This document shows, in pieces, positions 1 to 64,000 of a DNA stretch of 64,000 nt. The translations under genes were made by a program, and so were the position numbers. The stretch is from NCBI GenBank assembly GCA_914767715.1, contig OU612072.1, positions 11,470,001 to 11,534,000 of the forward strand, given 5' to 3'. The stretch's first letter is position 1, and every line of letters starts with the position of its first letter. Below the pieces are notes generated by a model. The model was not told the origin of the DNA. It made no database searches and saw only the letters and a program-made list of their open reading frames with translations. Source of the stretch: Membranipora membranacea. Its lineage: Eukaryota > Bryozoa > Gymnolaemata > Cheilostomatida > Membraniporidae.

Positions 1-42
1 TTCTCAGAAACAAGGTATAAATCTGTGTACTGGTTTTGCAGG

Positions 43-120
43 AGATTTTGGACGAGTGACAGTCATAGAATTGAACCATAAACTATTGGCTATTGGATGG
101 ATGGATGGATTTTATTACTA
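43..120 (+). other. Possible upstream WDR27-like exon, donor unresolved
   Basis: A good acceptor (tttgcag) ends at 42. One frame after it stays open to a TGA at about 122-124 and reads like a WD-repeat strand (GDFGRVTVIEL). I could not find a GT donor that also gives the phase needed by the next exon at 433. The exon is therefore only suggested. A short GGAT run follows at about 96-108. Confidence 0.25.
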
Positions 121-432
121 TCACTGACAGCATTATTAAAAGAAGAAATGAGTCGCGAAATACAGTGTACATTGGAATGGGGAATAAATTTGACATATCA
201 TGATTAAAGATTTGTCCTTCAGAGTTGCTCAGAACTCTAGATACCTGACTCCTCATCATTTTGCCCAAGAATCATCCCTGAGGTGGTGAATAATAGAAAC
301 TATCCTATGATAAACTGAAACTTTGTTTATTTTATTATTATAAATATAGTAATTACTTAACTATAAGTATGATACTTACTGCATCGAGAAAGAATTCGAG
401 TGTCTAATTACTATTATATGATTTGATTCTAG

Positions 433-3400
433 AGTGTGGGTTCGGCTGTCTGACTAAAGCCTCTCTGCTCCCATTGACATGTGAATCTGACGAGGATCAT
501 GGTGATCACTCTGACACTGATGTCTATTCACAATATGATGTAAGACTTATAAGTCATGGCTTGATGGACGATAAACTCAAATTCTCTACCGTATCTCCTC
601 TAAAAGCTTACATGACAAATCAACAAACTAACCTTCAGCTGTCGGTGATAAACAGGTATTGTCACAGTAGAAATTCTTTTTCCTTCCCACAATGCAACTG
701 TAACATGGAAGTCCCCGGAAGACCAAGTCAATCTCATTCACTAAGGCGTTTATTGGTAATGTTATTTTCCAAGAAACCTTGTTGTATATACATGCTCTAT
801 CAAATGATATGGACACAAGATATGTCCCTAGACATCCCAATAATTATCCAAGGCAGGTAATGAGAAATGAGAAAGATTCTATGATACAATCTGGCTACAA
901 CTACTAAAATGTTTCGCAGGAAAATATGATGTCCATTTTATTGGTGATTACGCTGATTATGCTGAAATTTCTTGCTCTCATGTTTGTAGGGTACCTGTAA
1001 TATCTAGCTCACCGTTACGATCCAGTCTTGTTCCAAAGCAGCCGAAGCCAGCTAAGAGAAGGAGGCCTGGGGTCAGAGGTGCCATGAGACCTGTCAAGAA
1101 GTCGGGTGGTGTACAGGACCAACCAGTAGTATTCAAAACCAAAGTCAAGTCCTCAGGCTACAGTACGACACACAGCAAGTATGTCATGATCATTATAATC
1201 AGAATAATGATCTGTAGGCTTCTTCAAGTTTAAATGATATAGGGTCGTTATAGCAAATATGTATTTAGGTAATTTGGTTTAAATAGGAACATTCTGCCAT
1301 TGACAAGCCTTATGATTCTTGACTAGCTAATTCATCAGAGTGGGAAACTCCCCCAGCTCACCAGATTTATAAAAATGTAGTTGATTGCTAGCTAGCCTTT
1401 CAACCTGAGAACTATACTTGTTTTGTCGTTGTTGAGAACTAGCTGAGCAAATCAAAGTTATTAAATACAATTTTCAGTTATTATCTCTTACAAAACAGAA
1501 GAAAACTCCCATTTTCTTGACACTGCCTCATGACTAACTTGCAGTTGATGTACCATTTCAAGCCTGTTATCATAAACCATCAGGTGTTTCTTTGATTGTG
1601 ATTTGCTGCTGATGTAAACCTTCTAAACAATTGATTATTCTTTGAAGGCCTAAGATGTTTCAACCTCAAACTAAATCAAATGCACTAAAATCTACTAAAT
1701 CTGCCGCCTTGTCTGGATCGAGTGGCAGCAGCAGGAAGTCACTGAAAGAGAAAGTTTACCCAAGTGACGCCGGACCTATCAGCAAAGTGAAGGGTGATGT
1801 GATAACCATAGATACCAGGCCTACACAAATCATGTGAGTTGTGTTACTTAAAGTGATAGTCTTAGTCTTAAGATCTCAGTCTGAAAAGTCATTAGGGGAT
1901 ATGGAATAAAACAGCCTTTGGACCAAATTGCAATAAAACTGCTTCAAATTCTAAAAAAAGGGATCATAGTGATTTCTTGTTTCCCCCTGACCACTATGAT
2001 CCACTATGCGGTGAATGTCAAGACTTGAACAGTGGATGTATTTCTGTATAGATTGATATTGTCTGCTATCCTCTTTCCTTATTTTGGGTTATATTTGTGA
2101 GTACTAGGTAACATCTCAAGCAAAATAGGTGTATCATTGCACACATATATCCTATATAGGCAGACAGAGGATGTTGCAAGTGCTGTACATTTGCTGTTTT
2201 GTCGTCTGTCTGATCACCTGGTACCCTACCCATCCTCTGAGCCTATAATTTCCCTCTATTTTATATCACAGGAGTATGGAGTTCTCCCTTGATGGACAGA
2301 GTCTATCTATCGCATGTTCTAACCAGCAAGCAGTCTCTTTCAAGTTACCACTGAATAGTGCTAAAACTACAGTTTATTCTGGTAAGAGTGCTTCTACTGT
2401 AAATCTCCTTTCTGACTACCCCACTTGTTTAGTGGAGATATTTAAAATAATTTATTGTTTTAGGGCTAGGTTTGGGATATATAATATTATAGGGTGAATT
2501 AGCCCTCTGCTATTTCGTTCTAAGTACTTATACTAAATACATTTTAAAGGCGTTACCAACCTTTCAGGCAGTGCTGAAATAGTTGGTAATAGTGGTAATA
2601 GTACTAGTGGTAATGCATGGTCATGACAAGCTTCGTTTGGTAAGGGGAATCCCCCAAACTAAGCTCGCTTTCAGAGGCTTTAAATGTCTATGTCTATTGT
2701 ACTCATTTGCTGTAGGCACTCAATCTAACTCACATTGGTTATAAGATTACTCAATATGTGATCTTTAATTTTCTTTGAGGCAATAGAATTTTCCAGTAGC
2801 ACTCTTGTCGGATGCTCACTTCATTTTGACACAGACCACAGAATATCAACTGGAAAATCTGGAAGTCCAATCTCCCTAATGCACCAATACCATAACATCA
2901 ACCATTGATCAAGTCTTATCCACTTTGCCTGCAATCAAAGCACTCCCTAGCGTTGGATCAAACCTCATGTTTATATACCCAAGCATAAAGTAGCAAAGTA
3001 ACTTAATGTCTCAACAAAAACTTTTGACAACATTTCATAAGTAACTTTGAACTTCACATTTTACTGTATCTTAGCCATTTATGAATTGTGAGTCTGTCAT
3101 TGATTTTGATTGGTTTTAGGTCATACAGGAGTCGTAAACTCTTGTTGTTGGAGTTATTCAGGACAGTATCTGATCTCTTCTAGTAACGATAAAACAGTCA
3201 AACTGTGGAGTAGAGATCAGGCTAATCTTATGGTTACTGTGGATAGATTAGAAGGAAATATGACTCCAGTCACCGATACAAAATCTAAAAAACTGCAGGT
3301 AACTTCCAAGTTTGACTATCAATCAATATTGGTTTTAAATCCTTTGATCTCCTATTTTTGGGTTGTGGGTTGTAAGAAGTTAGTCAACACAACCTAAATG

Positions 3401-6400
3401 GGAAGAGTACCTGAGCCTGGCTCTTTTCGTAAGGGTTGAGCTGTTGCCGAAAAAAACATGAAGTGTTTGTCATAGGAACACGTCCATGGGAGTGGTTGAG
3501 TTAAGGTAATTATTAGAATTATGGAGATGAAAACTCACTGTGTTTCAGCATGCCAAAGATAAAATGAATCAACATTTAAGCTATAAACAGATTTTGCACA
3601 GTTTTTTTAATCTTAAATCTTGATGTCATGGTTGGCTGCTTCCTTCCCTAAACATCTCTGATATTGAACATCAGAGTAATTACAAACATGTGTAATCTTC
3701 GTATCAACTAGCTCTGCATAGAAGCCAAAGCTTCAATTATGGATAACTCAATCCTCCGTTGTGATCGTTAACTAATAAGTAGAAACAGCCTCAAGTTAAT
3801 TTTTACTCTTTAGGCTCAGTTTCCCATCATATTTAGCACTATGTGATCTTCCTAGTTTTCATCTTTCTGGGTATAGGTTATTGCTTTAAATTTAGCTTCT
3901 ACTATTACCTACAAACGATTTCATTTTAGGCACTACCTCATGAAACTAAAAAGGCTCAATTCTTTTACCTGGACAAGTTTATTCTGGCGGCTTGTGGCAA
4001 TACAGTACTGATGTATAAATATCACATAGATAACACCAAGAATGACATCAAAAGGTAAGATATATCATGTACATTATGATGAGCATGTGCTTAGAGGATG
4101 AACACACATATAAGCAGTTGTCTCATGTTTGATATTGAGCAGACAACTTCTGCTTCATTTTGTTGTATATTTTATCAGGGAGTTTGTCCATAATTTTTGA
4201 TGATGAAGTATATGACTGATTAAAACATATATGCCTCAGTTTCACATATTATAAGGGAAGTGAGTTTTTGGTTGACAGATTATTGACACCTATCTGGTTG
4301 TTGAATATATGTCAAATTTAACTTTTGTTAGTGTGGTGAAAATGCTGCTGCTATTTATTTTACTTATAGATACGAGAACGGGAGTAAGTACAAACTGGTG
4401 GTAAAATATCAGTTAGAATCGGCTCAACAGATTACATCGATGTCTGCAATCAACACCTTCTACTCTCGTATCCTTTACTTACTGATGAACTGGAATCTTT
4501 ACCTTATATTTGATACATTGGCAGCTGTTTCTAATGTCCAGTTATGAGCTAACCTGAATACATTATCTAGTTGGATGTACAAGCCTGATCATACAATAGG
4601 ATTCAACTCATATAGCCTAAGACTATGTTTAAAACCGATCCAAAGTCATAATCTCTTAATGATGGTAGGAGCACAAAAAATATTTAGGTCAATTGGAATA
4701 TGCATATATGTATGTATAATACTGTAATCTCAAAATCAGTGTGTTATCATATTGCACACCTGTTCTGTTCCGATAGAGGACAACTCGCAAAACTGCTTGA
4801 CTGTAATAGTAACAGTGTTTCAGACCATCGCCAAAAGAATAACAATACCTTAAAAAATGCATTGTGCCCCTGTATAACTTTACGTCATACGTTTTAGTTT
4901 GGCTTGGGTTGAAAAGGATTTTTTAAGATCATGTTTGATCTAACTCACCTGTTCTTTGAGATGCTTTCAACTGGCAAGCTGCATCTTGTCGAAAGGAAGC
5001 CAATTCTAATGCAGGCAAATTTTGCATCACAGTTTATCCAAGTTTCTAAGTGATAGTCCCTATTTTCCTGAACTATCGTATGTGATCAGATTTAGTATTG
5101 ACAACTGGATCTGACAGATCTATACAGGTGTTTGATGTTAATAAGTCAACTCAAAGTCGGATTGTAGAAGACTGTCATACTAAACCAGCACACCATATCT
5201 CTCAGAATAAGGTAAGACACACGTCTCACAGAGTGAGGTAATGCGCATCATATATCTCAGAATAAGATAAGGCACATATATATCTTATAGTAGTGTGATA
5301 ATTAAATCCCTCAGAGTAATGTGAACACCATACCTTCCAGAATACAGAAATGTTCATATATCTTAGAATCAGGTAAGACATACACATCTTCGAGTAGGAT
5401 ATAAGTCTCAATATGTCTTTGATTATAGAGCGATAGCGGTCTCTAATCCCTAATCATGCTGTAGCAGATTTAAATGCTGATCAATTTACTTTGCACTAGC
5501 AAGCAAGCAAAGAATTCAAAAAAGTTTTACCATTATTTTCAAATTTTCATGATATACAGTTGGGACAACACATGCATGCTTGGTTTTCGTATTTATAGGG
5601 CAGTCTTTACTCTAATATATCGAGCTCGAGCTATGAACTTTTTCTGACCTCAGCGACTGGGGATGGAGTTAAACTTTGGGACCTCCGATCTCCGAGGTAA
5701 TTACAATTTTCCAGCTAGCCATACTTTCATATACCTAGATCATTACACAACATGACTACTCCAATCATCATTTTCGCCACACTTTTTGTTCACAGAAAAT
5801 GTAATGAATACAAGTGCAAAACTCAACACAGTTCATCTCTTCATCTGTAAAGGCACTTTGTGAGCTCTATTCTCAGAAATATGCAATTCCAAAATCTCTT
5901 CATTCAGCATTTGAGCGTACTAGATTGCATTTAATTGTGTTTGATTTAAGTAAATGTATTTAATTGCATTTTAGTTAATTTAATTGTGTTTAAATGCGTT
6001 TTAGTTGATTTAATTGTGTTATATTTGATTTAATTGTGTTTTTCTTGATTAGATTGTATTTAATTGAGTAATATTTGATTTAATTGTATTTAATTACCTT
6101 TTATATGATTTAATTGTATTTAATTGCCTTCTATATGATTAAATTGTATTTAATTGCGTTATATTTGATTGAATTGTATTTAATTGCCTTTTATTTGATT
6201 TAATTGTATGTAGTTGCCTTTTATTTAATTTAATTGTATTCAATTGCGCTCTATTTGATTTATTAGTATTAAATTGCATCGTATTTGATTTTATGTTTTT
6301 GTAGTAGCTGTGTTAGGAAGTTTGAATCTCATGTCAGTAAAGCCTTTCAGTGTGGATGTGATTTCTCTCCTGATGGACGTTACGTCGCTGCTGCATCTGA

Positions 6401-7851
6401 GGATCGATCTGTGAGTATAAATATTTACCTCCTCCTGTTTGTTTGTCAAACTCCTCCCTCTTTTTTTAAGCGCCAACCTCTTATTATTTAGGCTTTCCCT
6501 CATATTGTTTAGCTCCTCCCTGTTTTTGTTATGATCCTCCCTCTTATTGATAAGCTCCTCCTTCATAGTATTTAGCTCCTCTGTCTGAAAACTTCTAAAG
6601 ACCTGCCCCGATTTGGTTCAGTTTTATTTCAACAACATCTCTTTGCCAACTTCACTCCTCCAATATTAGAGAGCTGTTAGGGCTGTATTGATCTATTATG
6701 ATGAGGTTTCCAGATATATTTGACTTATTTGAGAAAATCCTAAGATAACATACATGCAGCGTTGTGTCATATAAGATCTTGTAATTGTAGGCCATTGTGA
6801 ACCTAGATAGTGTAGAGTTGCCCGCACATAGAGTCACATATATTGATAGTGAACATGAAATGTGATATCCAGTTTATGATTTTTTCTTGTAGTTTTACAT
6901 CTATGACATAGGCAGTGGGAAGTCAGTGAGTAGAGTTAAAGGATTATCTGATGTCTGCTCTGCTGTCGTATATCATCCTCTATATGCTCAGGTATGGTAT
7001 AAGATAAAATCATTGATATGAATTTAGGAATCAGTAGTGTGGCTATTTATGGAGACATGCTATCAGTATAAAGCTTGGTGTGAGGATTTAAGTAAAGCTA
7101 TAATTATGCATTTATTGACATCCCAGTAGAAACCTTCAAAACTCGGACATACTGCTTCATAAAAAAAATTACAAGGTACAGCTATTCTAGACTGTGAAAT
7201 TCTAGATAAATCAAAGATAAGAAATGCGGTTTAGCAACCATACATGAATAGCCATATGCTTACTCAGGATCGGATATGTAGCCCTCATCCATTTAATATA
7301 TATCAGTGGATAATATAGAATATTGCAATCGTGTAATCGGTATGTGTGCTGCCTAGTCAATGTCACGGTTTGTGTGCTGCAGGAGTCATTGGTTGAGTCC
7401 CACTGTCAGAACATCCCTGATTGATCATTCTAACTCACTTCCTTCCAAGTCTCCACTTAACCAAGAGCAAAGAATCATTTTATTATTGCCATAATAGGTG
7501 CTAAAAAGGTACTTTTATTGTATAGGGTATCATCAAAATAGTACCTTTTTAGTAACTTACCATCTCAACTTTTTGTGAAAGTCAGTTGATACCTTGCTAG
7601 AGGCTGTTTGTAAGAGCAATATTCTAAATTAGACTATGACCCTATGAATGATACTTCAAAACCTGATTCTTTCACAATAATTTTAACTTATGGGAATTCA
7701 ATACTCCTGAGATGCAGCGATGAACTGCCCATGAAATGTTTTCCATGCAAAATGAAAAGCTGCTTAAATTAATGTTATCATTACCTTGTTGGTCTATTTT
7801 TAGCTTGCTGCTGGTACGATAAATGGGAACGTTGCGATGTATGAAGCGTGA
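433..7851 (+). CDS. WDR27: WD40-repeat protein, WDR27-like, 3' part of the gene (12 exons)
   Basis: Exons read from splice sites and matching phases: 433-655, 990-1178, 1648-1833, 2272-2381, 3120-3298, 3930-4054, 4370-4467, 5090-5211, 5599-5696, 6308-6410, 6893-6991, 7804-7851 (TGA 7849-7851). They give about 526 codons in one continuous frame; the 5' end lies outside the window. Early exons encode a low-complexity basic linker rich in S, K and P. Later exons encode WD-repeat strands: GHTGVVNSCCWS...VKLWSRD, SDRSIQVFDVNK, TGDGVKLWDLRS, DFSPDGRYVAAASEDRS, FYIYDIGSGK and a terminal LAAGTINGNVAMYEA. The run from the QVFDVN strand through GDGVKLWDLR to the last blade matches what I remember of WDR27 C-termini. 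WD proteins are beta-propeller scaffolds, and WDR27 has no settled biochemical role. Another WD40 family member is possible, but the WD40 gene itself is secure. Introns of roughly 300-820 bp carry minisatellites. Confidence 0.75.
4468..5089 (+). other. Predicted U12-type (minor spliceosome) intron
   Basis: The donor is GTATCCTTT, the canonical U12-type 5' splice site, and is unlike the GTAAG/GTGAG donors of the other introns of this gene. The sequence ttcctgaac at 5065-5073 fits the U12 branch-site consensus (TTCCTTAAC) with one mismatch. It lies about 17 nt before the acceptor cag at 5087-5089, with no long polypyrimidine tract between. Joining 4467 to 5090 keeps the reading frame (phase 1) and restores a WD strand. 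Confidence 0.8.
5190..5400 (+). repeat. Diverged tandem copies of an exon end and its splice donor
   Basis: The exon end plus donor (catatctctcagaataag then gtaagacac, up to 5220) recurs in degraded form about three times in the following intron. The copies lie near 5,247, 5,329 and 5,352. The last copy ends aatcag|gtaagaca at about 5,371 and keeps a good decoy donor. Confidence 0.55.
5930..6295 (+). repeat. 30-bp AT-rich minisatellite in an intron
   Basis: The unit is about 30 bp, of the type tgatttaattgtatttaatt plus gcctttta. About 12 imperfect copies run directly up to the acceptor of the exon at 6308. Confidence 0.8.
6301..6307 (+). other. Tandem TAGTAG acceptor (NAGNAG-type)
   Basis: Two AG acceptors three bases apart (ending at 6304 and 6307) both keep the frame. 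Use of the first would add a single serine to the protein. Confidence 0.5.
6420..6580 (+). repeat. Pyrimidine-rich minisatellite (ctcctccct units)
   Basis: Degenerate units of about 28-30 bp, each with ctcctccct followed by a T-rich stretch, sit just after the donor at 6411 in the WDR27-like gene. Confidence 0.6.
7501..7552. repeat. Inverted repeat in the last intron of the WDR27-like gene
   Basis: ctaaaaaggtac at 7501-7512 is exactly complementary to gtacctttttag at 7541-7552, giving a stem of at least 12 bp with a 28-nt loop. Confidence 0.7.
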
Positions 7852-8171
7852 ATACGGCCCATTGTTTGAGTCAGAACATTAGCTGCTCGGAGCTATCCGG
7901 ATAGATGCCTAATGAGATCAAGATAAGACTATCTGTATACATCACAATACCAAGAAAAGTGCTATGTCGAACAGTCATTGTTTCGGTTACATAAACTGGT
8001 TGCTTTTTCATAAAAAAGGTGACTATAGCTTGAACATACATACGAAATGCCATAAAGAGGATGCTTCATCTTCTTGACCTAATTGTTTTGGTCTGACCAA
8101 GTTTTTCTTTCAAATCAATTTGATTTTGATTTTACCTCTTTTCCTCATCTTTTATTTTCATGGTTCCGTCC

Positions 8172-8228
8172 AATAAAATCAATCGATTTCCTTCACCTGC
8201 AGGCTACTCCCCTTTCGAGCATAATAAA
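8172..8228 (+). terminator. Candidate polyadenylation signals of the WDR27-like gene
   Basis: AATAAA occurs at 8172-8177 and again at 8223-8228, about 320-370 bp after the stop codon. No gene lies between. Confidence 0.45.
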
Positions 8229-8699
8229 GCAACAAATACATCTTTGGTGATCTCTTTAAGCAATATTGAGTCTGCACTGTCTAAAATTTCAAACGGTGCC
8301 TTGAAAATTTCTGTTTGATGCATAATTTTGGAAATGATTGGCTGAGAGTCACATTGCTTGTTACATTAAATAGTTTGTTACTGCGGACATCGATGTGAAA
8401 ACACGAATTGAATCTTTCTAATAAGGGACATTCACGCAAGGTTCTCAATTTCTCATATTCAATTGATTCTAAAAATCAGAGATACACATGCTAGCAATGT
8501 TATCCCACTATCAGTGGCAGAACATTGTCTGACAATATAAAGGAGTTGTCTTGTGACGTTGTGAATTGAGACAAATCCTAATCAAAACAGCTCATCCAAG
8601 ACAACTCTGGTTTTCACAACCATTGACTACCTTGCTGTTTCTTGGATTACAATTACTTTGAATTATAGGTGTGTTTATAAATTGGGATAGCATGTTAAG

Positions 8700-9590
8700 G
8701 GAATGTCAAAGACCGATCCGAATATCAACATATCATACACCGTTGGAAAGCTGCCGAGCTACTGAAAATGAATACCTGAACAAAAACTTGATTCTGTGTC
8801 ATTGTGTCATTAAGGGAGGAAATGAGGCAAAAGACGCTATTTTTCTCAATGCAGATCGAGTGGCCAAAATAATTGCAAGAAATTCCAAAACAGATGGAAT
8901 GTATATCTGTATTAATTAGAGATTACGTGCACCATAAAATTTGATTTTGTTTGATATATATATAAATAGTCTAAAGTGACTTTTTACGTCACGTCATACA
9001 ATGCATTTTTTTGTGAAGTCGTGAAAATATGTGAATATTCAATCATTATTTCAGATCAGATCATATGCTTGAAACAAAGTAAATTATGATTTTATCTCAG
9101 AGTAATCTTCAAATGTCAAAACAGCCAATATTTTCGCCACCTTTGCATAACGTCAAACACGCTGTACAAATGACCATTATTGTGGCCGAACAAAGTTCAT
9201 TTGAAAAGTTCGCACATATAATGCCGCTTTTTAACCATGGTGCCTACAGAATTTTACACTACCTAGCCAGTTATTGAAATTTACACAACAGAACGCTCAA
9301 AAGTTCCTAATAAGTCCCAAAAAATGGTTGTTTTTTGGCATGCTGTTGCGTAAATTTCAGGAAAGCTGGCTAGGTCATGCAAACTTCTCTTGGCATTCCC
9401 TGCATGCACCATGGTTAATAATAGCGGCTTCGTATGTGATAAAATTTCAAAAAAACTTTGTCTGGCCACAATAATGGTCATTTAGACAGCATGTTTGACG
9501 TCATTGACGTATTCATTTTCAGTAGCTAGGCAGCGTTCCAACGGGTATGATAGGTTGATATTCGGATCGGTCTTTGACATTACCTTGAAA
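8700..9590. mobile_element. Foldback / long inverted-repeat element
   Basis: Two long arms face each other around about 9,290-9,310. The left outer arm 8,700-8,790 matches the reverse complement of about 9,505-9,590. The left inner arm about 9,150-9,285 matches the reverse complement of about 9,310-9,500. A left-only segment (about 8,790-9,145) interrupts the first arm. Short ORFs here are by-products of the repeat. I saw no transposase. Confidence 0.65.
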
Positions 9591-10030
9591 GAAGGAAATG
9601 AAAATAAATGGAGTTGGTGAGTAGAGAGAGGTAGACAAATCAATGAAAGCGAAATAGTGTCACAGTTTAAACTCGGTATTAGGTACATTATAGCAATTGC
9701 TGGGAATAAATTTTATAAAATGGCTCTTGTTTGTGGTTGCCTGTTAATGTGAGAAAAAGATCAATTGCAATTTCTAGCCAGATGGTAAATTATAGATTGT
9801 GTCAGTACCAAAAATGAGCACTTGAGATATGTAGTTATATTCAGCCAGCCGCAGAAGTCAGAGGGTACAGATAGATATGAAAACAAATGCACCCAGTTAC
9901 CTCCATGGTATTTAGTATTCACAAGCATAAACAACGAGCAGAGAGACGCAGAGGTGATCCATCAAAGATGTAACAAAGACAACCGGAGCATGCTAATCCG
10001 GTCAGAAAATAGGAATTCCAGTGACGCAGT

Positions 10031-10180
10031 AATTTGGTTTTTCAATACGTCATAGTACCAAGTACCAAGTAATCTTCAGGAATTTGGTTTTCCAATACGT
10101 CATAGTACCAAGTACCAAGTAATCTTCAGGAATTTGGTTTTCCAATACGTCATAGTACCAAGCACCAAGTAATCTTCAGA
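10031..10180 (+). repeat. Three tandem copies of a 50-bp unit
   Basis: Copies at 10031-10080, 10081-10130 and 10131-10180 start with aatttggttttccaatacgt and differ at only a few bases. Each holds an internal doublet agtaccaagtaccaag. Confidence 0.95.
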
Positions 10181-10397
10181 GTGACACGGAAGTAATAAAT
10201 TAGGAGTAACAACAACAAAGTCAGCCCAAAAATAGAACAATAAATTCCAAAGGGTAGACTGAGGAACAGCAGCAATATACCACGTGACATGACCACAGAA
10301 CGGGTTCATATAACAAAGCCACAAGAGACACTAATCCACTAATCCGCGGACAACTAATCAGACGACAACAAGCAGAGTCAGCACAATAAACGGCACC

Positions 10398-10405
10398 TAT
10401 ATAAA
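10398..10405 (+). promoter_or_regulatory. Isolated TATA-like box
   Basis: tatataaa is followed about 180 bp later by a donor-like ctgtgagtatc near 10,580. No coding exon was found downstream. It could be a solo LTR or a dead promoter. Confidence 0.25.
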
Positions 10406-10845
10406 GGCCGAAATTTTGAACAGTAAATCAGTACAGTTTGATTCTTTGAGCAGCACAGTCAACATTTTTACATAGCTAGTAAAAGACATTATATTTTGAT
10501 TTAATAATTGCTAGCTTTAAAACAGAGATCTTTGTTGGAACGCTAAAACTAAAGTGGAGTCTAAGGACCAATATATACTGTGAGTATCATTTGAATAACA
10601 CTATCATTTTTTATCAAGTATCAAGACAATAAACCATAACTTTAGTGAAAATACTGTTGTAGTTGATTTCTATGCATATAGTAATTGGCAAAGTAATTAG
10701 GGACAGTTTGTCAGGTACTCAGACGTTAGGTCATATTCACCAAGAGTTTATAAGACAATTTTGCAATCAACTAAAGTAAGTCGTTGTTAATTGTTACTAT
10801 AACAACACTCTGAAACAGGATTCAAAATTAACTTTAGGAGGTTTA

Positions 10846-11088
10846 ATCATTGTGACCCACCGCTAAACGCAGGTATTTCGCGTCGGTGCTCATATCAAAG
10901 TCGGAAATCATTGTGACCTACAGTTAAACGCAGGTTATTCGCGTCTGTGCTCATATCAAAGTCGGAAATCATTGTGACCCACAGTTAAACGCAGGTAATT
11001 CGCGTCTGTGCCCATATCAAGTTGGAAATCATTGTGAACCACAGTTAAACGCATGTAATTCGCGTCCGTGCTCATATCAAAGTCAGAA
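10846..11088 (+). repeat. Four tandem copies of a 60-61-bp unit
   Basis: Copies start at 10846, 10907, 10968 and 11028. A partial fifth begins at 11089. Each contains ttaaacgcaggtaattcgcg or a close variant, more CpG-rich than its surroundings. Confidence 0.92.
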
Positions 11089-12068
11089 ATTATTGAGAAG
11101 TATCATTGAAAACTACTGTTAAAGCAGAACAGAAATAAGTAGTAGTCATATCTGCTTGGGGGGGGGGAGTTAAGTAGATTAAGTTTTGGAATGATAGTTT
11201 AGGATTAGATTCTTGTGTTTTGAAGGAGTAGGCAACTCTTGAATTAAGATAAGATACATCTAATCTGTGAAACATTAATTCAACATTGAATATAAAATTT
11301 GAACATCACTTTTAGAGTGACCACAGACTGATACCTCTTTCCTTCACTAGAAATTGGGTTGGAGTCTTTAGCTAATTTAACTTGGCTAAGAGGCCTGTGA
11401 TACTGATACACCGCCTTGATTACCTGATTGGGCTTCCAGGCACTATACAGAGATCAAGTAGGTGCTCATAATTAAAATCAGTCACCTAAGTTGAATAACA
11501 AAAATATCAAGCGTACCTGAACACATTCATAAATAGTGATTGTGTCGGACTAACATCTAAGGATAATATTGACTTTGTGGCGTAAGAGCATTGTCTCAAA
11601 ACTCATCAAGAGTTTTACTCTTAGCAGGTTATCGGCAGGAACCTTTCTTAAACAGCTTGAAGGCGACTTCAAGTGAAGCTAAGAAAAGGTCAGGCTCAAT
11701 AACAACCCCTTAGTAAATTGCTTTGTGGAGTAGTGGGAACCAGCTGTTCGTCACTAGAAATCAACATGTTAAATACCTCGTACTCACCAGAGTGCTAGTA
11801 TTACCAATTGGAACCAAGTTTTAATAGATTTGAGCGATCTTGTCTTTCTTCAGTGCATGAAAGTGGAGGTAACTCCAAATTAGAACTACAAATAAATTAC
11901 ACAACAATAAAGTGACATTTAGAAGTGTCCGGAGTGCAAGATTTAAAACCATTACTAGAACCATAGTTAGAACCAAATTTAAAAGTAGGACGGTTATAGA
12001 ACAGCTATATACTAATAGTACACAGCATATACTTTAATATAGGATAGTACCAATTCCGTTCCTCACAG

Positions 12069-12093
12069 CATATACTCTATTAAAGTATATGCA
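12069..12093. repeat. Hairpin gcatatact/agtatatgc
   Basis: A 9-bp perfect stem with a 7-nt loop. It is flanked by direct repeats of 'ttccgttcctcaca' (near 12,055 and 12,112). Confidence 0.7.
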
Positions 12094-12332
12094 CAGTGAG
12101 TGAGTTAGAATTTCCGTTCCTCACAATTGTAGACAGCAGATGATGGTTTTGGGTCTTGAAATAAAGGACAAATTGTCTCGGGGTAACCACTTAAAAAGAT
12201 CTCTAGATCGGTTGATTTACAACAACACTGTAGACATTTTAATAGAAAGCCTGCAAGTACTTACAGTATCATTTATTTGTTGCCATCTTGCTTATTGTAT
12301 TCATCTATATCTCCACCTTTCACCTTGATATG

Positions 12333-12528
12333 TAGCCTATGTGTTGGCTCTGATTGGCTGATGGGTGGGAAAGAGCCAATGCCTGGTCAGATGGTTCTTT
12401 CCTGTAAGCACTATAGTGAGTGTTAATTAATGCAGTTTCACTTTCACTTTTTTATGCAGTGCTTTCTGTGACCTGGCTTTCTCTCTCAAACCCAACAGCC
12501 AATCATATCAGAGCCAACACATTGGCTA
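12333..12528. mobile_element. Non-autonomous DNA element (MITE), 9-bp target duplication
   Basis: The element is 196 bp with terminal inverted repeats starting TAGCC(T/A)ATGTGTTGGCTC. It is flanked by the 9-bp direct repeat cttgatatg at 12324-12332 and 12529-12537. A 9-bp duplication is typical of Mutator-like elements; hAT elements give 8 bp. No coding capacity. Confidence 0.8.
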
Positions 12529-12939
12529 CTTGATATGCCTCAAATTATTTATTTTGGCTACAAAAGACAGTGTTCTTTTCCATTGAAAGTTTTCATGATC
12601 TTATTCCATTATATCTTATAACCACAAATGATTAGGAAAGTTCACTGAATCCTTGCCTCTCCCTCTATGTAATCACCGCTATGACTGGCCCAGAAATTTT
12701 TTACAAGAAATGCCCCAAATTTTCTCTTAGTTTTCAACCAAAACAATAAGGCCTCCTTTCGAGACGGTTTTAACTTCTGTTATATATATATTGTGGTGGA
12801 ATTTAAGAATTTTGTTAAATTTTATATTTTTATTACAAAATTACGTATTATGATATCTCCTTGGTCATATTTTGAATGACTTATGATGTTGTTTCATTAA
12901 GTCATCTTATTTGACAGCAGTTGCTGACACAATGTGCAT

Positions 12940-13110
12940 TCAGGGATTCCCACTTTGTTGCTATTGGTAGAAATCTACCTTACAATTTGTCTTGCAGTTT
13001 CCTGTTTACTCAGTTTTTATTGGTGGAAATCACCATTGCAACTTGTCTCGCTATTTCCTGTTTAGGGGTTTTCATACATCCCCACGTTCCTATTGGTTGA
13101 AATCTGCATT
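12940..13110 (+). repeat. Three degenerate copies of an approximately 60-bp unit
   Basis: Repeats of ctattggt(a/g/t)gaaatct...cttgtc...tttcctgttta lie near 12,960, 13,018 and 13,090. The third copy is shortened. Confidence 0.5.
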
Positions 13111-13896
13111 TCGTTGTACTAGTGTGTTATCAACAACCATTTTCTTACTATTAATACCAGAACTCGCTGGGTTTTAGGGAGAGCTAGTCTGATATCAGTC
13201 ATACACTTATATAATGTTCTTGAAGAATATCAAATATAAGGAGATATCATTCTAACACCTGTTTGGACTGCTGATAATCTCGTGGGATAAATAATAATAC
13301 ATCGTCATAATTAAAAATTACAACATGGATAGTCACAGGCTGATCAAAGGACTTTGGTGATATAAAACGGGTACATAATCACACAAACAGTTTAAATCTT
13401 TCCACTTCAATATACTTTTATTGTCAATCTACAATCATCTTTAGGAGTGTTTTTTCATGCAGTGACAGAACAATAAATTAAACAATAAGGAAGAGCGGAA
13501 AAAAATAAATAAGGAAAATTGTTGCCTCCTCATGTAATATTTTGCCAAAGTCCATACTATGCTCTACTATTGATGTAAAATAGTTCAACATCTTTTACTA
13601 TCTCTCAACTTTCATTTTCATGGTCAATCCAAAATTTTATATTGTTAAATGTTATAAACATGATTTGAATTGTCTCATTGTGTTAATTCTTTGCTTTTGT
13701 TCTTTTCATGGCATTATTTTTTTAAACATTACGTTGAGAAAAATCGAATATTGTTGCGACGACTTAACGACTACAAAAGGAAAAAAAATTGTCTGGCATA
13801 TATTTCTGAATTTGTTATGCAATATATTTCCAGTGAAAAGATCAAAGCAACTTTTGGTAAAGATTATGTATAGTGTTAGAAATTGTCCCCTCTACA

Positions 13897-14470
13897 GTTA
13901 CACACACTACACACATGTTCAAGTATTACACACATTTCACACGTACACATATTACACCCTTCTCACAGGTACACATATTACGCACAAATCAGGAATGTAC
14001 ACAAATTTCACATACTTCAAAACATACACATATAACATCTGTTACACACATTTCACACATTAATATATTATTCAGGTTGACAAATTACACGCATAAACAC
14101 ATTTCACATATTAACCATGTAAACACATTACACATACAGTCATTCATATATTACACACATATCACATGTACACACATTACACATATTGGTCATGTACACA
14201 CATTACACATATTGCACACATTATACTTATTACTCACATAACATACATGCACATACTACATCGATACACGTAATATATCACATATCAAACATGTACACAC
14301 ATTTCAAAAATTACATGTGTACACATATTACACACATTTCATGCATACACAAAGCACACATCTCACCGGAACACATATTACACACATACACACATTACAC
14401 ATATAACAAACATTATACATATTACACACATCTCACAGGTACACATATAACACATGTAAACACATGTATT
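13897..14470 (+). repeat. Degenerate ACACATTAC-type satellite
   Basis: Irregular runs of acacat, attacac and tttcacac with an 8-10-bp texture. Overlapping Thr/His/Ile-rich ORFs here come from the repeat. Confidence 0.85.
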
Positions 14471-15254
14471 GCGAAGGCTATTTTGCATTCCGTGTGTATG
14501 ACGCAGTGTATTGTTTTGCTGATTTACTGGTAAACCTGTGGAAAGGTAAAATGAATTAATAATATGTGTAAGAGAGAAAAACGAATGAGCGAATGAGTAT
14601 GCTACGGGAAATAGCTGGTGTGATGCTGACAAGCATCAAACAATGAAAAACTCTCTTGTTATAATTAATTTCTCAATTGAATGAACGGTTATGCCATTAA
14701 CCAAAGGAAAAATGTACATGATTCTAAATAGTACACGAAGAAAAACTCACACATTATGAGCGGATATAATAGCGCTTCAATAAAATAATTATGAGCATAG
14801 GTGACTAGTCCTGTGTACATCAACTGTAAATAATAATTGATTATGAGGACATGTTTATACATTGACAAGTTGCACACTACACACGAAGGAATGAATGTAA
14901 GGGATAACAATTCAACAACATAAGGAATATGAGATTTGTGTTTTGTTGTGTGTATGCACTGTAAAAAGAGTTGTAGAAAAATACACTTACAGGTTAACTG
15001 AGTGCTCTTAGCTGTGATGTAAACAGTACGCAAACTCGATGACTAGTGAATATTATGATTTCTGTCGCAGATAGGTATGGTCTGCGTGACAAGATAAGAG
15101 GACTGCATTCTATTGTTAGAAATGTCAGATCAAGGGCTTATAGTCCATTTATAGAGTATTTAAATTGTATTATCTGCTAAAAATAGCAACAGTAATGTCC
15201 CTAGCACAAACTACAACACCGTTTACCGACCCCTAACGCCAGCGCTATCTACCA

Positions 15255-15412
15255 TCGTTACAACACATATTACACATATTACACATTGTCATACGTTCCA
15301 CACATATACAGAACACACACATCTCACATGTACACATATTACACACACACTGATCACAAATATTGGACACATTGTACTTATTACACACATTTCACACCAT
15401 CACATATTACAC
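15255..15412 (+). repeat. Second block of the ACACATTAC satellite
   Basis: The same satellite as at 13,897-14,470 resumes after about 785 bp of unrelated sequence. This suggests the array was split by an insertion, though I found no terminal repeats for the insert. Confidence 0.75.
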
Positions 15413-16035
15413 ATTATTGTTTTAAGACAACTGTTGGTCTGAGACTGAAAGTAGCGAAAGCTTAATTGCTACAATTTCTGCTCACCCACTGTATACCAGC
15501 AGTTAAGGATCGAAGGTGATGAGAAATGAATTGGATTAGATATCTAAAAAGTTCTGAGAAAATGATGAAAATGATGGCAGAGAGTAGTGTTCACATAAAT
15601 ATTGAGACGGGGGCATATACAAAGAACAGTAATTATCTGAGATAAAGTATTCAGCAGCCTTCATGCATGGTTTTTGTAGAGTGATAACAAAAAACTGTGA
15701 TCATTTTACACAGGCAGTGCAGCATCATAAACCAGTGAACTAATTGTGAGTTTGTATTGAGTCAAAGTTGAGATAAGCAGTTTCAGTGCTATATAATCAT
15801 TATGTTATTATCAGAAGCAACAGACCGAAAGAATCTCGTCAGCATAGCAATTCAATGTTTGAATATTGAAAATAAACCCAGCTACCATTAAATGATCATT
15901 AAACTGCATGCATAAAGCTTTGTAACTATGAGTGTTCTTCACACGCAGGATATCTCAGGTCAATACCAGCAACACTAGATGAAATCATCTGTTATGTCCT
16001 ACATCTATATGTATAGCCATCAAGAAATATCCCAC

Positions 16036-16066
16036 ATACATACATACAAACATACATACATACATT
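16036..16066 (+). repeat. CATA microsatellite
   Basis: A short tetranucleotide run (catacatacatacaaacatac and onward) downstream of gene A1. Confidence 0.85.
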
Positions 16067-16208
16067 CTGATAGGTTTGATCAATTGTTTGGATTTCTTAT
16101 ATGAAATTTTATTCAGTTATATATGTAATATAATATGGAAAAAGAAAGATCAGTCTTGTCGTAAAATCATAGCCATATAATTCTCATCATCATCATTGTG
16201 TAGAGTTT

Positions 16209-17142
16209 CTATTCATGTGGTGATGGGCATAAGTAGCATTTGCAAATTTGTACAGCGTTCTCATATCTGTATTTCCAGCAGCCTTTCTCTAGGATACAGA
16301 AGCCGTAGCATTGGTTGATTCCATTTGGATTCTTGAATGGCCTGACATAGTGCACATCACCTGCAGAAGCAACTGTAAAAAAAAATGAAAAACAATTCTA
16401 ACTATTAATATCGTAACCAATGATATTAACTGAACTGTGTTGACTGTTGACAATGACAATTGTTTAATATAATTATGTTTTTGATATTTTACGTTTAGTA
16501 AGGTTTCTTGGTATGGCAGTGGCGTATATTAGCAATCACGGACCACAGATATCCGTGAATCAAAATCCTTGATTACGTTGATTAAGTTGTGCAAGCCAGG
16601 CTGAATAGCTCAGTGTGTAGAGCGTCTGCCTGGTATTCACTGTTTACTAGGAATGTTTTGTGTTCGAATCCCAACAATGTCTGATTTTTTTTCAAATGGA
16701 TGCTTTATAACTGGAGCATTTTTAATTTTCCCTAGGGGGGATGTCTTATAAGTGAGGAATTACGATACATACAGAGTTTGACCTTGAGCTGGACAAGCCA
16801 ATCAAAAGCCCGGTGTATTGACACACCCACACCCTCCCCACCACGCCTACGGCGTGTGGATCGGGCTGCGCCCGATCATTATGCTCATCTCTAAAAAGTC
16901 AGTAAGTGAAATTTTTTGGAATATACGCCCCTGGGGTATGGATTATTATGATAAAGTTACGTCAGATTTTTGACATGAGCTACAAACACTATCCAGTAAA
17001 AGGAGGTGTATTGGAAGGAAGTTTGATTCAGAATGTTGAGTGATGTTTTCTGATTGAGTGCTGTAAATGGACAATACAACTTACAGCTAGCAAGAGTAGC
17101 CAGAAGAGCAAAGACAGCTAGTAGACAGACAGTAAACTTCAT
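16209..17142 (-). CDS. Class A secreted six-cysteine peptide A1
   Basis: Coding exons are 17085-17142 (58 nt) and 16209-16372 (164 nt), giving 73 residues. Exon 1 encodes a signal peptide starting MKFTVCLLAVFALLATLAS. The phase-1 intron splits the next codon and cleavage probably follows Ala-Ser-Ala. The mature part of about 50 residues has spacing C-x3-C-x5-C-x11-C-x-C-x2-C and ends PSPHE. A 5'UTR acceptor lies at 17155/17156. The UTR exon donor is at 17396/17397, and a TATA box at 17455-17462. The mature peptide is identical in A2-A5 although codons differ. The gene is divergent to B1. The family is not one I can name. Secretion and the disulfide-rich scaffold suggest an antimicrobial or venom-like peptide. 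A 417-bp transposon lies in the coding intron. Confidence 0.85.
16599..16690 (+). other. tRNA-like (pol III promoter-like) segment, probably non-functional
   Basis: A box-A-like tagctcagtgtgtagagcg is followed by a box-B-like gtgttcgaatccc and then a T run. The acceptor-stem ends do not pair and the anticodon-arm region is enlarged. I read it as tRNA-derived (SINE-like) material inside the hAT-like element. Confidence 0.5.
16841..16877. repeat. Two adjacent GC-rich hairpins
   Basis: cacgcc-tac-ggcgtg (16842-16856) is followed directly by gatcgggc-tgc-gcccgatc (16859-16877). These are 6-bp and 8-bp perfect stems with 3-nt loops, in otherwise AT-rich DNA. Confidence 0.85.
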
Positions 17143-17396
17143 CTTTCAGTTTAGTCTGAAAAAATACAATTGCAATAAATTAGAAGGAAGCTAGTAGAAT
17201 GTAGTAATTTATGAGCTAGTATGCAAAATGTAAATATTCAAAGCTGACAGGATTAAATCATCAAATACATGATTGCCCAAGACAAATCTCGCAATATCTC
17301 ACAATATCTCACAAAGTCTCACAACATATATTTCAGTAGACACTGTACGGATAAAGCTGTCAAAGATGGAAGATTAAACTACTTACTGTGAGAGTG

Positions 17397-17560
17397 GAGA
17401 ACCTTCTCGGATGTTCACAAAGTAGTTGAATGTCCCTCACTTGAAATGAAGAGGTTTATATACCTTTTAGCAAGCCGGACATTTGGCCATGTCAAGGAAA
17501 AGGAAACTCTTAAATCATCCTTTATTGGCCTAAAATTTTAATCAAGTGGATACCGTGCTA
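17397..17560 (-). promoter_or_regulatory. Class A promoter and 5'UTR exon of A1
   Basis: Read on the - strand: an upstream block with tttccttttccttgacatg, then ggtatataaacctc (TATA 17462-17455), then catttcaagtgagggacatt around the likely start site, then the donor at 17397/17396. The same modules recur before A2, A3, A4 and A5 and, modified, before C1 and C2. Confidence 0.75.
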
Positions 17561-18660
17561 GGCTAAAACTATACAAATTTTTATAAATGTTTTTTTTAAA
17601 GGTAAATTTTTGTTGGCAAATCAATCCTGAATGTCACTCTCATGATTACGGCTCTAGTTATGACAGAATGGGGAAAAGGTTTCCCTGTAACCTGAACACA
17701 CTGTGTATATTTTGTATTTGGCAAAGTCAACCAAAACAACCTCCCTCAGACCTGATCACTGGAAAACCAGGAACTATGACATTGCATTTATCCGGTAATG
17801 TTTTGTAATTATTGGAAAGGACTGCAGAGAACGAACCATGAAATGGATTTGCCAACACCAACGTTATTCGAGGAAATAGGTGAGTTTTGGCTCAGGAATT
17901 GCGATATTAGAAAAGCATAAGAACAGCTTTCTGGTAATTTGATAATGCATTATTTAAGTGGTAATCATTTTCCTAAGAATTAAGGTTAAAATATAAGATC
18001 ATTGATATTGTTTAATGATTACACATAAAGTGAGGGCTGGGTGCCATATGGAGCATCTCTAGCAATTAAATGAATCAGTCACATTTCCACATAGCTGGGC
18101 CATATTCAGAGTAATCAGTCACAATTGAGGAAACAGGGAGGTCGTCTTCGAATAAATATTGCAAGAGAGTTTTTTGGAATCGATCGATCTAAAACTAAAT
18201 CATAAAAAGTTTACAATTGGTAGACTGTAGCACTACTCAAATATTGGACCAATAAACTTGAGGAAATTCATTCCTTAATCCATACCTGTGCTTGTAGGGG
18301 ACAGATGTTCCCCATAGTCCATAGGCCTAAAGTTACTTGATGCCAAAACATGATGACAGTCCTTCATGTTTACTGACTAATAGTTGAGAATGCATTTTTA
18401 TCATCATGAAGCTCTAACAAAGTTTGAGGAAAACATGTTGTTTGTAGATACACAGATAAAGCGCCAAGTCATGCAGACTTTAATCATCAAGTTTTGAGAA
18501 AACACTAAATTAAATCAATTAATACAATACTAAAGGAAATTCTGGTCAATTGCCAAAACTATTTTTGATCTGTGAGAAACAATAAATCATAGTGGTCAGA
18601 GGTGAATCTTGTGTAACAATCGCATTGGTGACTTAGCATATTCAGCATATTCAGCATAAG

Positions 18661-18734
18661 TATTTAAAGCAACACACAGGGCAACTAAATCATCCGTTTG
18701 TGAAAGTCTCACCAAGATTACCAATTCCAGTTCA
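18661..18734 (+). promoter_or_regulatory. Class B promoter and 5'UTR exon of B1
   Basis: A TATA variant tatttaaa lies at 18661-18668. A UTR exon follows, with caagattaccaattcc and the donor gtgagtatcc at 18735. The same caagattacc plus gtgagtatcc arrangement is present in B3 and similar in B4-B6. tgacttagca lies about 30 bp upstream of the TATA. Confidence 0.65.
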
Positions 18735-18891
18735 GTGAGTATCCAGAAACTACTATTGACGCTTGTCATACTTTTTAAGTCATTTGCAATCTTTAAATGC
18801 ACATTCAAAGAAAACTGGAAATTTATTTTTACTACATTAAACATCAAACTTTTTATGATTTACAGGTTGTAAGAAATACTAAGAAGTGAAA

Positions 18892-19557
18892 ATGAAGTTT
18901 GCAGTTTATCTATTTGCTGTATTTGCACTCCTAGCTGCTATGGCTCAACGTAAGTTGAATAATTTAGTATTTAAATGACGAAACCATGATGTTTAGCTGG
19001 TTAAACTAGTAACATGACTGTATTCTCATGGAAACTGCTGCGTGGCTACATCTACTATGGTCCTTAAGGTTTTTTCTGTTGTATTTTCAGTTCTTCAATT
19101 AGTTTCTTCTTGGCTGAGGCCTTCTTCTATAGGAAAACATGACACTCAAAGCCTAGATGATTACTGTGATCAGCTGAATCATACTTTCAGGCACTCTGAC
19201 CATTATACTATTAACATTATTGCAATCTGAAATATTATCACCGTTTACAATTTAATATTGTTTTGTTTTTGTGTGAGTGATGTTGTTCGCTCATACCGAT
19301 TATTTTGTCTTTTTCAAGCTTGAGCCCTGCAATTCAACCAAATGAGTTTGTTTGATAACAACATTTTATACCTTTATGATGCTTGTATTCTTCTTTTAGA
19401 TGCTGAGGCAAGGTATGTGTTTCCAAACACATCCCTCCCTTCTTGTCCTCCCTATAATCCCCACTGCAATCCCTGCGAATACAGATGTATTGTAAACAGA
19501 CAGTGTACTCAATGGAACCAAGACGCCAAACATTGCTTCTGTGACGGCTGTCACTAA
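18892..19557 (+). CDS. Class B secreted eight-cysteine peptide B1
   Basis: Coding exons are 18892-18949 and 19400-19557, giving 71 residues. The 5'UTR acceptor is at 18865/18866, and the polyA signal AATAAA at 19672-19677. The signal peptide starts MKFAVYLFAVFALLAAMAQ. The junction codon reads His. The mature part begins near AEARYVFPNTSLPSC. It has eight cysteines spaced C-x6-C-x2-C-x3-C-x5-C-x9-C-x-C-x2-C and ends DGCH. This order (two leading Cys, CxxxC, single C, CxC, then C two residues on) is that of 8-Cys CS-alpha-beta defensins such as drosomycin. Loop lengths differ, so the fold is inference. The last six cysteines match the class A core. B1 is divergent from A1. Its near-identical paralogue is B2, with one mature change (Asn to Tyr). 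Confidence 0.87.
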
Positions 19558-20534
19558 CCTGCATTCAACTGTGAAAAAGATTGATTTTTGATGATGGAAT
19601 GTACTATGGACCACTTTGAACTTCCTATTCGCCTTTATATATTTGATTGTTCTAATTTAATTTTTGATTGAAATAAAATGATATTAAACTGCATATTGTG
19701 TCTAGATGTGATTTCCAAAAGTACTGAATGCAAGTCCAACACAAAATCAGTAGCATTTCATTATCAACACAGTCTGTCCAACAATAGAGGCATTCTATTG
19801 TCAACCACCGCCAAACCAACTGTCATTGATATTTCATTTGCGATGGGACAACACGACAACTAGCAACCCAGGGAAATACTTGTACTTAAAGTATGTAAGG
19901 GCAAAGTAACAGCTAATCGTGATGTCGTTCTCACCTTTATAAGAATGCAAGACGTCAAAAGTCATTATTGCAATCATCAATCAGGCACAATTTTCCGAAC
20001 GACACCTTATTGTTATACCTAGGCCAGTTTCTAGTTACCAGTGAGTAAACAGTAGTCATTTTCTGCAGACACAACAAGTCACCTAAAGTCATGCTAGGCC
20101 AATCGTTTACATTCAGCAGCACTAAAAACCGAATATCGGCTAAAATCTTGATTAGTGAAAATATTGCTGATCGTTCTTTGTGTTTTTGATTGCATTCTGA
20201 TGTGCTATAGGTAATAACCGTTGTAACTAATATAATATGTATGGGGGAGTTTGTGCACTCATAATTAAATATAATTGTGCAAGGATTTATGATTGCCAAA
20301 CACTGTACTGAACATTAATTTTTTTGCCAATTATTAGCTTTTTCCACCTCAAGGTTGACGCGATGGCAGTAGTTTGAAATTCTCATCTCGCAGACCATCA
20401 ACCCACGCTTACTCACTATAAATTATGGTTACCAACCTAAATTCCATAATCATCGTGTTGCCTACACTGTGTAAAGCTATAAATTGTACTGGAATTGTTT
20501 TCCGCCTGCAGGTTAGCCTTGTGACATAATTTAG

Positions 20535-20740
20535 GAGCAGGGGGTGGCTCAGTTGGTAAGGGGGCCTGACTGCTTATATGGAAGTGTTAGAGGTCTTGAG
20601 TTTGAATCCCGCTGCAGTCTACTGACTACATGCCTCAATTGATGATCTGTCTGCAAACCCAGAGTAATTTGGTGCCGAATATTGAGGCCGCGCCCTTAAG
20701 GTCATGCCTCGCCTACCCCCCCCCTCAGAGACACAGAATA
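20535..20740 (+). mobile_element. tRNA-derived SINE-like element (copy in block 1)
   Basis: Box-A-like tggctcagttggtaaggggg and box-B-like gagtttgaatccc lie about 45 bp apart. An unrelated body and a C-rich stretch follow, then agaataaag. The same element is at 30,668-30,876 as part of the segmental duplication, so it predates that event. Confidence 0.6.
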
Positions 20741-21654
20741 AAGGTAACAACAAAATGATCACAGCTTCCTCTGACATTCCAAGACCCACAGATCAGCCAT
20801 CAATGGATATTTAATATTTTTGCAGAGCATTGTGTATTCTTAGACTATCAATCATCATCTATCCACTTCTCATCATAATTTGATAAGTAAATTCATTTCT
20901 TGCATGATTAAAGTCGAAGTGAGTTTACATCAAAGGTTTACAAGTAACTACCCTAAACTTTACACAAATCTTAGATCTGTTGCGAAGAAAGATTCTGGTA
21001 AAAAAAACCTCATTTTGGAGAAAATTCTTCTTAGAATCTTCTTTGGTGAAGGGTTGTGGCTAATATTCAATTAATACATAAATGGTGGGTTACTTTACAA
21101 ACTGAATCACTCAAAATCAAGAAACGTGAAATAAGATTGCAGAAATCTTGAGATTTTAAACTCCTATGGCTTAAACTTGTTTGATAGTATTGATAAGGAA
21201 ACATCTGTGTCTCCTTAATTTTGATTGATATCTCTAAACTTAGCACAAAGAGGATGTGTTTGATGGTTAAATGAATTAGGGGTGTACAAATGTCCTGTCT
21301 GTTGGAAGAAAGGTACCATATAGTACCCAACCCTCAGGTAAATTAAACATAATCAAAAAATCGGCATATTTGACATTTGACAATGACTTTGAACTATGCT
21401 TGTTATCAATCTATGATTCAACTTTTTCCTCAAGTAGCATTTTTGTGGACAGTTACCTTGCTCAGTGTTATGTGGTCATTTCAAATTATTTGAAAAAATT
21501 AACATATAAATCACTGATTTGCACAGTCATATTTCCCTGACAAGGTGTGTATATACAAGGAAACAATTTGCCTATTCCTCATCGACAGGAGCCATTCTCA
21601 TGCTGTAGCACGAATGATTGATTTACCTTAACAAATATATCGCACCATAAATAG

Positions 21655-21888
21655 TCTAGCACAATATCAATTTGATCAAAATCACTTTTCCTTGCAGGTC
21701 TGGCTGTCGGGCTTTCAGCTATATTAACCTCAGCAGTTCAAGTGAGGGACATTCATCTACTTTGTACTGAACTTTACTGTACAACATGGTCATCATCCTA
21801 GACAAAGTCTGCTAGAAACACAGATATGATAATAATGTAGAAATATGCAAATGCTACTTATATCCATCACCACATGATCTCTAGATGT
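21655..21888 (+). pseudogene. Class A/C relic: promoter fused directly to the end of exon 2
   Basis: The class A promoter is recognisable (atatcaatttgatcaaaat, ttttccttgcaggtctggct, ttcaagtgagggacattcat), but the TATA box is mutated to ctatatta. About 25 bp further on the sequence passes straight into the cysteine-coding 3' half of exon 2 (about 21,795-21,875: tgcaaatgctactta, ccatcaccacatga). The signal-peptide exon, both introns and the first cysteines are gone. A TAG replaces the conserved Trp codon after the third core cysteine. Confidence 0.8.
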
Positions 21889-22064
21889 ATACACTATTTA
21901 GCCTTTCCCTTGATTTTATTCCTATAAATTTTTATTACTTTTCATCACAAGCATTTTTTCAAATTTTTCATTATAACAAAATTTAAAACAAAGCCACATT
22001 GTAAAATAACAAACAAAATTGCAAATGATTATACAAAATTTAATTATAGTTATGGGACACTCAC

Positions 22065-22150
22065 TTTCTAGAATCGGTAATCTTGCTGAGAAACTCCCAA
22101 ACTAATGATTCGTCTTCCCTTTGCGAGGCTTTTTATACTTATTCTTCACA
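22065..22150 (-). promoter_or_regulatory. Orphan class B promoter and UTR exon with no gene
   Basis: On the - strand: gtataaaaag near 22,137-22,128, a UTR exon containing caagattaccgattctagaa, and a donor gtgagtgtcc near 22,070. The typical upstream element catgacttagca lies at 22,361-22,372. No signal-peptide or mature exon follows. It faces the class A relic, so a former convergent A-B pair has lost most of its coding DNA. Confidence 0.7.
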
Positions 22151-22809
22151 GGTAACTATGTATGTTAAGTTGCAGGAGCAAGTATTACTCAACATTTACC
22201 TCCTGATACTTTGATTGATTGTTTCCTTGACCATACAAGTAAGAATCTGAATTTGCCAATAGATTGACAACTATTTCCTTTAATGGTTGATTGGGTTGGG
22301 TAAATAAACTGAGACAATTAATCACTATTTTCTTTCGCATAAATTGTTGATTAAAATCTTCATGACTTAGCATTTTGTATGCAAATTGCAAGCCTACATA
22401 GATATTATGTTCACAAAAGGCTTTTGATTATTTAAACAAGCCATATCCCTCAGTTTCTCCAATAAGAAATGATAAAGATGAATATCCTGTGTAAAGCTAT
22501 ACAATAAGATGGAACTCTGATTCACTACTCCTACGATTAGGAAACAGTGATTTCTACCTTCTCTGAAACCCAAAGATTCTGAGTAGAGCCCCTGGAAAAG
22601 AATCACTTTGGTAGCGAAATTTCTTGTCTTCCTAGTCTATTAATCATGTTATCTATCCGATTTTCGGCAGAGGTTTTTCGACAAAATTCCTTTCCGGGCT
22701 CACTAAACTTTAAAAATTGCTAGTGCACTGATCTTTCTGAATTTGGGTAACAGTCTGTGAACTCTATCTAAAATTATGCGCGTCGGTAAAACTGTAAGGG
22801 TACTGCATT

Positions 22810-23007
22810 CCCTATTTTGTATTGTTTTGTATTGTATTGTATTTTATTTTATTTTATTGTATTTTATTGGATTGTATTGTATTGTATTGTATTGTATTGT
22901 ATTGTATCGTATCGTATTGTATCGTATTGTATTGTATTGTATTGTATTCTATTGCATTGTATTGCATTGTATTGTATTGTATTATATTGTATTGTATTGT
23001 ATTGTAT
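22810..23007 (+). repeat. TATTG pentanucleotide satellite (copy 1, interrupted)
   Basis: About 40 units of tattg with ttttat, tatcg and tatcc variants. All three + frames stay open because the 15-bp period reads Tyr-Cys-Ile-Val-Leu. This is not a gene. Confidence 0.97.
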
Positions 23008-23667
23008 CCTCTGGTTTCATTTCCAATCATCTCTTCAATATATCATTTTATTTTTTCAAAATATACAATCTATTCAATACCAATTATATTATATTATAGT
23101 ATTGTGTTACATAATTAAGGAAAGTAAAAGAAATTACTCTAACTAAACCAAACAGAATAGTCATACAAACAAGTCCATAAAACCTTGTGCATTAAATCAT
23201 ATTGATCTCTCATTTCCTTAGTTGTGGTTGATAACTCTAAACATAGCACATTGAGGATATTTCTGATTCATTGTAGGTTAAATAAATTAGGGGTTTCAAA
23301 ATGCCCTTTTTATTGCTTAAAAGTTACCATGTGGGACCCTAAACTGAATTATGTATAACTCAAAAGTTGGCAGTTGACAATGTTATTTCCTTGACATTGC
23401 AATTTCCACGCATTCGGGGTATATTTATTTTAAATCCGCTAAATCTTTTTCCTCAAGAAACATGTACGAGAAAATGCCTTTCTTATGATATTGTCATTTC
23501 CAATTGTTTCTAAACAGTATAGATAGTATTGATACTTTTCTAAATTGCAAATTCATTATGTTCCCCCGACCAAGAAAATTGAGTAAATTTTAAGTGATTG
23601 GGTAGGCAACATCTAATTGAATGAAGGATTATTCAAGTCTTTCCTTTATAACTGTCAGGCTAACAGG

Positions 23668-23743
23668 TATAAAAACTTCTGCATTTCAATCTAGGGACAT
23701 TAAACTACTATGTGAAGATCCGAGAAGAACTTCCACTCTCAAA
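23668..23743 (+). promoter_or_regulatory. Class C promoter and 5'UTR exon of C1; empty retrotransposon site
   Basis: TATA tataaaaa at 23668-23675, ctgcatttcaatctagggac near the start site, and donor caaa|gtgata at 23743/23744. The stretch from about 23,701 to 23,745 is the uninterrupted version of the 45 bp that flank the retrotransposon in block 2. Confidence 0.75.
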
Positions 23744-23933
23744 GTGATAAAATAAATTCTTTCTCTAGGTCTGTTCTGACTGCTTAACCAACAATGCAAT
23801 GTTACAGCGTTGCACTGGTGTATTTTAGTTGATTGAAGGGCTACATTATTTCCATTTTTCATTTCACCTTCAAACCCATTGATATGTCAATAGTTTGTTT
23901 ATATTTCAATTGTACGTTTTTCAGACTAAGGAA

Positions 23934-24633
23934 ATGAAGTTCACTGTCTTTCTTTTGGCTATTTTTGTTCTTCTGGCTTCTCTTGCACACTGTGAGTAGT
24001 ATTTTCTATTATCAGCACTCATTCTTGATATTGTGTTGGCAATGAATTGTCTCACTTCATCCAACCAATAATACATTTACTACACTCAGTCATGAAATAA
24101 TGCGTAACATTCTGCATAAACCCCCCTCCACCATTTCACTACTTTCTACTTAAAATTACTGTTATCACATAAAATAATATGTACTCAATTGTTGAAAAAT
24201 TTATTCTGGCATAAAAATGGTTTGTATGTTGCAACGGTTGTTTCGTTTTTTCAACTAGTTCTGTGATGTCTCTGTCTGAGGTTAAAATGCTCTTGGCTGT
24301 CTGATCTGAACAAAATTAAGATAAAGATTGACCAACACAGTCCTGGTTATAATCATTGTGCCATATTTATAGGATGTTGTTTAGATTTCTAGGCTGCACA
24401 TATAATGCTGAATGAAATTGTTTAGCTATTAGAGTCGCACAGTATCAATCCTACACGCTTTCTTGCTTTAATTAGCAGATGCAGCTGTTGGTGGCGTACA
24501 CGTTGGAATCCAACCAAAAGGAATCCAACTATGCTACACTTCTTGCATCATAGACAAAGGCTGCTGGAAATACAGCTATGAGAATAAGGGCGAAATATGC
24601 AAATGCGACCTCTGTCTATCATCACCTGAATAG
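23934..24633 (+). CDS. Class C secreted six-cysteine peptide C1
   Basis: Coding exons are 23934-23991 and 24479-24633, giving 70 residues with TAG at 24631-24633. The signal peptide starts MKFTVFLLAIFVLLASLAH. The phase-1 junction codon reads Tyr. The mature part starts AAVGGVHVGIQPKGIQ and has C-x3-C-x5-C-x11-C-x-C-x2-C, the class A spacing, with GCWKYSYENKGEICKC close to the A motif. The exon 2 acceptor is a tandem TAGCAG (ending 24475 or 24478); both give in-frame products differing near the cleavage site. Immediately downstream, instead of a full B gene, only the tail of one remains at about 25,600. Confidence 0.87.
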
Positions 24634-25439
24634 ACACTCTCAGCAATGATGACAATTATACAATTTTATGACCAGACTTCTTGATGGTTTCATAATATCA
24701 AAATAAATAATTGAAATTAAACTTCTAAGTTCATTTTCAAATTATATCTCAAAGTTATTCAAGCGCACAGCATGTTCGGTGAGCTATGAAAACAAAGAAA
24801 ATTAAAAATAGAGATTCAACACATATTTCATGATCATAGAAATCAATATGTATAGTTAGAATTTAAAATATCTCTCACTATTAAACACAATACCATACAC
24901 AGCACATGCCTAACACAATTTGACAAACACACAGATTGAAAATTACACTGTTTATTACGTTTGCCATTTTTTGATTCATCAGTTGATGCCTCTGATCTTC
25001 ATTGTCGGAAATTTTCAATGGATGGACAAAGCCCCCTCCCCCCCCCCCCCAATCAATGATGAGTTGACTGCATTATTAACATTTGAGATGTTTACCCAGA
25101 CTGATAGTAAAAAATTAGGGTGTGAAGTCAATTAGCAAATTGAAATTGAGAACCTTTCTCGTCTTATTGTTTGATGTCAACACCTAACTATTTATTCCTC
25201 GTTTATTTTTACAATTGGTTTCTGCAAATAGTTTCCCAATTTGTAAATGCACTGCTGAGCTTGAAGCCTCGTTTTTTTAACATTGAGCAGCAGCAGTGGC
25301 AGCAGTAGATTAATGTGGAAAGCTCATCTTGGATAGGGGTTAGTTGCAAGACATTGTTGACAAATTCATAATGACAAATGGCAATTGGTGGTAGATAATA
25401 GAATGGACAATGTTTGAGCACTTATGTATTTGGGTCATT

Positions 25440-25626
25440 ACCTTTAATATTACACATTAGCAGTCTAGACATTCAGAACTGATCTGCAGTTGAATAACAA
25501 TTTTATTTCCATAAAAGATCTAAAATCGGTGTTTGAAAATTAAACAAAAGCATAGAGAGATTTTAAGTCAGTTGGTTGAATAATCAATCATCATCATCAA
25601 TAATCTAGCGAGCAGTTTAATGGCAA
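25440..25626 (-). pseudogene. Truncated 3' end of a class B gene at the duplication junction
   Basis: This segment matches the downstream flank of gene B3 (36,900-37,078), including atcatcatcatcaataatct and the stop codon (tta at 25,618-25,620) with its last His/Cys codons. Matching then ends abruptly and unrelated DNA begins at about 25,626. The rest of the gene is missing in block 1. Confidence 0.75.
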
Positions 25627-26496
25627 ATAATTGGAATATTTTTCATACCATTGGAGCATCGTGGAGTTGTCTTATCAACAAGATGAAATGTACAGCCAGT
25701 GGCTATAAATGATTGTCGATTTACGACAATTTTGTGTATTGAGATGGAAAGCTTGCTAAGTCTTTCTTCTACCAAGGTCATCAGAAACTCATTCAGGATG
25801 CCAAAGGTAAATTCTTTGATCAAAATCTATGGGGGAACTAAATTTATAAACATAACTAATGTTGGTTAAACATATTGGTCAGCATCACAACTTTTTCTCT
25901 CCAGATGAAGAGTGAGAAGTGAAGGTGCCCTCGTATCCGGTGCAGTCTTGTAAACTGTCCCGCGCGCGAAATAAAAACCCTTGGACACTCTTCAAATTGT
26001 GAACTGTCAATGACAGCAGGGAGTTGTGTACACATACATTGGCGACGGGCAACTCCTATGACTAGCGATAAACTAGCGACAATCTGCTATGAAGTAGACG
26101 CCCTCATAAACAATTTTTTTTAAATGATAAAAAAAATTGTGATCATTGATAACAGACAGTGCAGTATCATAATCTTATTGTGGTTTGAATTTAATCATAG
26201 GTTGAGATATATTCAGTTTTCTTGCTATGTAATCATCATACCATCAGAGGCAACATGTTTCACATGCTTGAGTCTTTCCATAGATGGATGCCAATAACAC
26301 TATCTACAATAATCTATTATGTTCTACTTCTACCTGTGAATCTATCAATAAATATCAGATGGTAAATACTGCTAGTTTTGATGAATAGGAAAGATTTGTT
26401 ATTTGAAAATTGTATTCAGTTATATACGGTTTAATAATATGGAAAAACAAAGATCAGTCTGGTCGTAAAATCATAGCCACAGAATTGTTGTCATTT

Positions 26497-27016
26497 CTAT
26501 TCATGTGGTGATGGACATAGGTAGCATTTGCAAATTTGTACAGCGTTCTCATATCTATATTTCCAGCAGCCTTTCTCTAGGATACAGAAGCCGTAGCATT
26601 GGTTGATTCCATTTGGATTTTTGAATGGCCTGACATAATGGACATCACCTGCAGAAGCAACTGTAAATAAAATGAAAAACAATTTTAACTATTAATGTGG
26701 TATCCAATGATAATGATTATTAACTGAACTGTGTTGACTGTTGATAATGACAATTTTTTAATATGATTATACATTTTTGAAATTTTACGTATAGTTAGGT
26801 TTCTTGGAATGGATTATTATGATATAGTTACGTCAGATGGTTTTTGACACTGGCTACAAATAATATCCAGAAGAAAAAAGTGTATTAAAAGGAGGTTTGA
26901 TTCAGAATGTTGAGTGATGTTTTCTGATTGAGTGCTGTAAATGGACAATACAACTTACAGCTAGCAAGAGAAGCCAGAAGAGCAAAGACAGCTAGTAGAC
27001 AGACAGTAAACTTCAT
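26497..27016 (-). CDS. Class A secreted six-cysteine peptide A2
   Basis: Coding exons are 26959-27016 and 26497-26660, giving 73 residues. The signal peptide starts MKFTVCLLAVFALLASLAS. The mature peptide is residue-for-residue that of A1, with silent changes (for example gtc cat for gtg cac, and cta tgt for tta tgc). The intron is about 300 bp and lacks the transposon of A1. The UTR acceptor, donor and TATA (ggtttatatacc on +, near 27,329-27,340) match A1. The gene is divergent to B2 and encodes the same proposed secreted disulfide-rich peptide. Confidence 0.87.
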
Positions 27017-28782
27017 CTTTCAGTTTAGTCTGAAAAAAAAACAATTGCAATAAATTTGAAGGAAGCTAGTAGAAAGTAGTAATTTATGAGCTAGTATGCA
27101 AAATGTAAATATTCAAAGCTGACAGGATTAAATAATCAAATACATGAATGCCCAAGACAAATCTCGCAATATCTCACAAAGTCTCACAAAGTCTCACAAC
27201 ATTCATTTCAGTAGACACTGTACGGATATAGCTGTCAAAGATGGAAGATTAAACTACTTACTGTGAGAGTGGAGAACCTTCTCGGATGTTCACAAAGTAG
27301 TTGAATGTCCCTCACTTGAAATGCAGAGGTTTATATACCTTTTAGCAAGCCGGACCTTTGGCCATGTCAAGGAAAAGGAAACTCTTAAATCATCCTTTAT
27401 TGACCTAAAATTTTAATCAAGTGGATACCGTGCTAGGCTAAAACTAAACAAATTTTCATAAATACTTTTTGAATGATAAATTTTTGTTGGCAAATCAATC
27501 ATGAATGTCACTCTAATGATTACGGCTCTAGTTATGACAGAATAGGGAAAAGGTTTCCTTGTACCTGAACACACTGTGTATATTTTGAATTTGGCAAAGT
27601 CAACCAAAACAACCTCCCTCAGACCTGATCACTGGAAAAACTTCTCCTTTTCCTCGGTTACCAGGAACTACGACATTGCAATTATCTGGTAATGTTTTGT
27701 AATTATTGGAAAGGACCGCAGAGAACGAACCAGGATATGGATTTGTCAACACCAACGATATTCGAGGAAATAGGTGAGTTTTGGATCAGGAATTGCGGTA
27801 TTGTAAAAACATAAATACAGCTTTTTGGTAATTTGATAATTCATTATTTAAGTGGTAATCATTTTACTAAGAATTAAGGTTGAAATATAAAATCATTGAT
27901 ATTGTTTAATGATTACACATAAAGTGAGGGCTGGATGCCATATGGAGCATCTCTAGCAATTGAATGAATCAGTCACATTTCCTCATAGCTGGGCCATATT
28001 TAGAGTAATCAGTCACAATTAAGGAAACAGGGAGGTCGTCTTCGAACAAATATTGCAAGAGAGTTTTTTGGAGGCCAACTCGATATCCTTCTTAAATTGG
28101 TTTCAACTGAAAACGTTTTGTTTTTTACTGTGATTAGCAATATATCCAAAGTTATGAAAGAAGGAACATTGCTTATTACAACTATACGAAAAAATGGAAA
28201 ACGTTTGCTCCAAAGATGAAGTTTGAATTCTGGCTTAACAAGCTGAACAGGTACTTCCCAATTTGGTAATGTCTGCGGGAGCTGGTATCAGTATCCATGC
28301 GATAAGATTTTCTTGGTGAGAGAAGCTATTATTATTATGTCAATAGATTTATTGAATATATAAAAACCTTGTTAACCACAAATGCTGCTCATTGATGTTT
28401 CCTGTTATTGTGATTCAGCCAAGACCTGAAAGAAAGCTGAAACCCTCAAAAACCAGGACCAGTACAGTGCAAATTGCAATCACTTAATTTCCCTGAAATT
28501 GTCTTATAATCACACCTGTTAGCATATTTTACCAGTATCTTTTGTGTAAAATATTCATCTAGCATCTGACAGATTTTTCGCTATACTGTGATTGGAGTCC
28601 CAGTAACAATCAATTCAAAACAAAATCATTAAAATTTAACAATCGGTAGACTGTAGCATTACTCAACTACTTGACCAATAAACTTGAGGAAATTCATTGC
28701 TATATCCATACATGTGGTCAGAGGTGAATCTTGTGTAACAATCGCATTGGTGACTTAGCATATTCAGCATATTCAGCATAAG

Positions 28783-28856
28783 TATTTAAAGCAACACACA
28801 GGGCAACTAAATCATCCGTTTGTGAAAGTCTCACCAAGATTACCAATTCCAGTTCA
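28783..28856 (+). promoter_or_regulatory. Class B promoter and 5'UTR exon of B2
   Basis: tatttaaa starts at 28783 and the donor gtgagtatcc at 28857. The region 28,717-28,970 differs from the B1 counterpart at about one base by eye, far less than flanking DNA. Confidence 0.65.
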
Positions 28857-29013
28857 GTGAGTATCCAGAAACTACTATTGACGCTTGTCATACTTTTTAA
28901 GTCATTTGCAATCTTTAAATGCACATTCAAAGAAAACTGGAAATTTATTTTTACAACATTAAACATCAAACTTTTTATGATTTACAGGTTGTAAGAAATA
29001 CTAAGAAGTGAAA

Positions 29014-29678
29014 ATGAAGTTTGCAGTTTGTCTATTTGCTGTTTTTGCACTCCTAGCTGCTATGGCTCAACGTAAGTTGAATAATTTAGTATTTAAATGA
29101 CGAAACCATGATGTTTAGCTGGTTAAACTAGTAACATGACTGTATTCTCATGGAAACTGCTGCGTGGCTACATCTACTATGGTCCTCAAGGTTTTTTCTG
29201 TTGTCTTTTCAGTCCTTCAATTAACTTCTTCTTGGCTGAAGCCTTCTTCTATAGGAAAACATGACACTCAAAGCTTAGATGATTACTGTGATCAGCTGAA
29301 TCATACTTTCAGGCACTCTGACCATTATACTATTAACATTATTGCAATCTGAAATATTATCACCGTTTACAATTTAATATTGTTTTGGTTTTGGGTGAGT
29401 GATGTTGTTCGCTCATACCGATTTGTCTTTTTCAAGCTTGAGCCCTGCAATTCAACCAAACGAGTTTGTTTGATAACAATATTTCATGTCCACATTATGA
29501 TGATTGTATTCTTCTTTTAGATGCTGAGGCAAGGTATGTGTTCCCAAACACATCGCTCCCTTCTTGTCCTCCCTATTATCCCCACTGCAATCCCTGCGAA
29601 TACAGATGTATTGTAAACAGACAGTGTACTCAATGGAACCAAGACGCCAAACATTGCTTCTGTGACGGCTGTCACTAA
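29014..29678 (+). CDS. Class B secreted eight-cysteine peptide B2
   Basis: Coding exons are 29014-29071 and 29521-29678, giving 71 residues. The signal peptide starts MKFAVCLFAVFALLAAMAQ. The mature part has the B1 spacing C-x6-C-x2-C-x3-C-x5-C-x9-C-x-C-x2-C, with one change from B1 (Asn to Tyr between the first two cysteines). AATAAA lies near 29,793. It is paired divergently with A2. The defensin-like reading is as for B1. Confidence 0.87.
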
Positions 29679-30667
29679 CCTGCATTCAACTGTGAAAAAG
29701 ATTGATTATTGATGATGGATCGTACTATGGACCACTTTGAACTTCCTATTTGCCTTTATATATTTGATTCTTCTAATTTAATTTTTGCTTGAAATAAAAT
29801 GATTTTAAACTGCAGATGGTTTCTGGATGTGATTTCCGAATGTTATGAAAGTTGAATGCAACCTTGGTTACATGCTCAAATATTGTCCAACACGACATCA
29901 GTAGCATTTCATTATCAACACAGTCTGTCCAACAATAGAGGCATTCTATTGTCAACCACCGCCAAACCAACTGTCATTGATATTTCATTTACGATGGGAC
30001 AACACGACAACTAGCAACCCAGGGAATTACTTGTACTTAAAGTATGTAAGGGCAAAGTAACAGCTAATCGTGATGTCGTTCTCACCGTTTATAAGAATGC
30101 AATCATGTCATAATCAGGCACAATTTTCCGAACGACACATTATTGTTATATCTAGGCCAGTTTCTAGTTACCAGTGAGTAAACAGTAGTCATTTTCTGCA
30201 GACACAACAAGTCACCTAAAGTCATGCTAGGCCAATCGTTTTCATTCAGCAGCACTAAAAACCAAATATCGGCTAAAATCTTGATTAGTGAAAATATTGC
30301 TGATCATTCTTTGTGTTTTTGATTGCATTCTGATGTGCTATAGGTAATAACCGTTGTAACTAATATAATATGTATGGGGGAGTTTGTGCACTCATAGTTA
30401 AATATAATTGTGCAAGGATTTATGATTGCCAAACACTGTACTGAACATCAATTTTTTTGCCAATTATTAGCTTTTTACACCTCAAGGTTGACGCGATGGC
30501 AGTAGTTTGAAATTCTCATCTCGCAGACCATCAACCCACGCTTACTCACTATAAATTATGGTTACCAACCTCAATTCCATAATCATCATGTTGCCTACAC
30601 TGTGTATAGCTATAAATTGTACTGGAATTGTTTTCCGCCTGCAGGTTAGCCTTGTGACATAATTTAG

Positions 30668-30876
30668 GAGCAGGGGGTGGCTCAGTTGGTAAGGGGGCCT
30701 GACTGCTTGTATGGAAGTGTTAGAGGTCTTGAGTTTGAATCCCGCTGCAGTCTACTGACTACATGCCTCAATTGATGATCTGTCTGCAAACCCAGAGTAA
30801 TTTGGTGCCGAATATTGAGGCCGCGCCCTTAAGGTCATGCCTCGCCTACCCCCCCCTTCAGAGACACAGAATAAGG
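30668..30876 (+). mobile_element. tRNA-derived SINE-like element (copy in block 2)
   Basis: Same as 20,535-20,740, with small differences such as the C-run length. It is shared by descent through the segmental duplication, not an independent insertion. Confidence 0.6.
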
Positions 30877-31849
30877 TAACAACAAAATGATCACAGCTTC
30901 CTCTGACATTCCAAGACCCACAGATCAGCCATCAATGGATATTTAATATTTTCGCAGAGCATTGTGTATTCTTAGACTATCAATCATCATCTATCCACTT
31001 CCCATCATAATTTGATAAGTAAATTCATTTCTTGCATGATTAAAGTCGAAGTGAGTTTACATCAAAGGTTTACAAGTAACTACCCTAAACTTTACACAAA
31101 TCTTAGATCTGTTGCGAAGAAAGATTCTGGTAAAAAAAACCTCACTTTGGAGAAAATTCTTCTTAGACTCTTCTTTGGTGAAGGGTTGTGGCTAATATTC
31201 GATTAATACATAAATGGTGGGTTACTTTACAAACTGAATCACTCAAAATCAAGAAACGTGAAATAAGATTGCATAAATCTTGAGATTTTAAACTCCTATG
31301 GCTTAAAATTGTTGAATAGTATTGATAAGAAAACATCTGTGTCTCCAGATGTACTGATAAAACGATTCAAAACAGAATCCCTCTATATCCTTAATTTCGA
31401 TTGATATCTCTAAACTGATTACAAAGAGGATGTGTTTGATTGTTAAATGAATAAGGGGTGTACAAATGTCCTGTCTGTTGGAAGAAAGGTACCATATAGT
31501 ACCCAACCCTCAGGTAAATAAAACATAATCAAAAAGTTGGCATATTTTGACATTTGACAATGACTTTGAACTATGCTTGTTATCAATCTATGATTCCAAT
31601 TTTTCCTCAAGTAGCATTTTTGTGGACAGTTTCCTTGTTCAGTGTTACGTGGTCATTTCAAATTATTTGAAAAAATTAACATATAAATCACTGATTTGCA
31701 CAGTCATATTTCCCTAACCAGGTGTGTATATGCAAGGAAACAATTTGCCTATTCCTCATCCACTGTAGCCATTCTCATACTGTAGCACTAATGATTGACT
31801 TACCTTGACAAATATATCATTCCAAAAATAGCCTAGCACAGTATCAATT

Positions 31850-32061
31850 TGATCACAAATACTTTTCCTTGCAGGTCTGGCTGTCGGGCTTTCAGCTATA
31901 TTAACCTCAGCAGTTCAAGTGAGGGGCATTCATCTACTTTGTACTGAACTTTACTGTACAACATGATCATCATCCTAGACAAAGTCTGCTGGAAATACAG
32001 ATATGATAATAATGTAGAAACATGCAAATGCTACTTGTGTCCACCACCACATGATATCTAG
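31850..32061 (+). pseudogene. Class A/C relic, block 2 copy
   Basis: Paralogue of the relic at 21,655. The promoter-like part runs straight into the end of exon 2. Here the Trp codon is intact and a 32-codon frame from an ATG near 31,964 to TAG near 32,061 keeps the last four core cysteines. It has no signal peptide and lacks the first two cysteines, so I call it a pseudogene. Confidence 0.75.
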
Positions 32062-32219
32062 ATGTATAGACTATTTAGCTGTTCACGTGATTTAATTCCT
32101 ATGAATTTTTAATTACTTTCCATCACAAGCATTCTTTCAAACTTTTCATTATAACAAAATTTAAAACACAAACATTGTAAAATGACAAACAACATTGCAG
32201 ATGATTATACAGAATTTAA

Positions 32220-32330
32220 TGATAGTTACGGGATACTCACCTTCTAGAATCGGTAATCTTGCTGAGAAACTCCCAAACTAATGATTCGTCTTCCCTTTGC
32301 GAGGCTTTTTATACTTATTCTTCACAGGTA
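32220..32330 (-). promoter_or_regulatory. Orphan class B promoter, block 2 copy
   Basis: Counterpart of 22,065-22,150, with the TATA-like gtataaaaag and a donor-like gtgagtatcc near 32,240. The upstream element is decayed (atgatttagca near 32,533 instead of catgacttagca). Confidence 0.65.
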
Positions 32331-32982
32331 ACTGTTTATGTTAAGTTGCCGGAGCCAGTATTACTCAGCATTTATCTCCTGATATTTTGATTGATTGTTT
32401 CCTTGACCATACAAGTAAGAATCTGAATTTGCCAATAGATTGACAACAATTTCCTTCAATGGTTGATTGTGTTGGGTAAACTGAGACAATTAATCACATT
32501 TTCTTTCGCATAAATTGTTGATTAAAATCTTAATGATTTAGCATTTTGTATGCAAGCCTACACAGATATTATGTTCACAAAAGGCTTCTGATTATTTAAA
32601 CAAGCCATATCCCTCAGTTTCTCCAATAAGAAAGAAATGATAAAGATGCCTATCCTGTGTAAAGCTATAAAATAAGATGGAACTCTGATTCACCACTCTT
32701 ACGATTAGGAAACAGTGATTTCTACGTTTTCTGAAACCCCAAGATTCTGAGTAGAGCCCCTGGAAAAGAATCACTTTGGTAGCGAAATTTCCTGTCTTCC
32801 TAGTCTATCAATCATGATATCTATCCAATTTTCCGCAGAGGTTTTTCGACAAAATTCCTTTCTGGGCTCACTAAACTTTAAAAGTTGCTAGTGCACTGAT
32901 CTTCTGAATTTGGGTAACAGTCTGTGAACTATATCCAAATTTATGCGTGTCGGTAAAGCTTTAAGTGTACTGCATTCTCTAT

Positions 32983-33165
32983 TATTGTATTGTATTGTAT
33001 TGTATTGTATTGTATTGTATTGTATTGTTTTGTATTGTATTGTATTGTATTGTATTGTATTGTATTGTATTTTATTGTATTGTATTGTATTGTATTGTAT
33101 TGTATTGTATTGTATTGTATTGTATTGTATTGTATTGTATTGTATTGTATTGTATTGTATTGTAT
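32983..33165 (+). repeat. TATTG pentanucleotide satellite (copy 2, nearly pure)
   Basis: About 36 almost uninterrupted units at the position paralogous to 22,810-23,007. Both strands give spurious long ORFs. Confidence 0.97.
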
Positions 33166-34000
33166 CTTCTGGTTTAATTTCCAATCATCTCTTCAATATA
33201 TCATTTTATTTTTTCAAAATATGCAATCTATTCAATATCAATCATATTATATTATAGTATTGTGTTACATATTTAAGGAATGTAAAGAAATCTCTCTAAC
33301 AAACCCAAACAGAATAGTCATATAAACAAGTCCATAAAACCTTGCGCATTGAATAATATTGATCTCTCATTTCCTTAGTTGTGGTTGATAACTCTAAACA
33401 TAGCACATTGAGGATATTTCTGATTCATTGTAGGTTAAATAAATTAGGAGTTTCAAAATGCCCTGTTTATTGCTTAAAGGTTACCATGTGGGACCCCAAA
33501 CTGAATTATATATAACTCAAAAGTTGGCAGTTGACAATGTCATTTCCTTGAGATTGCAATTTCCACGGATTCGGGCTATATTTATTTTAAATCCGCTAAA
33601 TCTTTTTCCTCAAGAAACATGTACGAGAAAATCCCTTTCTTATGATATTGTCATTTCCAATTGCTTCTAAACAGTATAGATAGTATAGATACTTTTCTAA
33701 ATTGCAAATTCATTATGTTCCCCTGACCAAGAAAATGGAGTATTTTTTATGCGATCGGGTAGGCGGTTGTAGGCAGTTGATACAGTTGGCATTGCCAAAT
33801 TAAAAGTTTAATCAGAGTTTTGAATGTAAGGAAATCCTTTTCCTATGCTTCATTAACCGGAGCCATGCAGTGTCATCCATGATTGCCTCACTATAACAAT
33901 CTATCACACCAATACTACTTGTATATTTTTAACCTAGCGCAACATCAAATTGAATGAAGGATTATTCAAGTCTTTCCTTTATAACTGCCTGGCTAACAGG

Positions 34001-34078
34001 TATAAAAACTTCTGCATTTCAATCTAGGGACATTAAACTACTGTGTGAAGATCCGAGAAGAACTTCCACTCTCAAAGT
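34001..34078 (+). promoter_or_regulatory. C2 promoter and left copy of the 45-bp target duplication
   Basis: The C2 TATA box (tataaaaa, 34001-34008) and presumed start site precede the left copy of the duplicated 45 bp (34034-34078). The retrotransposon now separates this promoter from the UTR-exon donor at about 35,413. Confidence 0.75.
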
Positions 34079-35233
34079 TGAGAAAGCTATCATGTATTTG
34101 TATGCCCGTTCTGTTTTACCAACTCTCAGTGCTGGCCAGTTTGCATATCAAAAGGGTAGGTGTACTACTGATGCTATTCTATTAGCCGTCGATACCCTAA
34201 CACGCATGTTGGATGAGCCAAAAGTGAATACTGTGCCTGCGACTTTCCTTGATATGTCCAAAGCCTTCGATAGGATGGATAAGGGCAAACTCATAGAAAT
34301 GTTAGCCGATCGTGGTATAAACAAACGTCTGGTGCTGATCATACACAGCTTCCTTAGTCAACGGCAGCAGAACGTCAAACTGGGCAGTGAGCATAGTTCC
34401 ACACTCTCAACCAAGAATGGTACACCTCAAGGTACTCTCTTGGGTCCAATGTTCTGGCTGTTGTACATAGATACTCTGTCTCCTTCATGCACTACCATCA
34501 AGTACGCCGATGACGTGACACTCATACCATCTTCATCTAGCGAAAAGACCGAACAACTGCAGCAAGCTATAGATGAGACCACAGAATGGTGTGCTGAGAA
34601 AAACATGATGGCCAATACAACAAAAACAGCGAGCATGAAGTTCTCAAATGTGCACAACAGTCAAAAGATCGAGCCGCACAGATTCTCAATGAGCGGTGAC
34701 GTTATTGGAATTGAGACAAGCACGAAGTTTTTAGGTGTCGTGATTGACAACAATCTGACATTCAAACAACACGTTGATCACCTCGTGAAAAAGACTAGAC
34801 CAATAATATATACACTGATAGACCTCAAACCATCTGGAATGCCTATCAGTGCACTGAAACATTTCTACATAGCATGCATCCGTCCCATTCTCCTGTATGC
34901 TTCTCCCTCCTGGTATTCCATGCTCTCTCAGCAACAAAGAATGAGGATCCTGCGTGTAGAAAATTTGGTACTCAAGGTTCTTGATCCGTGAGGTCTCGAT
35001 TACAATGACCGAACAGCGAACATTGAGATACAACAAGTGCTTGATCTCCTCAACCAGACGTGCCAAGAGTACATGTGCAATGTAGAAAATAACACAGAGC
35101 ACTGCCTTAATGGTGTGATGGCAAGTTACAAACCAACAACTGCTCCTCGAAGGTCAACTCGACTGGCCCAGAAACCAAGACCAAGGGCACGCACCGCACT
35201 GAGGGCAAACTCTCCATTTTTATGTTACATGTG
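34079..35233 (+). pseudogene. Non-LTR reverse transcriptase, truncated, one in-frame stop
   Basis: Polymerase motifs occur in order: FAYQKGRCTTDAIL, TFLDMSKAFDRMD (catalytic Asp), NGTPQGTLLGP, IKYADDVTLI (YADD catalytic pair), a Lys-containing motif D, and TKFLGVVID. The frame is broken once by TGA at 34989-34991. It then continues in the same frame to TGA at about 35,231-35,233, with a basic tail RRSTRLAQKPRPRARTALR. The endonuclease and N-terminal part are missing through 5' truncation. The first 42 residues of the open frame starting at 33,954 come from host promoter DNA, not from the element. The element supplied its own activity in trans or was copied by a relative; the exact clade is not resolved. 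Confidence 0.9.
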
Positions 35234-35370
35234 AGCTTTTGTTTCTCTTTTTAATTTCAATATGCAAATAGTGCAAACTTTTTTCGCATTTTTCTGATTG
35301 AAGATCATTAGTAGATTTTTTGATTTTATTATCAAAAGATTTGTGATCAATAAATAAAGCCCGATATATA
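34079..35370 (+). mobile_element. 5'-truncated non-LTR retrotransposon with 45-bp target duplication
   Basis: The insert of 1,292 bp is flanked by exact 45-bp direct repeats (34034-34078 and 35371-35415). The unoccupied version of the site is at about 23,701-23,745 in block 1, so insertion followed the block duplication. It starts inside the reverse transcriptase domain and ends with a 3' tail containing aataaa near 35,350, finishing in tatata without a poly-A run. Confidence 0.93.
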
Positions 35371-35603
35371 TAAACTACTGTGTGAAGATCCGAGAAGAAC
35401 TTCCACTCTCAAAGTGAATAAGTCAATTCTTTCTCTAGGTCTGTTCTGTCTGCATAAACAACAATGCAATGTTACAGCGTTACATTGGTGTATTTTATTT
35501 GATTGAAGGGCTACATTATATACATTTTTCATTTCACCTTCAAACCCATTGATATGTCAATGGTTTGTTTATATTTCAATTGTACGTTTTTCAGACTAAG
35601 GAA

Positions 35604-36307
35604 ATGAAGTTCACTGTCTGTCTTTTGGCTATTCTCGTTCTATTGGCTTCTCTTGCACACTGTGAGTAGTATTTTTCTGTTCTCAGTACTCATTCTTGAC
35701 ATTGTGTTGGCCGTGAATTGTTTCACTTCATCCAAGCAATAAAACATTTACTACAGTCAGTCATAAAAAAGTGCATAACATTCTGCATAAACCCCCTCCC
35801 ACCAATACACTACTTTCTACTAAAAATTACTGTTATCACATACAATAATAATATGTACTCCATTGTCAAAAAAGTTATTCTGGCATAAACATTATTTGTA
35901 TGCTGCAAAGGTCATTTCATTTTTTCAAGTAGTTATGTGATGTCTCTGTCTGAGGTTAAAATGCTCTTGGCTGTCTGATCTGAACAAAATTAAGATAAAG
36001 ATTAACCAACACAGTCCTGGTTATAATCATTGTGCCATATTTATAGGATGTTGTTTAGATTTCTAGTCTGCACATATAATGCTGAATGAAATTTTTTAGC
36101 TATTAAGGTCGCACAGTATCAATCCTACACGCTTTCTTGCTTTTATTAGCAGATGCAGCTGTTGGTGACGTACACGTTGGAATCCAACCAAATGGAATCC
36201 AACTATGCTTCACTTCTTGCATCATAGACAAAGGCTGCTTCAAATACAGCTATGAGAATAAGGGTGAAATATGCAAATGCGACTTCTGTCTCTCATCACC
36301 TGGATAG
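35604..36307 (+). CDS. Class C secreted six-cysteine peptide C2
   Basis: Coding exons are 35604-35661 and 36153-36307, giving 70 residues. The signal peptide starts MKFTVCLLAILVLLASLAH. The mature part keeps C-x3-C-x5-C-x11-C-x-C-x2-C. It has six replacements from C1 in about 50 residues (G to D, K to N, Y to F, W to F, L to F, E to G). The acceptor again reads TTAGCAG. The first UTR exon and promoter have been split from the gene by the retrotransposon, so expression may be altered. It is convergent with B3. Confidence 0.85.
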
Positions 36308-37070
36308 ACACTCTCAGCACTGATGACAAATATACAATTTTATGACCAGACTTTTTGACGGTTGCATAATATCAAAACAAATAATTGAAATTAAACGTCT
36401 AACTTCATTTTCAAATTATAAATCAAAGTTATTCAAGCGCACAGCATATTTGATGAGCTATCAATAAAAAGATATACACATGGAAGATTACATCACAGAT
36501 ATAGCATCTATTCTTTATAAACACTCGGCATGCAAAAATTAGGGTTTTTAATCAATTAGCTAATTGAAATCGAGGACTTTTATCGTCTTATTATTTGAAA
36601 TAATGATGTCAACACCTAACCATTTATTCCTCGTTGATTTTCACAATCGGTTTTTGCAAATATTTTCCCAATTTGTAAATGCACTGCTGAGCTTGAAGCC
36701 TCGTTTTTTTAACATTGAGCAGCAGCAGTGGCAGCAGTAGATTAAGTTGATTGTTTCATATTCCAAATATGGAAAGCTCATCTTGGATAGGGGTTAGTTG
36801 CAAGACATTGTCGACAAAATCATAATGGCAAATGGCAATGGGTGGTTGACAATAGAATGGACAATGTTTGAACACTCATATGTCTTTGGGTCATAACTTT
36901 TTATTACACATTAGCAATCTAGACATTCAGAATTGATATGCGGTTGAATAACATTTTTATTTCCATTGAAGATCTAAAATCAATGTTTGAAAATTAAAAA
37001 AAAGCATAGAGAAATTTTAAGTCAGTTTGTTGAATAATCAATCATCATCATCAATAATCTAGCGAGCAGT

Positions 37071-38043
37071 TTAATGGCAGTTGTTACAGAAGCAATGCTT
37101 GGCGTCTGTGAAATAACTTCCACACTGTCTGTTTACAATACATCTGTATCCGCAGGCAGTGTAAAACCAAGGTTTTGGAGAAGGAGGAAGGGATGTAAGA
37201 GGAAATACATATCTTGCCTCAGTATCTAAAACATAATACAACCATGATATAGACATAAAATATTGTAACAGAATAAACAAATAAGAATTGCAGCGTCCAA
37301 GCTTAGACATGACAAACTGGTCTTTGATTATGTTTTGCTGAGCCAACAACAATTTACACACAAACAAAAATAATGTATAAGGTGATCATGAAGAAAGTGC
37401 AATAAATTCGAAGACAAATTTTGATCAGTGTTTCTGTCCATACTATTCAAATTAGTAATGTCCTTCAACAAAACCATGAATGCCAAGTTACTTTTCTTCA
37501 AAATGATTGGTCCAGTCAAGAAAATAGTTGAAATATACATCGAGCTTTCTTGTTTAGATTAGTTCAGGTTTTTTTTTTTTTAAATTGATTTGAAAATAGC
37601 AGCTTTATTGTTCTTTTTATTCTTCAAACAATCATTAGTTGCCGCCTGTTTTCTAGCCATGACGAATTAAGGATAGTTTCTATTGCAAAACCTTAGATTT
37701 TTATTGTCAGAGCAGACACTGATATCATATATTGTTTTATATGAGTCTTCCTGATACTGTATAGCAACAGTCAATCCAAAGGAATTCATAGATCACATCA
37801 AAGATTAACAAATTAAGGGGACCACAGAAGATGCTTTTCCATGTACATACAGTCGAATTGCCCATGTAATAGCTACAAATGTGCTTGAGAATCTCAAAGT
37901 ATATGACAAATGATTGGGTAGCAGTACCGGAGAATCCACAAGTATTTATTTGTCATTAATGTGAATAACAAGTTGTGCAACTTACTTTGAACCATAACAG
38001 CAACGAGTGCAAATACAGCAAATAGACAGACTGCAAACTTCAT
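37071..38043 (-). CDS. Class B-type peptide B3, six-cysteine variant
   Basis: Coding exons are 37986-38043 and 37071-37225, giving 70 residues. The signal peptide starts MKFAVCLFAVFALVAVMVQ. The mature part starts TEARYVFPLTSLPPS like other B peptides, but the two leading cysteines are replaced (PSC to PPSP region, rich in Pro and aromatics). This leaves C-x3-C-x5-C-x9-C-x-C-x2-C and ends NNCH. The 5'UTR acceptor is at 38069/38070. The UTR exon donor is at 38346/38347, and TATA at 38414-38421. Loss of both leading cysteines together makes it the class B gene closest in cysteine count to classes A and C. Confidence 0.85.
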
Positions 38044-38346
38044 TTTGGGTTTTTAGAATGATCTACAATCTGTAAATATTATGATAGAAATTGAATGAAT
38101 GATGTTGTAAAATCTTGTCAGATAACATCTGTGAATGCACATCGTAACATCACAAATGAAATTACCGAAAACTAAAAAAGAAATTTTGTTTGGATATAAC
38201 TCATTTGTTTTACAGAATATCAAAGCAAATGAGAAGACAAAAGTAAATTCACAAAGATGTTAGTGCATAATTGACAATATAATTTGGAAGATCTCTTGAA
38301 AGATGAAATCGATTAACTTGATCGAATGTTATAACTGGATACTCAC

Positions 38347-38625
38347 TGGTATGAAATTGGTAATCTTGCTAGGATTATCAGAAACTAATGATGTATTTGC
38401 TCAGAGTGCCGGTTTTATATACTATGCTAAGTTGCCAAGGTGATAGATACACAACACTTTCCTCTTAAGTTTTGATTTATTGTTTCCATGTTCTTGTCAG
38501 GTGAGAATATGAATTTGGCAATCAATCATTACATCCTTGAATGTTTGATTAATTGTTTTAATTAAGAGATCATTTTCCCATCTGTATATCATCATGTGAT
38601 TCAAATCTGCATGACTTAGCACTTT
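38347..38625 (-). promoter_or_regulatory. Class B promoter of B3 with conserved distal element
   Basis: TATA at 38421-38414. About 195 bp upstream lies gcatgacttagca (38609-38621 on +), or tgctaagtcatgc in gene direction. This element recurs at nearly the same distance in B4 and B5. Confidence 0.6.
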
Positions 38626-39097
38626 ATCTGATTGCCTAAATGCAACATGTTTTCCTCAAAACTTATGAAAAATATAACCTCAGCTTTATCCATCAGTTAC
38701 CTGTCAAAAGAATAATGATGGCTACTCTGTTCAAATCTATGAACTCAGTATGTAAATGTATGAATTTATTCAATGAGAAATATGCTCAACAAGAACAATA
38801 TATTTGTGTATGCAAATTTGTTTGCACATCTTTCATTTGTTGAGGCATGAAGTAAAAGGAAATATTACGCTGTCTGCGATTGCTGGGCGGAGACTAGTCA
38901 TTAGCTAGCTCAATTTTTATCTCTTGATAAATATATCCTTGGGATTTTCTTCTCAACTCCAGTTAGGCTGCTGTTCCAAAACTTAGGAATATTGTAGAGG
39001 ATTTTGAGGGGGGTTACCCTAAGGCTGCGATACACACCAATGCAACCACTCACCACACCTATTTATACTGAGCACTACGACCCCAGATAAATAGTAG

Positions 39098-39288
39098 CGG
39101 ACTCTATCTTAATGGGAATTTACGCCACTCTATCTTAGTAGAAATAGAACAAGTATGACGAGTATATCTTAGTGGTAATATAAAGAGTACGCCAACTCTA
39201 TCTTAGTGGGGATATAACAATTACGCCGACTTTATCTTAGTGGGAATATAGCAAGCATGCCGACTCTATCTTAGTGGGAATATAATTG
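39098..39288 (+). repeat. Six tandem copies of an approximately 34-bp unit
   Basis: Each copy contains (c/g)actctatcttagtggga or a close variant, followed by atata and an acgcc end. The first copies are more diverged. Confidence 0.9.
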
Positions 39289-39299
39289 ACCTGTCTTTG

Positions 39300-39960
39300 G
39301 GACTTGCTTTGGGAGGGAGGAGATAAGGGTAAGTCTTGTAGCCTTTATCTGGCAAGATGAATTGGAGAGAGGGAAATGGGCAAGTCTAGCGACCTAGTTT
39401 ATCTGGCAATATACAAGGGAGGGAAGAGATATAGATAAAATTAGTAAACTAATTTGCAAAATAATCATAGGGGGATATGGACAGAACATTGAATTCCATA
39501 TCTGGAATAGCATCATTAGCTTTCTTTTGCAAAACAAAGGGCTTGCAAAAATAGCCAGTCCCTAGTATCAATCTAGGAATGCATAATCATCGACACTGTA
39601 GGGGCATAATTACTGTTTGCAATTTTGTGAACAAGACAATTTCTCAGACTAATTATTCATGCTACTAGGGACAGCCAATCGGATAACAGTCAGATGGGTC
39701 TCTGTGTTTAGTGTCCTAACTGTATAACGCTATGTTACTATTTCCATTCTATGAGAAGAATTTAATTCAGTGGGACAGAATATTAACCAAATTTATGTGG
39801 CTAGAAAATTTGGAGGGAGGAGATAGTGACTAGTAACCTAATTTCTCTGGAAAGATGAATGAAGGGATATGGAGAAAATATAACCCTAATTTATCTGGCA
39901 TAATGAATCGGAGGGAATGGCTTTGGGTTATAACTACTTATACAAGATGGCTAGGAGGAT
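39300..39960 (+). repeat. Degenerate ggagggaggagata / tttatctggca repeats
   Basis: Purine-rich segments alternating with taatttatctggcaagatga recur near 39,310, 39,360, 39,410, 39,810 and 39,890, separated by unrelated stretches. No gene seen. Confidence 0.5.
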
Positions 39961-40859
39961 AACTGGACTGGCCTTATATTAACAAGAATACAGGTCAATG
40001 GTTACAGTGGTGCAATGGAGGTTTTGTTAAGCCTCTACCTACTACCCAAAGGAGGCTTCAGCCCATCAACAGAGTACAAGGCAATATTATAACAAGGCAA
40101 GGTGGTCTGGCAACACTCAAGAACACTAACTTTACTGGATTAAATTCACTTTGGCACTTTATTTGTTTTCTCTTGACTGGTTTACATTAAAATACCATAC
40201 TATACCCCTCTTCATAAAAAGAGTGTATTATGTCCATGATAAGGCTGTTGTCCTGGCCAATTCCTTGATTGTGCCGCTATCACAAATAATGCATTGGTCA
40301 AGCTGCTTTTTAAAGAATTGTTTGAGGCTAATATAAATTTTGGTCCAACATTTGACTAGCTGAGACGTCAAAGAATTTGGATGTGCTAACCGGAAGACCA
40401 TCTTTCTTTTACGAATACATACCAGCAGTGAATGAGATCAATAGTGTAATGCCATAGATGTTTCACTCGGGCAACAATTGATGCAGCTCACTTTATTTTT
40501 AGAAACTGTCAGCATCAAGCTATCAATATGTGAATTCCAAGGTCACATTTCATCAAGCCAAACCATCCACCAACCTATTTTCATGTGATGGTGAAATCAT
40601 CCAAGGATAGTTTATATGGAATCACTGCATTTATCGTATCAATAACTTGCAAACCCATTCAAACAGAATACTGTAACTCTGTTCATCCACTTTGCATATT
40701 ATTGTCTACTTATATTTTTTGGCCAATATACTGTTTCTAGATTGTAATCAGTCATATCCAAAAATAAAGCTATGGCAGAGAACTATGGCTGGAAAACTGT
40801 GCCTTCAAAGACTATTTAAAAAAGATATTTTAATTGTAGTGGCTAATCAATGAAAAAAG

Positions 40860-41282
40860 ATGATGATGCACAAACCAGCTTAACTAAGTTCTCAGCACCG
40901 AATGCTCCTGTTTTTGGTGAGAGTTCAGCCTTCGGGGCATAAGATCCTGCTTCTTGGAAAAAGCCTGCCAAGGCGCCAGAAATTAAATCAAATTGAGTCT
41001 GCACGAAAAGGTGGAAAGTCATTGATTCCTCGCCTCAGAAGATGGAGAGCCCAAAGTAGCTGGCAGCTCCAAAACAGACCTTGGATGAACTGATATCAGT
41101 AGTAGGTTGGCCTAACGCTCATACCTTTTCTTATAAATACTTATTTTTAACACAATTTCTAGAAACCATTTTATCATTTTATTTTTTTATTTTCTCCTAA
41201 CTCTTTTTTCTAGTGGAATTCACTCCAGTACATCACACTGCTGATTTTAGGGGGAACAAAATAAATACATACATACAGTAGC
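40860..41282 (+). pseudogene. Decayed coding-like fragment with a retroposon-like tail
   Basis: One frame from about 40,861 reads a plausible protein segment (LTKFSAPNAPVFGESSAFGA, then WKKPAKAPE, then LDELISVVGWPN) interrupted by TAA, TGA and TAG. It is followed by an AT-rich stretch and aaaataaatacatacatacag at about 41,260-41,280. This looks like the worn 3' end of a retroposed element. I do not recognise the protein. Confidence 0.35.
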
Positions 41283-42225
41283 GATAGGATTTGACACATT
41301 ACTGAAATCCATTGACGACATTACATGACATCAAGTATTCGTATTCAATTTTTATGTTCCCACCGTTCACACCATACATTCTTTACCGTGTTTAAAAGTA
41401 GAGATATATTTTTAATTACCAAAAGAGTTTACAGAGACTGTAAGAATGAGAAGATGATAGATTTAACGAAATTGCTATATGAACATCCATATATAACTAT
41501 CTTGTTAAATAATTATTGGCACTGAAAACCACCCTTTTCGGTATACCAGTTACAGGTTTCCTTCACTGAGATTGGTAACTCTAAACTTAGCACAAAGTTT
41601 GAGGATATGGGTCTGATTCATCAGTGTTTAATTAAATGTGAAGTTTTGATGTGTCCTGCTCGTTGCTATCAAGGTACAAAATGGATCCAAGCCCTCAAAT
41701 AAATTCAGAAATTTGTTTTTAAATTTGGCACCAAGCACTGTCATTTCCTTGAAAAACCATTAATAATTATACCATCATACGATCAAGCAATCGCCAAAAA
41801 AAATAAATGACTTTGCACATTCTTCATGATCCTCATTTCCCCAAGTAACATTCCTATAGAAAAACACATAGGCTTGTTAAGTGTTATAGTGGTCCTATCC
41901 AATTATTTCAAAAGAGTCACTAATTTACTGGCATAGTTTCCCTCAGGTTTTCGTTAGTGGGCAGTTGTTTTGGTTGGCATTGCCAAATTCAATGTAGTCA
42001 CAGATTGACTCTATGTAAGGAAGTGATTTCCCTATTCCTCATTGATCACAGCTCCGTACTAGTAACATTGTTGATTGATCACGGTATCCAAACTATCACT
42101 AAAACTTTGTGTGGCGATTAATAAATAAGCTCAGTATCAATTTGATCAAAATTTTAGGCCAAAAGTGGATTATTTATGTGTTTCCCTTTTCGTTGACATG
42201 AAATAAGGTACTGCCGGCTATCAGG

Positions 42226-42301
42226 TATATAAACCTCTGCATTTCAAGTGAGGGACATTCAAGTACTTTGTTAAGAACTGAGAAGATTCTCCACTCTCAA
42301 A
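42226..42301 (+). promoter_or_regulatory. Class A promoter and 5'UTR exon of A3
   Basis: ggtatataaacctctgcatt holds the TATA at 42226-42233. It is followed by tcaagtgagggacattcaag and donor caaa|gtgagt at 42301/42302. Confidence 0.75.
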
Positions 42302-42497
42302 GTGAGTAATACAATTCGTACTCAATGCTAGTTTGTCCTTCTACTCATTTATGAAATAGATATTGCCGTTGTTGTCTTATTTCGTACTTTGCTACGCCGG
42401 TACATTCATGTATTTGATGATTTATCTTTGAATTTCGATGTTTTTCATTAGCCTTAGCCAATTTTATGCCAACAGTATGTTTAGTTTCAGACTCAAG

Positions 42498-43458
42498 ATG
42501 AAGTTCACTGTCTGTCTCCTGGCTGTCTTTGTTCTCCTGGCTTCTCTAGCTAACTGTAAGTACTGCCACCATATTTTATTTTCTCAGCACTAGGTCTTTG
42601 AAAACATAACATAGGAGAAAATTGACCACTTCAATCACCTTATATAACTATATCAAACGTACACCTACCCTGAATTCTCAGATTCATTCTAAAGGCAGCG
42701 CTACGGTTTAGAAAAGCTGTAGGCGATAGAAAAAAATCTTGAGAGTGCCATGTTACACCTGGTGGGGTGCTGGATCTGGAACCTGGCATGTAATGCTTTT
42801 TAATTTCGAATGGAAGTTTATTTAGTATTCTAGGAGGGTGCAGGGCATCCCTGCCTTCCTTAGAACTACAGACCTGAAAGGTCATCATAATCAAATAGAA
42901 TCCTAGACATACAAAATCATTATTTTGGGCTCCATCATTTTTCTGAACTCAAAGGTTGACCTATGTCTTTATCTGTTCCAAGTTCTTTGTGAAACAGAAA
43001 CATGCATTACTCTCCATTTTTTCCTATTCTTCCCTCATTTGTTAAATCAATGACCTCGTCCAAGAAACGAGACGACTTCATTACATGAAGGCACTGTCCC
43101 AGGTTTAGCAATCCTTTTCTAGCAGATCATTTTTATTTTGGTCAACAGTTTGAATAACACGGTTTAGGGGAGAGTCCTGGGAATTAAATTTTTAGGATGT
43201 GATTTAGTTTGCGTAGCCAGCTGTGAGTTCCAAAGTCATAGTTGTTTTATAAAAGGATTGCAAAATTGCAATACACAAACAATTTTTTTTATAGTTGCTT
43301 CTGCTGGTGATGTGCACTATGTCAGGCCATTCAAGAATCCTAATGGAATCAACCAATGCTATGGCTTCTGTATCCTAGAGAAAGGCTGCTGGAAATACAG
43401 ATATGAGAACGCTGTACAAATTTGCAAATGCTACTTATGCCCATCACCACATGAATAG
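42498..43458 (+). CDS. Class A secreted six-cysteine peptide A3
   Basis: Coding exons are 42498-42555 and 43295-43458, giving 73 residues. The UTR acceptor is at 42490/42491, and the polyA signal AATAAA at 43563-43568. The signal peptide starts MKFTVCLLAVFVLLASLAN. The mature peptide is identical to A1, A2, A4 and A5, with C-x3-C-x5-C-x11-C-x-C-x2-C. It is convergent with B4, about 2.2 kb away. A 552-bp transposon-like insertion sits between them. Confidence 0.88.
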
Positions 43459-43678
43459 AACCCATCAGCGGAAACAATTCTATGTCAATGAGTAAAAGAA
43501 TGGATTGTACTAAACGATTTTTCTTTTGATTGAATTAATTTTTTTGCTAAATTCATTTTTCAAATAAATATTCTGAACAACTCATTGGCCTTTGCAGCAT
43601 GTATTATGATCAATTGATGGATAGGGATAGAGACAATTGGGGTTGGGCATATTAGTTTATTGGACTAAAGGACAGGCC

Positions 43679-44230
43679 ACACAGGGTTGTTTTCTCACGA
43701 TCCGTATACATTTTCACCAAAACTTTCGTACAAATAAGGATTCCCCCTGTTTATGACAAAACAGAGGGTGGGCTGCCCCTAAAGAGGGACACAATAGGCT
43801 GAGAAGCGAATAGGGATTCCCACGATTTAGCGAAACGTTGCATGTTCACGTTGCACGAATCCGAATCGTATAATTTTTCACGAAATGTTATCTGACTGGC
43901 TGTCTGATTTGATTGATTGGCTGTCTGTTTTCATTGATAAGTCAAGGCCAGATCTATGTAAACAACTAGTAGAGCCTAAGCATATCCAGAAGCCGAATCA
44001 CTTGACTGGTTGGTATAAACAAGAAGAAACAGCTTCTCCTTGTCAATTTTTTTTATTTACCACTGTTGGGCCTATGGTTTAGATTGGCTGAGGAGGATTA
44101 CAGGGGGATAACACCCATAAATCATTAGAACGAATTTGGGAGATGACTATCATGTGTGGCAGGGTGATATTCGTACGAAATTTAATTTGCAAGAATTAGT
44201 GGAAATTTGCACGAGCGTGTGGCCTTAGCT
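43679..44230. mobile_element. Harbinger-like non-autonomous element
   Basis: The element is 552 bp with 14-bp imperfect terminal inverted repeats (aggacaggccacac and agctaaggccacac, sharing ggccacac). It is flanked by TAA on both sides. Unit 2 has the uninterrupted site (ttggactaagagttgttg near 50,216). A 3-bp TAA duplication fits PIF/Harbinger. Confidence 0.75.
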
Positions 44231-45622
44231 TAAGAGTTGTTGAGACTTATCTGTGAGATCACTATTTATATGTGTATATACAGATATATATGCATACACA
44301 GAACATGAAACACAAGATTCACAATCGGATATAACTTTAATCTTTGTTGAATTATGATAAATTACAATAAAACATAAACCCTTTTCCCATGTCTGATTGC
44401 TTTACAGGATGATAACTCCGAATAATTTTATCCTTATATCTCGTAATTCTTTGTTATTATCAAATATCATGTGTCTCAATTGAGGCACCAATTTGCTCTA
44501 ACTACAAATAGATGACCTACTGAGTCATGAAATTTGTCTCCATAAAGGAGCTTACATTTTATGGTGAACAACGCATTGCATCATAGTAAGGCACAGCGAA
44601 TTCAGATTAGATTCCCTATTGTTGATTATTTAAAAAAAAAGATTGAGTAACGATAATGACATATGACAAAGGAAGGTGGAACATGATAACAAATAGATGA
44701 ATATTAATACGAAACAATGCAAGCCAATTGAAGGAGAGACAAGGGATGACGGATCCAAAGCATGGAAGGACTAAAAGTTCCTAATGTTACCTTATCATTA
44801 AGAAGGACAGGATTTGATGGAGAAGAATAATTGCGCAGGGTTATCCAAAGCATTGGTTGCAAGGACGCAAAAGACTCTATTATTGTTCCCTTAGTGAAGA
44901 AAATGCCCTGTACAGGATTTGATGAAGAAGCTAGTCTATGACATGCATCTATTTACTCTCAGAGAAAGGTAAGCAAAGGTGAGCATGAGACTTAGACTTG
45001 ACCAAAAAATGCCAGGAACAACTGATACTGCAGAGTCTCAATGCAGTTTTAACAATGTTGGAAAACATAAACTCAAAATTTGTCTCCCACCCAACAACAA
45101 AATAAGCATCATGCTTGAAATACAGTGATTTAAACACAACATAGGTTGTACATTGCACCGATTACTAAATTGGCACTGTTTTGAGTCAAAATTAAATTAT
45201 TATGTTGTCATGTTGTGTTATAGTTCAAGCACTCAATTGTGCCTAGGTTGCAGGTAGTTACGTTCCGCTGTCAATGAAAACTTAATTACAACTGGTTTGG
45301 CTGTAGTTGACAGATATTAAGTCACTTATAGACACCAGGACAATGTTTGAGCACTTAGTTATGGTTGTGTCAATATTTGTCTTTACATTCGCCAGACTGT
45401 TTTGCTAAAACATTTGAAATCGCTTTGCAGTTGAATATTAATTTATTGCTATCATTTATAAAAACAAACACACAGAAGTAGGAAAGCAGATATGTAGTTC
45501 ATAGTTCATAAGTCTGTAGAATATTCCATCATCAGTATCAAAACATATAAAGGCAAACAGGAATTTTAAAGGAGGTCAAAGTAAAATCAATCATCGGTAA
45601 TCAGTTTCACAGTTAGAAGCTG

Positions 45623-46686
45623 TTAATGACATCCATTACAGAAGCAATGTTTGGCGTCTTGGTTCCATTGGGTACACTGTCTGTTTACAATACATCTGTA
45701 TGCGCAGGGATTGCAGTGGGGATTATAGGGAGGACAAGAAGGGAGCGATGTGTTTGGAAATACATATCTTGCCTCAGTATCTGGAAAAAATATAATCATC
45801 ATAAAAGGAAAGTAGAATATTCATTTATGGATTCATTTGATTGAGTTGAAGCCTAACTAAGAGCTGAGCAAACAAATCCACCTACACACAAAAAAAATGG
45901 TGAATGGTGGAAAATATATAAAATCACCAGAATTTCATATTAATTTTTCTATAGGAATTCCTGACAGTACAGGGATATCTCTAGAAACGTATGTAAATTT
46001 TTGAAGAGTAATTATTCTATCTACAGAAGATTGTGAGCTACAGTTCTACCTAAGAGTTGTCCCCATTTGCGTTGCACACCTTTAGCTGTAAGATCAAGTT
46101 GATTGTTGGAAGTCAGCAGATGAGAGTAATACTAACTGTGTTATGCTAGCAATTAAACTGATCATACCATTCACCAAGGCTGTGAATGCCATGCTTTTAT
46201 TTTCAATCAAATGGCTTAACCAAGAAAACAGTTGAAGAACTATGTTGGGTTGCTTTAAGATTGAATTTATACAAGTAGCTATACTTTTCTGTACTTTTCC
46301 AAACAAGTAGCCTTTTTGTTGCCTCCTGCTTTCAGGTCATGATGAACTAAAGATATTCATGATCTGAAAACTTTTTTTTTGTGGAGGTACTAGTATCTTT
46401 TTTTGTTTTAGATGAGTCTCTCTGATTATGGATGGCAGCAGTCAATCAAATGATTTTATAAATCACGTCGAAGCCCACAGTAGATGTCTGTTTATGTAAA
46501 TACAATCAACAGGCTAATAGATATACATGTGTTTGAGAATTTCAATGAATGTGACAGATGATTGGATTATCTTACCTAAGCAACTATAAACCACATATTT
46601 CATTTGAATATTAAAATGTGAAACTTACGTTGTGCCATAGCAGCTAGGAGTGCGAATACAGCAAATAGACAAGCTGCGAACTTCAT
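45623..46686 (-). CDS. Class B secreted eight-cysteine peptide B4
   Basis: Coding exons are 46629-46686 and 45623-45780, giving 71 residues. The UTR acceptor is at 46711/46712. The UTR donor is at 46851/46852, and TATA at 46919-46926. The signal peptide starts MKFAACLFAVFALLAAMAQ. The mature part has C-x6-C-x2-C-x3-C-x5-C-x9-C-x-C-x2-C. It differs from B1 by Glu to Ala before YRC and Asp to Asn in the final CxxC. It is convergent with A3. Confidence 0.87.
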
Positions 46687-46851
46687 TTTCACTTTTGAGA
46701 TTTCTTACAACCTGTAAAGACAAGGTCAAAGTTGAATATGTGCTTGATGTTGTTAAATCCAATCACTAAATGTCTGTGAATGCTCAGCGTAAGAACACAA
46801 ATTGTAAATCTGATAATTAGACAAGCTTCAAGACGGTTACTGGATACTCAC

Positions 46852-47123
46852 TGGACTAGAATCAGTAATATTGCCGAGATGATAACAATGAAATGATGTT
46901 TATGTTCAGAATGCCGTTTTTATATACTATGCAAAGTTGGCAATGTATAGTTACACAAGATTTTCCCCTTGACTTTCGATTTGTTGTTTCCAGGATCTCA
47001 CAAGTGAGAAATGAATTTGGCAATTGACCACGATTTCCCTAAATATTTGATTAATTGCTTTAATTGAGAGACTATTTCAACATTCACATATCCTCATGTG
47101 ATTAAAATCTGCATGACTTAGCA
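46852..47123 (-). promoter_or_regulatory. Class B promoter of B4 with conserved distal element
   Basis: TATA at 46926-46919. gcatgacttagca lies at 47111-47123, about 195 bp upstream. tttgattaattgctttaatt lies between them, as in B3 (nearly the same in B5). Confidence 0.6.
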
Positions 47124-48040
47124 CTCTATATCTATGACTACCTTGTCGTAATGAGTAAACTTAATTTATGAAATGATATTTTTAGACAGAGATTAATATC
47201 TTTCTTCTCTTTTAAGCTTAAAGAAGCTTATGGCCAATTACTATTCCTAAACTAAAGAATCATCTAGCTTTAAGAAAGAAAGATTAGACTGTTTTCTGGT
47301 CCGAGCTTAGTCCTGAGCTAATTTTATCGCATCACTTGATGATCAAATATTTTACATAGCACATAGTGCAGGTGTGATTATGAGAAAGTTACACAGCTAA
47401 TTATTTTTGCTGTATCTCATCAATTCACACACATTGTAGTCACCCTTATACAATCCCAAAATTTCCCAAACATAATTATGTTAGGTCATCTATGATTCAC
47501 CATAAACCACCCACCTTTACATAAAACAAAATCTTTGTGTCTTCATTGACCTCCAAATTACCCTGATATGCCACTTTAAGACACTTAAAGACACTTAAAT
47601 GAAGTTTTCACATGATCTCTCAGATCAACAGTTAACCAGAATGAACTTATGGCTCTTGGTCTAAAACAATACAATAGGTCCCAGCAATGTGCCATGTAAG
47701 TCCAATAACCTTGAAATAAATATGCTGTGTTGCATAGGGTGGCAATAGCGAAATAGGCTGAGCTGTGAGATGCAGGTCTATGGCTTTGAATAGTAAGTAG
47801 CGGGCTTACTGATGTGTCTATCAACCCATAATTTATTTGAGATGGTGAGATGGCCCGATCAAATAACATGCTTCCTTTCTACTGCCAAGTTTGGTTTCTA
47901 CTTGACTTTCGATACCAATTCACAATGAAAATATCGAAAATTGCAATTGCCTCTTTTTGCTTAGGAAAGTATTTTTGATAGATATTCAGCTGACCATGAC
48001 TCAGCTACGCAAGAACATAGTAGTAAGGCATAATGGACCT

Positions 48041-48100
48041 TACTGTAATCTCTGTATACTATTATTGAGCTCTCAAGAATCGCACACAGAGATTACAGTA
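48041..48100. repeat. 15-bp inverted repeat
   Basis: tactgtaatctctgt (48041-48055) is exactly complementary to acagagattacagta (48086-48100), with a 30-nt loop. The right arm corresponds to a motif also present near 41,430 and 56,222 (agtttacagaga). Confidence 0.8.
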
Positions 48101-48817
48101 TACTTACAGGTATATGAACCTTCCTTGTTACGAATTGTTGGCACTAAAAACCTATTTCCCTAACTGAGATTGTCAATCTAAACTTAGCATAAAATATGAG
48201 GATATGTGTCTGATTCATTAGAGTTGTTTTGTATCCTGCTTATTGCTAGCAAGGTAAAATCTGGTACCCTCACCCTCAAAAAAATTTTGCTGTTAAATTT
48301 GGCACTCAGCACTATCATTTCCTTGGTAAACAATTAACAATTATATCATCAAACGATTTATCACGCAATCCTTGAACAAATAAATGAAGTTGCACGTTCT
48401 TCCTTCACGATCCCCATTTCCCCAAGTAAAATTCATGTAAAAAAATACCTATGCACTTTAAGTGTTATAGTGATCCTTTCTAATAATTTTAAAACAGTCA
48501 CACATTAATTTTACTGGCATGGTTTCCCTCAGGATTTTGTTATTGGGCAGTTGTTTTTGTTGGCAATGCCATATTCAATGTAGTCACAGATTGATTCTAC
48601 GTAAGGAAGTAATTTCCCTATTCCTCATTGATCACAGCCCCATACTAGTATCATCGATGATTAATTGACCGTATACAAACTATCACCTGAAAAAAAACTT
48701 TGTGTGGTTATTATTAAATTAGCTCAGTATCAATTTGATCGGAATTTTTGGCAAAAAGTGGATTATTTATGTGTTTCCCTTTCCTTGGCATGACATAAGG
48801 TACTGCTAGCTATCAGG

Positions 48818-48893
48818 TATATAAACCTCAGTATTTCTAGTGAGGGACATTCAACTTCTTGGTTAAGAACTGACAAGATTCTCTAATCTCAAA
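48818..48893 (+). promoter_or_regulatory. Class A promoter and 5'UTR exon of A4
   Basis: TATA tatataaa at 48818-48825, then tctagtgagggacattcaac, then donor caaa|gtgagt at 48893/48894. Confidence 0.75.
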
Positions 48894-49090
48894 GTGAGTA
48901 ATTCAATTCGTACTCAAAGCTAGGTCTGTCTGTTCACTCATTGATGAAATAGACATTGCCATTGTTGTCTCATTTCGTACTTTGCTACACCGGTACATTC
49001 ATGTATTTGATGATTTATCTTTGAATTTCGACGTTTTTCATTAGCCTTAGCCAATTATATACCAACAGTATGTTTATTTTCAGACTCAAG

Positions 49091-50016
49091 ATGAAGTTCA
49101 CTGTCTGTCTCCTGGCTGTCTTTGCTCTCCTGGCTTCTCTAGCTAGCTGTAAGTACTGCCTCTATATTTTATTTTCTTAGGACTAGGTCTTTGAAAACTT
49201 AACATAGGAGAAAATTGACCACTTCAATCACCTTATATAACTATATCAAACGTAAACCTACCCTCAACTCTTAGATGTAACCTAAAGGCAGGGCAATGGT
49301 TTATGAAAGTTGTAAGAGATAGAAAAAAACCTTGAGTTTGCCATGTTACACCAGGTCAGGTACTGGATCTGGAGCAAGGACCCAGTCTCTAATGCTTATA
49401 AATAGCAAATGGAAACTTATTTAGCATTTTAGTGGGGTGGCAGGGCACCCCTGCCTTCCCTAGAACTACAGGCCTCAAAGATCAACACGATCAATTAGAA
49501 TCATAGACAAATGATAGCATTATTTTGGTTCCATCATTTTTTACTGAACTCAGACACAAACTGCTCACTCTTACGCTGTCTTTTTTTTTCTACATCATTT
49601 GTTAATTTAATGACCTTGTCCAAAATACAAGACCACTGCATTACACGAAGTCACTGACTGAGGTATCGCATTCTTTTTCTAGCAGATCATTTTTTTCTGT
49701 CAGCAGTTTGATTAACACAGTTCAGGTGATTGTTCTAGGTATTAAATTTCTAGGATGTGATTTAGTTTGTATAGCTAGCTGTGAATTTCAAAGTCATAGT
49801 TGTTTTATAAAAGGATTGCAAAATTGCAATACACAAACAATTTTTTTTACAGTTGCTTCTGCTGGTGATGTGCACTATGTCAGGCCATTCAAGAATCCTA
49901 ATGGAATCAACCAATGCTACGGTTTCTGTATCCTAGAGAAAGGCTGCTGGAAATACAGATATGAGAATGCTGTACAAATTTGCAAATGCTACTTATGCCC
50001 ATCACCACATGAATAA
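49091..50016 (+). CDS. Class A secreted six-cysteine peptide A4
   Basis: Coding exons are 49091-49148 and 49853-50016, giving 73 residues. The stop is TAA rather than TAG. AATAAA lies at 50120-50125. The signal peptide starts MKFTVCLLAVFALLASLAS. The mature peptide is identical to the other class A genes. Silent differences from A3 include tac ggt for tat ggc. It is convergent with B5. Confidence 0.88.
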
Positions 50017-50330
50017 AACCCATCAGCGGAAACAATTCTATGTCAATGAGTAAACAAACGGACTATTCTAAATGATTTTTCTTTTGATTGAAATTCTATT
50101 TAGCTTTATTCATTTTTCAAATAAATATTCTGAACAACTCATTGACCTTTGCAGTATGTATTATGATTAATTGATGGATAGGGATAGAGACGATTGTGTT
50201 TGGGCAGAATAGTTTATTGGACTAAGAGTTGTTGAGACTTATCTGTGAGACCACTATTTATGCGTGGTTAATTGCTGGCATAAATGTCTCCATCATGCAT
50301 GTGAACTGCATGCATTCAGATTCGGAAAGT

Positions 50331-50494
50331 ACAGTGCACAATGCACAATGCACAATGCAAAATGCAAAATTCACAATTCACAATGTACAATGTACAATTC
50401 ATAATGCACAATGAACAATGCACAATGCACAATGCACAGTGCACAATGCACAATGCACAATGCACAATGCACAATGCACAATGTACAATGCGCA
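50331..50494 (+). repeat. 7-bp satellite (ACAATGC)n
   Basis: About 23 units of acaatgc with acaattc, acaatgt and aaaatgc variants. The array is open in several frames on both strands because 21 bp is seven codons. It lies in a segment (about 50,260-50,755) absent from unit 1. Confidence 0.95.
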
Positions 50495-50822
50495 CTTGGC
50501 TTCCAGTGTGCAAACACCAATGTGAGAAGACTTGCTCGATGTTTGTGTTAAATTTTTTTTATACATGAGTCGTTAGAGAGGAGAATTCAAAACCAACTGA
50601 GCGTGTATAAGTGTAACAAGAAGGAAGATCAATAATTGTAGCAGCTTAGGAATACCTTATAGATTGATCCATTGCAAGCAGAACACAAGAACCCGAGAAT
50701 GATTACTATCCTTGATATAAAATGTTCTGAACAAAAGTAGGAGCGATATGTTTATCTGGATATACAGATATATACGCATACAAAGAACATGAAACACTTG
50801 GTTCACAATTGGATATAACTTA

Positions 50823-51018
50823 AAGGGCAACCAAGATTTCGCAGCATTTATGGGTAGTAAATTATGTGCTAGGCAGCATCAGCTTTATGCATAATGCGAT
50901 GCTAAATACAAAGTAGTTGCTGGCTCTAAGCTTGGAAACACTTCAGTTTAGGGGAGGTTCCAAGACATTGCTGTAATGATGATAAAGCACAGGCTAAATA
51001 ATTACAGGAACAGGAAAC
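50823..51018 (+). mobile_element. Partial copy of the piggyBac-like element
   Basis: It begins ttaaagggcaaccaagattt and follows the element at 54,591 through ggaacaggaaactg, then stops; the right terminal repeat is missing. Unit 1 lacks it (near 44,331). Confidence 0.75.
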
Positions 51019-52257
51019 TGTTGAATTATAATGAATTACAATAAAACATAATCCCTTTCGCCATGTCTGATTGCTTTACAGGATGATTACTCTGAATATT
51101 TTTCTTCTTATATTTCGTAATTCTTTGTTATTATCAAACATCATGTGTCTCCATTAAGAGGCACCCATTTGCTCAAAACACCACAAGATGACCTGAGTCA
51201 TAAAATTTCTCTCCATTTATGAGCTAACATTTTATGGTGACAAACATCGTGCATCATAGTAAGGCACAGCGAATCCTCTACAGATTAGACTCCCCATTGT
51301 GGATTATTTTTAAGAAATGAGTGAGCAACGATAATGACAAAGGAAGGTGGAACATGATAAGAAATAGATAAATCTAATATAAATACAACATAATGCAAGC
51401 CAATTGAAGGAGAGACAAGGAATGACAAATCCGAAGCATGGAAGGACATAAAAGCTCCTATTGTTACCTTAGCATTAAGAAGGACAGGATTTGATGGAGA
51501 AGCATAATTACGCTAGGGATATCCAAACCATTTGTTGCGAGGACACAAATATCTCTAATATTGTTCCCTTAGAGAAGAAAATGCCGAGGACAGGTTTTGA
51601 TGAAGAAGCTAGTCTCCGACATGCATCTATCACTTAACAGAGAAAGGTAAGCAAAGGTGACCATGTGACTTAGACTTGACCAATGCCAATGACAACTGAT
51701 ACTGCAGTGTCTCAATGAAACATGTAGTTTTAACAAGAATCGAACAACTCGTACTCAAAATACACCTCGCACCAAACAACACAATAAACATGGTAATGGT
51801 CAGACCGTAATCTTACAAATAGAATGCCATTCTTAGTCACCCAGACAATGTTTGAGCATTTAGTCATACTTTTGCCTTTGCTTTTCAATACCTTAGGCGG
51901 TCTGTCCTGCTTACACATTTAAAATCAATTTGCAGTTGAATATTAATTTATTTCGATGATATATCAAAATCACAAACAGAAATAGAAAAGCAAGTATAAA
52001 GTTTAATGAGGGCGTGTAGAATATTCCCAGTTGTAGTGACCCAGGCAATCACTGAGCTTTGAATCTTTGTCATGTTATCATTTCTCATTACGTTTCTCAG
52101 TCACATTCAGAAACAATATGCAGTTTAATATAAAGAAATTTCAATCAAAAATTGAATTGAACGATTCAAAAATATAAAGAGATATCATAGGAATTTCAAA
52201 GGAGGTCCTAGTAAAATCAATCATCAGTAATCAATCGGTTTCACAGTTAGATGTGTG

Positions 52258-53007
52258 TTAATGACAGCCATTACAGAAGCAGTGTTTGGCGTCTTGGTTC
52301 CATTGAGTGCACTGTCTGTTTACAATACATCTGTATTCGCAGGGATTGCAGTGGGGATTATAGGGAGGACAAGATGGTAGCGATGTGTTTGGAAATACAT
52401 ATCTTGCATCAGCATCTAAAAATAATTTAATCATCATGATATGACAATCTTTATTTATGAACTCGTTTAATTGGAATGCAGCCCCAAACTAGCCTGTCTT
52501 GTCAAGACAAGCTACTCACAAGCCTATATTAGAGCTGAGCCAACCACTCCAACCACACAAGAAAACATTTAATAGTCAATAGTTGTAAGTGTAAAAAATT
52601 AATATATTTTATAACTAATATTAGTACAGTACTAAGATGTTGATGCTGTTCATGAACAATATCGTAATAAAATAATTAACTCATTTGATTCAATTGCAGC
52701 GTTTTAGCCAACATTGCTGCTTGCTTCATTCCTCCTCTAAGGGATTCAATGATCACAACAACAAAAACTTATTTAATCTAGGCAAGATCAAGAGATTGCA
52801 GACATTTCCTTGTGCAGTAATAGCTGTAAAAATGCCTGGCAATATATCTGTATATGAGAGATACTAAGTTTGTCAAGACTTGAACAGATATAATATATAA
52901 TCCATATACATAATTGTAATTTATTAAAAAACTTAATAGCGTAACTTACATTGTGCCATAGCGGCTAGGAGTGCAAATACAGCAAATAGACAAACTGCAA
53001 ACTTCAT
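52258..53007 (-). CDS. Class B secreted eight-cysteine peptide B5
   Basis: Coding exons are 52950-53007 and 52258-52415, giving 71 residues. The UTR acceptor is at 53033/53034. The UTR donor is at 53200/53201, and TATA at 53267-53274. The signal peptide is like B1 and B2; the junction codon reads Tyr. The mature part starts ADARYVFPNTSLPSC and has C-x6-C-x2-C-x3-C-x5-C-x9-C-x-C-x2-C, ending NGCH. It is convergent with A4. Confidence 0.87.
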
Positions 53008-53200
53008 TTTAACTTCTTTGAATTTCTTACAACCTGTAAAGAAATTACAGAATTTGAATACATAACATTGTTGATCCTAGTCACTGTCGGACCTCTGTCA
53101 CTGTCCTCTAGTCACTGAATGCCTGTGAATGCACATTGTAAGAACACAAATAATAATCTAATAATTTGACAAACTTCAAGAGTTGTAACTGGATACTCAC

Positions 53201-53471
53201 TGGTCTAATATAAGTAATCTTGATGAGATGCTCATAAACTGATGATGTATTTGCCCAGCCGGCGGCTTTATATACCAGGCTAAGATATCAATGCAATAGT
53301 TACATGACGTTCCCTCTAAGTTTTTATTAATAGTTTCCATGCTCTTACAGGTGCCAGATTAAATTTGGCAATTGACCACAGTTTCCTTTTATATTTGATT
53401 AATAGCTTTAATTTAGATACAAGCTATTTTAATTCAATTAACATGATGATCAAGATCTGCATGACTTAGCA
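53201..53471 (-). promoter_or_regulatory. Class B promoter of B5 with conserved distal element
   Basis: TATA at 53274-53267 and gcatgacttagca at 53459-53471, about 190 bp upstream, matching B3 and B4 spacing. Confidence 0.6.
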
Positions 53472-54590
53472 CTTTATATCTATCCATACAACAACAAGTT
53501 TCCTTAAATTTGTTGGAAGGCCTGATAATAAGAACACCATGTGGCAATTGATAAATATAACTTGTGAATTAAACTTTTGAGACTTAGAATAAAACTTTCT
53601 TCTTGTTGAGGCAAAAAGAAGCTGAAGCCATGTTGCTGTTGAACGATAAACTGGGCTTTAACTGATAGGTTGTAGGTTACTCTAGCTCAAAAAAGAAAAA
53701 GCATGCTGATTTGATATTGCCTGTCTGAGCTTATTCCTTAGCTAATTTAGCTCAATCAATTGACAGCAAATATGTTACATGATACATACTGGCCAAGCAG
53801 GTGTGATTATGATACATTTGAAGAGATTCTAGGTAAAAAATCTGGAATTGGAAAAAGGCTCAGAAGCATAGTATTGACTCTTCCAATAATGTGCCTGTCA
53901 CAATGATGCCAGGGAATCAATGATTTACCACCAACATCCCCACCAGTCTATAACACACACCTTCTGTGTACTCTTTAATCCCGGGATACCCTGATTGACC
54001 ACTCAAATACAACTGCTTTGTGGCAAGAAGATGGGTGTCATAATTTGCAAATAATTCAACCAAACAGTTCATATATCCCTTGATTGCCACGGTATCTCAG
54101 ATAAAAGAAATCACATTGTGAACTCATGCAGGCTCCGACCAGTATGGTAAGGTGGCATCTACCCTCGAATCGGTCTAGGGTCAATTAATGATGATTCCAT
54201 TTTGATTTGGCATAGAAACATCATATATCACTCACTGGGATGTGATCTTGGTAGAGTGGAAACAGGGAGTTAAAGACTTCAGAAGGACCACAGCAAAACA
54301 TAGCATAGCACAGCTATTTCTGCAGTAGTTACGCAATATTTTGACACTCAGAAAATTCAGAGTACTTTGGGTAAAAACCATGTATCGTGTTAGAAACTGT
54401 CCTCCCTTCTCATATATGAGGTATTAGGTAATCATGGGGCCTAGTACTGTACCAGCCGAATAAACTGTCACTTCTATCTACTTGAGAGAACTGTATAAAA
54501 TCATAGATGAAGTTATCTTCTATTATAAAATGTCTCCTTACAATGAAACTATATATATTTTCAAATGATGAAGAAAATAATGGTAATTAA

Positions 54591-54930
54591 AGGGCAACCA
54601 AGGTTTCGCAGCAATGCATTAGTCGGTAGTAAATAATGTGCTAGGCAGCATCAGCTTTGTGCATGACGCGGCGCAAAACTCAAGGTAGTTGCTGACTCCA
54701 GGTTCCAAGACATTGCTTTAATAATGATAGGGCACAGGCTAAATAACAACAGGAACAGGAAACTGCTTTGTGGTATTCTATTTTAGCTGAGTTTGAGTAC
54801 CTGATGGATGAATTGTTTCACAAGAATTCTGACTGAATAATCATCTGAATTAGATTTTGTATTTTTCCCGATGCAAATGGTGCAATCTGCTATCAATCGA
54901 TGAGAACTTGTTTGAAACCTTGGTTGCCCT
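54591..54930. mobile_element. piggyBac-like non-autonomous element
   Basis: The element is 340 bp with 17-bp terminal inverted repeats AGGGCAACCAAGGTTTC and exact TTAA on both sides (54587-54590 and 54931-54934). TTAA targets are the hallmark of piggyBac. There is no coding capacity. A partial relative is at 50,823. Confidence 0.85.
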
Positions 54931-55345
54931 TTAAAAGTATTTAGATGTGGTAGCTTATTAGGTCGGCACAGCACTAGGCCTCATGAATACCTCGTAGCTC
55001 ATAGATGGGAAGGGAGAACAATTTCTAACACAATACATAGTTTTTACCCAGGCTATATGATGATGTGTTTATTTGTCTCATCAATTAGAGAAATAAAATG
55101 CTTCATGTGAGTGCTCTCTTGTTAAAAGTATGGACGGTAAAAATAAATGGATAAAAATTCACATAAATAGTTTACTTTTTTGAAAAAACGCTATTTAGAT
55201 AGTGAACACAGTTAGCTCTAAAACAAAGTTTGCGAAGGTTTACTCTGTACCGGATGGTGGAATATCGGCCTGATGGGCATTGAGTAAATGTTGCTGTGGT
55301 CCTTCCGAAGATCTTAATAATTGGAGGAATGGCAGCGCACTGCCT

Positions 55346-55690
55346 TTGAGATTACACTATGAAAATGTGTATCTCTGATCGTTTGAGTCAACTTAGTAGC
55401 AGCACCTAACAAGTACCCACCCCTAATTAAGAAAATTGAACACGGATTGTCACACCACATTCCTTGTGATGGTACTCATACTAAGTGAATTAATACACTC
55501 TCTATCTATCAGAGAGATACATGCATAATATATCACATGATCAGTGTGAAATGGCAGGCCAAATCTATTCAGGGATAAACTCAGTTTTTCTAGTTGTATT
55601 TTAGCTGTGACAGTTGCAGCTAAAATTCGAATAGATTCTGGCTTCATGAACGGACCTTTATCCGACCTCAAAATTACATTCAATTCCACC
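55346..55690 (+). repeat. Dispersed repeat, copy 1
   Basis: gagattacacta...tgtgtatctctgatcg...aagtgaattaat(a/t)cactctctat and further parts recur in the same order at about 59,070-59,430. No terminal repeats or coding motif recognised. Confidence 0.65.
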
Positions 55691-57032
55691 AGTAAAAAGC
55701 CTTAGAGAGCTTTAACAGCCAATGAAATATGAGAGTAGTTGGTTACCTAGAAAAAACAAGATGGCCATCCGCATAGGCAGGTGCAATGTCACCAGTGAGT
55801 GCTGAGTATTTTTAGCCTGTTATATTTTCCCTGAAAATTTGGCGTTTTAAATTCAAGCTGAGAGATGCCTGGGGGTTCAGGTACTCCGTACACCTCTGAG
55901 CATATTATGACTTTTCAGCAAAATTACTACAAGGAGTCTCAACAATGTACCGCGTTATCTCAATGACCCTTACACATACTGTGTTGCATAGGGCGGCAAT
56001 GGTGGAATGAACTGAGCTGCGGGGTGCAAGTGCACAACTCGTTTGGCACGCTTTCTATTCACTGCCATACAATCGGTGTTTACTGGAGGTCTGATGTCAC
56101 GTTTTGGTTGAATGATAACATTTTCAAAACAGAAATCGCCTCACATTGGTTAAAGAAAGTATTTTCCGGTAAGCAAGTTACGGAACCATATTGTGTTCGT
56201 ACGACCTCAAGAATCATAAACAGAGTTTACAGAGACCTTAAGAGTGAAACTATCATCCTGTAAAACAATTTCACAACACACTTTACTCGTTAAAGAATTA
56301 TTGGCACTATAAACCTCCCTGTTTCCCTAACTGATATTGATAACTCTGAGTTTGGTACAAAATATGAGGATGTGTGTCTGATTCACTGGAGTTTGAATAA
56401 ATATGAAGCTTTGCTGTGTCCTGTACAATATGGTACCCGGACCTCAATTAAATTTAAAAGTATTTTTTTAACTTGGCATTCGCGCTGTGCTTTCCTGGGA
56501 AAACAGTTAACACTAATATTATCAAATGATTTATCATGCGATTGCCAAAATTGCCATTCAAATGACTTCGCACATTTTTTGCTCACAGTGCCAATTACCT
56601 CAGTGAGCATTTAGGTAGACATATCCTTATGTTTCATAAGTGTTATTTGTGTCATTTCCAATTGTTTCGAAACTGCTACACAAATTCTTTGAATTTATCT
56701 GGCATGGTTTCCTCCTCATCAAGGAAATAATGTATATTTAGGGTTCAGGTGTTTGGTTGTGGGCAGTTGTTTTGGTCGACATTGCCAAATTCATTGCTTA
56801 AACCGATTGACTGGACGAGGAAACAGTCTTCCTCATTTACTGGAGCTATACTCATGCAAATAACATTGATGATTTATTTTACCATAACCAATTTAACATT
56901 TTAAAACTGTGTGTGATTAATTGTTCACTCAGCCTAGCACGGTATCAATTTGATCAGTATTTGAGGTCAACAATGGATAGTTTATGTTTTTCCTTTTCCT
57001 TGCCAGGACATTCTATCTGGCTGAAAAACTGG

Positions 57033-57108
57033 TATATAAAGCTCCTCATTTCTAGTGAGGGACATTCAACTACTTTGTAAAGACCTGAAAAGACACTCTA
57101 ATCTCAAA
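57033..57108 (+). promoter_or_regulatory. Class A promoter and 5'UTR exon of A5
   Basis: TATA at 57033-57040 within ctggtatataaagctcctc, then tctagtgagggacattcaac, then donor caaa|gtgagt at 57108/57109. The upstream block cggtatcaatttgatcag and ttccttttccttgcca match A1. Confidence 0.75.
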
Positions 57109-57393
57109 GTGAGTAATTCAATTCGTACTCAAGGCTAGTTCTGTCTGTTCACTCACTAATGAAATAGATATTGCCGTTATTATCTTATTTTGTACGTAGG
57201 AGATTGTAAGAGTGTTACATTCATGTATTTGATGTCTGATCTTTTCAACCTTTGCACTTTCCCACTCTTTATATTAGCTTCGAGATACGCTTACGGTTTG
57301 GTTTTTTGAAGCATTTCATATTTCGATGTTTTATATTAGCTCTTAGCAAATCAGATACCAACAGTATGTATTTTTTCAGACTTTACTGTAAAG

Positions 57394-58504
57394 ATGAAGT
57401 TCACTGTCTGTCTCCTTGCTGTCTTTGCTCTCTTGGCTTCTCTAGCTAACTGTAAGTACTGCCACCATATTTTCTATTATCTGTACTCAGTCTTATATAA
57501 AACATTTAATCCCTACCAAAGCACCATGCTTAATATGTTGTAACACTTAGCATTTATTGCTTTGGAAGGGTTATTGGTAGGGTTATGGTAGGGTATGTTA
57601 TTGAATGTAATTATATGGTTGTTAAACTTAGCCTTATGCAAAGGATCACATCCATAAAAATTAGGCTGACCAATGTTAATGAGTTCACAATGAGAGTAAA
57701 ATAGGAGGCAGGGATTCTTGTTAAGGTCAGTTTAGCATAGCTGGTTAGTAGAAATGGCCTTGATACCATCTGATATTAGTAATTGAATTGAAACCACCAT
57801 TCAGGGTTTCCATCTCAGCCAGCAACATCCCAGAATACATGCTAGGGTTTTTGGGCTTACCCAGCAACAACCCATGGGTTGTCGCTGGGTAAGCCCGAGC
57901 ATTGCATATTGCTCATTGCACCATCTCCCAAACATATGTCAGCGTTTCCTCGCCACCTTTTCAAAGTATGAGCTAATGCTCTAGCTAGAGGAGATAATTA
58001 CAGGAATAAATAAATTTAGAATAAAATTTAGTAATTCAGTGAACTTGTTTGTGATAGGATAACCCGATCAACTAGTCGTCAACTCTTCTTGTTTGCTTGT
58101 TTTTCAATCATTCTTCCAATTGATTACCTCATTTACGGCAGATCATACAAATAACAGCAGTAAAAAAGCATGGTACAACAAGAAGTCTTTGTATTCTTTG
58201 TAGGAAAGTTCAAAGTGATTTTTTCCATCAGATCAGTTTTGTCAGTATGTCAGGCAGCCCAAAGGGATTTCCAGGACACATTCATTTTAAAAAAGGAGGA
58301 TCAGTTTGGAACCTACAGTCTAATTTTTTCCGTTTTACAGATGCTGCTGCAGGTGATGTACACTATGTCAGGCCATTCAAGAATCCGAATGGAATCAACC
58401 AATGCTACGGTTTTTGCATCCTAGAGAAAGGCTGCTGGAAATACAGATATGAGAACGCTGTACAAATATGCAAATGTTACCTATGTCCATCCCCCCATGA
58501 ATAG
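57394..58504 (+). CDS. Class A secreted six-cysteine peptide A5
   Basis: Coding exons are 57394-57451 and 58341-58504, giving 73 residues. The UTR acceptor is at 57379/57380. AATAAA lies at about 58,586 and 58,603. The signal peptide starts MKFTVCLLAVFALLASLAN. Just after the intron the codons read Tyr-Ala-Ala-Ala (atgctgctgcagg), closer to class C (atgcagctgttgg) than to A1-A4 (ttgcttctgcagg). From Gly-Asp-Val onward the mature peptide is identical to A1-A4. It is convergent with B6. The intron carries a 44-bp palindrome. Confidence 0.87.
57853..57896. repeat. 44-bp near-perfect palindrome without a loop
   Basis: gggcttacccagcaacaacc plus ca at 57853-57874 meets its complement at 57875-57896 with one mismatched pair. 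It lies in the A5 intron. Confidence 0.9.
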
Positions 58505-59069
58505 AAACTCTCTGCAATGATGGAAATTCTATGGCAACACGTTCACGACCGAACTCTATGATTTCATATTTTTATAATTAAAGCAAATAAATTCAATTTT
58601 CAAATAAAAATACAAACTATTCATCAAAGTGCAATATGTATCATGATTCCTGAGAGACAAAGATAGAGTTCCAGAAGTGATAGAAGATCGAATGCAATTG
58701 ATTAAAATACCTATCATAGTTTTTTCATTATAATTGTTATTATTGTGTGCATTCCGTATTGCTAAGAGGCTGGTGTCCAAAGAAACTTGCAGAGCCCCGA
58801 GCAACTAGCAAGTCAGCATTCATTCAGCATTGTCTTTTACTTCACCCAAAAAAATTTTCTTCAGATTCCTAGTATATGAGGCCATGAATTGCCCTAATGC
58901 CCAATAAATTAAGCATCCAAGCCTCAGATTTTGAAATGCATAATAACTGACTCACCAATTTTTTAGCTGGTACACAGGTATTTTTAATTGATGCTCACCA
59001 AGTTGTTCCCTGTTTCGTGTAAGCTGGTCCACAGCATGATTAATTCCCTGACTGGCAAGCCACACTGAC

Positions 59070-59430
59070 ATCGAGATTACACTAATAACATGTGTATCTC
59101 TGATCGTAAGAGTCAATTTAGTATGAGTAGCTAAGATGTACCAACCCCTAATTAACAAAACTGACTTAGGGTTCTCACACCAAGTTCCTTATGTTGGTAC
59201 TAATGCTAAGTGAATTAATTCACTCTCTATCGATCACTGGTATACATGCAATATTTTAATATGTGATCAGCGCGCTGCCAAGTTAGTGCTGGTGCTGATG
59301 TACATGTCCAATGAGTCAGCTTTGGTTAATTATGTGTTAGCCGGCACAGATTTGCTTGTGTCAGAAGCTGGAAGAGGGGGTAATAACCCACAGATGAAGT
59401 GCAATATTTATTTCCGAGTTCCACCAGTTT
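59070..59430 (+). repeat. Dispersed repeat, copy 2
   Basis: Matches 55,346-55,690 in order, including ctctgatcgtaagagtcaat and tccacca near the end. The 121-codon ORF overlapping its right part is not supported as a gene. Confidence 0.65.
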
Positions 59431-59856
59431 GCCTTTCCACTTTTGTAACAGTGATTTCAGTTTGGCCTATAATTAGCTCAACATACAAAAACGAATTAAA
59501 TAAACAACTAAATCTTGTTCTATCAAAGAGTTATACTTTTATTATATCATATTTTGGTGAGCATATGTGGCTGAATGATACTAAGTTACTTTTATTCATG
59601 ATGCAACAGCTAAATTTCTATACTGCTGAGATTCCTACTAAGTTCAACTAAACCAACTAAATGGATAAGGCTAGAAAATTCCCCAATATGATAACTATGT
59701 ATTATTCAGAAATCAGCCGAAACTAGTGGAGTTCACATTTGATTGCCTGCTATTGTTTTGTTGAGGGGCAGTGCCTCTCTATTCGGTTTTGAGTCTTTTA
59801 TTGTGCCGGAACTTAGGGACTTGAGTGATCCGTCGGAGGCAACTTATTATATACAT

Positions 59857-59924
59857 TATGATGTCACTATGAACAGGAAATGTAATTCAAATAAGAAACA
59901 CTTCCTGTTCATAGTGACATCATA
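59857..59924. repeat. 23-bp perfect inverted repeat
   Basis: tatgatgtcactatgaacag plus gaa at 59857-59879 is exactly complementary to 59902-59924, with a 22-nt loop. No flanking duplication recognised. Confidence 0.92.
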
Positions 59925-61394
59925 GTACAGGGAATGAGAGTTACCTTCCCATTAGTTAACGGAGACTGCTTATGAATCTTTACTCAACATAATATATGCA
60001 TGAAAGCCTCGGAAAACATGAAACCCAACCAACAGGTATCATTCCATTACATAAATTTCATTAGTTGGATCTTGACAATTTTAATTTTGGGACTGCTAAC
60101 TTGGCATTATTGAAACATGAATAGAACCACAGGTCAGCACAATGCAATTATGATTAAAAGTCAACAATCAGTTGGCTAAATGAAAGGAGTGCTCTATTTA
60201 ATTTCATAACAAATAAACATCCAAGGGATCGAACTTGGTCAAACTGATCCTAGTTGCCATCAGTCAGCCATCTAGCGAAATTTATGTAATGTTTGATACA
60301 TCGCTCTATCCAATCCACCAACTCTCACATGTTTCAGGATGATTTATTATCCTCCTTACACTGTGACAGGTGATTTGATTATGGAATTACAATCAATCAT
60401 CCACAGTTTGAATGAAATGTCAATACTGTATGCTGGGATAAATGGCAGGGGTAGTCTAAGTGCTTCAACTGTGTTGAGATAGCTGGTCGTAGCATTTCAT
60501 TTTCAACTAATTTCCCAACAAGGGAAAGTGGATGATAATAAAATTCTACTACCAAATTTGATTCATAATTTCTGTAATTGACCAGCCATTAATCACTGTG
60601 AAGCCTATAGCCTATGCATCTAGCAGGCGACTTTGGTAATAATTATCTGTGATTATGAGCTGAAGACCTGTTGGTAGTTGATGCCCCAAATCTGAATCTA
60701 ACGGAGAGATTCACCTGTTTACTCTCCGCTGCCCAATTATTTTTGTTACTATACTGCTTTGACTACTATTTATGAATTCTCTCTGCCATCATATCAATTT
60801 TTTACTGATGATATTAATATTATCAAGCAAATTCGGATTCAAGGTTCGATCCCCATTTGTCCGTGTTTGGTTGAAACGTCGACCTGACTTTCATGAGTTT
60901 GATGACAAAGAGGCTCTGTATACCATTATATTTTTGTTCTGGCGTGCCTTAAAGGGATAATACACTTCTGATCTCTGTTTGGCAGCCAATGGAGCACAGA
61001 AAAATGTATGTACATACACAAACTCCTTATTTGTAATTAAAAACCCCTTGTTCTGCTCAAATGTGCATTCTAAATTGTAGTTGTGCATCTCCAACAAGAA
61101 ATAAGACAACTAACAGAATTGCTGAAAAAAGCTGATTTTGTGAGCAGTTGTGTGCTCCTACCTCTTGGTTGGTGTTTCAATTGTACAGATACTCAGAGTG
61201 CGCATGTGCAATAATGATGACCTTTGGACTTTAGCTTGTTATTTTCTAACAGCCCAGAATAACCTTGTGACAAAGTAGTTCTCTGCAGAATCCCCATCAA
61301 GAAAAGCGATTCCTGAGTACAAAGTTATGAGATACAGATACAGATATCTGATACAGAACACCCAATGTTCAAAGCTTTGTGATATCAAAACTAG

Positions 61395-61439
61395 ATCACT
61401 TCTCGGCCTATTGGCTAAGATCAAAGTGTCACTGCCAAT
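61395..61439 (+). pseudogene. 5' fragment of U2 snRNA
   Basis: atcacttctcggcctattgg followed by ctaagatcaaagtgt matches the conserved 5' end of U2 snRNA with few changes. The branch-point-pairing part (GUAGUA) and the rest of U2 do not follow. This is a truncated U2-derived sequence, not a working U2 gene. Confidence 0.8.
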
Positions 61440-62331
61440 GGCCGATTAGTGCCAGTTCAGTTTTGGCAGCAAACCCACGATTAGGAGGTCTTCTATGGCC
61501 TCACCTCTAGGATGCAATCTTATTTTTCTAGGATGTATCACATTCTCAGTATGAGGATTTAGGGCACTTTGTGTCCCTCTTTAGGAGCAGCCCAATCTTC
61601 GGTTTCTTAGTAAACAGCAAGTTTTTAATTACCAAAACCAGTGTAACATTTAGGGCAAAATATTTCCAAATTATTGGTTTTCATTGTTTCCCAAATTTTG
61701 ATACTCCGCCTAGGTGAATTAATCCAGGCCTTAAGCTGCAGCGACAAATGCATGCCTCAAAAGTTAACTCATTCACAGAATAAAGTAGGGCAGTTTAGAA
61801 GCAATTCACTTTGGATTTATGTATGTAGATTTGATTTTCTTTTAATTATAAATTGGCAATATACATGGTCTAAGTGTGCAGACAAATAGACTTCCTATGC
61901 AGAAGTTTTCTTGCCATTATCAATGTTGGCACAACTCTTGACAACTGTACAGCAAGTTTCAAAGTCACTGCCTATAAATCTGCTCAACTATTAAAGTCTT
62001 ATCTACATAGCTACTCTGAGAGCCTCGCTGGCATTATGATATATTATATGTGTGTTTTATGTCTGAGAAAACTCAACTACATTAATTGATAAACATTTCA
62101 ATTGATACATGCCCTTGCGTTTGATATAAATTAACTTTCTATACAAGAGGCAAGCAGGTTATATTGAGTGTTGAGGGTGATGATTTCAAAAACATTTGCT
62201 GTCTTTTAAATTTGCAGTTATTTATTTTCTTTAAAGAAAATGAAGTTTAATAACAGAAAAAAACAACAGAGATGTAGTTTGGGGTCCATAGAATATTTCA
62301 GCGACAGAAATCAAGACAATCAAGACACATA

Positions 62332-62890
62332 TTACAATTTTAGATGGCAGCCAGTACAGACGCAGGCATTGCCTCTTACCATACCTCCTCGACACTGTCC
62401 TCTTGCGGTACAACTGTTAGTGCATCTTTTAGCAGGGAATACAATTTGAGCCTCTGCATCTAAAATAAAAACGATAAAGGTCAACATAAAGACAACATCG
62501 GCTGCTGTTGTACTGGTCCTAAAGCTTGTAGAGTACTTTTTCCTGATCATCATGAGATGTTTTGAGATTTACAGTGTAGGGTGACTAATCATTTCATGAA
62601 TCACTTGTGTCTTACTTAGTATTTAAGTAATATGATGGAGCCTAATTGGGTTTGACAAGGAGTATTGCAGTAACAACTAGTCTTCAATTTCCTATACAAC
62701 ATAACCTTAATCTGTTAGACGCCAAATACCACAAGCACTAAAGAATATCAATAGGATTGAATTCTATTGATAGCAATTTATTTTCATTTTGACTATTGCT
62801 ACTCATTAAAATATCAAATTTGAATAACTTACATTGAACCATAGCAGCTAGGAGAGCCATTGCAACGAAAATACAAGCAGCGACCTTCAT
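62332..62890 (-). CDS. Divergent class B-type peptide B6, six cysteines
   Basis: Coding exons are 62833-62890 and 62332-62459, giving 61 residues. The signal peptide starts MKVAACIFVAMALLAAMVQ. The junction codon reads Tyr. The mature part starts AEAQIVFPAKRC, is Gly/Arg-rich and basic, and has C-x3-C-x5-C-x9-C-x-C-x2-C, ending with a short HLKL tail after the last cysteine. The N-terminal AEA..VFP links it to class B, but the 8-Cys extension is absent. The UTR acceptor is at 62916/62917. The UTR donor is at 63153/63154, and TATA at 63212-63219. It is convergent with A5. Confidence 0.83.
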
Positions 62891-63153
62891 TTTGAATTTT
62901 TAGTCTTTCTTACAACCTGTAGAATCATGACAGAAAATTACAAATTTATTTTCAGTGTCCTCGTACAATCATTTTATAAAATATTTTTGCATTCAGTGAC
63001 AGAAAAAAACATTGATAAAGTAATTGAATTCGGAGAGACAAGGAACAAAACATCACAATGCTTTCACTATCTCTGCATAAATGATTACATTTACAAAGTA
63101 TTATCAAGATAATAATTTAGATTAAACCTCAATAGCAATCACATGGTACTCAC

Positions 63154-63378
63154 TGGACAAGGATATTGCTGTAATTTCTAAAACTGATGACATAACAGCA
63201 AATGAATTCCCTTTATATACCAGAGCAGGGTCTTCCATGTCATCAATATTTCTGACAGTTTAAGATTGATTAATTCTTTCCTGTATTTACGATGATGGTA
63301 CGATAAATTGGGCAAATTAACATAGGTTCCCTTTCTTGTGTGATTGATTGGCTAGCTTTAAATTGGCATGACTTGGCA
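63154..63378 (-). promoter_or_regulatory. Class B promoter of B6
   Basis: TATA tttatata (on +) at 63212-63219. gcatgacttggca, one base off the element of B3-B5, lies at 63366-63378, about 150 bp upstream. Confidence 0.55.
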
Positions 63379-63399
63379 CAATACTGCTTACATACATAT

Positions 63400-64000
63400 G
63401 ACGCGACTGCATACAATTTTGCTTAGCTGATTCTTTCAATGAAAACCAGCCAGCATCTGTCCCTAATAATTTGCCACTTATGTTTATGGATTAATGTCGA
63501 TCTGAGAAAGATGAGTCCATCACTTGTTCAGAATATTTCCATGTCTAGGGTGTACCGAAGGTGTATTGCAGTTATTTTGTTTTTGTTGGTCAAGACAGAA
63601 AGAAACTAAATTTAATTGATCAATGAAGCTTGTCATGGCATGGTATATGTTCAGCAAACTTTCTTCACAATTGTCTACAGGACTAAGTTTATTCTCTAAT
63701 AGGAAAGGAAAAAATTAGACTTGGTATAGTATCACGTCAGGGTCAGCGTGTGCTTCATTTAAAAGTAAAGATTTGCACTTCATTTACCCTTGCCTGGAAT
63801 ATTTATTCAATAAAATTAGTAAAATTTGCCATAAGCTTGGCAGTATTCTCCAAAATTTGTTATCTCAATTCTAACATCTCAAATGATCCAATAATAGTAC
63901 TTTTAAATAGCAAATGCATTTATCAGGATCGTCAATTTTCCTGTTTATTTTATAGCTAAAATACCAATTGAATTACATTGTAAGATTTGCCAGGGTATTT
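63400..64000. other. No feature recognised
   Basis: AT-rich sequence after the last peptide gene. I see no splice-linked coding exon, TATA-plus-UTR module or repeat structure here. Confidence 0.4.

Follow-up and report, generated by a model that had tools for sequence, protein, structure and literature searches.

Clustered genes for two classes of small secreted disulfide-rich peptides in the bryozoan Membranipora membranacea, a probable family of host-defence peptides

Chromosome 8 of Membranipora membranacea carries a cluster of genes for small secreted disulfide-rich peptides that fall into two classes. The cluster is probably an immune gene family, a function that we infer, and the explanation we favour, with somewhat better than even confidence, is a family of secreted host-defence peptides that is particular to this lineage, has expanded in tandem and uses the cysteine-stabilised helix/beta-hairpin scaffold seen in the mussel defensins, mytilins and myticins. 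The peptides provide a sequence-level candidate set for a phylum about whose immune effectors little is known.

Gene structure and genomic layout

The window, the whole stretch of 64,000 nucleotides that was analysed, contains 13 genes of the cluster, and these are real. The initial annotation described thirteen intact genes with a signal exon of 58 nt, an intron in phase 1 and a six-cysteine core, and each of these features was recovered in 13/13. The signal exon, starting with ATG, measures exactly 58 nt in every gene and is followed by the donor GTAAGT or GTGAGT and a phase-1 intron of 298-889 nt ending in a pyrimidine-rich AG acceptor (where several in-frame acceptors were possible, the pyrimidine-rich one was taken). 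All 13 mature exons encode the core C-x3-C-x5-C-x9/11-C-x-C-x2-C and reach their stop codon at most six residues after the last cysteine. The regular expression for this core matched 13 times in the window and not once in 60 first-order Markov shuffles. Coding-exon structure and cysteine array are thereby established at the level of the sequence. The claim of two peptide classes was borne out by the alignment, which sets A together with C apart from B. A tRNA scan found none.

Pair orientations inside the window were as annotated. The divergent pairs consist of A1 (16209..17142, minus strand; signal exon 17085-17142, mature exon 16209-16372) with B1 (18892..19557, plus; signal 18892-18949, mature 19400-19557; eight cysteines) and of A2 (26497..27016, minus; signal 26959-27016, mature 26497-26660) with B2 (29014..29678, plus; signal 29014-29071, mature 29521-29678). 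The convergent pairs are C2 (35604..36307, plus; signal 35604-35661, mature 36150-36307) with B3 (37071..38043, minus; signal 37986-38043, mature 37071-37225; without both extra N-terminal cysteines), A3 (42498..43458, plus; signal 42498-42555, mature 43295-43458) with B4 (45623..46686, minus; signal 46629-46686, mature 45623-45780), A4 (49091..50016, plus; signal 49091-49148, mature 49853-50016) with B5 (52258..53007, minus; signal 52950-53007, mature 52258-52415), and A5 (57394..58504, plus; signal 57394-57451, mature 58341-58504) with B6 (62332..62890, minus; signal 62833-62890, mature 62332-62459). C1 (23934..24633, plus; signal 23934-23991, mature 24476-24633) is followed at 25110..25625 by DNA left over from a lost B gene, namely part of its 3' flank, which is 87% identical to 36534-37079 and includes only 9 nt of B3 coding sequence, in agreement with the annotation of its partner as cut to the tail.

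In both classes a TATA box is followed 66-78 nt later by a donor (12 of the 13 genes, C2 being disrupted), and a 5'UTR-intron acceptor is predicted 7-26 nt upstream of the ATG. Judged by these TATA, donor and acceptor signals, the cluster genes very probably possess an additional non-coding first exon, which gives a predicted layout of three exons (UTR, signal and mature). The proposal that each class has its own promoter was right for the surrounding sequence, which differs between the classes, but not for the TATA/donor/acceptor module, which is common to both. The TATA box lies 320 nt before the ATG in A1 and 329 nt before it in B6 (at about 63219), and the predicted 5'UTR donor of C1, GTGATA, is non-canonical. 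Inside the predicted 5'UTR exon of C2 lies a retroelement fragment encoding reverse transcriptase (34079..35370, plus strand), with the two copies of an exact 45-bp target-site duplication on either side, at 34034-34078 and 35371-35415; comparison of its reverse transcriptase frame with plasmids gave a single, uninformative 24% match. Scanning for kappa-B motifs yielded 0 and 1 matches, not above shuffles, and a scan of 16000-20000 for bacterial promoters and terminators, signals that are irrelevant to an animal genome, remained at chance level.

Cysteine array, scaffold and proposed function

The six core cysteines fit positions 3, 4, 5, 8, 9 and 10 of the CS-alpha-beta array as defined in PMC5116183. 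By spacing, the cysteine-stabilised helix motif (C3-x3-C4 and C8-x-C9) is present in all 13 window genes, while the C2-C6 bond is absent, as none of these genes has a cysteine in the interval from C5 to C8 of the array; the extra N-terminal cysteine pair of B1, B2, B4 and B5 has no C2-C6-type partner either. The predicted class B model (B1, pLDDT 91.4) runs beta-alpha-beta-beta, and a helix followed by an antiparallel beta-hairpin is predicted for both B1 and A1 (pLDDT 72.7). Insect defensins and short-chain scorpion toxins (C2-C6, C3-C8, C4-C9) have the helix motif in common with the bryozoan peptides but use C2-C6, in place of which the latter have C5 and C10 (PMC5116183).

Mytilins and mussel defensins, which are likewise secreted and have eight cysteines, share the helix C-x3-C, a further cysteine and the terminal C-x-C-x2-C, whereas neither the 1-5 pair nor the anionic C-terminal extension occurs in the bryozoan peptides. 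No similarity to mytilins beyond the cysteines was seen in a low-power test that used 17 of the 30 mytilins from the table of PMC7168163 (34-residue strings suited to column permutation; 13 were left out): the bryozoan profile scored no better than cysteine-preserving permutations, the score being reached by 102 of 150 nulls for A and 27 of 150 for B. Comparable in plan are the pseudomyticins, six-cysteine myticin variants of Mytilus galloprovincialis, which after loss of Cys1 and Cys5 retain six cysteines as in the bryozoan array, and the myticin family as a whole has 5'UTR, signal and mature regions on separate exons like the plan predicted here (PMC7356231). On the other hand, the C-terminal region of myticins is encoded by a fourth exon that is absent from the bryozoan genes, and myticins belong to a different phylum; the likeness to pseudomyticins is one of cysteine array and exon plan by published description. 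Were the mussel-like exon plan inherited from a common ancestor, this gene plan would date from deep in the Lophotrochozoa. Defence peptides have been reported from a bryozoan in the form of the big defensins of Flustra foliacea (PMC7203481), but these belong to a different defensin family, and no CS-alpha-beta-type peptide from a bryozoan was noticed among the papers listed in literature searches that covered few subscription journals.

As host-defence genes, the members of the cluster would each be transcribed from a TATA promoter and carry three exons: a short non-coding one, the 58-nt signal-peptide exon and a single exon for the whole mature peptide, with no pro-region. The signal peptide would be cut just before GDVHYV in class A or RYVFP in class B (sites placed by eye), and three disulfides, most likely core 1-4, 2-5 and 3-6, would pin one helix to the beta-hairpin, and the additional N-terminal cysteine pair in B1, B2, B4 and B5 probably forms a fourth bond. 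The peptides may be released constitutively or on challenge and could act on microbes directly or as opsonin- or cytokine-like effectors. Multiple A copies encoding one identical peptide would provide dosage and would be kept alike through selection and mature-exon gene conversion, and class B would diversify, B6 and B8 being clearly cationic.

An unlikely but still appreciable alternative is that the same scaffold performs a non-immune job, the peptides being secreted signals, deterrents or skeletal or cuticle components of the colony. The near-neutral net charge of A, B1 and C, the constancy of class A under strong purifying selection and the use of the scaffold by scorpion toxins (PMC5116183) would be compatible with such a role, but low charge is also found in myticins and some Perna mytilins, the gene plan resembles that of mussel antimicrobial peptide genes, and B6 and B8 carry a net charge of +6.

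Homogenisation, duplication and pairing

The class A mature peptide is identical in five genes, and its unchanging sequence is under strong purifying selection. A1 and A3 have diverged at 98 of 298 upstream sites, yet within the mature exon 3 of 55 third positions differ, and this contrast points to gene conversion centred on the class A mature exon; a difference in neutral age of the introns alone was rejected on the same counts. Older kinship is incompletely erased, as A1 and A2 are still joined against A3 and A4 at 2/55 third positions, while adding A5 to the A3/A4 side gives a count of 0/55 against 54/257. Near-identical A mature exons next to unalignable introns make a clear case of local homogenisation.

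The duplication history can likewise be established from the copied segments. Unit I (16061..25625; A1, B1, a class A relic, C1 and the B 3' flank) matches unit II (26363-37079) in pieces of 85-93% identity, A1-B1-relic-C1 having been copied as A2-B2-relic-C2, and A3-B4 and A4-B5 have pieces of 74-85% identity in common. B6, B7 and B8, the last two beyond the window, represent duplication of B alone (90-94% identity), while A7 and A8 are solitary and 1.2 Mb distant from the cluster; within the 70 kb examined, neither has a B match below E 0.1. Joint duplication of A and B as a pair, as initially proposed, thus applies to the A1-B1-C1/A2-B2-C2 and A3-B4/A4-B5 segments but not to B6-B8, A7 and A8. 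Similarly, the statement that every A or C gene has a B neighbour is true inside the window save for C1, but fails outside it, at the B6-B7-B8 tandem and at A7 and A8. The supposed convergent pair of relics was confirmed for class A, with two mature-exon tails on the plus strand (21795..21878, with an internal stop, and 31972..32055), but its B member is a weak match only (32516-32439, E 0.018 in a search space of 5.5 kb).

With shared ancestry ignored in each count, unlike types are neighbours in the window at 11 of 12 adjacencies (permutation P 0.008), at 12 of 15 among 16 genes (P 0.03) and at 8 of 9 without recent duplicates (P 0.04), so that the types alternate only modestly above chance. 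The proposed strict pairing of A with B is for the most part a side effect of duplication. Alternation as proof of A-B co-function was rejected, since much of it is accounted for by tandem duplication and some duplications involved B alone. We consider it improbable that A and B are a genuine two-component system whose partners bind or act together and whose genes selection holds adjacent: the window alternation and the copied segments carrying both classes would agree with it, but the duplications behind B6-B7-B8 did not include A, neither A7 nor A8 has a partner, orientation is inconsistent, both divergent and convergent, and P is only 0.04 once recent duplicates are removed. Just as doubtful is a co-inherited defence pair in which an invariant A (five identical genes, through selection and mature-exon gene conversion) would accompany a variable B that sets target specificity, loss of a partner leading to decay as at C1/C2. 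Charge and cysteine number have changed in B3, B6 and B8, an observation cited for a variable B.

Comparison with known families

The suggestion of an undescribed system was upheld for the sequences within the libraries searched, but not for their kind, as cysteine array and exon plan have mussel precedents. Pfam assigned no family to the 4 mature peptides and 10 precursors submitted; in the precursor search, Penaeidin (PF05927) matched at E 10 or better in 2 of the 10 members, member 1 scoring 15.0 bits (E 0.044), below the gathering score of 25, and the best E among the matches being 0.04. A PDB sequence search gave nothing informative, and protein database searches with A and with B returned no candidates. 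Least probable of all the explanations is a reading of the peptides as reduced PAN/apple-like modules instead of CS-alpha-beta-like peptides, since a PAN module has roughly double their length, we know of no PAN counterpart of the C-x-C-x2-C tail, the E-value is marginal and, of the 15 structure-list entries for B, the other 14 belong to CS-alpha-beta-type or cystine-dense peptides.

Predicted gene plan

The claim of thirteen genes that join a 58-nt signal exon to the cysteine core held: a regular-expression search in six frames returned 13 core matches in the window and none in 60 shuffles of it, and a separate scan yielded 17 candidate hydrophobic 58-nt signal exons, including all 13 partners of the cores. 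With each signal exon joined to the in-frame pyrimidine-rich acceptor, chosen even where genes have alternative acceptors, the precursors comprised 61-73 residues.

Upstream alignment of both classes revealed a TATA box and a donor and, 7-26 nt 5' of the ATG, an acceptor; because of this module the genes are predicted to have three exons, one each for the 5'UTR, the signal and the mature peptide. The TATA-to-donor distance was 76 nt in A1-A5 (class A) as well as in A6 and A8, which lie outside the window, and no TATA was matched at that spacing in A7. It was 74-75 nt in B1-B5 (class B), 66 nt in B6 and B8, and 78 nt in C1, one of two C genes with non-canonical donors; in the other, C2, the TATA/donor module is disrupted. 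The full module was present in 11 of the 13 window genes and at 0.4% of 5000 random window positions, a draw that includes the cluster itself. The initial annotation had assigned different promoters to the two classes; the surrounding sequence does differ, but one promoter plan is common to both. In mussels, the genes for myticins, "like other mussel AMPs", comprise 5'UTR, signal and mature exons plus a fourth (PMC7356231); the layout predicted here lacks this fourth exon.

Sequence evolution within the classes

The mature peptide is identical across A1-A5, with A5 departing from A1-A4 solely ahead of the signal cleavage site, as placed by eye. Upstream identity was 96.7% for A1-A2 and 72.4% for A1-A3, a ranking reversed in the mature exon (96.3% versus 98.2%), and the A1 and A3 introns were unalignable (47%). 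By column, A1 and A3 differed at 98 of 298 upstream positions, but among third codon positions in the mature exon at 3 of 55. A split of A1 and A2 from A3 and A4 was seen at 77 of 297 sites in the upstream DNA and at 2 of the 55 third positions (Fisher P 7e-5); with A5 added to the A3/A4 side, the counts became 54 of 257 for upstream DNA, 4 of 58 for the signal exon and 0 of 55 for third positions (P 1.6e-5). Judging by these sequence patterns, gene conversion of the class A mature exon is the simplest cause, with selection on synonymous sites a possible source of the same likeness. Among A1-A5, dN was 0-0.008 and dS 0.104-0.604 in seven of ten pairs, and all ten pairs had 0-1 non-synonymous and 3-13 synonymous changes among 54 codons.

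B1, B2, B4 and B5 were likewise constrained (dN 0.008-0.025, dS 0.071-0.392 in four of six pairs), while divergence from B1 reached a dN of 0.272 for B3 and 0.588 for B6. C1 and C2 were near neutral (dN and dS 0.060 and 0.065). In C2, whose coding exons span 35604-36307, the predicted first exon contains a retroelement fragment with a reverse transcriptase domain (RVT_1, E 6.8e-22); the exact 45-bp target-site duplication flanking it, with which it spans 34034-35415, points to a probably recent insertion, and C2 may be failing.

Pairing of A and B genes along the chromosome

The window occupies positions 11,470,001-11,534,000 of chromosome 8 (27,174,903 bases) in the assembly used (339,339,785 bases, 18 contigs); the published genome note for Membranipora membranacea gives 339,374,674 bases, 21 scaffolds and 27.17 Mb for this chromosome (PMC10290214). 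Beyond the window lie a B-type signal relic whose donor is damaged and for which no core was found (11,535,866-11,535,922), about 3 kb from it B7, a mature exon for which no signal exon was found (11,538,934-11,539,077), and likewise B8 and A6. A7 and A8 are located at 12.71 and 12.75 Mb. Every match with E <=0.001 in whole-genome single-protein searches (A, B5, B6 and A8) fell on this chromosome, the match counts being lower bounds and the A query short by three residues.

Unlike types were adjacent in 11 of 12 cases in the window (P 0.008), in 12 of 15 among 16 genes (P 0.03) and in 8 of 9 once the recent duplicates A2, B2, C2, A4, B5 and B7 were removed (P 0.04), although independence of the genes, which these tests assume, does not hold. 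The proposal that every A or C gene has a B neighbour fails at A7 and A8, around which the 70 kb examined yielded no B match with an E-value below 0.1. Joint duplication of A and B was retained in part: segment matches indicated copying of A1-B1-relic-C1 as a block (the relic being a decayed class A mature-exon tail) and homology of the A3-B4 and A4-B5 segments, but copying of B alone for B6, B7 and B8. Both copies of the duplicated unit contain five-base satellite arrays (TTGTA / TATTG) of similar length, at 22817-23007 and 32983-33165. Left of the cluster, units of 50 bp and 61 bp are repeated in tandem (10027-10179 and 10845-11095), and an open frame at 3110-3394 (+) that encodes a WD40 repeat (PF00400, E 2.4e-10) probably belongs to an unrelated gene as one of its exons.

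Function and novelty

The hydrophobic signal exon implies that the peptides are secreted. We infer a host-defence role from their scaffold and gene plan, from a tandem expansion accompanied by relics and from the positive charge of B6 and B8 (net +6), with caution because charge is low in A, B1 and C. Low charge is common to these peptides and to myticins, whose charge is described as unusually low and for which accessory functions are suspected (PMC7356231). The peptide sequences had no match in the libraries tried, to which they are new; the kind of peptide is already known. A literature search of limited depth brought up no paper describing such peptides from a bryozoan; big defensins have been reported from the bryozoan Flustra foliacea (PMC7203481).
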